This document shows, in pieces, positions 1-64,000 of a stretch of 64,000 nt of DNA. The stretch spans positions 62,001 to 126,000 of the forward strand of contig JAPJBO010000413.1 of NCBI GenBank assembly GCA_030068145.1, given 5' to 3'. This stretch comes from Diplonema papillatum (lineage: Eukaryota; Euglenozoa; Diplonemea; Diplonemida; Diplonemidae). The notes beneath the pieces were generated by a model. That model saw only the letters and a list, made by a program, of their open reading frames with translations. It did not search any database and was not told the DNA's origin. Numbering within the stretch: the stretch's first letter is position 1; each line of letters opens with the position of its first letter. The position numbers and the translations under genes were made by a program.

Positions 1-461
1 GAAGTGAAGCCAAGGTCCTTGACGGCGGCCGGCGAGGCGTGTTCCATGGACCCGACCCACAAGTTGGGGACCACCTCACCGGGAGGGCCGAAGAACTGCA
101 GCCGCGACCTCTCCGACGAACGGACGGGGATGCTGATGACTTCCCCCTTTCGCTCCCGCGGATCCCGCCCCGACGAACCGAACGGGGCCACAGCCTGTTT
201 GATGTCCTTCAGCGAGCAGGCAGCGGGTCCTGTCGCCAGCAAGTGGGTTGTCGGGCTTGACATTGAAGGGTCGCCAGCCCGCACGTGGTTCGAGTCGGCC
301 GGCACCACCACGTCAGGCGCCGCTACGGTGGAGTAGCCGAGGCTCGGTCCTTTAAACCCGCCGCCCGTGCGGCTGCGCATGGCCGACCTACCCAGGGCTC
401 CCACCCTGGTCTTGCTCCGCCGTGGGACGCCGCCGTCGACCGCGTCGATCTTCCGCCTCAT
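1..461 (-). CDS. dual-specificity phosphatase-like protein, N-terminal part (partial, runs off left edge)
   Basis: The minus-strand frame is open from about 575 to the window edge, with a first ATG at 461; codons 1-153 lie inside the window. The first ~115 residues are basic, Gly/Ser/Pro-rich and probably disordered. Residues ~124-153 read FFGPPGEVVPNLWVGSMEHA followed by SPAAVKDLGFT. This matches the opening of the dual-specificity phosphatase fold (x-E-[IV]-[VL]-P-x-L-[YW]-[VL]-G-S...A...L..LG[IF]T). The catalytic HCxxGxxRS loop would lie beyond the left edge, so activity cannot be judged. Role inferred from the family: dephosphorylation of Ser/Thr/Tyr in signalling proteins. The 5' flank shares a block with the EMAP-like gene. 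An exon boundary inside this stretch cannot be excluded. Confidence 0.6.
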   Translation of the reverse strand, partial: MRRKIDAVDGGVPRRSKTRVGALGRSAMRSRTGGGFKGPSLGYSTVAAPDVVVPADSNHVRAGDPSMSSPTTHLLATGPAACSLKDIKQAVAPFGSSGRDPRERKGEVISIPVRSSERSRLQFFGPPGEVVPNLWVGSMEHASPAAVKDLGFT

Positions 462-559
462 CGGAAGCGCCCGTCCTCCTCCGGTCGGCGAGTGCGGCGC
501 AATTTTGATGACGGGGTTATGTTGTTTTATGTGTGGGGGTTTTTTTTTTTTATTTGTGT

Positions 560-682
560 TTCCGGCGAAATTCGCTCAGTCAGTTGCCTTTTTCTTGAGA
601 GTGTTCTTTGTGGCTGAAGGGCTCAACGTCTTTGGTTTGCTTGGTAGGCTGCTGATCTGCTGCGGTGCACTGTGAGATGGCG
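560..682 (-). promoter_or_regulatory. 5'-flanking block shared with the EMAP-like gene
   Basis: Positions 560-589 match 11756-11785 at about 27 of 30 bases (core ATTCGCTCAGTCAGT), and similarity resumes around GCTGMYGATCTGCTGC (650-665 versus 11836-11851). Both copies lie upstream of a minus-strand ATG in the same orientation (about 100 bp away here). It could be a shared promoter or 5'UTR module, or a dispersed repeat that happens to sit at both genes. Confidence 0.35.
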
Positions 683-859
683 GTGATGATGGAGTGAGTC
701 GATGACGAGGCAGGATGGGGATATTTCGGTGGAGGGGCCGCGGGTCTGGGTCTGGGATCGGGTGCTTGAAGCTTGTTACCGGTGCAGTGTTCTTGTCGTC
801 GTTGGTGCCCAGGCTTTCTTTTGTGTTTCCGACGATCCCGAATGGACGTACAGATTGGT

Positions 860-1127
860 GTTTTTTTTTTTCCCCCGTTGACAACTTGTGTCAGACTAGC
901 CCACCCGGGGGTGGTTGATTCCTTCAGGCAGGGTCTCCCCCGTCCAGTGTTTGCTTGGGTCCTGGATGATGGGCGCCCTTTCGGCTATTTATTTTCTCGT
1001 TCGCTCTCTCTCTTTTTTTTTTTACTTTCATTTATTGAAATGCGTCCTACCTCACTCTTAGCGTCCTAACCGGTCCTTTTGATGCCGAGGCCAAATGGAA
1101 ATAAAAGGCAAAACAAATCCCTCCCTC
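860..1127 (+). repeat. dispersed repeat family A, copy 1
   Basis: About 260 bp closely match 24813-25074 in the same orientation, from the GTTGACAACTTGTGTCAGAC stretch through GATGATGGGCGCCC to CCAAATGGAAATAA. The matching starts after a T-rich tract and ends in an A-rich stretch. No coding potential was recognised. Confidence 0.75.
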
Positions 1128-1143
1128 CGCCTGTCCCTCCCTC

Positions 1144-1677
1144 TCAACGCAAGTAATTCAAGATGGCTGCAGTCCAGCGGTTGGTCAGCGGATCGTCGTA
1201 CGTCGATTTCACACGCTCAGCAACGAACTTCAACGCCGGCGGCCTTCGTAGAGCGAAATCTTCCAACACGCCTCTCAAGCTGGGCAACCCTTGCGGGTAG
1301 GCCTCCGGAGCGCTCGAGGCTGCGTTGTGGATCGCGTCGCCTTCCAGAAGGACGTGCTGAGCAGTCGCCGCGTGCTGGCACAGTCTGCATGTCACCCGAG
1401 TCCTGTTAGGCATCACGGCCCGGCGCACAATGGCCTGAAACAGGTCCACCGCCCCAGGCACTCGCTCAAGCGCCTGAAGAGTCGCCCCTCTGGTTGCGGT
1501 GTGGGATGCGACTTCACGGATCTTTTTTAGCACCGCTTTCCTTTCTTTTCTTTTCCTCCCTCTCGAGGACTTTTTTTCTCTGCTCTGACAGGGCCTGGGG
1601 TTTCCCAGAACTGTCCACCGGTTATCGAGGTCTAAGGGGTACACTTTGATCCTCTTCAGACTTTCCACTTTGAGCAT
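1144..1677 (-). pseudogene. C-terminal relic of a non-LTR (LINE) retrotransposon polyprotein
   Basis: A 177-codon minus-strand ORF. The middle section contains CRLCQHAATAQHVLLEGD, which resembles the post-RT zinc knuckle of many LINE ORF2 proteins (C-x2-C-x7-H-x4-C). In this copy the last Cys position is Gly. The preceding helix (ATLQALERVPGAVDLFQAIV) and the C-terminal helix ending NRWTAAILNYLR fit the tail of such polyproteins. No RT core is present, so this is a truncated fragment. The first ~60 residues are basic and low-complexity and may not belong. It could instead be a host protein with one zinc finger. Confidence 0.45.
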
Positions 1678-2803
1678 CTCCTTGACTGATCTTCAGTCTG
1701 TCCACTTTAGGACCACAGGCATCTTCTTGACCTGACTCTCGTTCGGGTGACTTCTTTTTCCAGATGCGTCGTCTCACGAAGGTTCTGAAAATCCCGAAGG
1801 GTGGGCGCACCTAGCCTTCGCGTGCACCCTGGGAAAGGCCCTGGTTCCGGTTTTTGCCGTCGGTCGTCCCACAGAGCAGGCGCGTTTACTTGTAAGAAAC
1901 CAAGAAGCGGCATTTGTTCTCTTTTTCATCTAACAGATTTCTCACGGACATCGACACGGGGTTTCTAAAAAGACTTAGCAGAAACAGCATAAATAGAAAC
2001 AGACGGAAATACAGGATGAGTACACTAATCCTGGGCGGAAAGGCTAGTTTACAGGCTTGCTTCACTGCACTGCGTTCTCCATACATGAAAGGTGCTTCGC
2101 AAGCCGGGACACACGAGCAGTCGTGACCAATTGTCTGATGCCAGGCGTCCTGTCCCCTCTCCGGACAGTGACTTTAGGAGCTCCTTCAACGGCTGTGAGC
2201 TACTATTAGGTAGCAAGTGACCACTCTCGCAGCAATAAGAAACTAAACGCACGACATCCCGACTACAGCGGAGACCTCGACGGAAGATCCGACATGGCAC
2301 AGCAGGCCGCATGACCGTGATATCATCTCCTTGTTTACCACTTCAGCACGCACCGCTAGGCGCACGTGACACTTTCGACCAGCAGTTGCCGTTCGCTGCA
2401 GATCACACACTCTTGAGACTGCATCACCAGGGCAGCAGGAATGCGCATTTGCTCAAGTATGTACTGGATCGTCTGCCTGGGGGAGGGCAGTGTCTCAGCT
2501 GGAACTGCTACACTGAAGGCACAACTCTCGCTCAATGCATTGAGTGTCTGGTTGCCAGCAGTCGGGAACCGGGACGCGCACGGCGTTAAACATGCTTCCG
2601 GAGAGGGGTGCCACTACGGTGCCCCGCCGTACTCGTGATGCATCCGAAGGAGCTGCTGCTGCTTTTCCTGCAAGAATCCGATTGCCTCCGTTTCGGGCGC
2701 CTGTGCGAGAATGAAGGGTATCGCTTCTGCAAGATAAACGCATCCTCAGATCGCACGTTGGTCCCGGCGTATTGACGCACGCAAAACGAAACATTCTTGA
2801 CTG
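1678..2803. other. no gene recognised
   Basis: Only short overlapping open frames on both strands, none with recognisable motifs. No tandem or inverted repeat stands out. Confidence 0.5.
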
Positions 2804-3931
2804 CTAGCTGCCCCGTGTTCTAGTAGCGCTGCTAGTTGCGTTTCGAAATGCTACATCTCTGTCAGGCATGTGTCCTGGAGAGTTGTTTGCGCTTGCCTGG
2901 AAGTGTTTGTATGAAAGACACACCGCAGCCGTTACTGTGGCAACTGCTTGCAAGACTTCGCGAACGACTCCTTGGATTTCGCGGATCGACGCTTCCTGTG
3001 CGCAGGAAGCCCGGGCTTGGGTGTATGCGAAGGTTTCCAGGGACACCAAGCGTTGCTGCAGAATGTCCGCACGGCGCACAGCCTGGCAGAGGTCCTCCAA
3101 GAGTTTCGCTTCCGAATTTCGGGCTGTTTCGCAGACTTCTTCGAGCATGCTCTGCGCTTGCGACAGCGCTTGGGCCGTCGCTTCTGCGGACGCGTCCTTC
3201 TGCAGCACCTCGCTTCTGAGCTGGTCTATTTGGCCGGACAGCGCACGCCTTGCCTGCGACTGCTTCACGAACTTAGCTTCCGCGGCTTGTTCGCAGCGGC
3301 GAAGGTCTGTTTGGTGCATGTTCCGCAACGTCTTCTCCTTCGCCGATGCTTCCAGGGGGTCGATGGCCTCCTCCAGCACGGCGCGCAGCCGGGCTTCGCG
3401 GCCGCTCGCTTCGTTTCGCCAGCGCAAGGCATCGCTCCTGAGCGCGCGGCACTCTTCGTCCTTCTCGAGGAGCTCCCTCTTCGCCCGCTTCTCCCTCGCC
3501 TTCGACTCGAAAAGCTCCTTCGTGACACCGGCGACGCGCTCGTTCCACGAGTCGATTTCCTTGCCATGCTCCTCGGCCAGCTTCAACAGCAGTCTGTTAC
3601 ACTGCGCCTTAACCGCCGCATTGTCTTCCTTCGCCCCTCCAGACTTCGCGACGCTATTCCATTGGCTCGCATCGGCCGCAAACCCACGCGACGCTGGGCG
3701 AGCGAACGTGTTCACAGACCGGTCGCCGAGGGGTTGGCTGGTGCCGCTTGTCTCACGGCTTGTCCCCGACGCGAAGCTTTTCGCCGTCGTCGACCGCTGC
3801 GGCGCGGGGCCGCCGTGCTGCGGCGCCCGCTGGCCGAGTGCCCTCACGAGCCCGGGGGAAAACCTCGCGTCCAGCGGCGCGAACCCAGCGTCGATCCCCA
3901 GGAGCTGCGTGGCCGTAGGCGGGGCCGGCAT
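2804..3931 (-). CDS. coiled-coil protein of unknown function (375 aa)
   Basis: Single uninterrupted ORF. The ATG at 3931 (MPAPPTATQLL) is the first Met; the open frame extends upstream to 4018 without another ATG. Residues 1-100 are Pro/Ala/Gly/Ser-rich and probably disordered. Residues ~104-311 are a long charged helix with heptad-like hydrophobics (for example LLLKLAEEHGKEID, RALSGQIDQLRSEVL, AQSMLEEVCETARNSEAKLL), typical of a coiled-coil structural protein. The C-terminal ~60 residues are less ordered. No catalytic motif is visible. Long plus-strand frames over the same DNA are antisense shadows of the GC-rich codon pattern. A cytoskeletal or centriolar role is only a guess. It lies upstream of the EMAP-like gene in the same orientation. 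Confidence 0.7.
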   Translation of the reverse strand: MPAPPTATQLLGIDAGFAPLDARFSPGLVRALGQRAPQHGGPAPQRSTTAKSFASGTSRETSGTSQPLGDRSVNTFARPASRGFAADASQWNSVAKSGGAKEDNAAVKAQCNRLLLKLAEEHGKEIDSWNERVAGVTKELFESKAREKRAKRELLEKDEECRALRSDALRWRNEASGREARLRAVLEEAIDPLEASAKEKTLRNMHQTDLRRCEQAAEAKFVKQSQARRALSGQIDQLRSEVLQKDASAEATAQALSQAQSMLEEVCETARNSEAKLLEDLCQAVRRADILQQRLVSLETFAYTQARASCAQEASIREIQGVVREVLQAVATVTAAVCLSYKHFQASANNSPGHMPDRDVAFRNATSSATRTRGS

Positions 3932-4011
3932 TCGGAGGGCGGACGCCTCTCTGTTTGTGGAACCCCCCCTTCCCCCTGCTCCCTCTTGCCCTGCGGCGTC
4001 CTGTTTTTTAG

Positions 4012-4078
4012 AGAGCAAGTTCGCTTAAGGATCTGGGGGTTTATAGTCTCCGGGTGACCGTAGTCATAAAGGTTCCTT
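4012..4078 (+). repeat. dispersed repeat family B, partial copy
   Basis: About 65 bp with the order AAGTTCGCTT, GATCTGGG, TTTATAGTCTCCGGGTGACC, similar to the left parts of 10815-10975 and 61675-61830. It abuts the 5' end of the coiled-coil gene. Confidence 0.45.
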
Positions 4079-4400
4079 TAAGGTACAGTATGTGTGTATG
4101 TGTATCTTTGCTGCCTATTGCCGACTATTCGACTTACTTTAGCGCGCGCTCTTTTTTCCTATGTGCTTTGCCAAGTCCATGGCTCTTGTGACCGACACCG
4201 AGTTCAAGTTCGCGATGAAAGCGATCTCGGGCCCCCCACGTGCATACATGTTTAGCATTGAGTTCTTTAAGGTGCAAGTGCCATCAAGGCAGGCGAGCAC
4301 TGTTCACGGGCTAGACTAGTAGTGTTACTTTATGACGTCGTCCGTCGGGAGAGTCAACGATGATGAGGATGTGGTCAAACTAGTCATTTCCAAGTCAAGT

Positions 4401-5252
4401 TCAATTCCCGCTCGCTTTCGCGGTGCGGACTTTCCGGGCCGGTTTGGCTGTTTCCGGGTCGACGATGGGGAAGAAGTCAGGCATTCGCGCCGTTCGCGTG
4501 CGTTGCCGCGTCGCTGCTTTCTTGGCCGGGCGCTTCGGCCCCCGGTGGGTGGTCGGTCGCGGGGTCTCCTGCAGGATACGCTTCCGCCCCTTCCTGGGCG
4601 ACTCGGACGGTTGCTCAGCCACAGGCGAGCGCGGCGTGGCCGCGGGCGCCGGCGTGTTCGTGTTGGGTGGTGCGGCGGGCTTCGTAGCCTTCGGATCGTC
4701 GGCACTGTGGTGCCCTTTGCCGCAGCACGCGGCGGGTCGTCGCTCTGCGAGCGTCGGCAGCTGGCGGCACCCTTCGCACGGGCCGCGGTTGTGTTCGCGG
4801 CACCCGTGGTGCCCTGCGGCACAGCATGTCTTCGGCGTGTTGCAGACCGCGCACCTGGACATTCGGTGTCGGTCGCAGATCGCGATGGGTAGCCCGTCGT
4901 CGGCGGCGTGGTGGTGCCGACAGCACGCCTGCACGGTGGGCCCCTGTTTGTCTCCGAGGCGGCGGCAGATCTCACACTTCCCCTTGTAGTGCGCGACGCA
5001 CTTCGTCGCGTTCCTCTTGTCGACCACCGCGCCCAGAAAATGGACGGGGTCCGGGTTTGCGGCAGGTCTCTGGGGGGCGGGCCACCGGCCTGCCCTCGCG
5101 CGTCGTTCGTCGTTGTACACGGGCCCATTGTCGTAGGCTCCGTTCCCCTTCAACTGTTCCTGGACGATTCCTCCTGTAGCGGGCATCCGGTGTCGGGGTC
5201 TGGGTTCCAGGCCCGGCAGGCTGGGCAGTCCATGTTTAGCAGGGGTTGCCAT
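4401..5252 (-). CDS. Cys/His-rich putative zinc-binding protein with three repeated modules (283 aa)
   Basis: ORF from an ATG at 5252. Residues ~85-182 hold three copies of one pattern, a CxxC followed by adjacent cysteines and a His pair: C93/C96 with C110-C111 and H113-H115; C134/C137 with C143-C144 and H148-H149; C159/C162 with C176-C177 and H181-H182. Extra Cys/His residues (C126, C151, H154) lie between. This regularity is hard to explain by chance, supports this frame over the long antisense frames, and suggests structural zinc sites. Residues ~190-283 are Pro/Ala/Arg/Lys-rich and basic, as in nucleic-acid-binding tails. I do not recognise the family; it could be a transposon-derived protein. 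Missing exons on either side are possible. Confidence 0.55.
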   Translation of the reverse strand: MATPAKHGLPSLPGLEPRPRHRMPATGGIVQEQLKGNGAYDNGPVYNDERRARAGRWPAPQRPAANPDPVHFLGAVVDKRNATKCVAHYKGKCEICRRLGDKQGPTVQACCRHHHAADDGLPIAICDRHRMSRCAVCNTPKTCCAAGHHGCREHNRGPCEGCRQLPTLAERRPAACCGKGHHSADDPKATKPAAPPNTNTPAPAATPRSPVAEQPSESPRKGRKRILQETPRPTTHRGPKRPAKKAATRQRTRTARMPDFFPIVDPETAKPARKVRTAKASGN

Positions 5253-7086
5253 GTAGCCCGTATCGGTCTAGTGTCCTGGTAGTTGTTGCCTTGGCGGCAG
5301 TCTGATTGTTATCTGTCTTCTATTACGTAGTTGTGTGCTAAAGGGACATATTGAGCTTATAGTTTTTTTGTCTGCCAATGCCGGCAGGGACAGCCGTATC
5401 CTGAAATCGTGCTGTACGCAGAAGCCCGTACGAGTTGCCACCGCGTGAAGGTGCTGCACCCCCAAATTTTTCGTACAAGCGCGATGCGCGTCGATACCCA
5501 AGCTCCGGTACGAGCAGTCCTGTTTCTATGTATGTGCGCTGCTGTGTCCGAGTGCATTGACCAGTTTTTCTTGCATGTTGCATGCTGTTGCGAGCAAGGA
5601 AACCAGCTACTCTTTCCTGTTTGCCAATTGGTGTGTGTGTGGTCGTCGCGCATGTTGCGCACTGTGCGAACAAGAAACCTAACAATCTGCCCTGTACGCG
5701 TCCGAAGCTCGATAATAAGCCATCAACTTGGCATCAGTACTCATGAACTTCGGAGGCGGATGAATGTATGAAATTTGAGTGCACCGGCCGCCCAACCAGA
5801 AGCAAAGGAGATCTGTTAGCACGCACCCCTCAACATGGTGCCAGATGCAATGAAAGTCTCCAACCAAGCCGGCACGAAGATACACGCAGCAAGCCGACCA
5901 ACAATGGTGAAAGCGAGCTTGACTCAGCAACTCTGGCAAACGCTGCTTCTGGTGTGCATGCTCCGTGTGGTCCGTGTACTAAAAAGTTCCAGTGCTTCTG
6001 GTGGACTACATGGGGCCGATAGGTGCTGTGCTCGGTGTACTGCCCGAAAACCCACGTTTGTCGGCTGCCTACTTCTAGGTGCAGCGCACGAAAAGAACGA
6101 GGAAAAGACAACGCCAGGGTTCACAGAATAAGAGAACGGAGAGAGCGCGGGTACGATCCCACAAATGGGGGGACGTGGGCGCAGGCGCACATAGACCGCG
6201 CCACGGCACTTTGACGCCTCTGAACCGGCTTGCGGCTGACTTCAGAGAGCGCCTCCCATTGGCATTGCAGGTGCAGCATTTCCCGTGGGCTGGTGAAACC
6301 ACATCCTCTTCAACGACCGCTCTGTGAGCTTCAGAAAAGACTGAGGGGTTCACCGTGTGTACACAACTCTGCTCCCAACCTCAAAGTACGCAGGTACTCG
6401 GCCGGGTGCGCTTGTCTTTGAAGCCTGGCCGCAAAGACTCCGAAGTACTACCGTTGCGTTGTACTTCTTGATTTTATTTTTATTTTTGCGTTGCTAATTT
6501 TGTAAGTGTGCAAGCGAGCGGAGGAGAGAGGTGGCCCAGGGTGGGGGTTGATTTACTACTGAAGGGGGGAGGCAATCATTGAGGGGAGAGCCGCAAGAAA
6601 GAAGAGTGCGCCTCCATACTTCTCAAGCGCTTTTTTGTCCATATCTTAACTGTGAGCAGTAGTGCGTTTTTGTATGACAAACGCATGAACCCTGTATGCA
6701 TGCTTCAAGGTTTCCCAATAAAAAGTCGGAGAGCTCAAGACTGACAAGGCGACGTGCTCCACTGTGCGCACACGTGAACCAGAGATCCCTTGATTAAGAA
6801 GCTCCGTGCTGCAAGGAAAAGTCAAGTGGGTGAGTGCGGGTCTTTATCACTCGATATTGACTGACGTCAAAAAAACGGGCAAATGCACATCACAGGAGCG
6901 CGCAATCGAGTTCGTTTTCCAGAAGTTTTCTTGAGCTCTAACGCACACGAGTGAACCCAGATCATGTGGTCTGGTTGCGAAGGTTGGACCAAAGCCTCTT
7001 CTTGCGGGACCCCCTCCCTCCTTCCATTTGCGTTCCCCCCCTCTCAGGGTGTGTATCACCCTCGTCCTTTGTGCATGTGTGTGCAT
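5253..7086. other. no gene recognised
   Basis: Short overlapping frames only. Around 6470-6760 the sequence is more AT-rich with T-runs, as in intergenic DNA. No repeats stand out. Confidence 0.5.
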
Positions 7087-7131
7087 GCAGATTATCGCCG
7101 CAGGTTCTTTGCATTCTAACCCAAACCACTA
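7087..7131 (-). repeat. 36-bp dispersed motif, copy 1
   Basis: On the minus strand it reads GGGTTAGAATGCAAAG then AACCTGCGGCGATAATCTGC. The same motif occurs at 21350-21393, 35999-36040, 36058-36105 and 38881-38920 with few mismatches. Confidence 0.65.
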
Positions 7132-7871
7132 TCAGCCATCCAGGGCAAAACTTGTATTACGGTCGTGCACCAGTGCCCCATCGAAGCTGGGGGGAGACTG
7201 TCTGGACCCGGGTGCGTGTTCTGATTCGAATCACCAGGTAACCGGTAGATGAGAGCTGCACCACAAGGCGGGCTTGACGTTGCCCACTGTTGTTGTATGC
7301 AGGCAGATATCAGAATATGTACGAATGGTCAGCCGCACCCCCTTTTTTGTGCTGCGACTGCTCGACGGCTATGCTGTTGCTGGGGTGGTTTATGGGTGAA
7401 CACTGTGTGGCACATCGAGTTTATCGGATGACGACTTTGCGAGCGGCAACTTCCGAGCTCGCGTGGCAGGTCTGTGCAAGGCGGTTGTTTCCTGCAAAGG
7501 CAGCCAAAGTAGCAGTGCAGCGCACTTGCAGGGACTTCATCAGCGTTTCCTGAGGATGGGTGGCGGAAGACAGGGGGTAAAGGTAGAAGCACGAGGAAAG
7601 CGGAAGAGGAAAAGCTACCTAACGGAACGCGAGACGTGCTGTCAGGCCGAAAGGCAGCAGCGAAGCGTCTTCTTTCCTTGTTTCTTTTCCTTTTCTCGCA
7701 AAAGCTACACCACCCCTCTTCGCGGGGTCGACAGGACCGGTCACTATTTTACACGAGCTGCGTCCAAACTGTGTGCGCAGCATCCCTTGGCACTCCTCCT
7801 TTGTCGACGACGATAACATTCCTGCTGCCGCGTCCCTCAGTCCCCCCCCGGCGCAGCGGCCGGGGCTGGGC
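7132..7871. other. 3' flank of the EMAP-like gene, no gene recognised
   Basis: Downstream of the EMAP-like stop codon on the minus strand; presumably contains its 3'UTR. No convincing ORF or repeat. Confidence 0.4.
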
Positions 7872-10800
7872 TCAACAGCTGACGAGCATCCACTGGAAGA
7901 TTGTCAGGTCTTCACCACCCGACGTCCACAGCCTGCTGTCCTTGTGGTTCCACGCGACGTTCGTCACACAGGCTTGTCCGTTCCTGCAATTTGTTAGGGG
8001 CGGCGTGAGTGCACTTGTGTCGCTTTTCTGCACCGCAACGCAAAGTGTGATGAAAACTGGCGGTGTTTGAGAGCGACTGACGACTTCGAAAAGAAAACGT
8101 TTAGTCTCGTGAGGTGCACACTTCAAAGGTCAAAGGCATGAACTGGTTGGCATATAACAAAGCTTCTTGAACCTTCTTACAGACCTCCGTTGTTCAGCCC
8201 TAAACTTGAGCATGTGCAAAGCGACTAGCACAGAAAGATCACTCGGTAAAGCAACCTGACAAAGAAAACGGAAAACAGCACAGAAAAGGAAGCATACCCT
8301 TCGCTGCACGCGGGCCTGCGCAGCAACCTGCCCTCTGCGTTAAGACCACTTCCGATGCACGGGTAGCGGAAGAGCTTGAGGGTCCCATATTGGTCGGCTG
8401 TGGCCAGCAACTTCCCGTCATGAGAACGGCTCAGCGCGTTGATGTCAGACCCGTCTGAGCACTTGGGCCAGATGCCCTGTACATCCCATCCGAGGAACGA
8501 CGTGACTGTCGACCACTCAATATCCCGTGTAGCTTCGCCGGACACGCACGCCCCTGACGGCACTTCAAAGAAGCGCATCACGTAGTCCTGTCATCGTGTA
8601 TCATTACGTTAGTCGGCCATAGTTGGCCAAGCAGTGGTCGACCGGTGGCCATTGGTCAGGCAGTGGACCAGTAGCAGTAGCCGACCACTCCTGTATAAAA
8701 CTCAAACCCGAGTGAAAGTGGGCTGTACTTCGCTGCAAACGTCATCTCCCACTTTAAGCCGTTAACTGAAGCACGCACGCTTCAAAAAAAGAAAGGCGCA
8801 TTGCAGACCTGTGCGGACGTGCGGACGTATTTGCTGTCGACAGACCAGTCGACGGAGAGGATGACGCCCGTGTTGCCCTTGCACTCGCAGACCTTGGCAC
8901 ACGTGCCAGCCTCGAAAACGTCGACAAAGTTGTCGGCCCCGCCGAGCGCCAAGTACTTCGAGCATGGCGAGAACCGAAGCGTCTGCACCCTCCTCTTTCG
9001 CACGCGGAACCTCGCCTCTTCGGTGGCCGACAGCCCGAGCTTGCCGTCGGTGGTGCTGAAGACGGCGACGCTGCCCTGCAGAAACCCGGCGGCGAGCCAC
9101 TTGCCGTCCGGACTCCAGGCCAGACACCGCGCAGGGCCTCCAGCGCTCTGGACGCCGATGGACCCTGAATACACGCAGGCGTGCGTCTCCGAGTCCCAAA
9201 TCCGCAAGATCGCGTCGTCGCAGACAGTGGCGAAGCGGTTCGCGCTGGGGTCCTCGCACACAGCCCAGAGCTCGCCGTATCGGCCCTTCTCGGTGAGGTC
9301 GCCGGAGTGGAAGGCAATTTCTTTGGTCTTCGTGGCGTCGGTCAGGTCTACGGCGTATATCGATGCGTTCACGCAGCCGACCAGCAGCACTTGGCTGGCC
9401 GGGTCTGACGGCGCAGCGAGAGCGCGGACGCTGTTCACGACCGGGTTCTCCTTGTCGTTCATTGCGATGGACGCAGACTTCGTGAAGTCGGAGCCCCACA
9501 CGTGCAGGTACCCGTCACTCCCACCGGACACGAGCTTGTCCCCAGTCTTCACCACCGACGTCACGCAGCCGCTGTGCGCATAGCAAATAGCCTGCGGGTT
9601 GTGTACACGTGCATTCTTGTTTTTTGTGTATCCAGCGATCCAGTAGGTTCTCTGCCGAATGGACAAATCATTGGTACTACTAACATTCCGCAACCCGGAT
9701 GAGATCTGAAGTAGTGACACATTGACGATCCAGGTCTCCTAGGCTAAGCCTGTGGCCGACAGAACAATAGGTAGGTAAGGGAAGTCGGCAAACTGGATCC
9801 GTAAGTTTGGGAAAAGGATTGGCGAGGACACATGCGGGATTGTCAGTGCGGGTCAGGTCTGGGCGAAAACGACGAGTTACACAACCCGGTGAACACGACC
9901 GAGTATCGAACCGTCGCGGCCATTTTTCACGACCGACGGAAGGACACATCACGCGTAACGAGAAAACCCCTCCCAACTTCCATCCCACCTGAGCCTCTAG
10001 TGGCAACCGAACATTTTCAAATCCAGCCCTAAGACGGAAATGACGCAAGAAAAAAAGGGGATCATACAATCAGCTGGCGTTGTTTGTTGAAAAGGTAGAG
10101 CTCGCCTCCTGCGGTGCCGGCAACGACGCGTGCGTCGATGAATTCGATGCACATGAAGCCTTGCATTTTCCCCTTCTTGCCGAGAAGCGCCGGGGCCTGG
10201 GTGAGCGCCTCGTCGGCCTTGGCATCAGGCGAGTACTGCCAAAACGAGATGTGCTTGACACCGTGTGTCACGAATTCCGACTTGGTCCCCGGTACAAACC
10301 CGAGTCCGAACAGCGCCCTGCTTCCGGTGGTGCACACGCCGATCTTCTGCCCCTTTTCCCAGTCGAACAGGGCCACGCGGTACGTCCAGTCGTGAACGCT
10401 AACAGCGCCTGCGGTGTGGTGAGAGGTTGGCCTGGCGTTGCCGTTGCTTTGTGCGGTGTGTCACTCAGTCACACGCACAGAAGTCTTCTCCATAAGTACC
10501 CAAATGCTGCGGGTATTCTTAGCCGGGCCGCTTGGCTTCGTTGTCTAGAAATGAGATGGGAGGCATCGGCTCATCTGTGCCAATGGGCAATACCACCCAC
10601 TTCAACAACAGGGCCCACCTTTGAAGAAAAAAGAGCAAGAAAGAAAGTGAGACTTCCTGAGTAAGGAATAACCCCATGCGGGACTCGGGCGAACGCAGCT
10701 CATCAGCGGGCCCTTTGGACGGAAACTTTCGAAAATCCTCACAAAAAGGGGGTGCGGACTTGTTCTTGATCACTGGTGTCCCAGTAAACAGTGATTCCAT

Positions 10801-11729
10801 CCACGCTCTTTTAGAGTTCAAGTTCACTTGAGAATCTGGGATTTTAGAGTCCCCGACCTTCGTCGGATGGGTCCTTTTGGAGCTAATACGTACTGGGGGG
10901 GTTTGAGGGGGCGGGGAATGCGTGGCTTCTTTCGTGTACACTTTCTTGCAGTAAAGCAAGAAGAAGGCCGCGTTCCCTTGCCCTCGAGAAGAAACATACC
11001 GATGACGGATCCATCCTCCGAGAATGCCACAGCCGTAAAGGCCGAACTGTGCGCATCAGCGAGTTTCGCCTTTTGTTCAAGCGTCGCAACGTCCCAGACA
11101 CACAGCACCGCGGGGCACCCGATTTGACCGGTCGCGACCAAGTTCTTGCCGGCATGGAAACCGACGCACAGGACCTCGTCGGTATGCCCTGTGAAAAAAC
11201 GCTGCTTGTTCGTGGCACGGTCGTGGACAATCCCTACGCCGGCGGCGCAGTAGACCACCTCTCGATCAGAGACGGTTGCAAGAGTGTTGCGGGCGCAGCG
11301 TGTCCTGTACCCGTAGACGTACTCTAAAACAGGTTTCACCGTCGGCGCCTGGTCTCTGATGGATGCGGGCTCCGATGGCGGGTTCGTCGGGGGGATCATC
11401 TCCAGCAGCCACGGCTTTGCATACTTCAACGTCTCCCTCTCTTCTTCAGTGGGCGGTTTCCATTCGTGGTCCGGTATCTTGGCTTCGTCGGCATCGACGG
11501 TGTTGTCTGGGGTTACTTTCTGACCTACTCTCGCAGCCATGTGGGCGACTTCTAGCTCATCCTCGTAATCGCTCACGACGCTGGCCCCGTCCTCAGGTTC
11601 GCCTTCTTCGAAGCCCATGCACCAGCCGCTCCCGCCTTGTTTCTCCAAGGCCTGCTGGATCTTCTTGATACATGCTTCTTGTTTGTCGAGGTGCTCTTGC
11701 ACCTGGTGCGTACTGCTGCCGGCTCCCAT
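7872..11729 (-). CDS. EMAP-like (EML) WD40 protein, five exons, 751 aa
   Basis: Exons: 11729-11000, 10408-10068, 9591-8809, 8587-8298, 7983-7872. All four introns (591, 476, 221, 314 bp) are GT-AG, phases are consistent, and the exons sum to 2256 bp (752 codons including TGA). The N-terminus MGAGSSTH fits an N-myristoylation signal (Met-Gly with Ser at position 6), then an acidic, partly helical region. The HELP-type motif EYVYGYR precedes WD repeats with family hallmarks: FTGHTDEVLCVGFH, ATGQ...VCVWD-like, SGGSDGYLHVW, WSPDGKWLAAGF, FSPCSKYLALGG, LGWDVQGIWPKCSDGSDINA and a final VTNVAWNHKDSRLWTSGGED...QW. EML proteins bind microtubules through tandem beta-propellers; a cytoskeletal role is inferred. 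Myristoylation would tether it to membrane, which is not usual for animal EMLs. Intron 1 holds a dispersed repeat. Confidence 0.93.
10815..10975 (+). repeat. dispersed repeat family B, copy inside EML intron 1
   Basis: Similar in sequence order to 61675-61830 (AATCYGGGATTTTAGAG, CCTTCGTCG, GGGTTTGRGGGGG, TGGCTTCTTTCGTGTACACT). It lies wholly within the 591-bp first intron of the EML gene, so it does not disturb coding. Confidence 0.65.
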
Positions 11730-11755
11730 GCTTCTGCACCCTTTCTTTTTTGTAC

Positions 11756-11872
11756 TTCCGGCGGTATTCGCTCAGTCAGTCGCCTGTGACTGCATTCTTT
11801 GATTGAACAAAGTATTGAAGTTGGGTTGCTTGAAGTAGCTGCCGATCTGCTGCAATGCTCTGCGATGTAAAG
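11756..11872 (-). promoter_or_regulatory. 5'-flanking block shared with the phosphatase-like gene
   Basis: Starts 27 bp upstream of the EML ATG. It matches 560-682 over about 120 bp, strongest at 11756-11785, in the same orientation relative to the gene. It could be core promoter, 5'UTR or a repeat remnant. Confidence 0.35.
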
Positions 11873-12940
11873 TGCGGACGGACCTACCGCAGTGTTGTGC
11901 GCACCTCGCTCGTTGTTTCGGGTTGCGGCAAGTAAGAATGCCCCTTGTCATTTGCTCGGCTATTGAGGCGAAGCTTCGTCTGCAAGGTTGATGTCCTTGA
12001 GGATTCGAGTATTTTGGGTCATTTCTGCTAGCACACGCCAACTCGACGGTGTCGCTGTTTGTTGACCTACTGCTGCAGCCGTGTGGGCCACTTGGAGCTC
12101 ATTCGCAGAATCGCTGTCGTGCGAAAGGTTGATGCACGTGTGTACTGACAGTCAGGTTTGTCAGGCTGTGTAAGTCTTCCACGGCGGAAGCCGTGGAAGG
12201 TGAAGCTAGAACAGAGGTCAACATAGCACGAAACGTTTGACTTTTTGCAACTCCGAAGCATGTGAAGCTTTGTCTGCTTTCCCTAGGTGACGCAAGAACA
12301 CAGCAACATGCTTTAGTCGGTGGCTTTTGAACGACTCGATGTGATCAAGGTCCTAACTCTCGCAGACCTTGGGTCTATGAGGGGCGCTTGACATGAACAC
12401 ATCAGGACACCAAATGCTCGGCTAGCTCCGATTCGTTGTAAGCGACCAGGAGGTCATCGTGGCCTGGTGGACACGCGAAGACGATGAAGTCAAATCCTTT
12501 TCTCGTCTTGGAGGTTCAATCATGAACGGGATGTACCCCAAGATTGCTGGATAACGATTATTTCTCCTTTCCAGCGACTCTTTTTTAGCGCTGATCACTT
12601 TCGGAGAATCGATGCGCGCGTGGCAAGCAGATCCCAGGAGTGTTGCGGAGTGCGGTTTACTTGGAACAAAAAGCGACTGGGCCATGGCAGCGGTTTCTAC
12701 TTAACGAACGCGAGAGGCGAACGACGGAATACAATCAGACAGCACGGGCCACATCGACCGGACGCGATACCCGTCCCGCCGTCAGTACGAGTTCCGGACA
12801 TGGTGAGAATCGGTGTACACGCTGCGACGCCTCTCGCCGTCGCAGTCAAAATCGTTTCCAGCAACGGTGATGGTGGACTCGAGATGCAACTCCCTCTGCA
12901 CAAGGTGTTGTGTCCTCGCCTCGTGAACCAGGACGTGTAA
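11873..12940. other. no gene recognised
   Basis: Short frames on both strands without motifs. A perfect 10-bp inverted repeat (CTTCCACGGC...GCCGTGGAAG) occurs near 12175-12200. Confidence 0.4.
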
Positions 12941-13264
12941 TTACGTCAGCTTGCTCGGGGTGAAGTAATACGAAGTCACGACTTCGCGGCTTCCAGGATC
13001 GTGTAGAACTATCGAAAACGTTTGCGTCGACGGCTCGTCCACACAGAACGCGGCCGCGATGTCGGACGGCGTGACGTGGATCTGCTTCAAGTCTTCTTCG
13101 GCATTCTCACCGTAGACGTAACTATCATACCGCTGCCCGTTTTGCCCAGTCACGTAGTTTGCGCTGCCGCAGGTGGCCGTCGCTGCGAAGGTATAGCTCC
13201 CGGCGGTGGAGAACGTAAACTCGACATCTGCCACCACCAGACAAGTGAACGCTGCAAACAACAT
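12941..13264 (-). CDS. small putative secreted protein (107 aa), hypothetical
   Basis: The minus-strand frame is open from 13327, but the ATG at 13264 gives MLFAAFTCLVVADVEFTF, a short hydrophobic stretch that could be a signal peptide, so this start is preferred. The rest is Thr/Ser/Tyr-rich with likely beta strands (YTFAATATCGSANYV, TFSIVLHDPG) and two Cys in the mature part, as in small extracellular beta proteins. No family recognised. The sequence around 13240-13250 also contains AG dinucleotides that could be splice acceptors, so the true N-terminus may lie on an upstream exon. Confidence 0.35.
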   Translation of the reverse strand: MLFAAFTCLVVADVEFTFSTAGSYTFAATATCGSANYVTGQNGQRYDSYVYGENAEEDLKQIHVTPSDIAAAFCVDEPSTQTFSIVLHDPGSREVVTSYYFTPSKLT

Positions 13265-13327
13265 TCGGTCAACCGGGTGTTTTGTTCTTGGGTTCCTTTC
13301 GATGAATTGTGGGCTGGTTATGTTCAA

Positions 13328-13904
13328 ATCCGAGTGCTTTCTAATCTGAATGACGCCGATACAAGTCCGAGGTATTGGAGTACATATGACCTAGCCTAGT
13401 GCCGTGAGGTTTCGTGTGCCAATTCAGAACCCCCCACGTGCTTGCGCCACCTTAATTATCTTGCACACACAACACAGGCCTCTCATCGATCGTCCCAGTG
13501 TTATCTCCCACCACAGGCCAAAATAAGAATCTGGGCCGGCGTTCGGCGTTTGCTTATTGTTGTGGGGGGGTGACCGGCATGCCGGGGGCGGCGGCAGCGC
13601 TGCTGGCCCGGGTTTGCGGCGGCGCCGGGTACGTGCTGCAGTCGGATCTTCTCCCTGCGAAACTGAATTCTGGGCTTAAAACCCGTGCGAATCAGCAGAT
13701 TCGGGCCCCAAGAGGAGCTAACATGCTGGTTGTGTGGCAAACCTGTTGCTAGCTACTGCAGGGAACGTGTGAGGCACATTCCGGCTGACCCAACTGTGTC
13801 AAGTAAAAACGCCAGTTTGTAGCAAACTGTAGTGAGTAGCCAGTCGTCATCTACTCCACGCGGCGCACGCGCGTGTTCGCAAATATTTGTAGCTGTGCCA
13901 CGTG
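13328..13904. other. no gene recognised
   Basis: Contains a GC-rich patch (13530-13650) of low complexity. No coding signal. Confidence 0.4.
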
Positions 13905-14625
13905 AGTTGCGGAGCTGAAAACCTCTTTAGACAATTTCCCGAGGTGGGACAATTTTCTATTGCTGGGTTAAGAGGTCGGAAAACCTCTTTAGACCATTTC
14001 CCGAGGTGGGACAACTTTCTAATGCTGAGTTTCGAGATCGGAAAACCTATTTGGACAATTTTCGAGGTTTTCCGACCTCGAACCCCAGCATTCGACAGTT
14101 GTCTCACCTCGGGAAATTGTCCGAATAGGCTTTCCGAGCTCGAAACCCAGCATTAGAAAACTGTCCCACGTCGGGAAATTGTCCGATTGGGTTTTCTGAT
14201 CTCGAAACCCAGCATTAGAAAATTGTCCCACCTCGGGAAATTGTCCAAATAGGTTTTCCGTTCTCAAAACCCAGCATTGGAAAATTGTCCCACCTCGGGA
14301 AATTGTCCCACCTCGGGAAACTGTCCCACCTCGGGAAATTGTCCCACCTCGGGAAAGTGTCCAAATAGGTTTTCCGTTCTCAAAACCCAGCATTAGAAAA
14401 TTGTCCCACCTCGGGAAATTGTCCCACCTCGGGAAACTGTCCCACCTCGGGAAATTGTCCCACCTCGGGAAATTGTCCCACCTCGGGAAATTGTCCAAAT
14501 AGGTTTTCCGTTCTCAAAACCCAGCATTAGAAAATTGTCTCACCTCGGGAAATTGTCCAAATAGGTTTTCCGTTCTCAAAACCACCTCGGAAAATTGTCC
14601 AAATAGGTTTTCCGACCTCAGAATC
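13905..14625. repeat. inverted then tandem repeat field built on a ~63-bp unit
   Basis: Left of about 14062 the unit reads forward (ACAATTTCCCGAGGTGGGAC, TTTCTAATGCTGRGTT, CGGAAAACCTATTTGG). Right of it the same unit reads reverse complement and is repeated many times to 14625, with sub-repeats of a 17-bp piece (CCACCTCGGGAAATTGT). The centre is therefore a palindrome able to form a long hairpin. Open frames here are by-products. Confidence 0.85.
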
Positions 14626-14973
14626 TAGTGTTGCCCAACGGTACAGTGAACGGAAAGTACCGTACCGTTCGGGCGGGGGGCGAAGCCCCCCGTACCCCCC
14701 TTGCTGAGGTTGCCAGGGGTAAAGGGCAGGGAAAGACATTTTCATGGGAAGGGAGAACTGAGGCTCACGCATGGGCTTTAGTACCCCGAAACCTCCCTCC
14801 CAAAAAGAATACATCCTCCTCCTACTGCGTATACTAACTCCGTCTGCTGCTTCGTCTTCACCGTCGCGGATGATGCATATATCGAAAGTAGAAAGGTCAG
14901 GCAGTGATTCGGTGTGTTTGTCACAATCGTCACCCCTCGCTTGCCCACCCACCCTTGCCCACGCTTGGAAAAC

Positions 14974-15779
14974 ATGCCAAAGACGGTGACGGAAGAACAC
15001 CTGTCCAGCCTGAAGCTGGTAGAGCTGCGAGCGGTCGCCGCGGAGCTCGGCGTCGAGGTCAGGGGCCTGCGGTCGAAGGCGGAAGTCAAGGCGCGCCCCA
15101 TAGAAAAGAAGGAAGGCGCCCCCCTCGAGGACAGCGACGACGAATCCACCGGAGAGGACTCTGAAGATGGCGTTGGGCAGGCATCTGAAACGGGGGCGAG
15201 AAACCCGGGCGCAAGGGCACACCTAGCACGCGGGACCGAGGCGAGCGAAGGACTGCGCGCGCCCCCCCCACTCCACCCCGAGCCCCAATGGCGCACCAGG
15301 CCTCCGTTCTCGGAGGGGGAGCTGGCAGACCCAACGGAGTGGCTGCGCGACCCGTGGCGGGCGTTTGAAGAAGCGAAGCGGGTTTGGAGCCCATCGACCC
15401 TGAGGGCGGCGAGTGCCAAGCGCGAAGTGACGCGCACCCTCGAGGTGATCCGTCAGCTGGTCCCACGGATACAGGACCCTGCTATACAGGACACCGTCGC
15501 CGGCCTCATCCGGGACGCCATTACACGGAGGTGGAACCCGAGGGCGCTGGCGGCGGCTGAGCAGCGCCAGAAGTGGGCCGATTTCTGGCGCTGGCGGCGG
15601 CTGAGCAGCGCCAGAAGTGGGCCGATTTCCCGTCGGAGATTGTCGAGCTCAGGGAGGAGTACGACAAGGAGGTCAAAAAGACGAAACCCCGCTTCCGGTC
15701 CAGGGGCCCCGAGTCTCGTGTACGGCAGGGCGGCAAGGGGTACCGCGGGAGCAGCGCCCACCGAGACGCTCCTTTTTGA
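14974..15779 (+). pseudogene. SAP-like/gag-like ORF broken by a 44-bp tandem duplication
   Basis: The start is the ATG at 14974 (MPKTVTEEHLSSLKLVELRA). The first ~36 residues fit a SAP-type helix-turn-helix (LKLVELRAVAAELGV...LRSKAEV), common at the N-terminus of DNA-binding and gag-like proteins. An acidic, then Pro/Arg-rich, then helical section follows. At 15544-15631 a 44-bp stretch is present twice in tandem. As 44 is not a multiple of 3, the frame shifts and the ORF continues out of phase to 15816, while the C-terminus that makes sense (SEIVELREEYDKEV..., basic, ending at the TGA near 15779) lies in the other frame. Function is inferred from domain type and setting only. Confidence 0.5.
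15544..15631 (+). repeat. 44-bp tandem duplication
   Basis: Two adjacent copies (15544-15587, 15588-15631) differing only in the last bases. Each encodes the LAAAEQRQKWADF stretch, in different frames. Confidence 0.9.
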
Positions 15780-16481
15780 GGTGACAGCCGAAAAGGCGGA
15801 AAGAAAGGGGCGGTAAGGGAAATCGGTGTGAAGGTTGCCCCTTCGCAAGCGACGTCCCGCTGCGTCCCCGAAGCCGCAGCGCCCCACGTCCGGGACGGCC
15901 GCTGAGAAGGTTTGGAGACGTGACGCGGGAGCGAATCACTGACGCCCTCCCGTCTCTACAGCGCGTCGTACGCGGAAGCGACGTGGAGAAACATGCGGTA
16001 CTCGGCCTCCAAATGGACCAGATTCGTTGCGCAGGCCCAGGTGTGTTTGTCACAATCGTCGTGACGCCTCAGGACACGGCTTCAGAAAAAAAGGGGGCAA
16101 GGGTGGGTGGGCAAGCGAGAGGTGAAGTTACGATGTTTTCGGGATAGCGACGGGGGTATTTAACCTTGTAAGGGTAGATAAACTCCAGACTTTGTTTCTT
16201 AGTTTTTGCCTAGCTGCCGGAGCGAACGCACGCGCGCAAAAGAGAAAAGAAAAGACACAAAGAAAAGATTGGATGTGCAGCATGCACACGAAGGCTGTAA
16301 GGCGCCCCCGCCATGCGAAAACGCCCAACCTGTGTGTGCCACTGGCATCCGTGGCGCTTCTGGACGCAAAAAACGCTAAAAGCCCTCGAGCGCGGACCGA
16401 GAATGTAAAACTAGCTTGTTACGATACAAAACCATACGCTCGCAAACTCGCCAGCTCTAGTGACCGAAAGGTGTTTGGGTC

Positions 16482-17435
16482 TTACGGGTTCTTCGGGGGG
16501 AACATGGTCGCTATGGGGGTGAGACTCGGTGCCCTTGAAGTCGACCTGCGTGCGGATAGCGACCGAGCTCTTTGCGACGCTTCTTGACCTTGGACAGCAG
16601 CTGCTGTCTTTTGCGCTGGGGGTGCTTTTACCGCAACCTTTTCTGCTTTTTTCGCAGCTGCTGACCGGCTAGCAAGAAGGGCTTGGTTGCGTTCACGATA
16701 CCGAATTTCTTCGCAACCCTTGGCCTTGCAAGCTTCGCACAGAGGCTGAAAGCTTTGAAACCTGGCCTTGGTTTCAGCAGAGATGTCGAGCAGCTTCTGC
16801 CTTGAACCGCAGTGTCCGCAAATGTCGGCCTCGCGGAGCTCGGCTCGCCGGGATGCAAGCAGCCACTCGACATGGTCCTTGCACGACACTGCCCTGCGGA
16901 CATAGCAAGCATTCGCCAGGACGGAGCCCTCCGGAGGAAATGCATCACCACACGTGTAGCATTCCTCCTTTCGCAAGGCTTTCACCTTGTCAATGCAGGT
17001 GTCCTTCCCACCATAGACCGCACGAGGCTTCCCGCATACCCCACACGTGACCGTGACGGCCTTGGCGGTTGCACCTTTCTCGACCAAGATGAACCCCTTT
17101 AGGAGGTTCAACCCCGGCGGGAGGTGTTCTTTGCCGTCTCTGCGCAACGAGGGGCGCCACTCATCCTTGAAGCTTTCCCGTTCCAAAGCCTCCGCAAAAG
17201 ATGCCCACCGCTCTGGATCCTCCTGCTTGGGGCACGCGTCCAGAGGGTTCCGGCGGGTTCCGGCGGGTTGGAAGTGCCATTCGGAGGGTTCCGGCGGGTT
17301 CCGGCGGGTTGGCGATGCCATTCGGAGGGTTCCGGCGGGTTCCGGCGGGTTGGAAGTGCCATTCGGAGGGTTCCGGCGGGTTGGAAAGTGCCATTCGGAG
17401 GGTTCCGGCGGGTTCCGGCGGGTTGGAAGTGCCAT
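16482..17435 (-). CDS. Cys-rich putative zinc-binding protein of the TIR element
   Basis: The unique part runs from about 17228 to 16482 (roughly 250 codons). The upstream ~70 codons are translated minisatellite, so the true start is uncertain. Several CxxC pairs are spaced along it (CGVCGKPRAVY, CYTCGDAF, CGHCGSRQ, CEACKAKGC) with further single Cys residues, suggesting treble-clef or zinc-ribbon modules. The C-terminal ~60 residues are Lys/Ala/Arg/Ser-rich and basic. This could be a nucleic-acid-binding protein of the surrounding element. No transposase catalytic motif is visible. Reading through the minisatellite would add a Pro/Arg/Asn-rich 41-residue repeat, but such extension is probably fortuitous. 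Confidence 0.5.
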   Translation of the reverse strand: MALPTRRNPPEPSEWHFPTRRNPPNGTSNPPEPAGTLRMASPTRRNPPEPSEWHFQPAGTRRNPLDACPKQEDPERWASFAEALERESFKDEWRPSLRRDGKEHLPPGLNLLKGFILVEKGATAKAVTVTCGVCGKPRAVYGGKDTCIDKVKALRKEECYTCGDAFPPEGSVLANACYVRRAVSCKDHVEWLLASRRAELREADICGHCGSRQKLLDISAETKARFQSFQPLCEACKAKGCEEIRYRERNQALLASRSAAAKKAEKVAVKAPPAQKTAAAVQGQEASQRARSLSARRSTSRAPSLTPIATMFPPKNP

Positions 17436-20400
17436 TCAGAGGGTTCCGGCGGGTTCCGGCGGGTTGGAAGTGCCATTCAGAGGGTTCCGGCGGGTTCCGG
17501 CGGGTTGGAAGTGCCATTCGGAGGGTTCCGGCGGGTTCCGGCGGGTTGGAAGTGCCATTCGGAGGGTTCCGGCGGGTTCCGGCGGGTTGGAATGCCATTC
17601 GGAGGGTTCCGGCGGGTTGGAAGTGCCATTCGGAGGGTTCCGGCGGGTTCCGGCGGGTTGGCGATGCCATTCGGAGGGTTCCGGCGGGTTCCGGCGGGTT
17701 GGAAGTGCCATTCGGAGGGTTCCGGCGGGTTCCGGCGGGTTGGAAGTGCCATTCAGAGGGTTCCGGCGGGTTCCGGCGGGTTGGAAGTGCCATTCGGAGG
17801 GTTCCGGCGGGTTCCGGCGGGTTGGCGATGCCATTCGGAGGGTTCCGGCGGGTTCCGGCGGGTTGGCGATGCCATTCAGAGGGTTCCGGCGGGTTGGAAG
17901 TGCCATTCGGAGGGTTCCGGCGGGTTCCGGCGGGTTGGAAGTGCCATTCGGAGGGTTCCGGCGGGTTCCGGCGGGTTGGCGATGCCATTCGGAGGGTTCC
18001 GGCGGGTTCCGGCGGGTTGGTAGTGCCATTCAGAGGGTTCCGGCGGGTTCCGGCGGGTTGGAAGTGCCATTCGGAGGGTTCCGGCGGGTTGGCGAATGCC
18101 ATTCGGAGGGTTCCGGCGGGTTCCGGCGGGTTGGAAGTGCCATTCAGGGGGTTCCGGCGGGTTCCGGCGGGTTGGATGCCATTCGGAGGGTTCCGGCGGG
18201 TTCCGGCGGGTTGGAAGTGCCATTCAGAGGGTTCCGGCGGGTTCCGGCGGGTTGGACGTGCCATTCGGAGGGTTCCGGCGGGTTCCGGCGGGTTGGAAGT
18301 GCCATTCGGAGGGTTCCGGCGGGTTCCGGCGGGTTGGAAGTGCCATTCGGAGGGTTCCGGCGGGTTCCGGCGGGTTGGAAGTGCCATTCGGAGGGTTCCG
18401 GCGGGTTCCGGCGGGTTGGTAATGCCATTCGGAGGGTTCCGGCGGGTTCCGGCGGGTTGGAAGTGCCATTCGGAGGGTTCCGGCGGGTTCCGGCGGGTTG
18501 GAAGTGCCATTCGGAGGGTTCCGGCGGGTTGGAATGCCATTCAGAGGGTTCCGGCGGGTTCCGGCGGGTTGGCGATGCCATTCGGAGGGTTCCGGCGGGT
18601 TCCGGCGGGTTGGAAGTGCCATTCAGAGGGTTCCGGCGGGTTCGCGGGTTGGACGGCGGGTTGGCGATGCCATTCGGAGGGTTCCGGCGGGTTGGAAGTG
18701 TGCCATTCGGAGGGTTCCGGCGGGTTCCGGCGGGTTGGAAGTGCCATTCAGAGGGTTCCGGCGGGTTCCGGCGGGTTGGAAATGCCATTCAGAGGGTTCC
18801 GGCGGGTTCCGGCGGGTTGGAATGCCATTCGGAGGGTCCGGCGGGTTCCGGCGGGTTGGAAATGCCATTCGGAGGGTTCCGGCGGGTTCCGGCGGGTTGG
18901 AAGTGCCATTCAGAGGGTTCCGGCGGGTTCCGGCGGGTTGGAATGCCATTCAGAGGGTTCCGGCGGGTTCCGGCGGGTTGGAAGTGCCATTCAGAGGGTT
19001 CCGGCGGGTTGGCAATGCCATTCGGAGGGTTCCGGCGGGTTCCGGCGGGTTGGAATGCCATTCGGAGGGTTCCGGCGGGTTCCGGCGGGTTGGAATGCCA
19101 TTCGGAGGGTTCCGGCGGGTTCCGGCGGGTTGGAAGTGCCATTCAGAGGGTTCCGGCGGGTTCCGGCGGGTTGGAATGCCATTCGGAGGGTTCCGGCGGG
19201 TTCCGGCGGGTTGGAAATGCCATTCGGAGGGTTCCGGCGGGTTCCGGCGGGTTGGAAATGCCATTCAGAGGGTTCCGGCGGGTTCCGGCGGGTTGGCGTG
19301 CCATTCGGAGGGTTCCGGCGGGTTCCGGCGGGTTGGCGATGCCATTCGGAGGGTTCCGGCGGGTTGGAAGTGCCATTCAGAGGGTTCCGGCGGGTTGGAA
19401 GTGCCATTCGGAGGGTTCCGGCGGGTTGGCGATGCCATTCGGAGGGTTCCGGCGGGTTCCGGCGGGTTGGAATGCCATTCGGAGGGTTCCGGCGGGTTCC
19501 GGCGGGTTGGAAGTGCCATTCAGAGGGTTCCGGCGGGTTCCGGCGGGTTGGAAGTGCCATTCGGAGGGTTCCGGCGGGTTCCGGCGGGTTGGAAGTGCCA
19601 TTCGGAGGGTTCCGGCGGGTTCCGGCGGGTTGGCGATGCCATTCGGAGGGTTCCGGCGGGTTCCGGCGGGTTGGCGATGCCATTCGGAGGGTTCCGGCGG
19701 GTTGGGTGCCATTCAGAGGGTTCCGGCGGGTTGGAAGTGCCATTCGGAGGGTTCCGGCGGGTTCCGGCGGGTTCCGGCGGGTTCCGGCGGGTTGGCGATG
19801 CCATTCGGAGGGTTCCGGCGGGTTGGAAGTGCCATTCAGAGGGTTCCGGCGGGTTGGAAGTGCCATTCGGAGGGTTCCGGCGGGTTCCGGCGGGTTGGCG
19901 CCATGCCATTTCGGAGGGTTCCGGCGGGTTGGAAGTGCCATTCGGAGGGTTCCGGCGGGTTCCGGCGGGTTGGCGATGCCATTCGGAGGGTTCCGGCGGG
20001 TTCCGGCGGGTTGGAAGTGCCATTCGGAGGGTTCCGGCGGGTTCCGGCGGGTTGGCGATGCCATTCGGAGGGTTCCGGCGGGTTCCGGCGGGTTGGAAGT
20101 GCCATTCGGAGGGTTCCGGCGGGTTCCGGCGGGTTGGCGATGCCATTCGGAGGGTTCCGGCGGGTTCCGGCGGGTTGGCGATGCCATTCGGAGGGTTCCG
20201 GCGGGTTCCATTCAGAGGGTTCCGGCGGGTTGGAAGTGCCATTCGGAGGGTTCCGGCGGGTTCCGGCGGGTTGGAAGTGCCATTCGGAGGGTTCCGGCGG
20301 GTTCCGGCGATGCCATTCGGAGGGTTCCGGAGGGTTCCGGCGGGTTCCGGCGGGTTGGAAGTGCCATTCGGAGGGTTCCGGCGGGTTCCGGCGGGTTGGA

Positions 20401-20515
20401 AGTGCCATTCGGAGGGTTCCGGCGGGTTCCGGCGGGTTGGAAATGCCATTCAGAGGGTTCCGGCGGGTTCCGGCGGGTTGGTAGTGCCATTCAGAGGGTT
20501 GCGGCGGGTTGCGGC
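17229..20515. repeat. 3.3-kb minisatellite, 41-bp unit with 30-bp variants
   Basis: Unit: GGGTTCCGGC twice, then GGGTTGGAAGTGCCATTCGG plus A. Roughly 80 units; variants lack one GGGTTCCGGC or replace GAAG by CGA. There are three GGG runs per unit with 7-nt spacers. The unit has no stop codon in most frames and 41 is not a multiple of 3, so all long frames here (up to >1100 codons) are artefacts of the repeat. Confidence 0.97.
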
Positions 20516-20595
20516 GGGCCGACCAACCAACCAAGATCAAAAAATTTCGAACGCGCACAACGAAGAAACAAAGTTTGGAGTTTATCTACCCTAAC

Positions 20596-22094
20596 GAGTG
20601 TTAGGTATTCGTCGGATATGTTAATCTTCAAAGATCTGCGATCTTATACGACAAAATCCGCTCCACGGGCCACCGGACGAGTTGGGGAGAAAGTCGCCGA
20701 GGAACACCTATATTGGGGGGTGGCGTTCGGCGTCCGCTTATTTCGACCCATGTCTCTCACATGCATGTAGATTGGGCATTGCAGTATCCGCAAACCCAGG
20801 TATGCGGGTAACGGGGTTGATTGTCTGCAGCACTGGGTGACTTCAATCGCGCTGCGACTTATGCGGCTTCTTGTACCAACCGTTTCCTATTTTTCTTAAA
20901 TGGAGAAGCACATCTGGCGCCTGGTTTCCCAGCAGAAGGGAAGGCGGAAGAGACGTGCGAACATCTGCTGCGGTTTAACGAAGCTGTTTCACCCTCAAAA
21001 GCCGGCATGTACCCCTGGTCCGCAAGCCACCGCTTTTCTTGCAACGGTGGTGCTTTTTTGTCGGCCAAATGACGACGCTCAAAAAAGTGAACCTGTGCCT
21101 TAGTCTCATCTTTCAGGTACGGGTGTGCATGCTTGCTCTAGCCAGACGCCAGCATCTGGCAAGCTTCATCAAAACACCGCCGGAGGTTTCCCTCTGCTCT
21201 GCCCTGCGAGGTTTCGTGATTGGCTGTTCTTGGCTTGTGCGGACGTGTCCTGTCGCTTTGTCTTTGGATTTCGTCTCCGATTGCTTGGTCCCAATCCCGG
21301 TCTGCTTTGGGAGTCACTAAGGGAGTTGATGCACCACGAAAGTCGTTAAGAGTTTGGATTAGAATGCAAAGAATCTCTGGCGATAATCTGCATCAAGCAT
21401 AGATGTCAACCTTTTCGCAACGTGACTCCGGAAGGTCACTCTTTGCGCTTTTCGCGTTGCAACTCGGATCGCGGTACTACGATTTACAACCTGCTCTCGA
21501 CATTCCTCCAAAAATCGAAGAGAAAATAAGCAAGCATGGATACAAAGCCCCGAGGCATCAGAACGACAGAAGCCGTCGATACGGGCGAAGAATAAGAGAG
21601 ACCTTGTTTGATTTTATTTGTGCGCACTAGCGGAACTCACCTGCTTTTGTAAGTTTCATGTAGTACACTGCCAACTACTAATTCTTAGTACCAACAATGC
21701 ATTTGTTGTCACAGTGCAAACCACCACAAGACCCTACTAGCACGGTTCGACGGCGTACAGTCCACTTGAAACGAACCACGCAGCAGCACGTTCCGAAAAA
21801 GAAGCCGCGGAACTCTGCAGTTCTACGGCTCAGGATTGCAGGAGTCCGACAGTATAACGTATCGTATAGCCGGGCCGACCTCCGTTTGGTGAGAAAAAGC
21901 GAAGAATGTCCCCGGTGTACGGGTTTCCATGGGCAAGGGTTGACTAAAAGAGCAACAAAGAGTGACAGTTGCGGAGGTAGGTCACCCTAGACATAGTGGT
22001 CAAACAATTCGCATACGATAATAATTATCGCATTATCGCACAAAAGTACGTGCGCTCGGCTAAGGCCGGCGCGTGGCGAGACTGGAGGCAGCAG
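20596..22094. other. no clear gene; two weak plus-strand ORFs
   Basis: 21403-21630 (75 codons) and 21697-21990 (97 codons, basic, with one CPRCTGFHG motif) have protein-like composition but no recognised family. ATTATCGC/GCGATAAT motifs occur near 22015-22040. Confidence 0.3.
21350..21393 (+). repeat. 36-bp dispersed motif, copy 2
   Basis: Reads TTTGGATTAGAATGCAAAG then AATCTCTGGCGATAATCTGC. Confidence 0.65.
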
Positions 22095-22514
22095 TTAAAG
22101 TTCGGGGAACAGTAAAGTTCGGGCGAAGCTAAGTTCGGGCAATGCTGGTGAAGCTAAGTTCGAGTGATGCTAAGTTCGGGCGTTGCTAAGCGCTCAGGCT
22201 GCGCTGGTACTAAAAAACAGTTCGGGCACGAAGCGAAGTTCGGCCAGGGTAGTAAAGTCCGGGTGAAGCCAAGGTCGGTGCTCGTGCCCGGGGGGGGACA
22301 CCCCCCACGGACCCCCCCCGACCCACCGAGTGCGGGAAAAGTTTGGCGCTGGTACCCGGGTGGGCGCCCCCCCCGCCGCCCCCCGGCGGGGCAAAAGTTC
22401 GGGCGCAGCTAAGTTCTGGTGAAGCTCAGTTCGGACGATAATAAGTTCGAGTGATGCTAAGTTCGGGCGGAGCTAAGTTCTGGTGAAGCAAAGTTCGGGC
22501 GCAGCTGAGTTCGG
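22095..22514. repeat. degenerate edge of the 16-bp minisatellite with a G/C hairpin patch
   Basis: Scattered copies of AAGTTCGGGCGAAGC and variants. At 22280-22395 there are runs of G and C able to pair (for example GGGGGGGACACCCCCC and CCCCGCCGCCCCCCGGCGGG). Confidence 0.7.
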
Positions 22515-23450
22515 GCGAAGCAACGCTCGGGCGAAGCAACGCTCGGGCGAAGCAACGCTCGGGCGAAGCAACGCTCGGGCGAAGCAACGCTCGGGCGAAG
22601 CAACGCTCGGGCGAAGCAACGCTCGGGCGAAGCAACGCTCGGGCGAAGCAACGCTCGGGCGAAGCAACGCTCGGGCGAAGCAACGCTCGGGCGAAGCAAC
22701 GCTCGGGCGAAGCAACGCTCGGGCGAAGCAACGCTCGGGCGAAGCAACGCTCGGGCGAAGCAACGCTCGGGCGAAGCAACGCTCGGGCGAAGCAACGCTC
22801 GGGCGAAGCAACGCTCGGGCGAAGCAACGCTCGGGCGAAGCAACGCTCGGGCGAAGCAACGCTCGGGCGAAGCAACGCTCGGGCGAAGCAACGCTCGGGC
22901 GAAGCAACGCTCGGGCGAAGCAACGCTCGGGCGAAGCAACGCTCGGGCGAAGCAACGCTCGGGCGAAGCAACGCTCGGGCGAAGCAACGCTCGGGCGAAG
23001 CAACGCTCGGGCGAAGCAACGCTCGGGCGAAGCAACGCTCGGGCGAAGCAACGCTCGGGCGAAGCAACGCTCGGGCGAAGCAACGCTCGGGCGAAGCAAC
23101 GCTCGGGCGAAGCAACGCTCGGGCGAAGCAACGCTCGGGCGAAGCAACGCTCGGGCGAAGCAACGCTCGGGCGAAGCAACGCTCGGGCGAAGCAACGCTC
23201 GGGCGAAGCAACGCTCGGGCGAAGCAACGCTCGGGCGAAGCAACGCTCGGGCGAAGCAACGCTCGAGCGAAGCAACGCTCGGGCGAAGCAACGCTCGGGC
23301 GAAGCAACGCTCGGGCGAAGCAACGCTCGGGCGAAGCAACGCTCGGGCGAAGCAACGCTCGAGCGAAGCAACGCTCGAGCGAAGCAACGCTCGGGCGAAG
23401 CAACGCTCGGGCGAAGCAACGCTCGGGCGAAGCAACGCTCGGGCGAAGCT
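22515..23450. repeat. 16-bp minisatellite, ~58 units
   Basis: Near-perfect tandem copies of GAAGCAACGCTCGGGC; rare variants change CTCGGGC to CTCGAGC, clustered toward the right end. The unit has no stop codon on either strand, so the three frames it opens (16-residue periodicity) are not genes. Confidence 0.97.
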
Positions 23451-23624
23451 AAGTTCTGGCGAAGCAAAGTTCGGGCGATGCTAAATTCTGGTACGGGGGC
23501 AGCTGAGTTCGGACGAAGCAAAAATCGCGCGAAGCTGAGTTCTGGTGAAGCAAAGTTCGGTTCTCGTAGCAAGTTTGGCCTGTGATGGCAAGCTCGGCCG
23601 CCCGACTCCGTTTCCCGGGGTGAC

Positions 23625-23925
23625 CCAAATACCGCGAGATACTGAGAAACTCCGCCAAAAACGCAATTTTCGGGCACATTTGACCCCGAAACGCAACAAA
23701 CCTCGAAAACAATCTTCGACCGGAAAAATGTCAAGGGCGGGATTCGAACCCGGGCCTACCGGCCTGAAGCTCACTCTGCCACCCGTTTGCATTTTAGCAG
23801 GGGAAAAAAAAGCTTGCCCCGCACTATTAGCTAGTCCAAAAAACAATACACTTTTTCATAGACAAAAGCCGGGTTGGCTCGAATAGAGGCAATTCACATT
23901 GCATGTTCATAGGACCTCCAGTCTC
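23625..23925 (-). mobile_element. SINE-like repeat with tRNA-like centre, copy 1
   Basis: On the minus strand, GGTCCTATGAACATGCAATG opens the unit, then a T-rich stretch, then a tRNA-like segment with an A-box-like GGTGGCAGAGTGAGC and a perfect B box GGTTCGAATCC (23735-23800), then a tail with GTTTTCGAGGTTTGTTGCG and TGTGCCCGAAAATTGCG. Same order at 46880-47175. Confidence 0.65.
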
Positions 23926-24171
23926 GAATTATCGCATATAATCGTCTTGTTGCGTTAGTGGGGAGTCATTTGCAAGCAAATGAGTACCACACTATATAGG
24001 CATGCGATAATATGCGATAATTCATAACACTGTATTTGTACAGAGGATGTACCCCTGTAGGGGTGGGTTCCGGGGGAAAGTTTGTGATAGCAAGAGTGCT
24101 ACGAGAACCTGTCCTTTCTGGCAACCACATCCGGATTCCATTGCGCCCCAATCCCGCCAGCCCAGTAGATC

Positions 24172-24740
24172 GTGCCAGCTGATACTACGACAGATGAAGT
24201 TGTTCAGATGCTCCCCAGACGCAAGAAGCATACGGGGGCCTTCAGAAGACAACAGGACCATGAGCAGCTTGCACAAGCTTTTAGAGGTTGTCCCACCGCC
24301 GTAGGCCGTGCAGTTGCAAGGAAGAAGAGAGCCCGCAGCGCTACACAGCGATCCCGCGAGGCGAGCTCACCCGCCAGCCAGAGATTGGCATTGCAAGAAG
24401 CATCTGTCTGTCGTCGGGTTGCTGACGATGGTCTCGGCTATGAGTAGGGTACGGAAGTGGGCGCGAAGTCATGGATATGTCAGGCGGCGCCCTACCAGTG
24501 CAAGGGTTGTTCGGTGGACGACTTCCAGATGAAGCAGGAGAAAATACAAGGAACTGTGAGAGCGTGATAGACACCCACAACGTACCGAAGCTTCTGCACA
24601 CTATGTTGATCACAACATTTTCTACACACCAGCCACCACCAACCAAGGCGGCTCGCGCAAGAAGGGATCGAGCCACAGCAGTTGTCAAGCTAGGTGACAC
24701 TGGTAGTGGTCGGATGTCAGTTGTCGAAGCGTCACGGTAG
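24172..24740 (+). other. weak coding signal in shifting plus-strand frames
   Basis: 24172-24447 (basic, helical composition) and 24471-24740 have protein-like composition in different frames. They could be exons or a decayed ORF; no family recognised. Confidence 0.2.
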
Positions 24741-24812
24741 CATGGCGGATGACCGACGCATTCTAGAGAGTGTACGCGAGTGAGAAAGGCTCACAACGAG
24801 CTCCGCGGACTC

Positions 24813-25074
24813 GTTTTTTTTCTTTTCCAGTTGACAACTTGTGTCAGACTAGCCCACCCGGGGGTGGTTGATTCCTTCAGGCAGAGTCTCCCCGTCCTGA
24901 GCTTTGTTTGGGTCCAAGATGATGGGCGCCCTTCGGCTATTTATTTCTCTTTCCCTCTTTCTCATACTTTTCATTTTATTGGGTTGCGTCTTCCCTCACT
25001 CTTAGCGTCTTAAAAGGTCCTTTTGATGCCGAAACCAAATGGAAATAATATAAAGGAAAAGAAAAATCCCTCTT
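24813..25074 (+). repeat. dispersed repeat family A, copy 2
   Basis: Same orientation and order as 860-1127. It ends exactly where the MITE at 25075 begins. Confidence 0.75.
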
Positions 25075-25351
25075 TAGTACAGCAAACACTTACATGAAGG
25101 TGGTTTTCTCACTTTCTGCGCCTGTCAAGCCATCCTGCCTCGCTCCGGGTCCCCCAAAGAAGTCTGCGATAATGTGCGATAATCGTGCGGTAATCATTAT
25201 CGCACATGCGATAATGTGCGATAATACGCGATAATACGCGAGAAGATGCAAAATCGTGCGATACTGCGGATGAAAAAGCGATAATTGGCACCAAAATCCC
25301 AAATGCGAGAGGGGTGAGCAAACCACCTTCATGTAAGTGTTTGCTGTACTA
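25075..25351. mobile_element. MITE, 277 bp, ~37-bp terminal inverted repeats
   Basis: Left 25075-25112 and right 25313-25351 are inverted copies with one mismatch (TACAGCAAACACTTACATGA...). A flanking TA on each side fits a TA target duplication. The interior is built from GCGATAAT/ATTATCGC repeats that can fold back. No coding capacity. Confidence 0.75.
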
Positions 25352-25624
25352 CAGACCGACTTACTTCACTAGTTGGTGCATCGAGATGCCCTGGCAGACG
25401 TGCTCAGCCCAGGCAGGGCTGGACCGAGTGGGCTGGTAACAACGGGCAGACCAACAGTGCGCGTTCTGCAGGGGTTCTTGGGGAGGATGTATGCGAGTTC
25501 CAAAAGCAGCACGTGGGACGGAATCTGCAAGTTTGAAGACAACGCACGAAACTGCGGGATGCATCTTTTTTCCTCACACGGACTGGCTGGTGTGAGTTGT
25601 GTCGGCAGCGCACCGAGCTTGCGG

Positions 25625-27448
25625 TCAGCTGTCGTCGTCATAAACATGGGGAGTGACGAGAGGAAGTCGCGTGGTCGCAACGTCGGGTGAACTCTTGAGC
25701 CATTCGACAAGTCGCCGAGCCGCAGGCTGCTGCTCTGAATCGATCTTTGTCGCCAATAGACTGTCCTTCTCCTCTTGCTGTCCCTTCAGGTACGCAACGG
25801 TGAGCGTGTTCATGAAATTGACCTGCATCATTCCGGGAGACTGCACTGTGTACATCCACTCCGCGCCTTCTTCCCCTTGATTCACACGTTTGACGTTCCA
25901 CAGTATCAAGGGAAGAGACGTCAGCCCCTTGCAGTAGGTGAGCTTTTCAGGCACGGCAACCACCTCATACGCAGTTATCACATCTTTCGCCACGGTGGTG
26001 TCAATCAGCAGTCTGATCTCCCAGTCCCTGGCTACAGAAACGATGGTGTGAGCCAGCGAGTAGACTTGGCCGACTATGTTGTACCTTCTGAGAGTCTCCG
26101 TCCCCACGTTTCCACAGAGGGCCTCACCACTTGAAACACCACAATGTGTCGTGATGTGTGACTTCTGCAAACCAACGCCTATCTCGTAAGCTGCCAATAC
26201 CGACATGTGCCGATGACTGGTGCAATGACGTGACGCATTCCACGAGCACGCAACGTGATCTCCCATGAATAGGTCGACAATACCCTTTGAATTGCTCACG
26301 GATTTGATTGTCAGAGAGAGAAGTGTCCTCTGAAGGCACGCGATGTCTCTTCTCGAGTCGTTGTCGGCGACTCTTTTTTCGTCGTCGTCCCACGTACTCG
26401 ACAGTCCGTCGTGAAGCCCTCGCACGTTGAGCGCTGCAATCGAAACAGTTCGACGTATATACTCGTCATGGCAGGAATGGCGGTGACGAAGGTCGACGGA
26501 TGGCCTGGAAGATGAGAGATCGATGTAGAACCATTGATGTTCGCTTGCGGGACTTTTCGGGCTGTCGTTGCTGTCGTCTTCTGCGTACAGAAAGCAAGAC
26601 TGTGGGAGGAACGGTTCGTACCGCTTCAGGTTGGAAAGCAGATTCGACAGAACCGCGACGAATTCTTCGGAAATTTCCGTTTGGTCGCCGTCGCCGCGCT
26701 CTGAACACTTCTGCAGCAGCGTCTCGGCCTCGGCAAGCTGGAACTGAACCAACAGCTCGGAAACATTCGTTGCGGCTTCAATGCTCTTCTGCATCCTGTC
26801 TTTCTCAGCGTGCAGCTTCTGAGCGAAGCTTTGAGTGATGAAAAAATCGACGACGAACACAAACGATGCCAGCATAAACGAGGTCGCGCCTGCATCCGCT
26901 GATGTCTTGCACGGCGGCCGGCTGCATTCGCATCTCGCCGTGCGAACGCTGTACGGATTAGTCAGTGCAACATCGTACAACCCAAACCTGAACACCGCCT
27001 CGGTCTCAGCAACGAGCAGCCAGACGACCCCTGCGGCTACAAGGCAAGTGCTAAACTTCGAAGGCAACTTGCATACCAACGCAATATCTGTAAGCAACAC
27101 GAGAAAGGGCCAAGGTCGATCCATCATCGCGGAGGTGTAATCAAGGTCCGCGAGGAACAAGGTAAGCGTAGCGCCGATCATCCACGAGCACATATTCAGA
27201 TCACTCGCGTGTTTCTGGTAGAAGACAAGTATTAAGTGGCAACCAGTCCACACGCCAAGCAAAATACACCCGTAGAAGATCAAATCCTGGTCCCCGTCAG
27301 ACAGCCGCTGGATGGCAATTAAGGCTACCACAACAAGTAGAGCCAGCAGGTAACTCGGGTAAATTAGCTTTCGAAGTCTTTGGACGTCGGTATCATCAGG
27401 CATCGAAATGCAACGGCGAAGCGGCTCGAACAGCCGCGCGACGCCCAT
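25625..27448 (-). CDS. six-TM protein with degenerate class III cyclase domain, copy 1 (607 aa)
   Basis: The start is the ATG at 27448 (MGVARLFEPLRR), matching the paralogue at 35220; an upstream in-frame ATG at 27589 adds sequence not shared with the others. N-terminal ~205 residues: six hydrophobic segments; then a helical linker (FAQKLHAEKDRMQKSIEAA); a Ser/Asp-rich spacer; and a C-terminal cyclase-homology domain (VSIAALNVRGLH, FMGDHVACSW, HCGVSSGEALCGNVGTETLR, VGQVYSLAHTI). Class III cyclases make cAMP/cGMP, but key residues are replaced as in the other copies (see 33334-35220), so catalysis is not expected. No introns. The 5' flank differs from that of copies at 35220 and 46859. The C-terminus ends shortly after VTPHVYDDDS. 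Confidence 0.8.
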   Translation of the reverse strand: MGVARLFEPLRRCISMPDDTDVQRLRKLIYPSYLLALLVVVALIAIQRLSDGDQDLIFYGCILLGVWTGCHLILVFYQKHASDLNMCSWMIGATLTLFLADLDYTSAMMDRPWPFLVLLTDIALVCKLPSKFSTCLVAAGVVWLLVAETEAVFRFGLYDVALTNPYSVRTARCECSRPPCKTSADAGATSFMLASFVFVVDFFITQSFAQKLHAEKDRMQKSIEAATNVSELLVQFQLAEAETLLQKCSERGDGDQTEISEEFVAVLSNLLSNLKRYEPFLPQSCFLYAEDDSNDSPKSPASEHQWFYIDLSSSRPSVDLRHRHSCHDEYIRRTVSIAALNVRGLHDGLSSTWDDDEKRVADNDSRRDIACLQRTLLSLTIKSVSNSKGIVDLFMGDHVACSWNASRHCTSHRHMSVLAAYEIGVGLQKSHITTHCGVSSGEALCGNVGTETLRRYNIVGQVYSLAHTIVSVARDWEIRLLIDTTVAKDVITAYEVVAVPEKLTYCKGLTSLPLILWNVKRVNQGEEGAEWMYTVQSPGMMQVNFMNTLTVAYLKGQQEEKDSLLATKIDSEQQPAARRLVEWLKSSPDVATTRLPLVTPHVYDDDS

Positions 27449-28502
27449 TTCCTTTGATATTATGTGCTTCCGGCAGGGTTTCCTCCCCCCCGAGAATCTG
27501 GATTTTGCGGGGGGAAACGTGAAATTGTGCTGCAGCAAAAAGACCCCCCCTGCCCTGTGCTTACTTCGAGCGCGTGTTGCCTGCAGCACATTTACCTCCT
27601 TTGATATAGGACTCGCTGCGCTGGTGGGGAGTCATGGGTATGCTGATGAGCACCACACGATGATTACCTCCTTTGATACTGATGAGTTCTTTTGAGTACG
27701 TGAACCACATGCACTCAGCATCAATCAGCAAGGTGAGGCGAAAATTCATTTTATCAGAGACAACCCCACAGTAGAGGAAGTGGAGAACAAACTTCGGAAA
27801 TGATGCTGCATCGGAAAGATACGAAGGCAGGGGGCTGGTCTGCTTGTTCTAGGCTCCTCGGTCCCGGTGGTTATTGCGGCTATCGGTGGGTTGCTGTCAG
27901 GTATTCGCGCCGTTGCGTCAAAGGAGGTTGGTTCTCTGGTTGACCGTGTATTCCGATGCAGAGCTCAAGGAGGCTTTGGCAAACAGTGGTTCCCGTTTGC
28001 CAAGTGTGTGCGGGTGCAGATCAGCGCTGCAGGGTGGCAAGAAGCGGTCCGGCAGTGGAACTGCACTTTCAGTCTCACCATACTTATGTTGTGGTGCTGA
28101 TTTTGACTTGGCGGGTCCCTGGTCTGGGCTAGCTCGGCGGGGAAAACCTCCTTCGGCAGGGATTCTTAGAGCATTCAACGGCATCCTGATTTTTTGTACT
28201 TCATCGTTTTCAGACGAGCCGACGCCCCAGCTCACAGTCACGGCTCGCGGACCGCAGGGGAGCCCAAGTATTGCGGTACCACACGAGTGCTGGAGCAAGA
28301 GCAGAACATATGTGATGTTTCGGCCCACTTGGTCAGCGTACAGCTGTGACGGGAGAACACGTTCATCATCAGTACAGTCTCCTGGGTGGGCGCTCAAGAG
28401 GTTCGAACGCGCAATGCGGCAGAAGACTCCGCATCTATTGATACCCGTGACGAATCATTGTGGACGCTCGCCAAAAAAGCCACAAAACTAAAACAAAAAT
28501 GA
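27449..28502. other. no gene recognised
   Basis: Contains G/C runs (27480-27560) and a CAGCACATTTACCTCCTTTGAT piece (27585-27607) shared with repeat family D. The 27625-27660 stretch resembles 23965-23995 (GTGGGGAGTCAT, GAGYACCACAC). Confidence 0.4.
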
Positions 28503-28665
28503 AATGAAGCTGCCCCTAAAAAAGGGGCACAAGGAAAATCGAAGAAGCGCCAGCCATTGAACACAAGCTGCCTGCAATCGGAAGAGAGCAGATGCTTGGC
28601 CGTGTATGCGACGAGAGGAGGCGAATGGTCAATGTGTACGCGTGTCCTTTGCACGGGGATGAAGA
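28503..28665 (+). repeat. dispersed repeat family C, copy 1
   Basis: Shares GAAGCTGCC, CACAAGCTG, GCAATCGGAAGAG, GCAGA and CTTGGC in the same order as 31163-31330 and 36393-36580. Confidence 0.6.
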
Positions 28666-29435
28666 GCTGAGTTGCTTTGTTTCATTCGGGTACCTTTTCA
28701 TTGTTACTCTGCTTGTGCCTTGAGATATCGAGATCTGTTGAGCACAACAATAATATGGAGTACATGCACTCTGCCGGCGTCTTTTTAACAATCGATACAA
28801 ACACGGGTACTTACACGCGTATCATGACCGGCAACAAAAGCCCTGGTTTTCCACGGAAAAGCGACCCTCAATCGATGCGCAGGTCCTGCCGGAGGAAGGG
28901 CGCGCAAAAGCCTTCTTCGCGAAAGTAGGCATCGCGTAGAATGACTACAGAGCTAAAAGCGGTGGTTGCCAAACAGGTCGAATCGGTAGGTACGTCATCT
29001 TTGGGCAAAGCGAAAAAACTGCTACTCGGACGTCGAACGGGAACTATTGAACACTCCGCAAATGCAGAGATACGATCCTGCCTTATGCGCACCACTTGTG
29101 CAGAAAGGTGCCAGATTGTGTGACGCCAAGCGTCTGTAGGAGTGGAGGAACGCAGACGACGCACTTGAGTGAAGCGAAGGATATCTGACATAATATGCTG
29201 AGCCAAACAAAGTTAGAGAAAAATTGGACGGCTTCTCCACGACTTCTCTTTCTTCGTGTGTAGACGTTCTAGACGATCGTAAATCATGTCTATACGTGGG
29301 CTCGCTTTATACACGTCCTGACGAACACGGATGATGCAGAAAACCTTGGTACACACTGGATACCCGGGACTGCGCTATCGCCTTGCTACACTTTTCACAC
29401 ATGGTTCATTAGCACATTATCGCGGCAGGGTTTTT
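28666..29435. other. no clear gene; one weak 60-codon ORF
   Basis: 28941-29123 on the plus strand (MTTELKAVVAKQVESVGTSS...) has plausible composition but no recognised family. Confidence 0.25.
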
Positions 29436-30986
29436 CTATTCTGCGTTCTTCTTCCGTCGTGGGTTCGAATAAAATGGGGAAGATTGACTGGCTCGTATGC
29501 TCTGTGTCGCAGCGCTCCAATTCTGCGGACGGCTATCATCGTAAAAATGGGGAGTAATGAGAGGCAGCCGCGTGGTCGCAATCTCGGGTGAAGTCCTGAG
29601 CCATTCAATAAATCGCCGAGCCGCAGGCTGCTGCTGTGGATCCATCTGTGTCGCCAATAGATATTCCTTTTCTTGCCGTCCTTTCAAGTCTTCAACGGCG
29701 AATAGATTATCCTTCTCCTCTTGCTGTCCCTTTAGATAAGCAAGGGTGAGCGTGTTCATGAGATTGACCTGCATCATTCCGGGAAACTGCACTGAGTACA
29801 TCCACTCTTCACCTTCTTCTCCTTGGTTTGCACATTCGACCTTCCACAGTATCAAGGGAAGAGACGTCAGTCCCTTGCAGTAGGTGAGCTTTTCAGGCAC
29901 GGCAACCACCTCATACGCAGTCATCACATCTTTCGCCACGGTGGTGTAAATCAGCAACCTGATCTCCCAGTCCCTGGCTACAGAAGCGATGGTGTGAGCC
30001 AGCGAGTAGACTGGGCCGACTATGTTGTACCTCCTGAGAGTCTCCGTCCCCACGTTTCCACAGAGGGCCTGACCACTTGAAACACCACAATGTGTCATGA
30101 CGTGTGTCTTCCGCAAACCAACGCCTATCTCGTAAGCTGCCAATACCGACATGTTCCGATGACTGACGCATGGACGTGACGCATTCCACGAACACGCAAC
30201 AAGATCTCCCATGAAGAAGTCGACAATACCCTTTGAATTGCTCACGGACTGGACTGTCAAGGAGAGGAGCGCCCTTTGAAGTCGCGCGACATCTCGTCTC
30301 GAGTCGTTGTCGGCGGCTTTCGTGTCGTTGTTCCACGTACGTGATTCGAGCAATCCGTGAAGCCCTCGCACGTTGAGCGCTACAATCGAGACAGTTCGAA
30401 GGATGTACTCGTTACTGACGGAATGGCGGTGACGAAGGTCCACACCTGAAGTGAGGCTGGATATCGAGGGGCTGCATTGATGTTCGCTTGTAAGACTCTT
30501 CGGGCTGTCGCTGCTGTCGTCTTCTGCGTACATGAAGCAAGACTGTGGGAGGAACGGTTCGTACCGCTTCAGATTGGACAGCAGATTCGACAAAACCGCG
30601 ACGAATTCTTCAGGTATTTCCGATTGGTTCCCGCACGCATCGTCGCCGCGCTCTGAACACTTCTGCAGCAGCGTCTCAGCCTCAGCAAGCTGGAACTGAA
30701 CCAGCAGCTCGGAAACATCCCTTGCGGCTTCGATGCTCGTCTGCATCTTCTCCTTCTGAGCATGCAGCTTCTGAGCGAAGCTTCGAGTGATCAAAAAGTC
30801 GATGACGAACACTAACATCGCCAGCAGAAATGAGGTCGCGCTTTCGTCCACCGATTTCTTGCACGGCGGCCGGCTGCAGTCGCATCTCGCCCTGCGAGCG
30901 CTGTACGGATCAGTGAGTGCAACATCGTACAACCCAAACCTGAACACCGCCTCGGTCTCAGCAACAAACAACCAAACAACCCCAAC
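29436..30986 (-). pseudogene. 5'-truncated copy 2 of the six-TM pseudocyclase gene
   Basis: Similarity to the full-length copies starts at VGVVWLFVAETEAVF (in TM5) and runs to the C-terminus, so TM1-TM4 are missing. The open frame continues upstream to 31232 through unrelated DNA containing short ATTGTGAAGTAAG/ATTGTGAATTAAG tandem repeats (30990-31055), which mark the junction. The C-terminal region has a 15-residue duplication (LKGQQEEKDNLF / LKGRQEKEYLL) and a tail unlike the other copies. The cyclase domain carries the same substitutions as its paralogues. Missing membrane segments make a working protein unlikely. Confidence 0.75.
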
Positions 30987-31162
30987 GATTGTGAAGTAAG
31001 ATTGTGAATTAAGATTGTGAATTAAGATTGTGAAGTAAGATTGTGAATTAAGATTGCAGGCCGGCGAGAACCTCACGAGACCGTTCCGCTTTACTCCACT
31101 TGAGAACACCTGTGAGAAAACGAAGAGGGGGCTCACGAAAACAAGGGGTGCCTTTTCAACGA

Positions 31163-31330
31163 AAAAGAAGCTGCCTCTATAATAAGAGGAAAGGGCGAGA
31201 AGAATGTAAGACGTGGCGGCACTTGTGCGCAAGCTGATTGCGATCGGAAGAGGGCAGAAGCTTGGCGGGTAAACAGCGTGTGAGAGAGAAGAGATGTGAA
31301 AACGGGGGTTTTGCCCAGGGAGGTTTTCAT
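31163..31330 (+). repeat. dispersed repeat family C, copy 2
   Basis: Same order of blocks as 36393-36580 (GCGATCGGAAGAGGGCAGAA, AAACAGCGTGT), here upstream of the truncated cyclase copy. Confidence 0.65.
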
Positions 31331-31744
31331 GTTATTCTCGTGCGTCTTGACCATGGATAAGTGCGCACCAACCTTCCAAACGGTAACGGTACAGGCGTAC
31401 GCGTACCAAGAAATGCATGCAAGTTGGAGAATTCAGGTTCCACAGCTGTAGAAGCACAAGATTCCATTGCCTGCACAAGCACGGTCAGCGGCCGAGAGGA
31501 CTGTCAGTTTGGTTGAGGCAGCCGAGCAGACTACACGGTACGGACGTCCGGGCTGTGACCAACGGCAGCATCGATGACGAACAAGACAAGACACCTGGCT
31601 ATACAATGCGTTGCTCAGGGTAGTCACTAATGCAACAAATGTACGACACCTGGCGGCCGTGGACCTGAAGAGTGTGGGCATGTCGACTACGACAACGGCG
31701 GTAATGGAAAGATATGCTTTGAAATCGTGAAATCCCAGCCCCCG

Positions 31745-31862
31745 AAACTAAACCCAGATTTACCTGCGTTTCGTGTGGGCTACAGCACCCTGATCTCCAT
31801 GAGATTTCGCAACTGGCAGCCTCCTCAAGTATTTCCTACAAAGCAGGTGCGTATATACAAAA
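31745..31862 (+). repeat. dispersed repeat family D, partial copy
   Basis: Matches the right ~115 bp of 61455-61665 and 54187-54400 (TTTCGTGTGGGCTACAGCAC, CAACTGGCAG, TTTCCTACAAAGCAGGTGC). Confidence 0.7.
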
Positions 31863-32378
31863 AAAAAAGCAAAAGATATCAGGACAGAGACCACTAAGGC
31901 TATCATAAGTCCGCACACGACGTGTGTAAACCCTGTTTTGAGCGATTTAGCAGAGCACGCTGCCATCCGACACTTTTTGATACATACAAGCAAGCTTGTT
32001 ACCATAAGAAAGCGGCAATTGATAGCAGGACCGAGACCACTACTCGTGAGTCCATCAGAAGTCAAGGTGGGGTCGATCAGAAGTCAGTGACGGAACAATA
32101 TACCCTTGATAGTGTCGCCAGTCCCGGAAAACGGCAGAGCCCGAACCTACAGACAAGAAAATTCGCAGGTTTCGTTCTCTGCCGGGGGTTTGCACGAAAT
32201 CAGCTGTCCAGTTGCTTGTTGCGTTGGTTGAGGTTGAGGGGACTGGAAGGCTTTCGAGGATTGCAGATGGTGTGAAAGTTGACCATCTCATCGAACCGGC
32301 GCAAAGTGCCAGTTACAATCGGACAAGAAAATGATATGTATGCGTTTGGTGTGCGCGTAAGCGCTTTCATCCCGTGAT

Positions 32379-32588
32379 GAAGAGATTACTTGCAACACCA
32401 TTACCACCGTTCATAGAGCACAGGTCTTGATCCGAGGGATTTATCCCAGCCTTCTGAATACCAGCAGTACGCTGATGCCCAGCAAACTGAGCCACCTTGC
32501 AGCACCCGAGCTCTGGATCCAACTACGAGCTTTTTAACAGCATCAGCATTAGTATACGATACGATACTGGTGCTGGTTACAATTACCG
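32379..32588 (-). pseudogene. 18S rRNA-derived fragment plus extension, copy 2
   Basis: On the minus strand it opens with CGGTAATT and continues through degenerate forms of the universal 18S stretch (CCAGCACCAGTATCGTAT...) to an intact AAAAAGCTCGTAGTTGGATC, then ~150 nt closely matching 59880-60024 that I cannot match to conserved 18S. In blocks B and C the homologous position has TTGAACAGG before AAGGGAGGG; here the rRNA piece abuts that AAGGGAGGG, marking an insertion or replacement. Confidence 0.7.
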
Positions 32589-33333
32589 AAGGGAGGGAAA
32601 AACGAATTGACTGGCACTGGGAGTGTAATACTCACACGGAAGCCCCGACTCGGAAGCCGGAGCTAAAGCTGAAGTGACAAAGCGGGTGTCACACCCGCTA
32701 AAAGGTTTCGGGGGTGTGCCTTACACACATTTTAGTAGTAACACCCACTTTTCGGTTTGTCCCGGCACACCCTCTTCAACTCCAGCTTCTGAGACTGAAC
32801 TCCACCGTACAAACGCATGTATGAGAAAAGTTTATAACAGTCGCTTGGTTATCCGGTGTCGTCCAAATGCATGGGGTAACTACGGAGAGCTGGCCCGCCA
32901 ACAACCACTGCGCATTTATTTGTTGTCGCAGTTGGTATATCCCGGAGTTCAACCGGAGCGGACTGAGGAGTCCGACAGGGTACGGTGCCGGGCCAGGCAC
33001 ACGGACCGTCGAGCCAGCTTTCGCGACCAACACGGTGGACGCAGGAAAGCCTTGTCGAACACTGGATGCTTGTGACGACAAACCGGTCAGAAGACGTGTT
33101 GTCACATGCTCTGTCAGAGCTTTGCGTGACGGCGCTCGTCAACCACCTGCTACGCTTTTCGATAGACAATGGCGCATGGTTCTTCCAAACACATGCGCGG
33201 GGCTCGGTGCAAAAGATCACCGAAGATATACCCGGCGTCTTCATAACAAACCAAAAAAAAAGCTGAGTTGCATCATTGGGTCCTTCGCACGGGAACAGTC
33301 AGTTCAGTTACGCGTGCCCAACGCAGAGTTACA

Positions 33334-35220
33334 CTATTCTTCATCCTTCTTCGCAATGAAGAAGTGGGCGGGAGGTGGCCTGGCGTCATAAAAGTTGGGG
33401 GTAACGAGTGGCAGTCGCGTGGTCGCAATGTCGGGTGAACTCTGCAGCCATTCGACAAACCGCCGAGCCTCAGGCTGCTGCTGTGGAGCCGGTGTCGCCA
33501 ATAGATTCTCCTGCTCCTCTTGCTGTCCCTTCAGGTAAGCAAGGGTGAGCGTGTTCATGAAATTGATCTGCATCATTCCGGGAGACTGCACTGTGTACAT
33601 CCACTCTTCGCCTTCCCCTTGGTTCGCACGTTTGATTTTCCACAGTATCAAGGGAAGAGACGTCAGTCCCTCGCAGTAGGTAAGCTTTTCAGGCACGGCA
33701 ACAACCTCATACGCAGTCATCACATCTTTCGCCACGGTGGTGTCAATCAGCAGTCTGATCTCCCAGTCTCTGGCTACAGAAGCGATGGTGTGAGCCAGCG
33801 AGTAGACTTGGCCGACTATGTTGTACCTCTTCAGCGTCTCCGTCCCCACGTTTCCACAGAGGGCCTCACCACTTGAAACCCCACAATGTGTCACGACGTT
33901 TGTCTTCTCCAAACCAACGCCTATCTCGTAAGCTGCCAATACCGACATGTTCCGATGGCTGACGCATGGACGTGACGCATTCCACGAACACGCAACACGA
34001 TCTCCCATGAAGAAGTCGACAATACCCTTTGAATTGCCCACGGATTTGATTGTCAAGGAGAGGAGTGACCTCTGAAGGCACGCGATGTCTCGTCTCGAGC
34101 CGTCGTCGGAAAGATTAATCGTGTCGCTGCCCAACCCCCGGAAGTCTAACAGCCCGTGGAGCCCCCGCACGTTGAGCGCTACAATCGAAACAGTTCGACG
34201 TATGTACTCGTCATTGAGGGAATGGCGGTGACAAAGATCAACGAGCAAATTTTTGCTTGAACCCGAGGGAATGAGGCTGGGTTTTGGCGGGAATTGATGT
34301 TCGCTTGTGGTACTTTTCGGGCTGTCGTTGATGCTGTCGTCTTCTGCATGCATGAAGCAAGACTGTGGGAGGAACGGTTCGTACCGCTTCAGGTTGGAAA
34401 GCAGATTCGACAGAACCGCGACGAATTCCTTAGAAATTGCGGATTGGCCACCGTTCGCGTCGTCACCGCGCGCTGAACACTTCCGCAGCAGCGTCTCGGC
34501 CTCGGCAAGCTGGAACTGAACTAACAAGTCGGAAACATCCGTTGCGGCTTCAAGGCTCGCTTGCATCTTGTCCTTCTCAGCGTGCAGCTTCTGAGCGAAG
34601 CTTCGAGTGATGAAAAAATCAATGACGAACACTAACGATTTCAGCACAAATGCGCTCGCGCCGTCATACACTGGTTTCTTGCACGGCGGCCGACTGCAGT
34701 CGAACTGTTCCCTGCGAACGCTGTACGGATCAGTCAGTGCAACGTCAAACAACCCAAACCTGAACACTGACTCGGTCTCAATGGTAAGCAACCAAACGAC
34801 CCCCATGGCCACCAAGCATATGCAGAACTTCGGAGGCAATTTGCACACCAACGCAACATCCGTAAGCAACACGAGAGAGGGCCAAGGCCGATCCATCATC
34901 GCGGCGGAGCGATCCAGGTCTCCGAGAAACAAGCAAAGCACACCGCCGACAATCCACGTGCACATATTCAGGTCACTCACATGCTTCAGGTAGAAGACAG
35001 ACATTACGAGGCAGCCACTCCACAAACTGAACAGAAAACACGCGTAAAACATGAGATCCTGGTCCTGGGCAGCCAGCCGCTGGAGGGCAGCAAAGGCCGC
35101 CACAAACGCTACAAAGAGCAGGTAAGTCAGGTAGAGGAACTTGCGAAGTCCTTGCACGTCGGTTTCACCAGGCACCGTAACGTAACGGCGAAGTGCCTCG
35201 AACAGCCGCGCGACGCCCAT
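33334..35220 (-). CDS. six-TM protein with degenerate class III cyclase domain, copy 3 (628 aa)
   Basis: Starts at ATG 35220 (MGVARLFEALRR). TM segments at about 28-49, 55-79, 85-101, 113-128, 131-150 and 186-206; helical linker ~207-280; Ser/Pro-rich spacer ~290-335; cyclase-homology domain ~340-515. Against the class III consensus, the first metal Asp of xFxDIxGF is Asn350 (VALNVRGL), the second metal motif Gly406-Asp407 is kept (FMGDRVACSW), the substrate-Lys position in VDK is Phe403, and GDxVNxAxR reads GQVYSLAHT (Gln471, Ser474, Thr478). The fold is evident (HCGVSSGEALCGNVG...RYNIVG), but metal and transition-state residues are lost, predicting no nucleotidyl cyclase activity. It may sense, scaffold or pair with an active partner. 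No introns. Confidence 0.85.
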   Translation of the reverse strand: MGVARLFEALRRYVTVPGETDVQGLRKFLYLTYLLFVAFVAAFAALQRLAAQDQDLMFYACFLFSLWSGCLVMSVFYLKHVSDLNMCTWIVGGVLCLFLGDLDRSAAMMDRPWPSLVLLTDVALVCKLPPKFCICLVAMGVVWLLTIETESVFRFGLFDVALTDPYSVRREQFDCSRPPCKKPVYDGASAFVLKSLVFVIDFFITRSFAQKLHAEKDKMQASLEAATDVSDLLVQFQLAEAETLLRKCSARGDDANGGQSAISKEFVAVLSNLLSNLKRYEPFLPQSCFMHAEDDSINDSPKSTTSEHQFPPKPSLIPSGSSKNLLVDLCHRHSLNDEYIRRTVSIVALNVRGLHGLLDFRGLGSDTINLSDDGSRRDIACLQRSLLSLTIKSVGNSKGIVDFFMGDRVACSWNASRPCVSHRNMSVLAAYEIGVGLEKTNVVTHCGVSSGEALCGNVGTETLKRYNIVGQVYSLAHTIASVARDWEIRLLIDTTVAKDVMTAYEVVAVPEKLTYCEGLTSLPLILWKIKRANQGEGEEWMYTVQSPGMMQINFMNTLTLAYLKGQQEEQENLLATPAPQQQPEARRFVEWLQSSPDIATTRLPLVTPNFYDARPPPAHFFIAKKDEE

Positions 35221-35340
35221 TTTATTGGGTTTATGTTTCGGGAGGTTTTTTCCTGGGCAGCGGTGAGACTCAAGCAGTTACGATCAAACCCCTTGTGTAC
35301 TGAATCTCTCAATGAGCTCTTGCAGAACTGCCAAATTGTG

Positions 35341-35998
35341 ACTAGTGACTGCATCCCCGAAAGTGATCAGTGATCAGAAAGGCCAACGTTGCGTGCATTT
35401 GTTGTTGTTTGATCATTCTGACAATTCTCGTGCAAGCGGAAGGCTGGCAGAGCAAGCGGACGTTTGAAGTCCTCTTGTTCGTAACAGTTCCAAGCTGACA
35501 CTTCATTGTGGGCACAACATGCAAGAAGGCCTGGAAGAAATCAGAAGCCACGGGTAGCACCCGAAAGCGCCACTCACAGCACCTTCAATTTGGGTCGATT
35601 TGGCGGCGAAGAAGTTCTGTCTGATGAGGGTTCATTGGAAAGCTGGTGGTTTTTTACCGGATGTACAAGGCGGATCTGGCAGCGCGGACAAAGAAGACGA
35701 CTTGGAAGCTGCTCGACGTATTCTGGGTGTGTGAGTGTTCAACGTTCCGTCGTGCGATTGCCCGTCTCTAAGCTCTAAGTCAACTTGTATCACGCACGGC
35801 AAGAGAGCTGGCAGCCGAAGAGGGACTGGACAAAACGATGTGGTGGTGAAGAATCTTGGTGGACCGCTCAGAGATCTCAAGGTCGGACGCGAGTTTACGT
35901 AACACTGCGCTCTGACTCGCGAGACCAACTTTTAGCAGATATGCTCGCCTTGAGCCAATTCACCCCCTGCCCGATCGAACGTTGACGAGCCTTGTAGT
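35341..35998. other. no gene recognised
   Basis: Short frames only. Confidence 0.4.
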
Positions 35999-36105
35999 AT
36001 TGGGTTAGAATGCAAATGATCTGCGGCGATAATCTGCAGCCTTGTAGAAGGTAATCGAGTTGGGTTGGAATGCAAAGAAACCGTGGTGATAATCTGTATC
36101 GCCGC
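35999..36105 (+). repeat. 36-bp dispersed motif, copies 3 and 4 in tandem
   Basis: 35999-36040 reads TTGGGTTAGAATGCAAATG then ATCTGCGGCGATAATCTGC. 36058-36105 is a more diverged second copy (GGGTTGGAATGCAAAG, GTGGTGATAATCTG). Confidence 0.7.
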
Positions 36106-36129
36106 CGTCGCGGTTATCTCTTCGCACAT

Positions 36130-36310
36130 GATGTGCCATGTTTTCGCCTTTAGCTCGTCTTGATCGTCGCGCTCAGGGTGCGCGCTTGTTGCTTTGCTTC
36201 TCCCTCGACTGCTCGTCCAGGTTCATCGGTTGCGCGTCGATATCTGCTTCTTCTCGGCGCTTGGTCGATGGTCGTGTTGTCTTCTGTGGAGTCGTCTGCC
36301 CGCTCGGTTA
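36130..36310 (+). repeat. left arm of a ~180-bp inverted repeat pair
   Basis: Its reverse complement is found at 38650-38838 (shared TAGCTCGTCTTGATCGTCGC, GCTCGTCCAGGTTCATCGGT, GGTCGTCTGCCCGCTC). The 36-bp motif flanks both arms on the outer side of the arm, also inverted. Confidence 0.8.
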
Positions 36311-36392
36311 GTAGAGCGCCCATACCATTCCACTTTGTTCCATAGCAGACTTGAAGAGAGCGCTAGCGAAACCTACAAGGGTATTGCAAGGA

Positions 36393-36580
36393 AAAGAAGC
36401 CGCCTCCAAAAAAAGAGGGAAGCGCGAGGGAATGGAAGAGGCAGCGACAATTCGTGCACAAGCTGACTGCGATCGGAAGAGGGCAGAATCTTGGCTAAAC
36501 AGCGTGTATGAGAGAAGATATGGTACGATTGCCAAAACCTCCCCTCCGCCATTGGGCAGAAAAATCCCCGCATAGTTCAC
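36393..36580 (+). repeat. dispersed repeat family C, copy 3
   Basis: Closest to 31163-31330: GCACAAGCTGACTGCGATCG, GAAGAGGGCAGAATCTTGGC, TAAACAGCGTGT. Confidence 0.65.
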
Positions 36581-36844
36581 TGGGGTCTGAGGTGTAGAGA
36601 CCCCTTCAGGGTGAAACATAAGATCTGGGTCAAGGGCCAAGAAGGGGGTTTTGGGTGCTTTTTTGGGTGGTCACCAGATTCTCTAAAGTGAAATGGTCAA
36701 AACGCCCTGGGAAAATGGGGCGATAATACTTTTATTGAAAGTATGCCAATACTGCAGGGAATAGTTGACTAGACCTCTTGAGTTTGTGCTAACCACGAAT
36801 TGGAGAGTCGGGAGAACCTACAAAGCCAAAAGCAGGACCGGAAA

Positions 36845-36975
36845 GCAAAGTTCGTTCGAAGCAAAGCAAAGTTCGGGCGATGCTAAGTTCTGCGAAAGCA
36901 AAGTTCAGGCGAAGCAAAGCAAAGTTCGGGCGAAGCAAAGTTCTGGTGAGGCAAATGGGCGATGCTACGTTCTGG
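36845..36975. repeat. small degenerate copy of the GTTCGGGCGAAGCAA repeat
   Basis: About eight loose units of AAAGTTCGGGCGAAGC next to a SINE-like copy, the same arrangement as 22515-23925. Confidence 0.7.
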
Positions 36976-36989
36976 TAGGCTGACTCGAA

Positions 36990-37275
36990 CTGCCCAAGGT
37001 GGCCTAAAACCGCGAGATATTGAGAAACTCTGCAAAAAACGCAAGTTTCGGGCACATTAGACCTGAAAACCAACAAACCCCGAAAAATCATTTTCGACCG
37101 GAAAAGTGTCCTCGGCCGGGGTCTTCAAGCCCTGAAGGCGTGCGCCGTTCACTCTGCCATCACGGTGTCAGTTCCAGGGGGGAAAACTTCCTAAGGAGAC
37201 CCTTTACGAAACGACACTATAAAAAAGTGCCCCCGGGCTTCGCCCGCGGACCCCCTAAAAAGTGGGGTTGGCTCG
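36990..37275 (-). mobile_element. SINE-like repeat, copy 2 (degenerate tRNA-like centre)
   Basis: Same tail (GAGAAACTCTGCAAAAAACG on the plus strand) and same end (GGGGTTGGCTCGA) as the copy at 23625-23925. The tRNA-like segment is eroded, and a GGGCTTCGCCCGCGGACCCC hairpin is inserted near its outer end. Confidence 0.55.
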
Positions 37276-37288
37276 ATACGAAACGGTT

Positions 37289-37361
37289 TTAATACGAAAC
37301 GTGTTTATTTAAGAAACACCCCGGATCTGAAGCCATGAAACATTAACACGTTTCGTATTAA
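37289..37361. mobile_element. 73-bp hairpin element, copy 1
   Basis: Perfect 17-bp inverted ends, TTAATACGAAACGTGTT and its complement, around ~39 bp. Related to 41224-41299. Confidence 0.75.
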
Positions 37362-38048
37362 AAACTGCACTTCCATAGGGGTTTTAAGGGGTTTTGTACT
37401 TAGAGTGAACTGGGGCTCGACAGTGAAGAAAAGGACGCAGGAAAATTGACGGAACCGTCAAAAAATGAATATGCTGGTGTGGTCGGTGGGCCAGTTCCCC
37501 GTAGTTCCCCCGTAGTTCAACACGAGGGGGGGGTGTCTTTTTTTTTTTTTTTTCATTTCTTGTTTTTTTGCTGAGTGCTTCAGGGATGCAGCCTTGGGTC
37601 CTGGAGAGCATTTCTAAGCTACCTTGCACTTTTGCGTCACAAAATAAGGACAATTTCGGGTAATTCGAGCGTCTCAAGATCAGAAACCCCAGGAGACAAG
37701 CCACCTGGTCCAGGCCAAAATCGGTGAATTTCGGGGGGGGGGGAACTCCTTTGTGGCGACCACTTCCCCTGCAGTCGGCCCTGGTGAAGGTGGAACGGAA
37801 GAGCTACAAAGGTGCAGCACTGCGGCTCCAGCTTGCGCAGAGCGGCCCTGTGCTATGCGTGCCCCGAAGAGGAACGAATAGGATGAAGGACAGACTGGGA
37901 GTCACGGTTTGACAGGTAGTGACAGGATTAGCTGCGGCAAAAAGGAGAGCATATCAGAGGCCCCGCGCCGGCCGGGTTTCGAAGCGATCGCGGGACCGGG
38001 GACCTTCGCGGCGGTCGGAGGAGAGAGGTAGTTCCGGGCGCTGCAGTA
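37362..38048. other. no gene recognised
   Basis: Contains T- and G-runs (37530-37560, 37733-37743) and a tandem CCCCGTAGTTC motif (37497-37518) also present at 39938-39960. Confidence 0.4.
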
Positions 38049-38720
38049 TTGACTGGATGGGAAGTGCTGGTCGGTGGTGACGTCTCGACGGCGGAGCTCG
38101 CCGTCGACTTTGAAGTGTGCACCGGACTGGATCTTCCGGGCAGTGTCGTAGCGACGACGGACGGGACACCGTTGAGCATGCGTGCGAGGGTACTCGCAAA
38201 ACTTTTAAAAACCGTCGGGGATGCGCTGGAGCGAAACGGCGACGGACCGCTTCTGCCAGGCAGGAAACTGGAGAGGATAGGGTTGCCGAGAACGGCGGGA
38301 GCCCCGCCGTGCCTCACGGGGTACGAGATGAGGCCGATCTTCCGTGGTGGAGCCGGCGCGGACTTGCGAAGTCGAAGGCCCAAACTGTGCTGTCGGAAGG
38401 GGCACCACCGGGCGGCCTTGGCGAGCGGAGAAGACAGCAAAGAAGAAGAAGGCGGAGAGCCCCGTTCTGCACCGAAGGTGGAAGAGGGAAAACGCTCCCA
38501 GAAGCAGCGGGAGAAGATGGGACCGAAGAGCGGGAAACCTCATCGCCACCGAGAGCGAAGGTCGAGAAGACGGCGCCAACGCGAGCGAAGAAGCGGCAAT
38601 CGGACTCCGCGGCGGAGCCGGTATCAAAAGGCGCAAAGGACGCATCGAAGCGCAAGCGAAGAAGCTGAGCGGGCAGACGACCCCACAGAAGGCAACACGG
38701 TCATCGCCCTAGCGCCTTGA
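38049..38720 (+). other. possible decayed gag-like ORF
   Basis: A 223-codon frame from ATG 38049. The first ~105 residues have protein-like composition (LAKLLKTVGDALERNG, LPGRKLERIGLP), then a basic Arg/Lys-rich tail. A neighbouring frame (38117-38668) gives a more sensible basic tail (PRAKVEKTAPTRAKKRQ), hinting at a frameshift in the middle. No family recognised. Confidence 0.25.
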
Positions 38721-38838
38721 AGAAGCAGAAATCGACGCGCAACCGATGAACCTGGACGAGCAATCGAAGAAGAAGCGAGGCACCAAACGCGCGCCTGAGC
38801 GCGACGATCAAGACGAGCTAAAGAGGCGAAACCATGAC
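38650..38838 (-). repeat. right arm of the ~180-bp inverted repeat pair
   Basis: Reverse complement of 36130-36310; the arms enclose about 2.3 kb including a SINE-like copy and the 73-bp hairpin. Confidence 0.8.
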
Positions 38839-38880
38839 ACATCACCTACGAAGAGATAATCGCGACACCGGCGATGCAAA

Positions 38881-38920
38881 CTATCGCCACAGATTATTTG
38901 CATTCTAACCCAAACTATCA
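38881..38920 (-). repeat. 36-bp dispersed motif, copy 5
   Basis: On the minus strand: TTTGGGTTAGAATGCAAATA then ATCTGTGGCGATAG. Confidence 0.65.
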
Positions 38921-39047
38921 GAGGCGGTCGCGGTCGAAGACGGCAACCCGAGCGAGGAGTAAGGTTGATAACCAGAATGACAGTCAGAATGGCCATGCTG
39001 AAGACAAGGTTGCGTTGCAGGAGGAGAAACTGGTGCTTGGCCGAGGA

Positions 39048-39368
39048 TAAGATGGCTATGGCGAGCTTCCGGTTTCTCCCAGAGTAGAGGAGCTGAAGCA
39101 AACGCCACCTGGGCCTCTGAACGTGATTGCGGATCACCTTCTTGCCCAAACCCAAGAGGGATTGGAGTGTCGGAATGGCGCGCCAGGAGAGGCTCTTGGC
39201 TTGTTTGCTTCTTTCGCTGGCGGGAGGGAGATTTCGGACGCGGGAAAGCCTTGGGTTCTTCGGGCTCTGCATCCTTCTGTTCCAGAGATCGTAGAGCAGG
39301 TTGCCCGCAACAACATTAGCCTTGAATCGCATGCTTCGGGTGAGGGCATGCAGTTTATCAAGAAGTAA
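39048..39368 (+). other. possible exon or decayed ORF
   Basis: Frame open from just after 39047 to a stop at 39368, about 105 codons with protein-like composition (PLNVIADHLLAQTQEGLEC, VPEIVEQVARNNISLESHAS). Not recognised. Confidence 0.25.
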
Positions 39369-40084
39369 CTCAGCTTCCCTTGCAGACACAAGTTGGACTC
39401 AGCTTGCTGAGCAAGCACATCCTTTCGTCTATGACTGTCCTCATCAAATCACCATGGGACTCTTGATTGCGTGCTGCCGACCAATTTTACCTGTGGGCTG
39501 TCCAAGATATCCTAGATCTCGATCGACCTCTGCCATCCGTCACGAAAACGCGATCATGTTCAAGGAACTGTACAAGCACGCAATGGTCGCAACTGAGCTT
39601 TTCCTTCAGTCTCCTGGCGAACGTTGAAGGGCCGGTAGCGAGCTTTACTTAGGTTCCTGCAACCGACTTTTGCGAGTCCTACGATAGCGGTCGAGTCTAC
39701 TTTTTCAACAAATCCTTCCACGCGTGCGCATTCCACGGCGGCACGAAAGCACCACCCCCGGCGCCCCGTTTCCACCGACAGGCTCTATTTTTCGAAAGGC
39801 TTCGCCTGTTGTGGAAGGCCCAAGCAAGAGGAACCGTTTTGGTCACTCCAAAGCTCCGGGTTTTGCGCCGGTGCGTGGCGTTTGAAAAAATTCCCCTACG
39901 GAAAAAAAAAAAGGACACCCCAAGGTCAGTTCCCCGTAGTTCCCCCGTAGTTCCCCTAGGCTATACCGACCACACCATATGCACCGATTTCTTTGCCCGC
40001 ATCAGCTCTTGGGAGCTGGCTCTTCTGGCTCTTTGGGAGCTGGGAAGAGCCAGCGGGAGCTGGGCTTCTGGTGAAAATTTTGCT
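39369..40084. other. no gene recognised
   Basis: Short frames; a TCTTGGGAGCTGGC/GGGAGCTGG repeat cluster lies at 40003-40070. Confidence 0.35.
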
Positions 40085-40570
40085 CGCGCGTGCAGCAGAC
40101 CTTTTTTAATAATTTTTAGCTCGCGATTAGCTCCGATGAAGAGAACCGTGAAGAATGGACCCGGGGACCAAGAAGTATGTGCGTGGTTCGCGGGTCTTTA
40201 TAAGATGCAGGCACGGAGCAGACCTTTTTCGACGACTTTCTGCTCGCGATCAGCTCCCATGAAGAGAACCGCGAAAATTAGACCCGGGGATCAGAAAGTA
40301 CGTGCGTGGTTCGCGGGTCTTTACGCTATGCTGGGCACCGGGCGTGGAAACCACCCAGGTGTGTGTTGAGAAGGGCGGAACCGATCCCCTGAATGGATAC
40401 ATTTTCCCGTTGGTCCACGTAGCATCCCTTTTTCGATGAATTTACGTTCGCGATCAGCTCCGATGAAGAGATCCGTGAAAATTAGACCCGGGGATTAGAA
40501 AATATATGCGTGGCCGGCGTGGAAACCACCGGGTGTGCATCGAGAAGGCCGGGAATCGATCCCCAGAGTT
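40085..40570 (+). repeat. three tandem ~110-180-bp repeats
   Basis: Each unit contains CGCGATYAGCTCCGATGAAG, AGANCCGTGAAAATTAGACC, CGGGGA and GTGCGTGG near 40120, 40240 and 40450. The last two also share CGTGGAAACCACC. Confidence 0.8.
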
Positions 40571-41223
40571 TCCACCGGTTGCGGGGACAACGTTCTCGCC
40601 GAAACAACTTCGCAACTTCAACGAATGTCTCGTACTGAGTGAATGCGCAGATTGCATCAACGTTCTGACTTTGCTGATTTTGACCAAGAGCTTGAAGAAC
40701 TGGCAAACGATGAGTGCGTTGCTGTGTAGAAGAAGCTGCATGCAATCACCTGGAGAGGCTTTACTCCTTCGTGAACACTAACGTGTCAGGAACTCGTGGT
40801 TGGCACTGGATGCTTGTAACAACTGACCGGTCGCTCCGAAGCTGTGTTGTATCTTGCTCGCTTTCTGACTTTTGCGGAAGCAAGATAGTCAGCCACCTTG
40901 CAACGGTCTTTTCCGCCGACACCGACTCTTGGTTCATACAGACGGACGCTCGAGGATGTCAACAAGACGATTGGAGCTGCGGTTACCCATTCCTTGTTTG
41001 CGGCGCTGCAGTTCAGTTCACAGACTGCATCCCAGAGCCCGCCCACGCCTGTCGTCTTTATTCACAGGTGCCAGAACGCTCTTGTCGCTAATACTCTGGC
41101 CGCGATACGTTTTTCCTGCTCAAAGGCTCGATAAAACCGAAGATTTTTGGGAACAAAAATGGGGGATCATCATGGGGTTTCAACAGTTTTCAAATTTCAC
41201 TACGTACGTCAGACCCCATGTTT

Positions 41224-41299
41224 TTAGTACGAAACGTGTTAACTAAGAAACACTTTGGCCAAAAAAGTAGCTAAGAAACATTTACACGTTTCGTATTAA
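41224..41299. mobile_element. 76-bp hairpin element, copy 2
   Basis: Inverted ends TTAGTACGAAACGTGTT / TACACGTTTCGTATTAA around ~42 bp containing CTAAGAAACA twice. Same family as 37289-37361. Confidence 0.7.
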
Positions 41300-41429
41300 A
41301 CCCGCATACGGTATGTGCATGCGTGCCAGTTGCCACGGCGGAAATATCTGTGTAGGTTTGTCTTCGCAGATCCCTCAGGGTCTTAACAACGTTCAACAGC
41401 CGTGGCATTGTTCGCGAGAAATTCTTGCA

Positions 41430-43541
41430 CTTGAGAATTCAGGTTCCACGACTGTTAAGCACGAGGTACCTTGGACTGCCTCACCAAGCACGGACCGCGG
41501 CTGAGACTGTCGGTTGAGGCAGCCGAGCAGACTACACGGTATCCACGCCCGGACTGTGACCAACGGCAAGATCGACGACGAACGAGACAACCCCCATGGG
41601 AGTGATAGAGTGGAAGAAACCCGGAGAAACGAGGCAACGAAGTTGCTCCAAACGGAAAAGGAGCTGCTCATGCCTACAATGGGTGAGCAAGACCGACTGG
41701 CTGCAGTTTACTCTACTGCCTTGGACTATCATCAATTTGCATCACACTACCGAAGAATTGTGAAAACGGGTGGAATAGTTACTGAGAAAGGGTACGTCAA
41801 CCCGGAAGCTTGCAGAAAAGGGGGGTAATTGATAGCGCCTACGAGTGAGTCTATCAGAAGTCAGTGTCGGAAAAGTATGTTCAACCCCTGGTAGTGTCGC
41901 CAGTCCCGGAAAGCGACAGAGCCCGAACCCCACAGACAAGAATATTCGTGGGTTTCGTTCTTTGCCGGGGCTTTGCACGAAATTGGCGCTACACAAAAGC
42001 AGGTGAGTTCTGCTTGCCAACAGTTCAAAGACCCCGGAAGTCAGCGGTGTGTATTATTGTTTTCTCTTACCGGTATGCAAGGTGGCGTCTGTTGAGCAAA
42101 AGGAAAACCTTTTAAGGGCTTATGTAAAAAAGAAGATGCATGAGCAGGTTCACGTCTGATACGAATACCGATACATTCGACAGGCTCGTTGTACGTGGTA
42201 AAGCTTCTGGGGCGGTGGAAAACTAGTCGAAGGTTCAAAAATCGTAGATGTGGGAATGAAGCCGCGGGCGGATAGCACTATAACCTCCGACTTCATCCCT
42301 TGAACAGGAAGGGAGGGAGAAACGGATTGACTGGCACTACGCACACGGAAGCCCAGCCTCCGAAGCTGGAGCCAAAGCTGAAGCTACAAAGCGGGTGTCA
42401 CACCCACCTTTCGGGTGTGCATTGCACACCGGCTTTTCGGCACGCCCTCTTCAACTCCAACTTCTGAGGCTGGACCGCCGTGCAAAACGCATGTTTGAGA
42501 AACTTCGTAACCCCCGTTTGGTTATCCGATGCCGTTCAAGTACGACATGGGATGTACCAACCGCAACAACGAAGAAATACGTAGTGGTGTGGTCGGGTGT
42601 GCCAGTTCCCGCAGTTACCCCGCAGTTCAACCGGGGTGTCTGCGGAGGCCCGCCCGGTGGCAGGCACACTAACCATCGAGTCAGACAACGTGACCAACAC
42701 GAAGGGTGCAGGAAGCTTTGTTGAACAAGTCGGTCAAAAGACGTGTTTCGTCAGAGGTTCGCGTGACGGCAATCATCAACCACCTGCCCCGCCCTAGCTT
42801 TTCGCAATAGACAATGGCGCATGGTTCTTCCAAACATGGTTCTTCCAAACACATGCGCGGGGCTGTCAGCGGAATCCGATACCGCACAAAAGCTCGCCGA
42901 CGGTATATCCGACATCTTCATATTCATAACAATCCAGAGTTGAGTTCCATCATTGGCTCCTTCGCACGGGAACTGTCGGTTTTGTTGTGCGAGCAGTTCC
43001 ACTATTCTTCATCCTTCTTCTTCTATCGGTTCGATGAAGAAGTGGGTGGGAGGTGGCCCGTCGTCACAAAAGCTAGGTGTAACGAGTGGCAGTCGCGTGG
43101 TCGCAATGTCGGGTGAACTCTGCGGCCATTCGACAAGTCGCCGAGCCGCAGGCTGCTGCTCTGAAGCCATCTGTGTCGCCAATAGACTCTCCTTCTCCTC
43201 TTGCCGTCCCTTCAGGTAAGCAACGGTATGTGTATTCATGAAATTGACCTGCATCATTCCGGGAGACTGCACTGTGTACATCCACTCCGCGCCTTCTTCC
43301 CCTTGGTTCGCACATTCGACCTTCCACAGTATCAAGGGAAGAGACGTCAGTCCCTTGCAGTAGGTGAGCTTTTCAGGCACGGCAACCACCTCATACGCAG
43401 TCATCACATCTTTCGCCACGATGGTGTCAATCAGCAGTCTGATCTCCCAGTGTGTGAACCAGCGAGTAGACTGAGCCGACTATGCTGTACCTCCTGAGAG
43501 TCTCCGTCCCCATGTTTCCACAGAGGGCCTCGCCACTTGAA
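41430..43541. repeat. segmental duplication block B
   Basis: Collinear with 31420-33830 of block A. Ends at 43541 inside the pseudocyclase gene. Confidence 0.75.
43009..43541 (-). pseudogene. C-terminal fragment, copy 4 of the pseudocyclase family
   Basis: Covers the end of the cyclase domain and the C-terminal tail (VAKDVMTAYEVVAVPEKLTY ... HFFIEPIEEEG). Upstream, near 43450, 20 bp present in the other copies are missing, which shifts the frame. Similarity stops at about 43541 within the domain, so all TM segments and most of the domain are absent. Confidence 0.8.
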
Positions 43542-43873
43542 ATAAAAAGTTCGCTTGAAATTCCGGGTTTTTTGCACGAAACTAGCTGGCAGCAGCAAAT
43601 ACCACTAAGAGTTGGTAGTGGAAACAGGCTACATGAATAATGCGGTGTGTTCCGTTTGCCAACTTTCCAAAGACCCCGTTGAGCGGTGTGTATTTTGTGC
43701 GGCCGACGTCAAACGTCGTTCTGATGGCGACTTTTATTATCGGGGTCAACTACACACGTTGGCGCAGTGAGCTGGTCTGGACCGATCATCTGCGATGGGT
43801 TGAATCGGGTTCCGCGCTCCGATACTGAGTAGTCCAGGGACGACAGAGTTTTGTTACGTGCGCTCCGATACTG

Positions 43874-43925
43874 TGTTGTTTTTCGCTCTCAGGACTTTGA
43901 CCTGTTGTGTTTGTGATTTGTCGGG
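43874..43925 (+). repeat. dispersed repeat family E, short copy
   Basis: GTGTTGTTTTTCGCTCTCAGGACTTTGACC then TGTTGTGTTTGTGATTTGTC (written in two parts, the second part matching 61987-62006). Confidence 0.6.
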
Positions 43926-44945
43926 AACAAAATTTCAAGGGTTGGGATATAAGGGAATTACACCATGCAAATACCCTGTGCCGAATCACGGAACATCGAG
44001 AAACCCCCGGACCGGGGGAATCGACTAAAAGAAAAAGCGTACGGGCTTCGCCCGCGGACCCTCCTAAAAAAGTGAGTTGGCTCGACAGAGCTATTTGCAC
44101 ACCTCTAGTCTCGGATAAAATCGTAGACGTGGAAACGAAGCCGCGGACGAGTAGCACTATTACCTCAGGCTTCATTTCTTGAACAGGAAGGGAGAGAGAA
44201 ACGGATTGACGGCACTGAGGAGGTGTAATATTCACACGGAAGTCCAGCCTCCAAGAAGCTGGTGGCTGGTGCTGAAGCTGAAGCTGAAGTGACGAAGCGG
44301 GTGTTACGGGTGTGCATTACACACATTTTAGTTGCAGCACACCCGCTTTTCCGGTATGTCCCGGCACGCCCTCTTTAACTCCAGCTTCTGCAAAACGCAA
44401 GTTTGAAACAACAAGAAAGTTCATAAAAGTCGCTTGGATATCCGATTTCGTCCAAATACGGCATGCGCAGATCTTGAATATTCAATGGAGAACATTGAAG
44501 GCCGAAGTGGAGAAGGTTTCCGTGTCAACAGCAATTGGACATGGGTCAGTCGGTCCTAAGACAAGGTGTAGTTGCTCGCCTCAACGCTGCTACTGACGAG
44601 CTTGATCGGACGTGATAAACTAACCGCAATAACGAAGAAACGCGTAGTGGTTCGTCGGTGGGTACGATGTCGGGTCAGGCACACTACCCATCGAGTCAGC
44701 TTTCGTCAGAAGACTGTCAGTTGCTCCGTCAGAGTTTGCGTGACGGCGATCATCAACCACCCGCTACGCTTTTCGCAATAAACGATTGCGCATGGTTCTT
44801 CGAAACACATGCACGGGGCTGTCAGCGGAATACCGTGACACCGCACTAAAGCTCGGCGATGGTCTTCATAACTATCCGAACTTGGGTTCTTAGCACGGGA
44901 ACTGTCGGTTCTGTTGCGACCACAAACACATAGCTCCACTATTCG

Positions 44946-46859
44946 TCATACTTCTTCCTTCGTCGGTTCAGTGAAGAGGTAGGTGGGAGGTGGACGGTCG
45001 GTTTCGTCATAAGAACTGGGGGTGACGAGAGGCAGTCGCGTGGTCGCAACGTCGGGTGAACTCTGCAGCCATTCGACAAGTCGCCGAGCCTCAGGCTGCT
45101 GCTCTGAAGCCATCTGTGTCGCCAATAGACTCTCTTTCTCCTCTTGCTGTCCCTTCAGGTAAGCAAGGGTGAGCGTGTTCATGAAATCGACCTGCATCAT
45201 TTCGTGAGACTGCACTGTGTACATCCACTCCGCGCCTTCTTCCCCTTGGTTCGCATGTTCGACCTTCCACAGTATCAAGGGAAGAGACGTCAGCCCCTTG
45301 CAGTAGGTGAGCTTTTCAGGCACGGCAACCACCTCATACGCAGTCATCACATCTTTCGCCACGGTGGTGTCAATCAGCAGTCTGATCTCCCAGTCCCTGG
45401 CTACAGAAGCGATGGTGTGAGCCAGCGAGTAGACTGGGCCGACTATGTTGTACCTCCTGAGAGTCTCCGTCCCCACGTTTCCACAGAGGGCCTCACCACT
45501 TGAAACCCCACAATGTGTCGTGATGTGTGACTTCTGCAAACCAACGCCTATCTCGTAAGCTGCCAATACCGACATGTTCCGATGACAGACGCATGGACGT
45601 GACGCATTCCACGAACACGCAACACGATCTCCCATGAAGAAGTCGACAATACCCTTTGAACTGCTCACGGTTTTGATTGTCAGGGAGAGGAGTGCCCTCT
45701 GAAGGCACGCGATGTCTCGTCTCGAGTCGTTGTTGGAAAGCTTGTTCGTGTCGCTACCCAACGCACGGGAGTCCAACAGCCCGTGAAGCCCTCGCACGTT
45801 GAGCGCTACAATCGAAACAGTTCGACGGACATACTCGTCACTGACGGAATGGCGGCAAAGATCAACAGAAGTTGGGTTGGAAGCGGAAGAGGGATCGAGG
45901 CTGATTCGCTGCGAGCATCGATGTTCGCTTGCGGGACTCTTTGGGCTGTCTTCTGCGTACATGAAGCAAGACTGTGGGAGGAACGGTTCGTACCGCTTCA
46001 GGTTGGAAAGTAAATTCGACAAAACCGCGACGAATTCTTCAGATATTGCGGGTTGGCCACCGCCCGCGTCGCCGCGCTCTGAACACTTCCGCAGCAGCGT
46101 CTCGGCCTCGGCAAGCTGGAACTGAACCAGCAAATCGGAGACATCCGTTGCGGCTTCAATGCTCGCTAGCATCTTGTCTTTCTCAGCGTGCAGCTTCTGA
46201 GCGAAGCTTCGAGTGATGAAAAAGTCAATGACGAATACTAACGATGCCAGCACGAATGAGCTCGCGCCTTCGTCCATTGGTTTCTCGCACGGCGGCCGGC
46301 TGCAGTCGCAGTGTGCCCTGCGAACGCTGTACGGATCAGTCAGTGCAACGTCATACAACCCAAACCTGAACACCGCCTCGGTCTCAGTAACGAGCAACCA
46401 AGCGACCCCCGTGGCCACCATGCAAGTGCTGAACTTCGAAGGCAATTTGCACACCAACGCAACGTCCGTAAACAACACGAGAAAGGGCCAAGGCCGGTCC
46501 ATCATCGCGGCGGCGCGATCCAGGTCGGAGAGGAACAAGCAAAGCACACCGCCGACAATCCACGTGCACATATTCAGGTCACTGACATGCTTCAGGTAGA
46601 GGACAGACATTACGAGGCAGCCAGTCCACAAGCTGAGTAGAAAACACGAGTAAAACATGAGGTCCCGGTCCTGGGCAGCCAGCCGCTGGAGGGCAGTGAA
46701 GGCCGCCACAAACCCTACAGCGAGCAGGTAAGTCAGGTAGATCAACTTGCGAAGTCCTTGCATGTCGGTTTCACCAGGCACCGTAGCGTAACGGCGAAGT
46801 GACTCGCCAGGCACCGAAACGCAATGGCGAAGTGCCGCGAATAGCCGCGCGACGCTCAT
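44946..46859 (-). CDS. six-TM protein with degenerate class III cyclase domain, copy 5 (637 aa)
   Basis: The start is the ATG at 46859 (MSVARLFAALRH), by homology to the copy at 35220; an in-frame ATG at 46895 lies in unrelated flank. A short internal duplication near the N-terminus (SVPGESLRRYATVPGET) adds 15 codons. Six TM segments, a helical linker and cyclase-homology domain follow as in copy 3, with the same losses: Asn for the first metal Asp (VALNVRGL), kept FMGDRVACSW, and VGPVYSLAHT in place of GDxVNxAxR (here Pro rather than Gln at the purine-Asp position). The frame is intact for 637 codons, which suggests constraint on the protein despite loss of catalytic residues. A SINE-like insertion lies 20-320 bp upstream of the ATG and may alter its promoter or 5'UTR. 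Confidence 0.83.
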   Translation of the reverse strand: MSVARLFAALRHCVSVPGESLRRYATVPGETDMQGLRKLIYLTYLLAVGFVAAFTALQRLAAQDRDLMFYSCFLLSLWTGCLVMSVLYLKHVSDLNMCTWIVGGVLCLFLSDLDRAAAMMDRPWPFLVLFTDVALVCKLPSKFSTCMVATGVAWLLVTETEAVFRFGLYDVALTDPYSVRRAHCDCSRPPCEKPMDEGASSFVLASLVFVIDFFITRSFAQKLHAEKDKMLASIEAATDVSDLLVQFQLAEAETLLRKCSERGDAGGGQPAISEEFVAVLSNLLSNLKRYEPFLPQSCFMYAEDSPKSPASEHRCSQRISLDPSSASNPTSVDLCRHSVSDEYVRRTVSIVALNVRGLHGLLDSRALGSDTNKLSNNDSRRDIACLQRALLSLTIKTVSSSKGIVDFFMGDRVACSWNASRPCVCHRNMSVLAAYEIGVGLQKSHITTHCGVSSGEALCGNVGTETLRRYNIVGPVYSLAHTIASVARDWEIRLLIDTTVAKDVMTAYEVVAVPEKLTYCKGLTSLPLILWKVEHANQGEEGAEWMYTVQSHEMMQVDFMNTLTLAYLKGQQEEKESLLATQMASEQQPEARRLVEWLQSSPDVATTRLPLVTPSSYDETDRPPPTYLFTEPTKEEV

Positions 46860-46879
46860 TTTATTGTGTCTCGAGAATG

Positions 46880-47175
46880 GGGGTCCTATGAACATGCAAT
46901 GTGAATAGCCTCTATTCGAGCCAACCCCATTTTTCTATAAACGAGTTCGAAAGTGTATTGTTTTTGGCTGGATTTAGTGGGGAGCTAGCTTTTCCCCCCC
47001 CCTGCCCAAAAGCATAGGGGTGGCAGAGTGAGCTGGCTTCGGCCTTCAGGCCGGTAGGCCCGGGTTCGGACCCCGCCCATGACACTTTTCCGGTCCAAAA
47101 TTGTTTTCGAGGTTAGTTGCGTTCCGGGGTCTAATGTGCCCGAAAATTGCGTTTTTTGCGGAGTTTCGGGGAGGT
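46880..47175 (+). mobile_element. SINE-like repeat with tRNA-like centre, copy 3, at the 5' end of pseudocyclase copy 5
   Basis: Order: GGTCCTATGAACATGCAATG, CTATTCGAGCCAACCCC, T-rich stretch, tRNA-like segment 47025-47085 (A-box-like GGTGGCAGAGTGAGCTGG; B-box-like GGTTCGGACCC), tail ending GCGTTTTTTGCGGAGTTTC. The paralogous 5' flank at 35221-35250 lacks it, giving a natural empty site. Confidence 0.7.
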
Positions 47176-47514
47176 TTTCTCCTGGACAGCGGTGAGACTC
47201 AGGCGGTTGCGAACAAAACCCATGTGTACTGAAAATCTAAATGAGCCCTGGTGAAGAGGAGCGACCATTCTGACAGTTCTCGTGCCGGAAATGCTCGGTA
47301 CACTCAAGATCAATCCGACCAGGATGCAAGCAACAGAGAGACAAGGATGTGTTTCCACACGCAAGCATTCTCACAGAGTCGCTCCGGTTGCTGACCTTTT
47401 CCGAGAACACATCAAAACACATCAAGGGGACTGTTCACCACTGCAGTGTTGTCCACGGCGCGACGCTCACGAAGCCAACAGGGAGTTCGTCTATTATCAT
47501 GAAGAAGGCATCGA

Positions 47515-47822
47515 GTTACCAATGCTACTGGCTGTGCGTTGACAAGGCTACTGGCTGTGCGTTAACAAGGCTACTGGCTGTGCGCTAACAATAGGCTACT
47601 GGCTGTGCGTCAACAAGGCTACTGGCTGTGCGTTAGCAAGGCTACTGGCTGTGCGTTAACAAAGGCTACTGGTTGTGCGTTAACAACAGGCTACTCGCTG
47701 TGCGTCAACAAGGCTACTGGCTGTGCGTTAACAAGGCTACTGGCTGTGCGTTAACAACAGGCTACTGGCTGTGCGTTAACAACAGGCTACTGGTTGTGCG
47801 TTAACAAGGCTACTGGCTGAGC
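47515..47822 (+). repeat. ~24-bp minisatellite, ~12 units
   Basis: Units of AAGGCTACTGGCTGTGCGTT plus AAC, with AACA variants. Confidence 0.95.
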
Positions 47823-48158
47823 GTTCCTGACAATCGTTAACATCTTGTGCGGGCTGTCGGCACGCAGTGGGTACACCCCCAACGCCTGAACGGGTGATGC
47901 CTGACAAACCCAAAGAGGTGGGCATTCAATCGAACGTGAGTTGCGTTAGCAGGCCGAGTATGGTCTCAGTGTTCTGTGATAGGGAACCGACTGCGACAAC
48001 GCCTGCTAATAGTTGAACCGGCACGCGCAGAGCGCTTCGCGAGGGGAATCATACGTCAAAGGTCCTGGCGGAATGCTGTCGGTTGACTAGCAGCATGGCA
48101 GCTGTGGCTAGTCCACAGAGGCGAAGTTCCCAGGAGGCGAAGTGAACGTAAAACGTTT
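47823..48158. other. no gene recognised
   Basis: No ORF or repeat of note. Confidence 0.4.
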
Positions 48159-48478
48159 ATTAAATTCCGCTCCTTCGAGGGGTCACTCGGAGCCGTTGCT
48201 CCCACTCGTCCCGCGCATTTAACGTACATTTAATGCCGCGTTCGCCCAAACAGAATACGTGGTTACGGTCCTTAGCTGGCCTGCTAAAGCTGTGGGACAG
48301 AGCCGACGGCGCAGCCGCTGCTAGCAGGGGCGGCCTGTGCGGGACTGACTAAGCGACGGAGGCGGCAGGTGCGCAACCGTGGCTGTGAGTCTAACAGACG
48401 GAGCTCAGCTGGCGGCGAGCAAGCTTGCGTTTGCTGGCCGACCGCGCCATTCAGCTCACGTGTCTATTGGATTGTCCC
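48159..48478 (+). repeat. 320-bp direct repeat, copy 1 (LTR-like)
   Basis: Starts ATTAAATTCCGCTCCTTCGA and ends GTCTATTGGATTGTCCC. By eye identical to 49667-49986; start-to-start distance 1508 bp. The ends do not have the usual TG...CA. Confidence 0.85.
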
Positions 48479-49666
48479 TCGCCGAGTCGGCCCTAGCAAG
48501 CCAGGGACCGCAACCTCATCGTCCGAGCATCGCAAAGCGGCAGACCTACTCACCGGTCAGCCCGCTTTGAATCGCAGTGTACATGTGGGCTAGAGAAAGA
48601 AAAATGACCCGCCTCGACACAGCCCCCGAGGACCTTGTCCCCGTAGTAGGTGACCATGGTGTCCGCTGACCAATCGCCCATCTTTTCACCCGCAGCCCAT
48701 GCTCGTCTTGAGGAGGGGACAGCAGCCCCCTATCCCGGCGCGGCTGACGAAGGCCGCTCTACTCCTCCCGAGGGGCGGCTCTCGTTGAGGCACGACAGGA
48801 CCCCTGGCTTCTCCGCAGTCTCCCTGAAAGAAGTATACTTGACACACTGGCAAGGCAGGCGCCGGCCGCCACACCTTTCAGCAGCGAAGACCACGACTTT
48901 GCCCGGCAAACCTTCGGGCGGGTGGCGCAGGGGGAAAAGTCTTAGTTCAATGTTTAGGCAGGACACTGCCTCTCATGCAACGGGCGGGACCAGACCGACC
49001 CCCTCAAATGTAGGCGTCTGCATCACTTGCCTTGTGTCTTGGACACCGTCCACTGTCCTTATCGCTCGCAGGCTGGAGGCCCCCAGGAGCGCGAGTGCTC
49101 CCCTAGCAGCTGCAGGGCCCGACACGAATACGCGCCTACCGTCCAAACTCAGCAGTCGTGAGACTCGCGCTCGAGCCCCCTTGCGGACCGTACCGACGTG
49201 CCCACGTGAGGCCTCTGTACACGACCAGGAGGATCGAGAGGACGTACAGGTCGAGTCAGGCACGTGGTCCACAGGGAGTGGTGCGAGCGGGCATCCGCCG
49301 TATCCGATGACAGCTCGGAGGCTGGAGGCGTTCGCGGGGTACATTAATTATAGCGCTTGGAGGGAGCGAGGTGCATATCTCGCGCATGGAGGGAGCGCTT
49401 CAGCGTGCAGCCGTCCGTTCCTTCGGAGACGATTCCGAACCCGTGCCTCGGAAGGCGCTCGCATAGCGTGCCGCTGGGAACGCGTGCTCCCGAAGGCCCA
49501 CAACATACCGATTACCTCGCGACTCGTTGGCCGAGAAGGAACCCTTCAAGTGGGCTACCCCCCGTCTATTTTCTGGGGCGGGCGGGTGGGAAGAAAATGC
49601 GTGTCCTGTTCGGTGGTTTCGTTCTCTGCCGGCGCTTTGCACGAAATTAGCTGGCATTAAATTCCC
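48479..49666. other. 1.19-kb interior between the 320-bp direct repeats
   Basis: A 336-codon plus-strand frame (48650-49660) and shorter minus frames exist, but none shows gag, pol or other motifs. The right end (49617-49655) carries TTCGTTCTCTGCCGG...TTTGCACGAAATTAGCTGG, also found at 32172, 41953 and 43570. Confidence 0.4.
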
Positions 49667-49986
49667 ATTAAATTCCGCTCCTTCGAGGGGTCACTCGGAG
49701 CCGTTGCTCCCACTCGTCCCGCGCATTTAACGTACATTTAATGCCGCGTTCGCCCAAACAGAATACGTGGTTACGGTCCTTAGCTGGCCTGCTAAAGCTG
49801 TGGGACAGAGCCGACGGCGCAGCCGCTGCTAGCAGGGGCGGCCTGTGCGGGACTGACTAAGCGACGGAGGCGGCAGGTGCGCAACCGTGGCTGTGAGTCT
49901 AACAGACGGAGCTCAGCTGGCGGCGAGCAAGCTTGCGTTTGCTGGCCGACCGCGCCATTCAGCTCACGTGTCTATTGGATTGTCCC
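49667..49986 (+). repeat. 320-bp direct repeat, copy 2 (LTR-like)
   Basis: Same as 48159-48478. No target duplication was found flanking the pair. Confidence 0.85.
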
Positions 49987-50775
49987 AATGGCTCTTATCC
50001 CAATGGACCTTTGGCGCAGCGCCCGAACGAAGGAGGGCGGGGAGGAAGCCCCGAACGGGAGCTAGCAACCGCGTCTCCTTCGCGACATCAGGGGACGGAA
50101 GCGCTGCCAGGACTAGCCAGCGGTCGGCCCTAGCGCACTTCGCTATTGCTGCGTCAACAACACGCTGGTCGACTTCCCCCCTTCTGCAGTGCAGGATGCC
50201 CCGGATGGGGAGTCCCGCCCCAAGCGTGTAGGAGCTTGCGTGGGCAGGGCCGCGATGTTATTCCCGGGACCTTGTCACGCACGCGTTGCCCGGGGCGACG
50301 TCGTTGTCCCCACGCCGAGACGGTAGACTCGTCTTCGTCACCGAACCACAGCTCAAAAAAGCCACTGTCCCGGCCACGAACTCCAGGTGGTAAACATTAA
50401 GGGGAACGGCGAGAAGTAATGTCCAGGCCGCGTTCGACTCCTGAAGACGGGTTGCAGCTGGACCCGGCCCATCCTGCCGAAGAGCGCCGACGTCGCAAAG
50501 CTCAGCTTTACCACCAGGGAGGCTTCGGGCCCGCGACCTTTGTCATGACCTTCACCAATGCGTTGTAGTGCGCCGCGCCGCCGCGGCCTCTCCGAACGAC
50601 AGCCTTTTTATCCTGAGAATCCAAAGAGCCGACCCGTCGCTGGGTCCTCGGCAGAGCCGTGTCCAGCTCCACCGGTGTCGACATCCGGACAGCCTGGTGT
50701 ATTAGGGCTATCCGCCGCCGTCGCAGGCGCGCTCTGCTCTAAGGGGAACGTGCTCACCGGACTTCACCTGGCGGA
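49987..50775. other. no gene recognised
   Basis: GC-rich, short frames only. Confidence 0.4.
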
Positions 50776-51522
50776 TCATGAAACCTGCCACCGGCCCCGT
50801 TTCGGACTGAGCATCAATGGCCTTGTTCGCCGGGAAGTCAGCACGGATGACGTGCCTCGACCTTGCCAGGACGTCGGGTTGGCGGTGCAGCAGGTCTTCT
50901 TTGGTGGTCTCGGACTGACCGGGCGGGCCAGGCGAGTGGGTGACGTACCCACTAACTCCGATACTGGGCAGCCCGTCCTGAGGTGATGCAGCAGGTGGCG
51001 CCCCAGGTACCCAGATCCCGCGGCATCTCGTACCGGGGGGTCCACGTCGCGCAGACCAGCGGAAGTTGCAAGGACGTCTCTTTCCAGCTGGTCAAGAAAT
51101 TCGCTGCCGTACTTGAGGTGAGGCAGCAGGGCGTCGGCGCCCTGGATACCCAGATCCCGCATCTCGTCTGGAAGGCCAATGTGGGCCCATGCGGCGGAAG
51201 TTGCGAGGACCTCTCTTTCCCAGCGGATCAAGAAATCCAGGCGCATGCGCTGGGCCTCCGAACCGGTGTCAGTGTGCAGGAAGTGCCGCGGTTATTTCGT
51301 CGTGATCTGGGACATGTCCCTGTCCATCGGTAAGGCGCCGAAGGCGCGCTCGGCGAACTCATACCTCCTCAGCACGCCTCGGAGCTGGAACTTGACTCCG
51401 GCGGACCAGAAGCCGACAGTCGGCGCTGCAATACGCAGCGTCCGGAGTGAGAGATGAGTTGGTGCTGATGCGCGGATGAGGTGAGTCCCTTCCGCGTTGA
51501 TAGAGTGACGACGAACTTTCAA
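50776..51522 (-). pseudogene. decayed minus-strand ORF with an internal ~139-bp duplication
   Basis: Two in-phase open stretches (51522-51292 and 51246-50776) are separated by a TAA. The downstream stretch holds two similar ~46-residue segments (FLIRWEREVLATSAAWAHIG and FLDQLERDVLATSAGLRDVD), matching tandem DNA copies at about 50980-51118 and 51119-51257. Not recognised; probably a transposon relic. Confidence 0.3.
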
Positions 51523-51718
51523 ATATTAAACAGGGGGTAAACACCGCCGGCGAGTCAGCCATTGAGCCCCATGTGTCAAGGTCGAACCCGACTGGTGACC
51601 CTCCTGGGAGGTACGGCAGCATGTCTAAGGGGAGTATGAGGAGTGGGAGCGTGCATTACGCATTCCCTCACGGTTCTTCTGTTCGGCTTCTTACTTCCTA
51701 CATGGCGGCGCGGAAAAA

Positions 51719-52010
51719 TCCTTGCCTTGAACCTGCCCAGTGTCCTTCCGCATGGAGGCACACGGAAGAGCTCCCCCGCAAGGGTGCTTACCCCCGCGAG
51801 TAAAAGGGTGCTTCTTTCCAGGGCAGGTATTCTCATCTTGCAAGGTGCCGGTGCTTCCTCACGGGCCCCGACGCACGCCTGCGTCCTCTCCATCCAACCC
51901 TCTGTTTTTTCTTCTTTCTCTGTATCTCCAAGTTCTCCCCTCGTGCTGGCACCGCGAAGCGAGGTCCGTCGCTGCTAGCGGGCCCAGAGAAGGGAAATAA
52001 AATTCAAGCT
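51719..52010 (+). repeat. left arm of a large inverted repeat
   Basis: Reverse complement of parts of 54085-54585 (shared GTGTCCTTCCGCATGGAGGC, GGTATTCTCATCTTGCAAGG, GCAAGGTGCCGGTGCTTCC, GGACCTCGCTTCGCGG on the complement). Confidence 0.85.
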
Positions 52011-52660
52011 CCCGGGTGACATAGGGGTCTTTGACCTCCCCGGTTGCGCGCGTAACCTCTGATAGCCTTGGCGTGCTATCGGTTACCCGCCTTCTTCGGC
52101 TTCCGGTTGACATAGTCAGCCCGGCTGCCCGGCGTGAGTTCTGATAGACATAGTGGTCTCTGTCCTGCTATCAGTTACCCCCGCCTTCTTTTTTCAAGCT
52201 TCCTTAAGCTTCCGGATGTGACATAGTGGCCTCTGGCCTGCCCCGGTTGCCGCGTGTGACTTCTGATAGACTTAGCGTGCTATCGGTTACCCGCCTTCCC
52301 GCCTTCTCTATGCTTTCGGGTTTGAGTGGCCTCTGGCCTGCCCCAGTTGCAGCGCGTGACTTCTGATAGACTTAGCGTGCTATTGGTTACCCGCCTTCTT
52401 TTAAGCTTCCGGGGTTGACATGGTGGTCTGTGGCCTGCCCTGGTTGCCGTGCGGGGCTCTGATGGACTTAGTGGTTCCTGGCCTGCTATCAGTTGTTTCG
52501 TCTTCTTTGAGCGTCTAGGTTTGACCGAGTGGCCTCCAGCCTGCCCCAGTTGCCGCGCGTGACTTCTGATAGACTTAGCGTGCTATCGGTTACCCGCCTT
52601 CTTTAAGCTTCCGGACTTGATGGTGGTCTCTGGCCTGCCCCGGTTGCGCGTCGATCGACG
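52010..52660 (+). repeat. ~100-bp tandem repeat, 6-7 units
   Basis: Each unit has TTCTGATAGACTTAGCGTGC, TATCGGTTACCCGCCTTC and GGCCTGCCCCGGTTGC. The 18-bp part from GACTTCTGATAG recurs near 52062, 52140, 52258, 52358, 52460 and 52563. Confidence 0.85.
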
Positions 52661-53082
52661 AGGCTGTCGATGAGTCCGCACGCGTCAGCACGAGGATGAA
52701 GCGCAAGGAGGAGCAGGACGGCTGCTACGTCCTGGCCATGGCGCAGATCGACGAGGTGAAGCGGTTTGTGGCGCGCAAGCAAGCCCGCCTGGCGGGGCGA
52801 CGCGACACCAACCTGCATCGGTTCTCACAGGAAACAGCCACCCACGATGCGAGCTCGATGCTAATGTACATCGAGCGATACCTGACGTTCATCCGCATGT
52901 CGTGCAGTCGACGTCGCATACGGTCTATCTGTTATCGACTTGGGCCTGTTCAGCCGATCCCCACACCAGGGCTCGTCGATGCCACAAACGGTCTTTTCAC
53001 ACTACTTCAAGTTCAAGCCGGACGACCTCGTGGCTCGGAAGGTGTTCAGAGGGATCAAGTGGGCCAGGGGGGAAGGTATATG
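52639..53082 (+). pseudogene. unidentified ORF with a frameshift (or missed intron) near 52903
   Basis: The first part is in frame with ATG 52696 (acidic, helical; QIDEVKRFVARKQARLAGRR, MLMYIERYLTFIRMSC). From about 52903 the protein-like sequence continues in the +2 frame (VDVAYGLSVIDLGLFSRSPH, FSHYFKFKPDDLVARKVF) to TGA 53082. Composition is clearly protein-like on both sides of the shift. Family not recognised; the setting suggests a mobile element. Confidence 0.4.
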
Positions 53083-53084
53083 AT

Positions 53085-53960
53085 GCTCTCTTCGTGGAAG
53101 TATCAGAGAGACCCAGTACGCTCTCCTCTGCGGGGGAGCTCCTCTTCGGTAGACAGAAGCCAGATGCAGTATTCTTCTCTGCTACGGAGCCCTCTTCGCC
53201 GAGGGACGAAAGAAAACGCACGCAACTATCCTCTTTTGTGGAGGTGTCCTCTCCGCGAGGATCAGAGGAGAGAGAAGAAAGACTGCCTGCGGACGTAAAA
53301 AACGAGAAAAACGCTTGTGCGCGTAACCGCATCCCCCGCTGGGGAGCTCTCAAATAAGAAAATACAGTAGGACCAAGACGTGCGCAAACAATATCGCCCT
53401 CAGAGAAAAGATGTCAGACAAGGAGGGAGGAAAAATCAGCATAGCCCGCCTCCCCCGCTAGGGAGCCCTTACTGCGCGGATGGAAGACGATTCACGCAAC
53501 GCTAGACGCTCTCCTCTGCAAGGAGCCTCATACGCGGAGGAGGAAAACACCCAGTACGCATGCCCGCCTCCCCCGCTGGGGAGCCCTCATTACGCGGAGG
53601 GAAGATGCCGTACGCTACGCTAAAACGCTTTCCTCTGCGAGGAGCCCTCCGAGCGCGGAGGGAAGAATGCCGCACGCAACGCCAGACGCTCTCCTCTACG
53701 AGGAGCCCTCAGACGCGGAGGGAGGAAAAACCCCAGTTCGCATGCCCGCCTCCCCCGCAGGGGAGCCCTCCTAGCGCGGAGGAAATGCAGTACGCTACGC
53801 TAAAACGCTCTCCTCTGCTGGGAGCCCTCAAAGACGCGGAGGGAATAGTAGGCCCGCTTACCCCGCTGGGAGTCGGGAACGAAGACCGTACGCAATGCTG
53901 GCGCAAAAAACCGCTAACACGCGCTCTCCTCAGCCGAGCTGGGAGGGAGGGAGGGACCTT
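53085..53960 (+). repeat. ~80-bp tandem repeat with hairpin-forming pieces
   Basis: Recurring CTCTCCTCTGCGAGGAGCC and GCGGAGGGAAGA blocks alternating with CCCGCCTCCCCCGCTGGGGA. CCTCTGCGAGG and CCCCCGCTGGGG are near-palindromes. The most regular part is 53440-53870. Confidence 0.75.
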
Positions 53961-54084
53961 TTAAGAAGGCCGCGAGAGTCGGCTGAGCCGGGAGCTACCG
54001 GAGAAGGTGTGTATGTACTTAGGTATTACAACCTGGTTCGATTGCGGGATAATAAAACCTTGGGGATAAAAGACTGCGTGTTTT

Positions 54085-54585
54085 TCCCGTTCAATTTTAT
54101 TTCCCTTCTCTGGGCCCGCTAGCAGCGACGGACCTCGCTTCGCGGTGCCAGCACGAGGGGAGAACTTGGAGATACAGAGAAAGAAATACTCGAGGGGCTG
54201 CCTTGTGCTTACTTCGAAGGAGGCTAGAGGGGGAGAAACAATACAACTACAAAATGGGTCTTTTTTGTTGAACGCTTACGCCCGCCACTAAACCCAGATT
54301 CACCTGTGTTTCGTGTGGGCTACAGCACATTTACCTCCTTTGATCCTTTGCAGCTGGCAGCCTCCTCAAGTATTTCCTACAAAGCAGGTGCTTATACAAA
54401 AGAAAAAACAGAGGGTTGGATGGAGAGGACGCAGGCGTGCGTCGGGGCCCGTGAGGAAGCACCGGCCACCTTGCAAGATGAGAATACCTGCCCTGGAAAG
54501 AAGCACCCTTTTACTCGCGGGGGTAAGCACCCTTGCGGGGGAGCTCTTCCGTGTGCCTCCATGCGGAAGGACACTGGGCATTATT
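54085..54585 (-). repeat. right arm of the large inverted repeat, split by a repeat D insertion
   Basis: 54085-54186 and 54400-54585 together match the complement of 51719-52010. The ~213 bp between are a family D copy, inserted after the inverted arms formed. Confidence 0.85.
54187..54400 (+). repeat. dispersed repeat family D, full copy
   Basis: ATACTCGAGGGGCTGCCTTG through TTTCCTACAAAGCAGGTGC to TTATACAAAA. Matches 61455-61665. The uninterrupted arm at 51719-52010 supplies the empty site, so the insert boundaries are sharp. Confidence 0.8.
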
Positions 54586-54626
54586 CAAGAAGAAACGCCG
54601 CGCCCCTCTCCCCCCCCTCTTTTCTC

Positions 54627-56121
54627 TTAATCCCTAGTATCGAGATCGGCAACCATATTTCCTCCCGGGACCAGGTGAGTTGCTACGTCCGCTCCTCGCA
54701 GGCGCTCCTGCATTTCCACAAGGAGCCGGTTTTCCGCCGGATGGGGGGACGCAAGCTTTCTGTGACGGCTCTCCGCTGTGCTGTCATTGTGAAAAGCGTC
54801 GAACGCTACCCATCCTGTGGTCACGCTCCTAGCCAGAAGAACCCCCAGAATCGCTGCCACCAACTCGCGTCGCCTTATGGGCGTTGGCGGGGCCAGGCTC
54901 TTTCCACCTCCACCGCTCGCGTGCGAGGATCGTTCTTCGCCCCGGATCCAGGACGACCACACCTCCGCCTCGATCGGACGCATCCGTCCAGACGCGCTGG
55001 GTGCCTGACCTCTCGGGGAGAAGCGTCTCCCATCCAGCGCTCGCCATTTTCAGCTCCGCCAGCAGCTCCCGCGGGATCTTCACAACCGTGTCCCAGTCGC
55101 GGTGGGTGACGCACCTGCTACTCAGCAACCGATTCGCCCGCATGAGCCCGGGGTATGCCGCAGGGGGACATCGCATGACGTGCAGCGCCCACCGCAGACA
55201 CCCAATGCGCTGAGCCAGCGCCCGAAAGGACATCACGCGCTGCGCCCCGTTTTCGCGGCAGGCATCGACCCATTCCCGCGGCAGGCCGATTGTCTTCTCC
55301 ACGAGGTCGAGCACCAGACCATCGAAAATGCCGGCCTGCGCAGGCCCCCGACATTTGTCCTCTCGGATTTTGATGTTTGTTTTGGCCAGAGCCCCCCTGA
55401 GTCGCTGCTCGCTTCCGAGGACGCTGGACTTCGTCTGCCCGCCATACGCGACGTCATCATATATGGCCAAGCTGGTCTCTGCGACGCCCGCCAATCGACG
55501 AACGCCCAGGGTCGTCAGCTGGGCGATTGCCGGTGCGCGAGCAATGCCCGGAACGGCAATGCAAAAAACATAGTACGCGCCCTGTGCCCGAAAACCGAGA
55601 TAACTTGCCAGTACCTCCGACACCGGAAGCTGATAAAAGTAGCCCAACATGTCCAGGGTCGCAAACCACGTGTGGTCTAGGACAAAGCGCTCGACGTCCC
55701 GAAGCGATGGGGTGATGGGGGACAGGGGCTGAGACGTTCGGCTGTCAAACGGTCTGCCGTCAATTAGCAGGCGGGTCACTTCCTTGTCCTTCTTCGGTAT
55801 CTTAAATACCTTCAAAGTGATGCACGGCCTCTTGTCCACCTTCCTGACGACGCCGCTCTTCACCATCACCTCCAGGTCGGCCTCTGTGATGTCTAGGCTA
55901 GGGGCCTGGTGCCTCTCGTGCGACAAGAGCAAAGGTTCCTGTGTCATCTGCCTCAGGACACGGATCTCATCTGCCCACAAACCCCGCTCGACCATCTCGT
56001 AGTCCGCCTTCGTGTCCGGCAGCGCGTCTATGGGGCCACGGGATGTGCGAAAAACTGGACTCGGCAGCACTTTCGTGTAGGCTTTTGCGGCCAGCTCCGA
56101 CAGTGCGAGCTCCTCACCCGC
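54627..56121 (-). pseudogene. reverse transcriptase-RNase H polyprotein, frameshifted
   Basis: RT part in the frame ending at 54829: TRLLIDGRPFD, LDMLGYFYQLPVSE (catalytic Asp), YVFCIAVPGIARAP (PFG-like box) and IYDDVAYGG (the xDD box). RNase H starts with VWTDASDRGGGVVV (first acidic residue). Near 54880-54900 the sensible sequence moves to another frame ending at 54627: RRELVAAILGV (Glu), FDAFHNDSTAE (Asp) and PGGNMVADLDTRD. Linked RT-RNase H without an endonuclease-type layout fits LTR or DIRS-class retroelements. No integrase, tyrosine recombinase or protease was found. The frame extends upstream to 56304 only through low-complexity repeat. Start lost; a decayed element. Confidence 0.8.
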
Positions 56122-56345
56122 AAACCCGCAAACCCGGCCAAAAATGGGAAAATCGGTAAAAATGGTCAAATTCTGGAAAATCTGGAAAAAACGGCAAAAA
56201 TGGCCAAGATCTGGAAAATCGGCAAAAATGGCCCAAATCTGGAAAAATCGGCAAAAATGGCCAAATACCGGAAAAATCGGCCAGAAATGGCCAAAATCTG
56301 GCAAAATCGGCCAAAGTTGGCCACAATCCGAAAATCCGAAATCTG
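56122..56345. repeat. ~30-bp degenerate tandem repeat
   Basis: GGCAAAAATGGCCAAATCTG and GGAAAATC alternating about eight times. On the minus strand it reads as a Phe-rich pseudo-peptide fused to the RT frame. Confidence 0.85.
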
Positions 56346-56424
56346 AAAATTTCCGAAAATTTGCTAAAATTTTGCTAAGTACACTTCCCTGGCAAAAAGT
56401 CCAATGAAATTGTTTGCCCTTAGG

Positions 56425-56570
56425 GGACTAGTCCCCTCAGGGCACATTTTCATTGGGAAGTACTGGGAAATGCACTTAGCAACTTTTTTGCAAATACTTA
56501 CCAGGAATTGAATGCAAAATAGGGACTAGTCCCCTAAGGGCACATTTCACATTGTGACTAGTCCCCGAAG
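56425..56570. repeat. three GGGGACTAGTCCCC palindromes
   Basis: Near 56428-56441, 56522-56535 and 56555-56567, each followed by a GGGCACATTT- or GGCACTTTT-like block. Confidence 0.75.
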
Positions 56571-56579
56571 GCACTTTTC

Positions 56580-58117
56580 CCTAATGTTTATGTTTACTCG
56601 TCTTGGAGTAAACGCGTTTACGCAACTTTACTAGCCGCACTGCCGGGAGCGGGGTGACAGTTCCGAACGAAGGGACAATTTCAAACGCCACTGTATACAC
56701 GCGGGGATAACAGAAGACTGTCTCTTTATTGTGTTCGTCACCCCTACGTTTGAAATTGTCACACCTCGACTTCTGCGACTTGGGGGCTGACACCTACACA
56801 CGTCACTCATTGTTCTTCGCTTCCACCAACGTGTGTTGTTTTTTTCACTCGTGTAGGGGTTGACCCGTATGACCTCACGTCCGTTCAACGCGTGGTTCGG
56901 TAGTTACAGCACTTGGGATCCCTTCGCTTCTTTGTCTGGCAGCTTCATCGAGCATTTCCTTCCAATCTGGCGTTTATGTAAAAGATTTGCAAGCGACCCC
57001 ACTTGTAAAAACACTTGTCGCGCGCTTCATGAGTGCTCTGTGCGTGCGGATTTGACACCCGCCCCCCACCCCCTTGCGGACGATCTACTATGTGCCAGTT
57101 GTCCTTTTGCTGGTACCTAGGGTGACATGTGTAATTGTCACCCCCAGATGACTTTTGAAATTGTCACCCCTGGAGGGGGGTGACGATTACAAAAACGAAG
57201 GGACGATTTCAACCATGCCGCCATACACGGTGACTTGTGGAATCGTCACCCCTCGACGTTTTTTGCAAGGGGGGTGGCAATCAGGGCATTAGCTTGGTGG
57301 ACCGCTATCAGGAATGGGCTCAACACAGCGCGACGCGACGTATCTTCACGACAATGCTGGGCCCTGAGAGGCCCTCGGATTGCACTGGCCACCTCTGCCG
57401 GGGCCTGGGTGGTGGCGTAGTGCGATTTATTTTCTTCTTTTTCCCCGCCGGCCTTTCCAAATTTGGACTGACAGTCCAAATGTGGATATAGAAGCTAATC
57501 CCTAATGGCACTGGCAATTCCAAACGTAGGGACAATTCAAAACGCCGCGGCATAGCAGAAGACTGTCTCTTTACTGTGGTGGTTACCGCGATGGCTATTT
57601 TCCTCCGGGGAGCAAAGAAGACAAGGAACGGTAGAGCGAGACAGACTGAAAGCGAAAGGTCCTTGTTGTGCTGCTGCTTGTGATATAGATGTCTGAGGGC
57701 TAGAACACGAGCCAGATCCGGCCGAGATGATGATGAGTGCGACAGGATAAGAATACGGGCGTCGGTGGTCGGTGGGTCGCTGATTCTCCTGCGGTACGTG
57801 AACACACACGGACAACAAGAGGAGAAAGTGCAGGGACCACTTTCGGTCACCCACGGCGCGCTTCCTACCGAGAAGAGAGAGAGAGAGAGAAAGAGAACGC
57901 AACGAAAGAGGTCAAAATAGTGTGGGCCGGCAGGTGGCCAGGCTATAATTACGGTTCACCGGGAGGGACAGGGGCGGGGGCGCCACGCCTCAGCAGCCTC
58001 ACCGCGCTGACCCTTCCTGAGTGAGAGAGAGAGAGCGTGAGGTACAGCCGTTTCCTTATTTGGGTTCGTGTCCGATTGGTACACGGCGGAGTCCAGCCTC
58101 AGCCCTAAGGGGGAGAA
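56580..58117. other. no gene; GTCACCCC-type repeats and short duplications
   Basis: ATTGTCACCCC / ATCGTCACCCCTCG motifs at ~56735, 56755, 57138, 57162 and 57245, inverted at 57178. CAGAAGACTGTCTCTTTA occurs at 56711 and 57556. 56808-56995 is a family E copy. No coding signal. Confidence 0.5.
56808..56995 (+). repeat. dispersed repeat family E, copy
   Basis: Shares GTAGTTACAGCACTTGGGAT, CGAGCATTTCCTT and TTCAACRCGTGGTTCG with 61930-62125, but lacks ~33 bp (AGGACTTTGACCTGTTGTGT...). Confidence 0.7.
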
Positions 58118-58149
58118 ATCGAATAATAACACCTGAGTTATTATTCGAT
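58118..58149. repeat. perfect 13-bp hairpin
   Basis: ATCGAATAATAAC, loop ACCTGA, GTTATTATTCGAT. The arm sequence recurs singly at 58239. Confidence 0.8.
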
Positions 58150-58639
58150 TTGTCAAATACTCAAAATGTTCCGGGTAGCCGCACAGTAGCAGGATCAAGT
58201 AGTGGTAGTGTTTTTAGACAACCAGACGTGTGTCAGATAACTGTTATTATTCGACCCTCCTCCTTTGGAGGTGCGGTTTCCAAAGACTGCGCTAAACACG
58301 ACGCCCCCATGCTAAGAGGATGGCTGGGAGGAAGGATCCGACTACGCGCAAGGGACCATCTCTTTGAGGACCTTCGAACGCCTCATCCTGGCACAGACCT
58401 TATATGACACCTCTTAAGAGCGCGTGGCTACGATCCTGCAAGAAGAGGGAGCTACGCTGGCGCTATGACCGTCTCTGTTCTATGGGGAGTCTGCAATGAC
58501 TCCGCTACACTGCCCCTGCTAAGCCAGATGCGCTCTGCGGGCAGTACAGACGGCAGCCGACGGCGATCTGGTTGCAGAGGGAGTGTCGCCTTCGGGAGTC
58601 TCGACGCAATCGAGTTCGAGCGAATGCAGATGTGTCGCT

Positions 58640-59115
58640 GTTCGGAGGAGTACTCCATCAGTTGTCCCGACCTACAAAGATATGACGAATTAAATGGCAT
58701 CATTCGCAGCTTTGCATTTTAGCACGGGGCGCGACGGGAAGAACCGAGTCAGGGAATTTCTCGATCAATCTTCGGTTGGAGGATGTCCTCCATCAGTTGT
58801 CCCAACCTACAAAGATAGGACGAAACGAATGTCATCACGTGACGTTCAAGATGCAGCCTTCGTCAAGCTTTCGTGCTGCGGGAAATACCGTACGTTTGTG
58901 CGTAAGCAGCTCTGGGTGCGTGCGCTCTTTGGTGTAGCACTGCGGACCAGCAGATATACTACACATGAGCAGTAGCCCATCCCGCACCCCGCGTCTTTGC
59001 ATGTAAGCACTTGCACGCAAATCGTCAGCTTCCACCCACACACGAAGCATCAAGGCGCATGTAAGCACTTGCACGCAAATCGCCAGCCTCCACACACGAA
59101 GCATCAAGGCGCATG
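58640..59115 (+). repeat. two short tandem duplications
   Basis: CTCCATCAGTTGTCCCRACC plus TACAAAGATA at 58653 and 58791 (~138-bp offset). A ~58-bp unit (GCATGTAAGCACTTGCACGC ...) occurs twice at 58997-59115. Confidence 0.8.
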
Positions 59116-59564
59116 AAGAGAGCAGCTAACCGCATGCGGCGGCTATGATTTCTTCGTCAGCTTTTTCTCCTTTCTCACGTCGCGACGCTCCTTCTCAACT
59201 CTGTTGTGTTGGTGGGGGGGTCGAATTTGAACGGGGTCTAAGAAAGCTGCAATCGGATGCTGATAACATCCACGATAATCAGCATGCTCTTCATCTCTTT
59301 CGTCATGTTCGAAGTCGTTTAAGCATGCAAAGCAACAGAGTTCCCGGCGGTCTGCAAACGATGTGACCGTAAATCAGGGGGTTACTCTTCTTCGTTCCAA
59401 GTAGTTGGCGGCTTACGTATGTACCGTGTTCGGAAAAATGTTTGGACCGGAAATTTTTTGGACTTTTCGGAGGTTCTGAAAAACTTGGACTTTTTTCCGC
59501 TCAAACCAAGTTTGGGGGTTTCGTTTTTTTCCTTTGTGGTATTTGAAGCCTGACCCCAGGGAAC

Positions 59565-60024
59565 CTCTGCCACTCGTTTCTTTGTCAGCTTTTGACGGTA
59601 GTGTAGTGGACTACCGTAACGGGCAACGGGGAATTAGGGTTCGATTCCGGAGAGAGCCTGAGAAAAGGCTACCACATCTAAGGATGGCAGCAGGTACGCA
59701 AATTGCCCAATAGCAACACTGCTGAGGCAAGGAAGAGAAATAGCCTCGACACGTACTTAGTACGTTAGAAGCAATGGACGATATCTAAACCTGTCAATGA
59801 ACACAATTGGTGGACAAGTCTGGTGCCAGAATCCAGCACCAATAGCGTATATTAATGCTGCTGCTGAAAAAAGCTCGTAGTTGGATCCAGAGCTCGGGTT
59901 GCAAGGTGGCCCAGTTTGCTGGGCATCAGCGTACTGCTGGTATTCAGAAGGCTGGGATCAACCCCTCGCATCAAGACCTGTGCTCTATGAACGGTGGTAA
60001 TGGTGCCTTGCAAGTAATCTCTTC
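59565..60024 (+). pseudogene. 18S rRNA-derived segment inside the TIR element, copy 1
   Basis: From about 59565 to 59885 it follows eukaryotic 18S rRNA around the 5'-domain/530-loop region: GGTAGTGTAGTGGACTACCG, AACGGGGAATTAGGGTTCGA, TTCCGGAGAG, GGCTACCACATCTAAGGA, AATTGG.GG.CAAGTCTGGTGCC, CCAATAGCGTATATTAA, AAAGCTCGTAGTTGGATC. The universally conserved stretch after GTGCCAG is deleted (about 11 nt lost), so it cannot be a working rRNA. The next ~140 nt match 32379-32520 but not conserved 18S that I know. Confidence 0.8.
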
Positions 60025-60439
60025 TCTGTGATCCGGTCTTTCTGAGCACAAGTATGCAGGCCGGAAACCGGCCGAACCGGAACGAGGGCACCGATATTGT
60101 ACAAGCGATGCAAACATGCGGTGTTTTTCTCGGGAAGTGGGTGTGCTACCCGTTAGACCACGGGCGAAAAAAACGCGGGCGATTTCATTTTTTTGTATTT
60201 GAACAATCCTTCCGGCAGTTCGCGTGACCCGCCAGGAAATCTGCCGATTCACCACCACTGCAGCAGTACCGGTACTGCTGAGCTCACAAACGGTCGACGC
60301 TAGCGAGGTAATAACCTTGTAGAAGTGTCAATTCTCGTCGGAAAAGTGGTAACTACGGCCACTCGTGGCACACCGGAAAACTACTCGTGCCAGAAAACCA
60401 CTTTTCTCTCGAGCCTAATTAGCTTTGTGTTTGCAGTCG

Positions 60440-61140
60440 ACGATGCACCCGCTTCTGTTGAGGTCGTCGTAGTTGACAAAGCCTGTTTTAGGGGTCGTGG
60501 AAGTTGACCCGGCGCCTGTATGTGCTTCTGATGTGGAGATCGTAGAGCACGATGCACCTCTAGCGGCTGTCGACAAAGTGACCCGCACCACCATTCAGAC
60601 ACAGCGGAAATGGTCGGTGCACACCGTCGACCCTGACATGGGGGACGTCGCTTTTTGAACCTTGCTACGACAGCATTATGGAAAACTATGGAGGTGGCGA
60701 AGACACTGATCAAAGCGAGTTGATACCAGAGGCGGAACTTTCAAACGTTCCTCTTATGAAGATCAAATCGCAGAATGTTGGTGAGCATGACGTCACAGAA
60801 AGCATCCGGGCATTCCGCGATCGGAGGTGAGGGCGATAGTGACAGTAGCGATGAGGAGACGGAGGACGAGAGCACCACCGATGCCAACAGCGGCGAGAAT
60901 GTGCGTGTAGCCTCTTCTCTCACCGCTAAGCCCTCGTCTCTCACCTCAAGCTAGAATGCACTGAAGAAGGATGCAAACGGACTGCACGTCGCGTTCTTGG
61001 GCCAAGCACGTCCAAGCAGGGACTGCACTGCAGCGGCTGCGACACAGCAATCCGGAACACGGTCAGTACTCGTCGTTGTGCACACTGCGACGTGAACTTG
61101 AGTGGTGTTTGCGCTTCTGACAAGTTGGCAAACGAAGATT
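60440..61140 (+). pseudogene. frameshifted acidic/zinc-finger ORF of the TIR element
   Basis: Protein-like sequence runs through at least four frame changes: VDDAPASVEV; DVEIVEHDAPLAAVDKV; MENYGGGEDTDQSELIPEAE; then a Ser/Asp/Glu-rich GEGDSDSSDEETEDES; then a Cys-rich end (CTEEGC, CSGCDTAIRNTVSTRRCAHC, SGVC). Acidic N-terminus plus C-terminal Cys cluster recalls piggyBac-type transposases, but the DDE core is absent and the TA duplication does not fit that family. A possible splice acceptor lies at 60433-60437. Assignment tentative. Confidence 0.4.
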
Positions 61141-61454
61141 AGTTCTTCATACATTAAACCCGCAGTGCCCACTGATTGCCTGCCTTTCATAGGGTACGGT
61201 CACTGTTCAGTCTCAAAACTCATCATTCGCAACGACTGCTCTTTTGTCCACGGCTACTTGACTCCGTTGGCTTCATTTCACAAGGCATCCAGTGAATTTA
61301 GTTTTGCCGGGAAAATATTTGACCGGAAAAATGTTTGGACCGGAAAAAATTTGGGCTTTTGGGGGGTCTGAAAGATATTTGGACTTTTTTCCGGTCCAAC
61401 ATTTTTCCGAACACGGTAAGTCGTTTCCACTGTCCTAGATCCCTCTCGCTCAGT

Positions 61455-61665
61455 CTAAAATACTCGAGGGACTGCCTCTAGAGGGGGAGAAAACAATACA
61501 ACTACAACGTGGGTCTTTTTTGTTGAACGCTTGCGCCCGCCACAGAACCCAGATTTACCTGTGTTTCGTGTGGGCTACAGCACATTTACCTCCTTTGATC
61601 TATCGCAACTGGCAGTCTCCTCAAGCATTTCCTACAAAGCAGGTGCTTATACAAAAAACTAAAGT
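61455..61665 (+). repeat. dispersed repeat family D, full copy
   Basis: About 205 bp, same order as 54187-54400, ending TTATACAAAAAA. Confidence 0.8.
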
Positions 61666-61674
61666 AGGCGCCTG

Positions 61675-61830
61675 ATCCCTTTTCTAGAGTTATAGTTCGC
61701 TTGAGAATCCGGGATTTTAGAGCCTCCGGGTGACCTTCGTCGAATGGGTTCTTTTATAAACAACACACACTGGGTGGGTTTGGGGGGGCATGCATGGCTT
61801 CTTTCGTGTACACTTTACTTGCTTGCTTTG
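61675..61830 (+). repeat. dispersed repeat family B, copy
   Basis: Closely similar to the copy in EML intron 1 (10815-10975). Confidence 0.65.
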
Positions 61831-61929
61831 GCAAGTCAGGTTTGAAAATACTCGACGCAGCTGCTTCGACTCCGAATGGAAGGGGGGAAATATAGAGGTA
61901 GAGGGGCAAATACAATACAAACACAATCT

Positions 61930-62125
61930 GATTTGTTCTTCGCTTACACCACCGTGTGTTGTTTTCTCACTCAGGACTTTGACCTGTTGTGTTTGTGATT
62001 TGTCGTGTAGGGGTAGACCCGCATGCGTTCAACACGTGGTTCGGTAGTTACAGCACTTGGGATCCCTTCTGTACTTTGTCGGGCAGCATCGTCGAGCATT
62101 TCCTTTCAAGCTGGCACCTTGTGTA
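61930..62125 (+). repeat. dispersed repeat family E, longest copy
   Basis: Contains both the AGGACTTTGACCTGTTGTGT block (shared with 43874-43925) and the TACAGCACTTGGGATCCCTT block (shared with 56808-56995). Confidence 0.7.
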
Positions 62126-62687
62126 AAACAATTTGTGACCGACACCAAAAAGATCTCACCTGGTTGAGGGAGGTTCTCTCGGAAAGCTGCAGTGGGCCTA
62201 GTTGCATGGTAAGTGACGGTGTCAAAGTAGGTGATATCAGACGAAGAAGGAGCCATACTTTCGCTTCGCCTTTTGGCTGACGCTTATTTGCTGCTTCGGG
62301 TCCGCCTTCCATTGTTTCGTGAGATCTTCAAGGTCTCTGCTCAGTTGCTTCTGTGGGTTGAAATATTTGCGGGCAATGCAACGGAGTTTGAGCACGTCCC
62401 GCCAAACAGAACGCCGGGCAGCAGCGCCCAACCGGTGTGGTAAATTTTCTGTCACCTCCGGCTTCATCCCTTGAACATGAAGCGAGACCAAAGGATTAGG
62501 CCATGCTTTCACACCGAGGATCGGTACTGAAGATCGTGTATCGAGCAAGCTTTTACCCTTATGCTCTACGCGAGATTTCTGTTCCCGCTGAGCTTGCCTT
62601 AAGACACCTGCGTTAATGTGTAACAGATGTGCCGCCCCAGCCAAACTCCCCACCTGACTGGTGTCTCCAAACGTGCTCGGTGTTGAG
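62126..62687. other. no clear gene
   Basis: A 138-codon minus-strand frame (62237-62653) has no recognised motif. CTTCATCCCTTGAACA at 62462 is shared with 42292 and 44170. Confidence 0.3.
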
Positions 62688-63475
62688 AGATTTCGAGCCT
62701 GATCACAGCTGCTGGAGCGAAGACACGGCCTGCTGAAACCTTCTGGACAGGTCCGCAGCCATCTTCAGTAGGGCTTACTTTGATTCCGACGGGTCGCTGC
62801 ATTGACGGCTCCCTCAGGCGGTAATCCCTTGCGGAAACTCTTGCTACGTTCTCCAGAGCAAGGGAAAGATCAACGATGCCCTTCTGTGCAATCTTCTCCT
62901 CGTACAAAGCCAACACGAGAGCGTTAACGCTCGCACGGCGGCAAAAAGATTTCGTGCCTGATCACAGCCCCTGTTGAGACCTTCTAGACAGGTCCGCAGC
63001 CATCTTCAGCAGGGCTTACTTTGATTCCGACGGGCCGCTGCATTGACGGCTCCCTTAGGCGGCAATCCCTTGCGGAAACTCTTGCCACGTTCATCAGCGC
63101 AAGGGAAAGATCAACGGTGCCCTGCTGTGCACTCTTCCCTCGTACAAAGCCAGCACGAGAGCGTTATCGCTCGCACTGCGGCAAATGATTTCGTGCGTGA
63201 TCACAGCAGCGAAGACGGGAGACCTCTACACAGGTCCAAGCCCAGGCCGACAAAAAAGACAACCCTCTTCAGTAGTGCTTACTCTAACTCCGACGGGTCG
63301 AAAAGCCAAGTTGACGGGCAAACCGCCGTCTGCACGACTCCCGTAGGCGGTATCCTTTGCAAAAACTCTTGTCACGTGCTTCAGTACGGTGGAACGCGTC
63401 ATCAACGGTGCCTTTCTGTGCACCCCTTCTACCGTACAAAGCCAGCACGAGAGCATCTTGCTCGCACGGCGTCAA
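62688..63475 (+). repeat. three tandem ~245-290-bp repeats
   Basis: Units at about 62688-62945, 62946-63188 and 63189-63475, each with GATTTCGTGC.TGATCACAGC, CAGGTCCGCAGCCATCTTCA (or derivative), TTGATTCCGACGGG, AAGGGAAAGATCAACG and CAGCACGAGAGCGTT. Unit 3 is more diverged. On the minus strand the units encode a similar peptide (IVDLSLALENVARVSARDYR in unit 1), not recognised. Confidence 0.85.
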
Positions 63476-63503
63476 CAGAACTACTTGGGGGGGCTAATTA
63501 CTA

Positions 63504-63600
63504 TCGAACCGTATAATACAATTGAACCGTATAATACAATTGAACTTTTTTTCGGGGAATCGGCGCATCCCAACCGTATAATACAATTGAATTGTAATGT
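63504..63600 (+). repeat. three copies of ACCGTATAATACAATTGAA
   Basis: Two adjacent copies and a third about 45 bp further right. Confidence 0.85.
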
Positions 63601-64000
63601 TACTGTACGGCTGACACTTTCGCACTGCCGTTGAGTGTGAGCCAGCCAGTGAGGCGGTTTCAGGGCCGTTTTCGTTTCGGCTTTTTTTTGGAAAAGTCAT
63701 GTTGGACCTCCAAAGCGGAGAAGAAATCTTAAAACGAGGTTTTGGCGTGCATTCCGAACCCGGGTCTTCCAAAGGTTTTGAGCATGATCATGATGATGTC
63801 GCTGATGCCGTTGCTCGTGCCAAAGTCTTGGAGCTGGCTGTGTGTGCGGGGATCATGAAGCACAAACATGGCAATGGGCCGACAATCGCAGTGTGGCGGT
63901 GGCTCCGGAGCTGCTGAGCCAGCTCACGGTCACGATTGGCAGTGTCTCCGGCTGGCTCCGAAGCTAAACTCCATGGCATGGGGGCGATGGCCCATCGGAT
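63601..64000. other. right edge, no clear gene
   Basis: A 72-codon plus-strand frame (63699-63917) with a GFEHDHDDVADAVARAKVLE stretch has plausible composition but no recognised family; it could be an exon. Confidence 0.2.

What the first reader, a model, noticed from the sequence alone, without database searches (positions are those of the whole stretch)
25625..46859. Array of five copies of a six-TM cyclase-fold protein family that has lost catalytic residues
Five minus-strand copies in 21 kb: three intact (607, 628, 637 aa), one 5'-truncated, one fragment. The C-terminal domain aligns by eye with class III cyclases, but in the copy at 33334-35220 the first metal Asp is Asn350, the VDK Lys is Phe403, and GDxVNxAxR reads GQVYSLAHT. 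The second metal motif (GD) is kept. Long intact frames with shared losses suggest selection for a non-catalytic role such as sensing, scaffolding or regulating active cyclases.
Basis: partly seen in the sequence, partly recalled or inferred. Interest (0 to 1): 0.75.

Follow-up and report, generated by a model that had tools for sequence, protein, structure and literature searches.

The report
Catalytically dead cyclase receptor family
In the marine protist Diplonema papillatum, a large family of membrane proteins carries a cyclase-shaped domain that has lost nearly all of its messenger-making residues yet is kept by selection, and the same dead domain is fused to other sensors too, which suggests a layer of receptors that signal without making the messenger themselves.

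Summary

The array is one corner of something larger. In this Diplonema papillatum genome 37 of 78 matches span most of the protein. Eleven paralogues with intact catalytic residues share the membrane/helix module but carry a canonical domain followed by a second, degenerate one. The window's domain groups with that second domain (98/99) apart from 41 other cyclase domains, so it looks like an old pseudocyclase lineage, not a recently decayed enzyme. It also follows other N-termini, including peroxidase/cytochrome b561/b5. Over 25 aligned domains metal-1 is Asn in 24 and metal-2 Asp in 25.

Best reading: non-catalytic receptor subunits that pair with, and modulate, catalytic cyclases. Inactivity is well supported by sequence only; partner, ligand and sign are inferred.

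The parts
25625..27448 (-). Intact copy A, 607 aa: membrane helices + long helix + pseudocyclase domain (domain slice 25796-26470)
29436..30986 (-). Copy B, 5'-truncated: homology begins at query residue 139, so the first four membrane helices and the start of the fifth are missing; the open frame runs on upstream to 31232 in sequence without similarity to the other copies
33334..35220 (-). Intact copy C, 628 aa (reference protein of this report)
   Evidence: AlphaFold2 model
34594..35160 (-). Copy C, membrane region (residues 21-209): five clear helices plus a short one (114-125), with the Cys pair C175/C180 (CSRPPC) before the last helix
   Evidence: helices; hydropathy; Cys pair 27 of 27
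34366..34671 (-). Copy C, long helix running on from the last membrane helix and a second helix ending in the NLKRYEPFLPQS motif (residues 184-285), shared with the catalytic paralogues
33616..34212 (-). Copy C, pseudocyclase domain (residues 337-535): N350, F403, D407, Q471, S474, T478 at the six classical positions
43012..43582 (-). Copy D, 3' fragment with a frameshift (query residues 435-628)
44946..46859 (-). Intact copy E, 637 aa from the ATG at 46859 (649 aa from 46895); domain slice 45165-45839

Best explanation
The copies encode non-catalytic, receptor-like members of the class III cyclase superfamily (pseudocyclases). A six-helix membrane module receives a membrane or extracellular cue; the last membrane helix and the NLxxYxPYLP helix pass it to a cyclase-fold domain that can no longer make cAMP or cGMP. 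Because cyclases with intact catalytic residues in the same genome share this membrane and helix module, and class III domains work as dimers, the most likely mode of action is signal-dependent pairing with catalytic cyclases (or with each other). That would change how many active catalytic dimers form, most simply as an inhibitory partner. Shown here: fold, residue losses, dN/dS below 1, shared module, one grouping of the dead domains, reuse behind other N-termini. Inferred: inactivity, pairing, sign of regulation, ligand.
Against: No activity, interaction or expression was measured. Omega of 0.5-0.7 among recent copies is only moderate constraint; among them the cyclase part is 0.46-0.68 and the tail reaches 0.96 (A-E) and 1.11 (C-E). 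Two of the five window copies are broken. In the tandem relatives the degenerate domain already sits beside a catalytic one, so a free pseudo-protein need not bind another cyclase. A role with non-cyclase partners fits as well. The profile of the window-type domain scores presumably bacterial canonical cyclases (38-62 bits) as high as the second domains (21-52 bits), so the grouping rests on the trees, where both degenerate groups have long stems.
Confidence: 0.55

Rival explanations
1. Nucleotide or metal sensor: the fixed N350/D407 pair and the conserved pocket motifs still bind a nucleotide or metal, and the protein homodimerizes and signals to unrelated effectors, independent of catalytic cyclases.
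For: Metal-1 position N in 24 of 25 and metal-2 D in 25 of 25 domains with four or five kinds of N-terminus, with G399, N414, G456 and G459 in 25 of 25 and an EWMY signature at 96%. A freely decaying site would not be expected to keep one substituted pattern.
Against: The Lys, Asn and Arg positions are lost and variable, so a nucleotide would be held weakly. The conserved residues may only be structural.
Confidence: 0.22
2. Still catalytic by a non-canonical site, for instance with N350/D407 as metal ligands, alone or completed by a partner domain.
For: D407 and the glycine motifs are kept; some class III enzymes tolerate replaced base-selecting residues (recalled, not looked up).
Against: Of D, D, K, N and R four are lost in all 27 proteins, D407 being the one kept, while 11 of 11 catalytic paralogues keep all five.
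Confidence: 0.06
3. Decaying duplicates: the array is a leftover of gene amplification without function.
For: Two of five window copies are truncated or frameshifted; some other copies in the genome are partial or carry stops; omega among recent copies is only moderately below 1 and the tail is near 1 in two pairs.
Against: Bootstrap omega at or above 1 in 0-6 of 1000 for the A/C/E pairs; 35 of the 37 spanning matches have no stop inside; invariant residues across 27 proteins; the domain also in P0007, an entry with a transcript-assembly name read here as Hemistasia.
Confidence: 0.1
4. Scaffold only: the cyclase-fold domain is a docking surface, comparable to the catalytic domain of trypanosome ACs binding CARP3.
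For: PMC9481589 passages: deleting the AC catalytic domain abolished interaction with CARP3.
Against: No direct evidence here; a CARP3-like partner was not looked for.
Confidence: 0.07

Closest known systems
Mycobacterial Rv1625c/Cya, six-TM class III cyclase (7yzk)
   Same: Membrane helices, connecting helix and C-terminal cyclase fold; 317 residues of the model align, rmsd 8.5
   Different: Rv1625c is an active cyclase (PMC4174876 and PMC9433096 abstract starts, listings); here five of six classical positions are replaced
Mammalian membrane adenylyl cyclases (C1/C2 pseudoheterodimer)
   Same: Six-TM units and a cyclase pair made of two unlike domains; 371 residues align to human AC9, rmsd 9.1
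   Different: In mammals C1 supplies metal-binding and C2 nucleotide-substrate residues (PMC6027212 passage); here the pseudo-domain lacks the latter, and in the tandem relatives both cyclase domains follow one membrane module
Trypanosome receptor-type adenylate cyclases (ESAG4/GRESAG4)
   Same: Euglenozoan, large family, sensor-TM-cyclase design; dimers and dominant-negative heterodimers reported or cited (PMC9481589, PMC6027212 passages)
   Different: Single TM with extracellular flytrap domains, and catalytic
Tandem cyclases of D. papillatum (L036 and relatives; NCBI 'Adenylate cyclase')
   Same: Same membrane and helix module; their second domain groups with the window's domain
   Different: They carry a first domain with D, K, D, N and R in 11 of 11
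Euglena photosensor adenylate cyclases with a double cyclase domain
   Same: Euglenozoan, two cyclase domains in one protein, large cyclase family (PMC6366073 passages)
   Different: BLUF light sensors in front; not compared by sequence here
Inactive heterodimers of invertebrate soluble guanylyl cyclase (MsGC-beta3)
   Same: Cyclase-fold partner that yields an inactive pair, as cited in PMC9481589
   Different: Soluble; that partner forms active homodimers (title cited there)

Membership tests
Class III nucleotidyl cyclase (superfamily by fold) | Cyclase catalytic-domain fold | tested here: met
Class III nucleotidyl cyclase (superfamily by fold) | Significant profile similarity | tested here: met
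   Profile of 20 domains: 19 distinct solved sequences at E <= 0.001, best CyaB 8e-10; single proteins stay below the Pfam cut-off
Class III nucleotidyl cyclase (functional enzyme) | First metal-binding Asp | tested here: not met
   N in 26 of 27, S in 1
Class III nucleotidyl cyclase (functional enzyme) | Second metal-binding Asp | tested here: met
   D407 in 27 of 27
Class III nucleotidyl cyclase (functional enzyme) | Base-selecting Lys | tested here: not met
   0 of 27 (F, L, S, G, T, M or gap); the second base-selecting position is variable, also in the 11 catalytic domains
Class III nucleotidyl cyclase (functional enzyme) | Transition-state Asn and Arg | tested here: not met
   Asn 0 of 27, Arg 0 of 27; catalytic paralogues 11 of 11 for both
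Class III nucleotidyl cyclase (functional enzyme) | Dimerization and cyclase activity | not testable with these tools
   No complex prediction or assay available
Six-TM adenylyl cyclase membrane module (Rv1625c / mAC half) | Six TM helices with a helix leading into the cyclase fold | tested here: inconclusive
   Model has helices 21-50, 56-78, 83-106, 114-125, 130-153 and 184-234; the fourth has only 12 residues, and the hydropathy scan merges it with the fifth. Alignments to 7yzk and AC9 start in the membrane region
Second-domain lineage of D. papillatum tandem cyclases | Groups with the second domains rather than with canonical cyclase domains | tested here: met
   hhalign 98.7% E 3.9e-16 to second domains, 2.0% E 0.024 to first domains; one side of a branch 98/99; long stems are a caveat

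The most novel reading that the evidence does not exclude
Diplonemids have turned a degenerate cyclase domain into a general-purpose, non-catalytic output module. It is fused to several sensors (six-helix membrane module, heme peroxidase/b561/b5, HAMP-like, solute-binding), and at least two of these (the six-helix module and b561/b5) also occur in front of a cyclase domain that Pfam recognizes. Sensor-matched pairs of a live and a dead cyclase receptor would then set cyclic-nucleotide output by mixing live and dead subunits, a cyclase counterpart of receptor kinase/pseudokinase pairs, with a conserved N-D site that may bind a ligand of its own.
Probability: 0.35. Interest if true: 0.82.

Novelty: new variant of a known kind. 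Interest (0 to 1): 0.68.

Why it matters
Pseudokinases are well studied (listings), but no large, sensor-diverse family of pseudocyclases appeared in my literature listings (open-licence papers only). If real, it changes how cyclic-nucleotide signalling is read from genomes: counting cyclase folds would overcount enzymes, and dead receptors could be regulators. It also bears on the question of what the membrane domains of cyclases sense (PMC11606603 passages), because here such a module appears to be kept without a catalytic domain behind it. Diplonemids are abundant ocean protists whose biology is little known (PMC10161547 abstract start).

Tried and rejected
Rejected: recent decay of a catalytic paralogue's first domain. 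The window's domain does not group with those domains, and its losses are shared by all 27 aligned proteins.

Not accepted as evidence alone: similarity scores of the window's domain to the second domains. Its profile scores the 14 presumably bacterial cyclases P0008-P0021 at 38-62 bits and the second domains at 21-52 bits. An hhalign run against a four-row bacterial profile gave 98.2%, E 5.5e-14, nearly as strong as the second domains; one of its rows (P0017) was wrongly cut, so I do not rely on it either way. The claim rests on the trees and the shared membrane module.

Rows dropped: five pieces before the alignment (L028, two frames of L061, one L047 piece, window copy D). The 27-row alignment holds 26 fetched ORFs and P0002; it leaves out copy B and other partial pieces, and only part of the 37 spanning places was fetched (two of seven on C89). 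The 11 catalytic paralogues are those of the 30 best Guanylate_cyc loci (L009-L038) that also matched copy C; L028 matched too but was dropped because only its cyclase part matched. Of 14 bacterial proteins P0021 was left out of the trees, and G_L018 and G_L034 were dropped.

Other limits: catalytic residues of the 17 other genome domains and 13 bacterial domains in the tree were not tabulated. The tandem model was read only for strand and helix order; no fold search was made with it. In one search the first-metal column of the second domains was off by one; one search has the corrected states. The name Hemistasia for 'Hpha' in P0007's label is recalled, not from a call. A taxonomy look-up of 'Paradiplonema papillatum' found no such name. 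Literature: no paper with both 'Diplonema papillatum' and 'adenylate cyclase'; 'cyclase' 0 times in the main text of PMC10161547 and PMC12697944 (passage searches). Supplements were not searched.
Full report
1. What is there. The window is part of a 271-Mb genome (contig C413, positions 62001-126000). Proteins P0002 and P0003 are 100% identical to loci of this genome, and P0003 is labelled DIPPA_21054 of Diplonema papillatum. On the minus strand there are three intact copies (607, 628 and 637 aa from ATG), a copy that matches only from query residue 139 on, and a frameshifted 3' fragment. DNA similarity among copies follows the coding regions and starts near the ATG; at the 3' end it stops near the stop codon for A and B but runs on for about 240-290 bases between C, D and E.

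3. Selection. Nei-Gojobori-type omega: A-C 0.57, A-E 0.52, C-E 0.59, upper 95% bounds 0.74, 0.70 and 0.80 from 1000 codon bootstraps; with transitions weighted twofold 0.68, 0.61 and 0.69, upper bounds 0.87, 0.81 and 0.93. Values of 1 or more occurred in 0, 0 and 1 of 1000 and in 1, 1 and 6 of 1000. The truncated copy B shows 0.40-0.52, probably from the time before truncation. Fragment D is too short to say much (0.44-0.67, intervals from 0.23 to 1.44 with kappa 1). By segment: against L042 the cyclase part is 0.20-0.23 and the lowest segment for A and C, while for B and E the linker is lower. Among A, C and E the cyclase part is 0.46-0.68 and the tail 0.67-1.11, which speaks for weak constraint on the tail.

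4. The rest of the genome. With copy C as query 78 matches were reported; 37 span from residue 140 or earlier to 540 or later, 35 of these without a stop inside (counted from the table). Four of the 37 are in this window, one of them the truncated copy B. C580:1846 and C236:3899 have equal scores and may be one locus on two contigs. None of the 37 places is among the 146 Guanylate_cyc matches of the same genome (E <= 0.001; 150 of 166 candidates scored). Further queries found more of the kind. All these counts are lower bounds by the tool's own note.

5. Paralogues with intact catalytic residues. Eleven ORFs share the membrane and helix region with the window proteins and then carry two cyclase-like domains. 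The first has D, K, D, N and R in 11 of 11. The second has Lys in 0, Asn in 0, Arg in 2, metal-1 Asp in 1 and metal-2 Asp in 2 of 11. The AlphaFold2 model of L036 shows a cyclase-like order of strands and helices in the second domain (mean pLDDT 70.6; no fold search made). Up to residue 295, 24 positions (the start Met included) carry the same residue in at least 80% of 26 pseudo and 11 catalytic proteins. A tree of the N-terminal regions puts the 26 single-domain proteins on one side of a branch (93/90).

6. Where the pseudo-domain belongs. Profile comparison links the window-type domain to the second domains (98.7%, E 3.9e-16) and not to the first (2.0%, E 0.024). Its profile scores presumably bacterial cyclases as high as the second domains, however. 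In a 73-row tree, window-type and second domains together are one side of a branch against 41 other cyclase domains: 11 first domains, 17 other Guanylate_cyc matches of this genome and 13 bacterial relatives (98/99). The window type with P0007 is 95/92 and the second domains 100/97. The quick tree with two more long rows gave 98 for the joint group. Both degenerate groups have long stems, so attraction cannot be excluded.

7. Other N-termini. In the same genome the window-type domain ends a 1214-aa open frame (L067, no Pfam match) and a 1347-aa open frame with Pfam peroxidase, cytochrome b5 and cytochrome b561, and a PA14 match just under its cut-off (L068). It also ends L069 and L070, whose preceding sequence looks HAMP-like by eye (no Pfam match at E 0.01). 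L071 and L072 share L068 from about residue 506 on, that is without the peroxidase. The window-type profile finds the domain in all five of L071-L075, from E 3.3e-47 (L072) to 1.8e-14 (L074). P0007, labelled Hpha and read by me as Hemistasia, has Pfam solute-binding regions in front. For L067-L070 and P0007 metal-1 is N and metal-2 is D in all five; I did not tabulate L071-L075, and by eye L074 and L075 look less regular. Two modules also stand directly before a Guanylate_cyc match in one open frame: C357 (2191 aa) has the L068-like b561/b5 part (query 497-1016), and C115 (842 aa) the L069-like part around the membrane and HAMP-like region (query 350-540). I did not fetch these two or check their catalytic residues.

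8. How it most likely works. A canonical class III site takes residues from two domains (PMC6027212 passage). A pseudo-domain supplies neither a full metal site nor Lys, Asn or Arg, so a pair of it with a catalytic domain should be dead or crippled. That makes it a natural inhibitory or conditional partner, provided that it pairs through the shared membrane and helix module. Trypanosome cyclases dimerize, and dominant-negative heterodimers are cited (PMC9481589 passages). That membrane domains of mammalian cyclases act as receptors is argued in PMC11606603 (passages). The fixed Asn at metal-1 and Asp at metal-2 across N-termini says that the dead site is held in a definite form, which leaves room for ligand binding. 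Partner, ligand and sign are inference.

9. Novelty. Pseudoenzymes, six-TM cyclases and dominant-negative cyclase pairs are known kinds. The D. papillatum genome paper reports highly expanded signal-transduction families in diplonemids, naming protein kinases (PMC10161547 passage), but the word cyclase does not occur in its main text. A large, sensor-diverse pseudocyclase lineage was not in my listings, which cover open-licence papers only. I file it as a new variant of a known kind.

Noticed in passing
L068 (G000:C1600:15900-20200), open frame 61-4101 minus: A 1347-aa fusion of heme peroxidase, PA14-like, cytochrome b561 and cytochrome b5 regions with the pseudocyclase domain: a possible redox-sensing receptor.
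   Followed up: partly
G000:C357:40699-42915 (not fetched): A 2191-aa open frame with the same b561/b5 module directly before a Guanylate_cyc match: a possible catalytic counterpart of L068.
   Followed up: no
G000:C21 (many places between 17369 and 329938): A large cluster of open frames similar to the tandem cyclase L036 on one contig.
   Followed up: no
window 59461-59963 (+) and 62410-62773 (-): Small- and large-subunit rRNA matches on opposite strands.
   Followed up: no
window 17243-20518 and 22463-23478: Long minisatellites with 41-bp and 32-bp units, open in several frames, giving spurious long ORFs.
   Followed up: no
window 54829-56304 (-): ORF of 491 aa that by eye resembles a retroelement reverse transcriptase; not searched.
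   Followed up: no
window 48159-48478 and 49667-49986: Identical 320-bp direct repeat.
   Followed up: no
window 8782-9720 and 10824-11729 (-): ORFs that by eye look like WD-repeat protein pieces; not searched.
   Followed up: no
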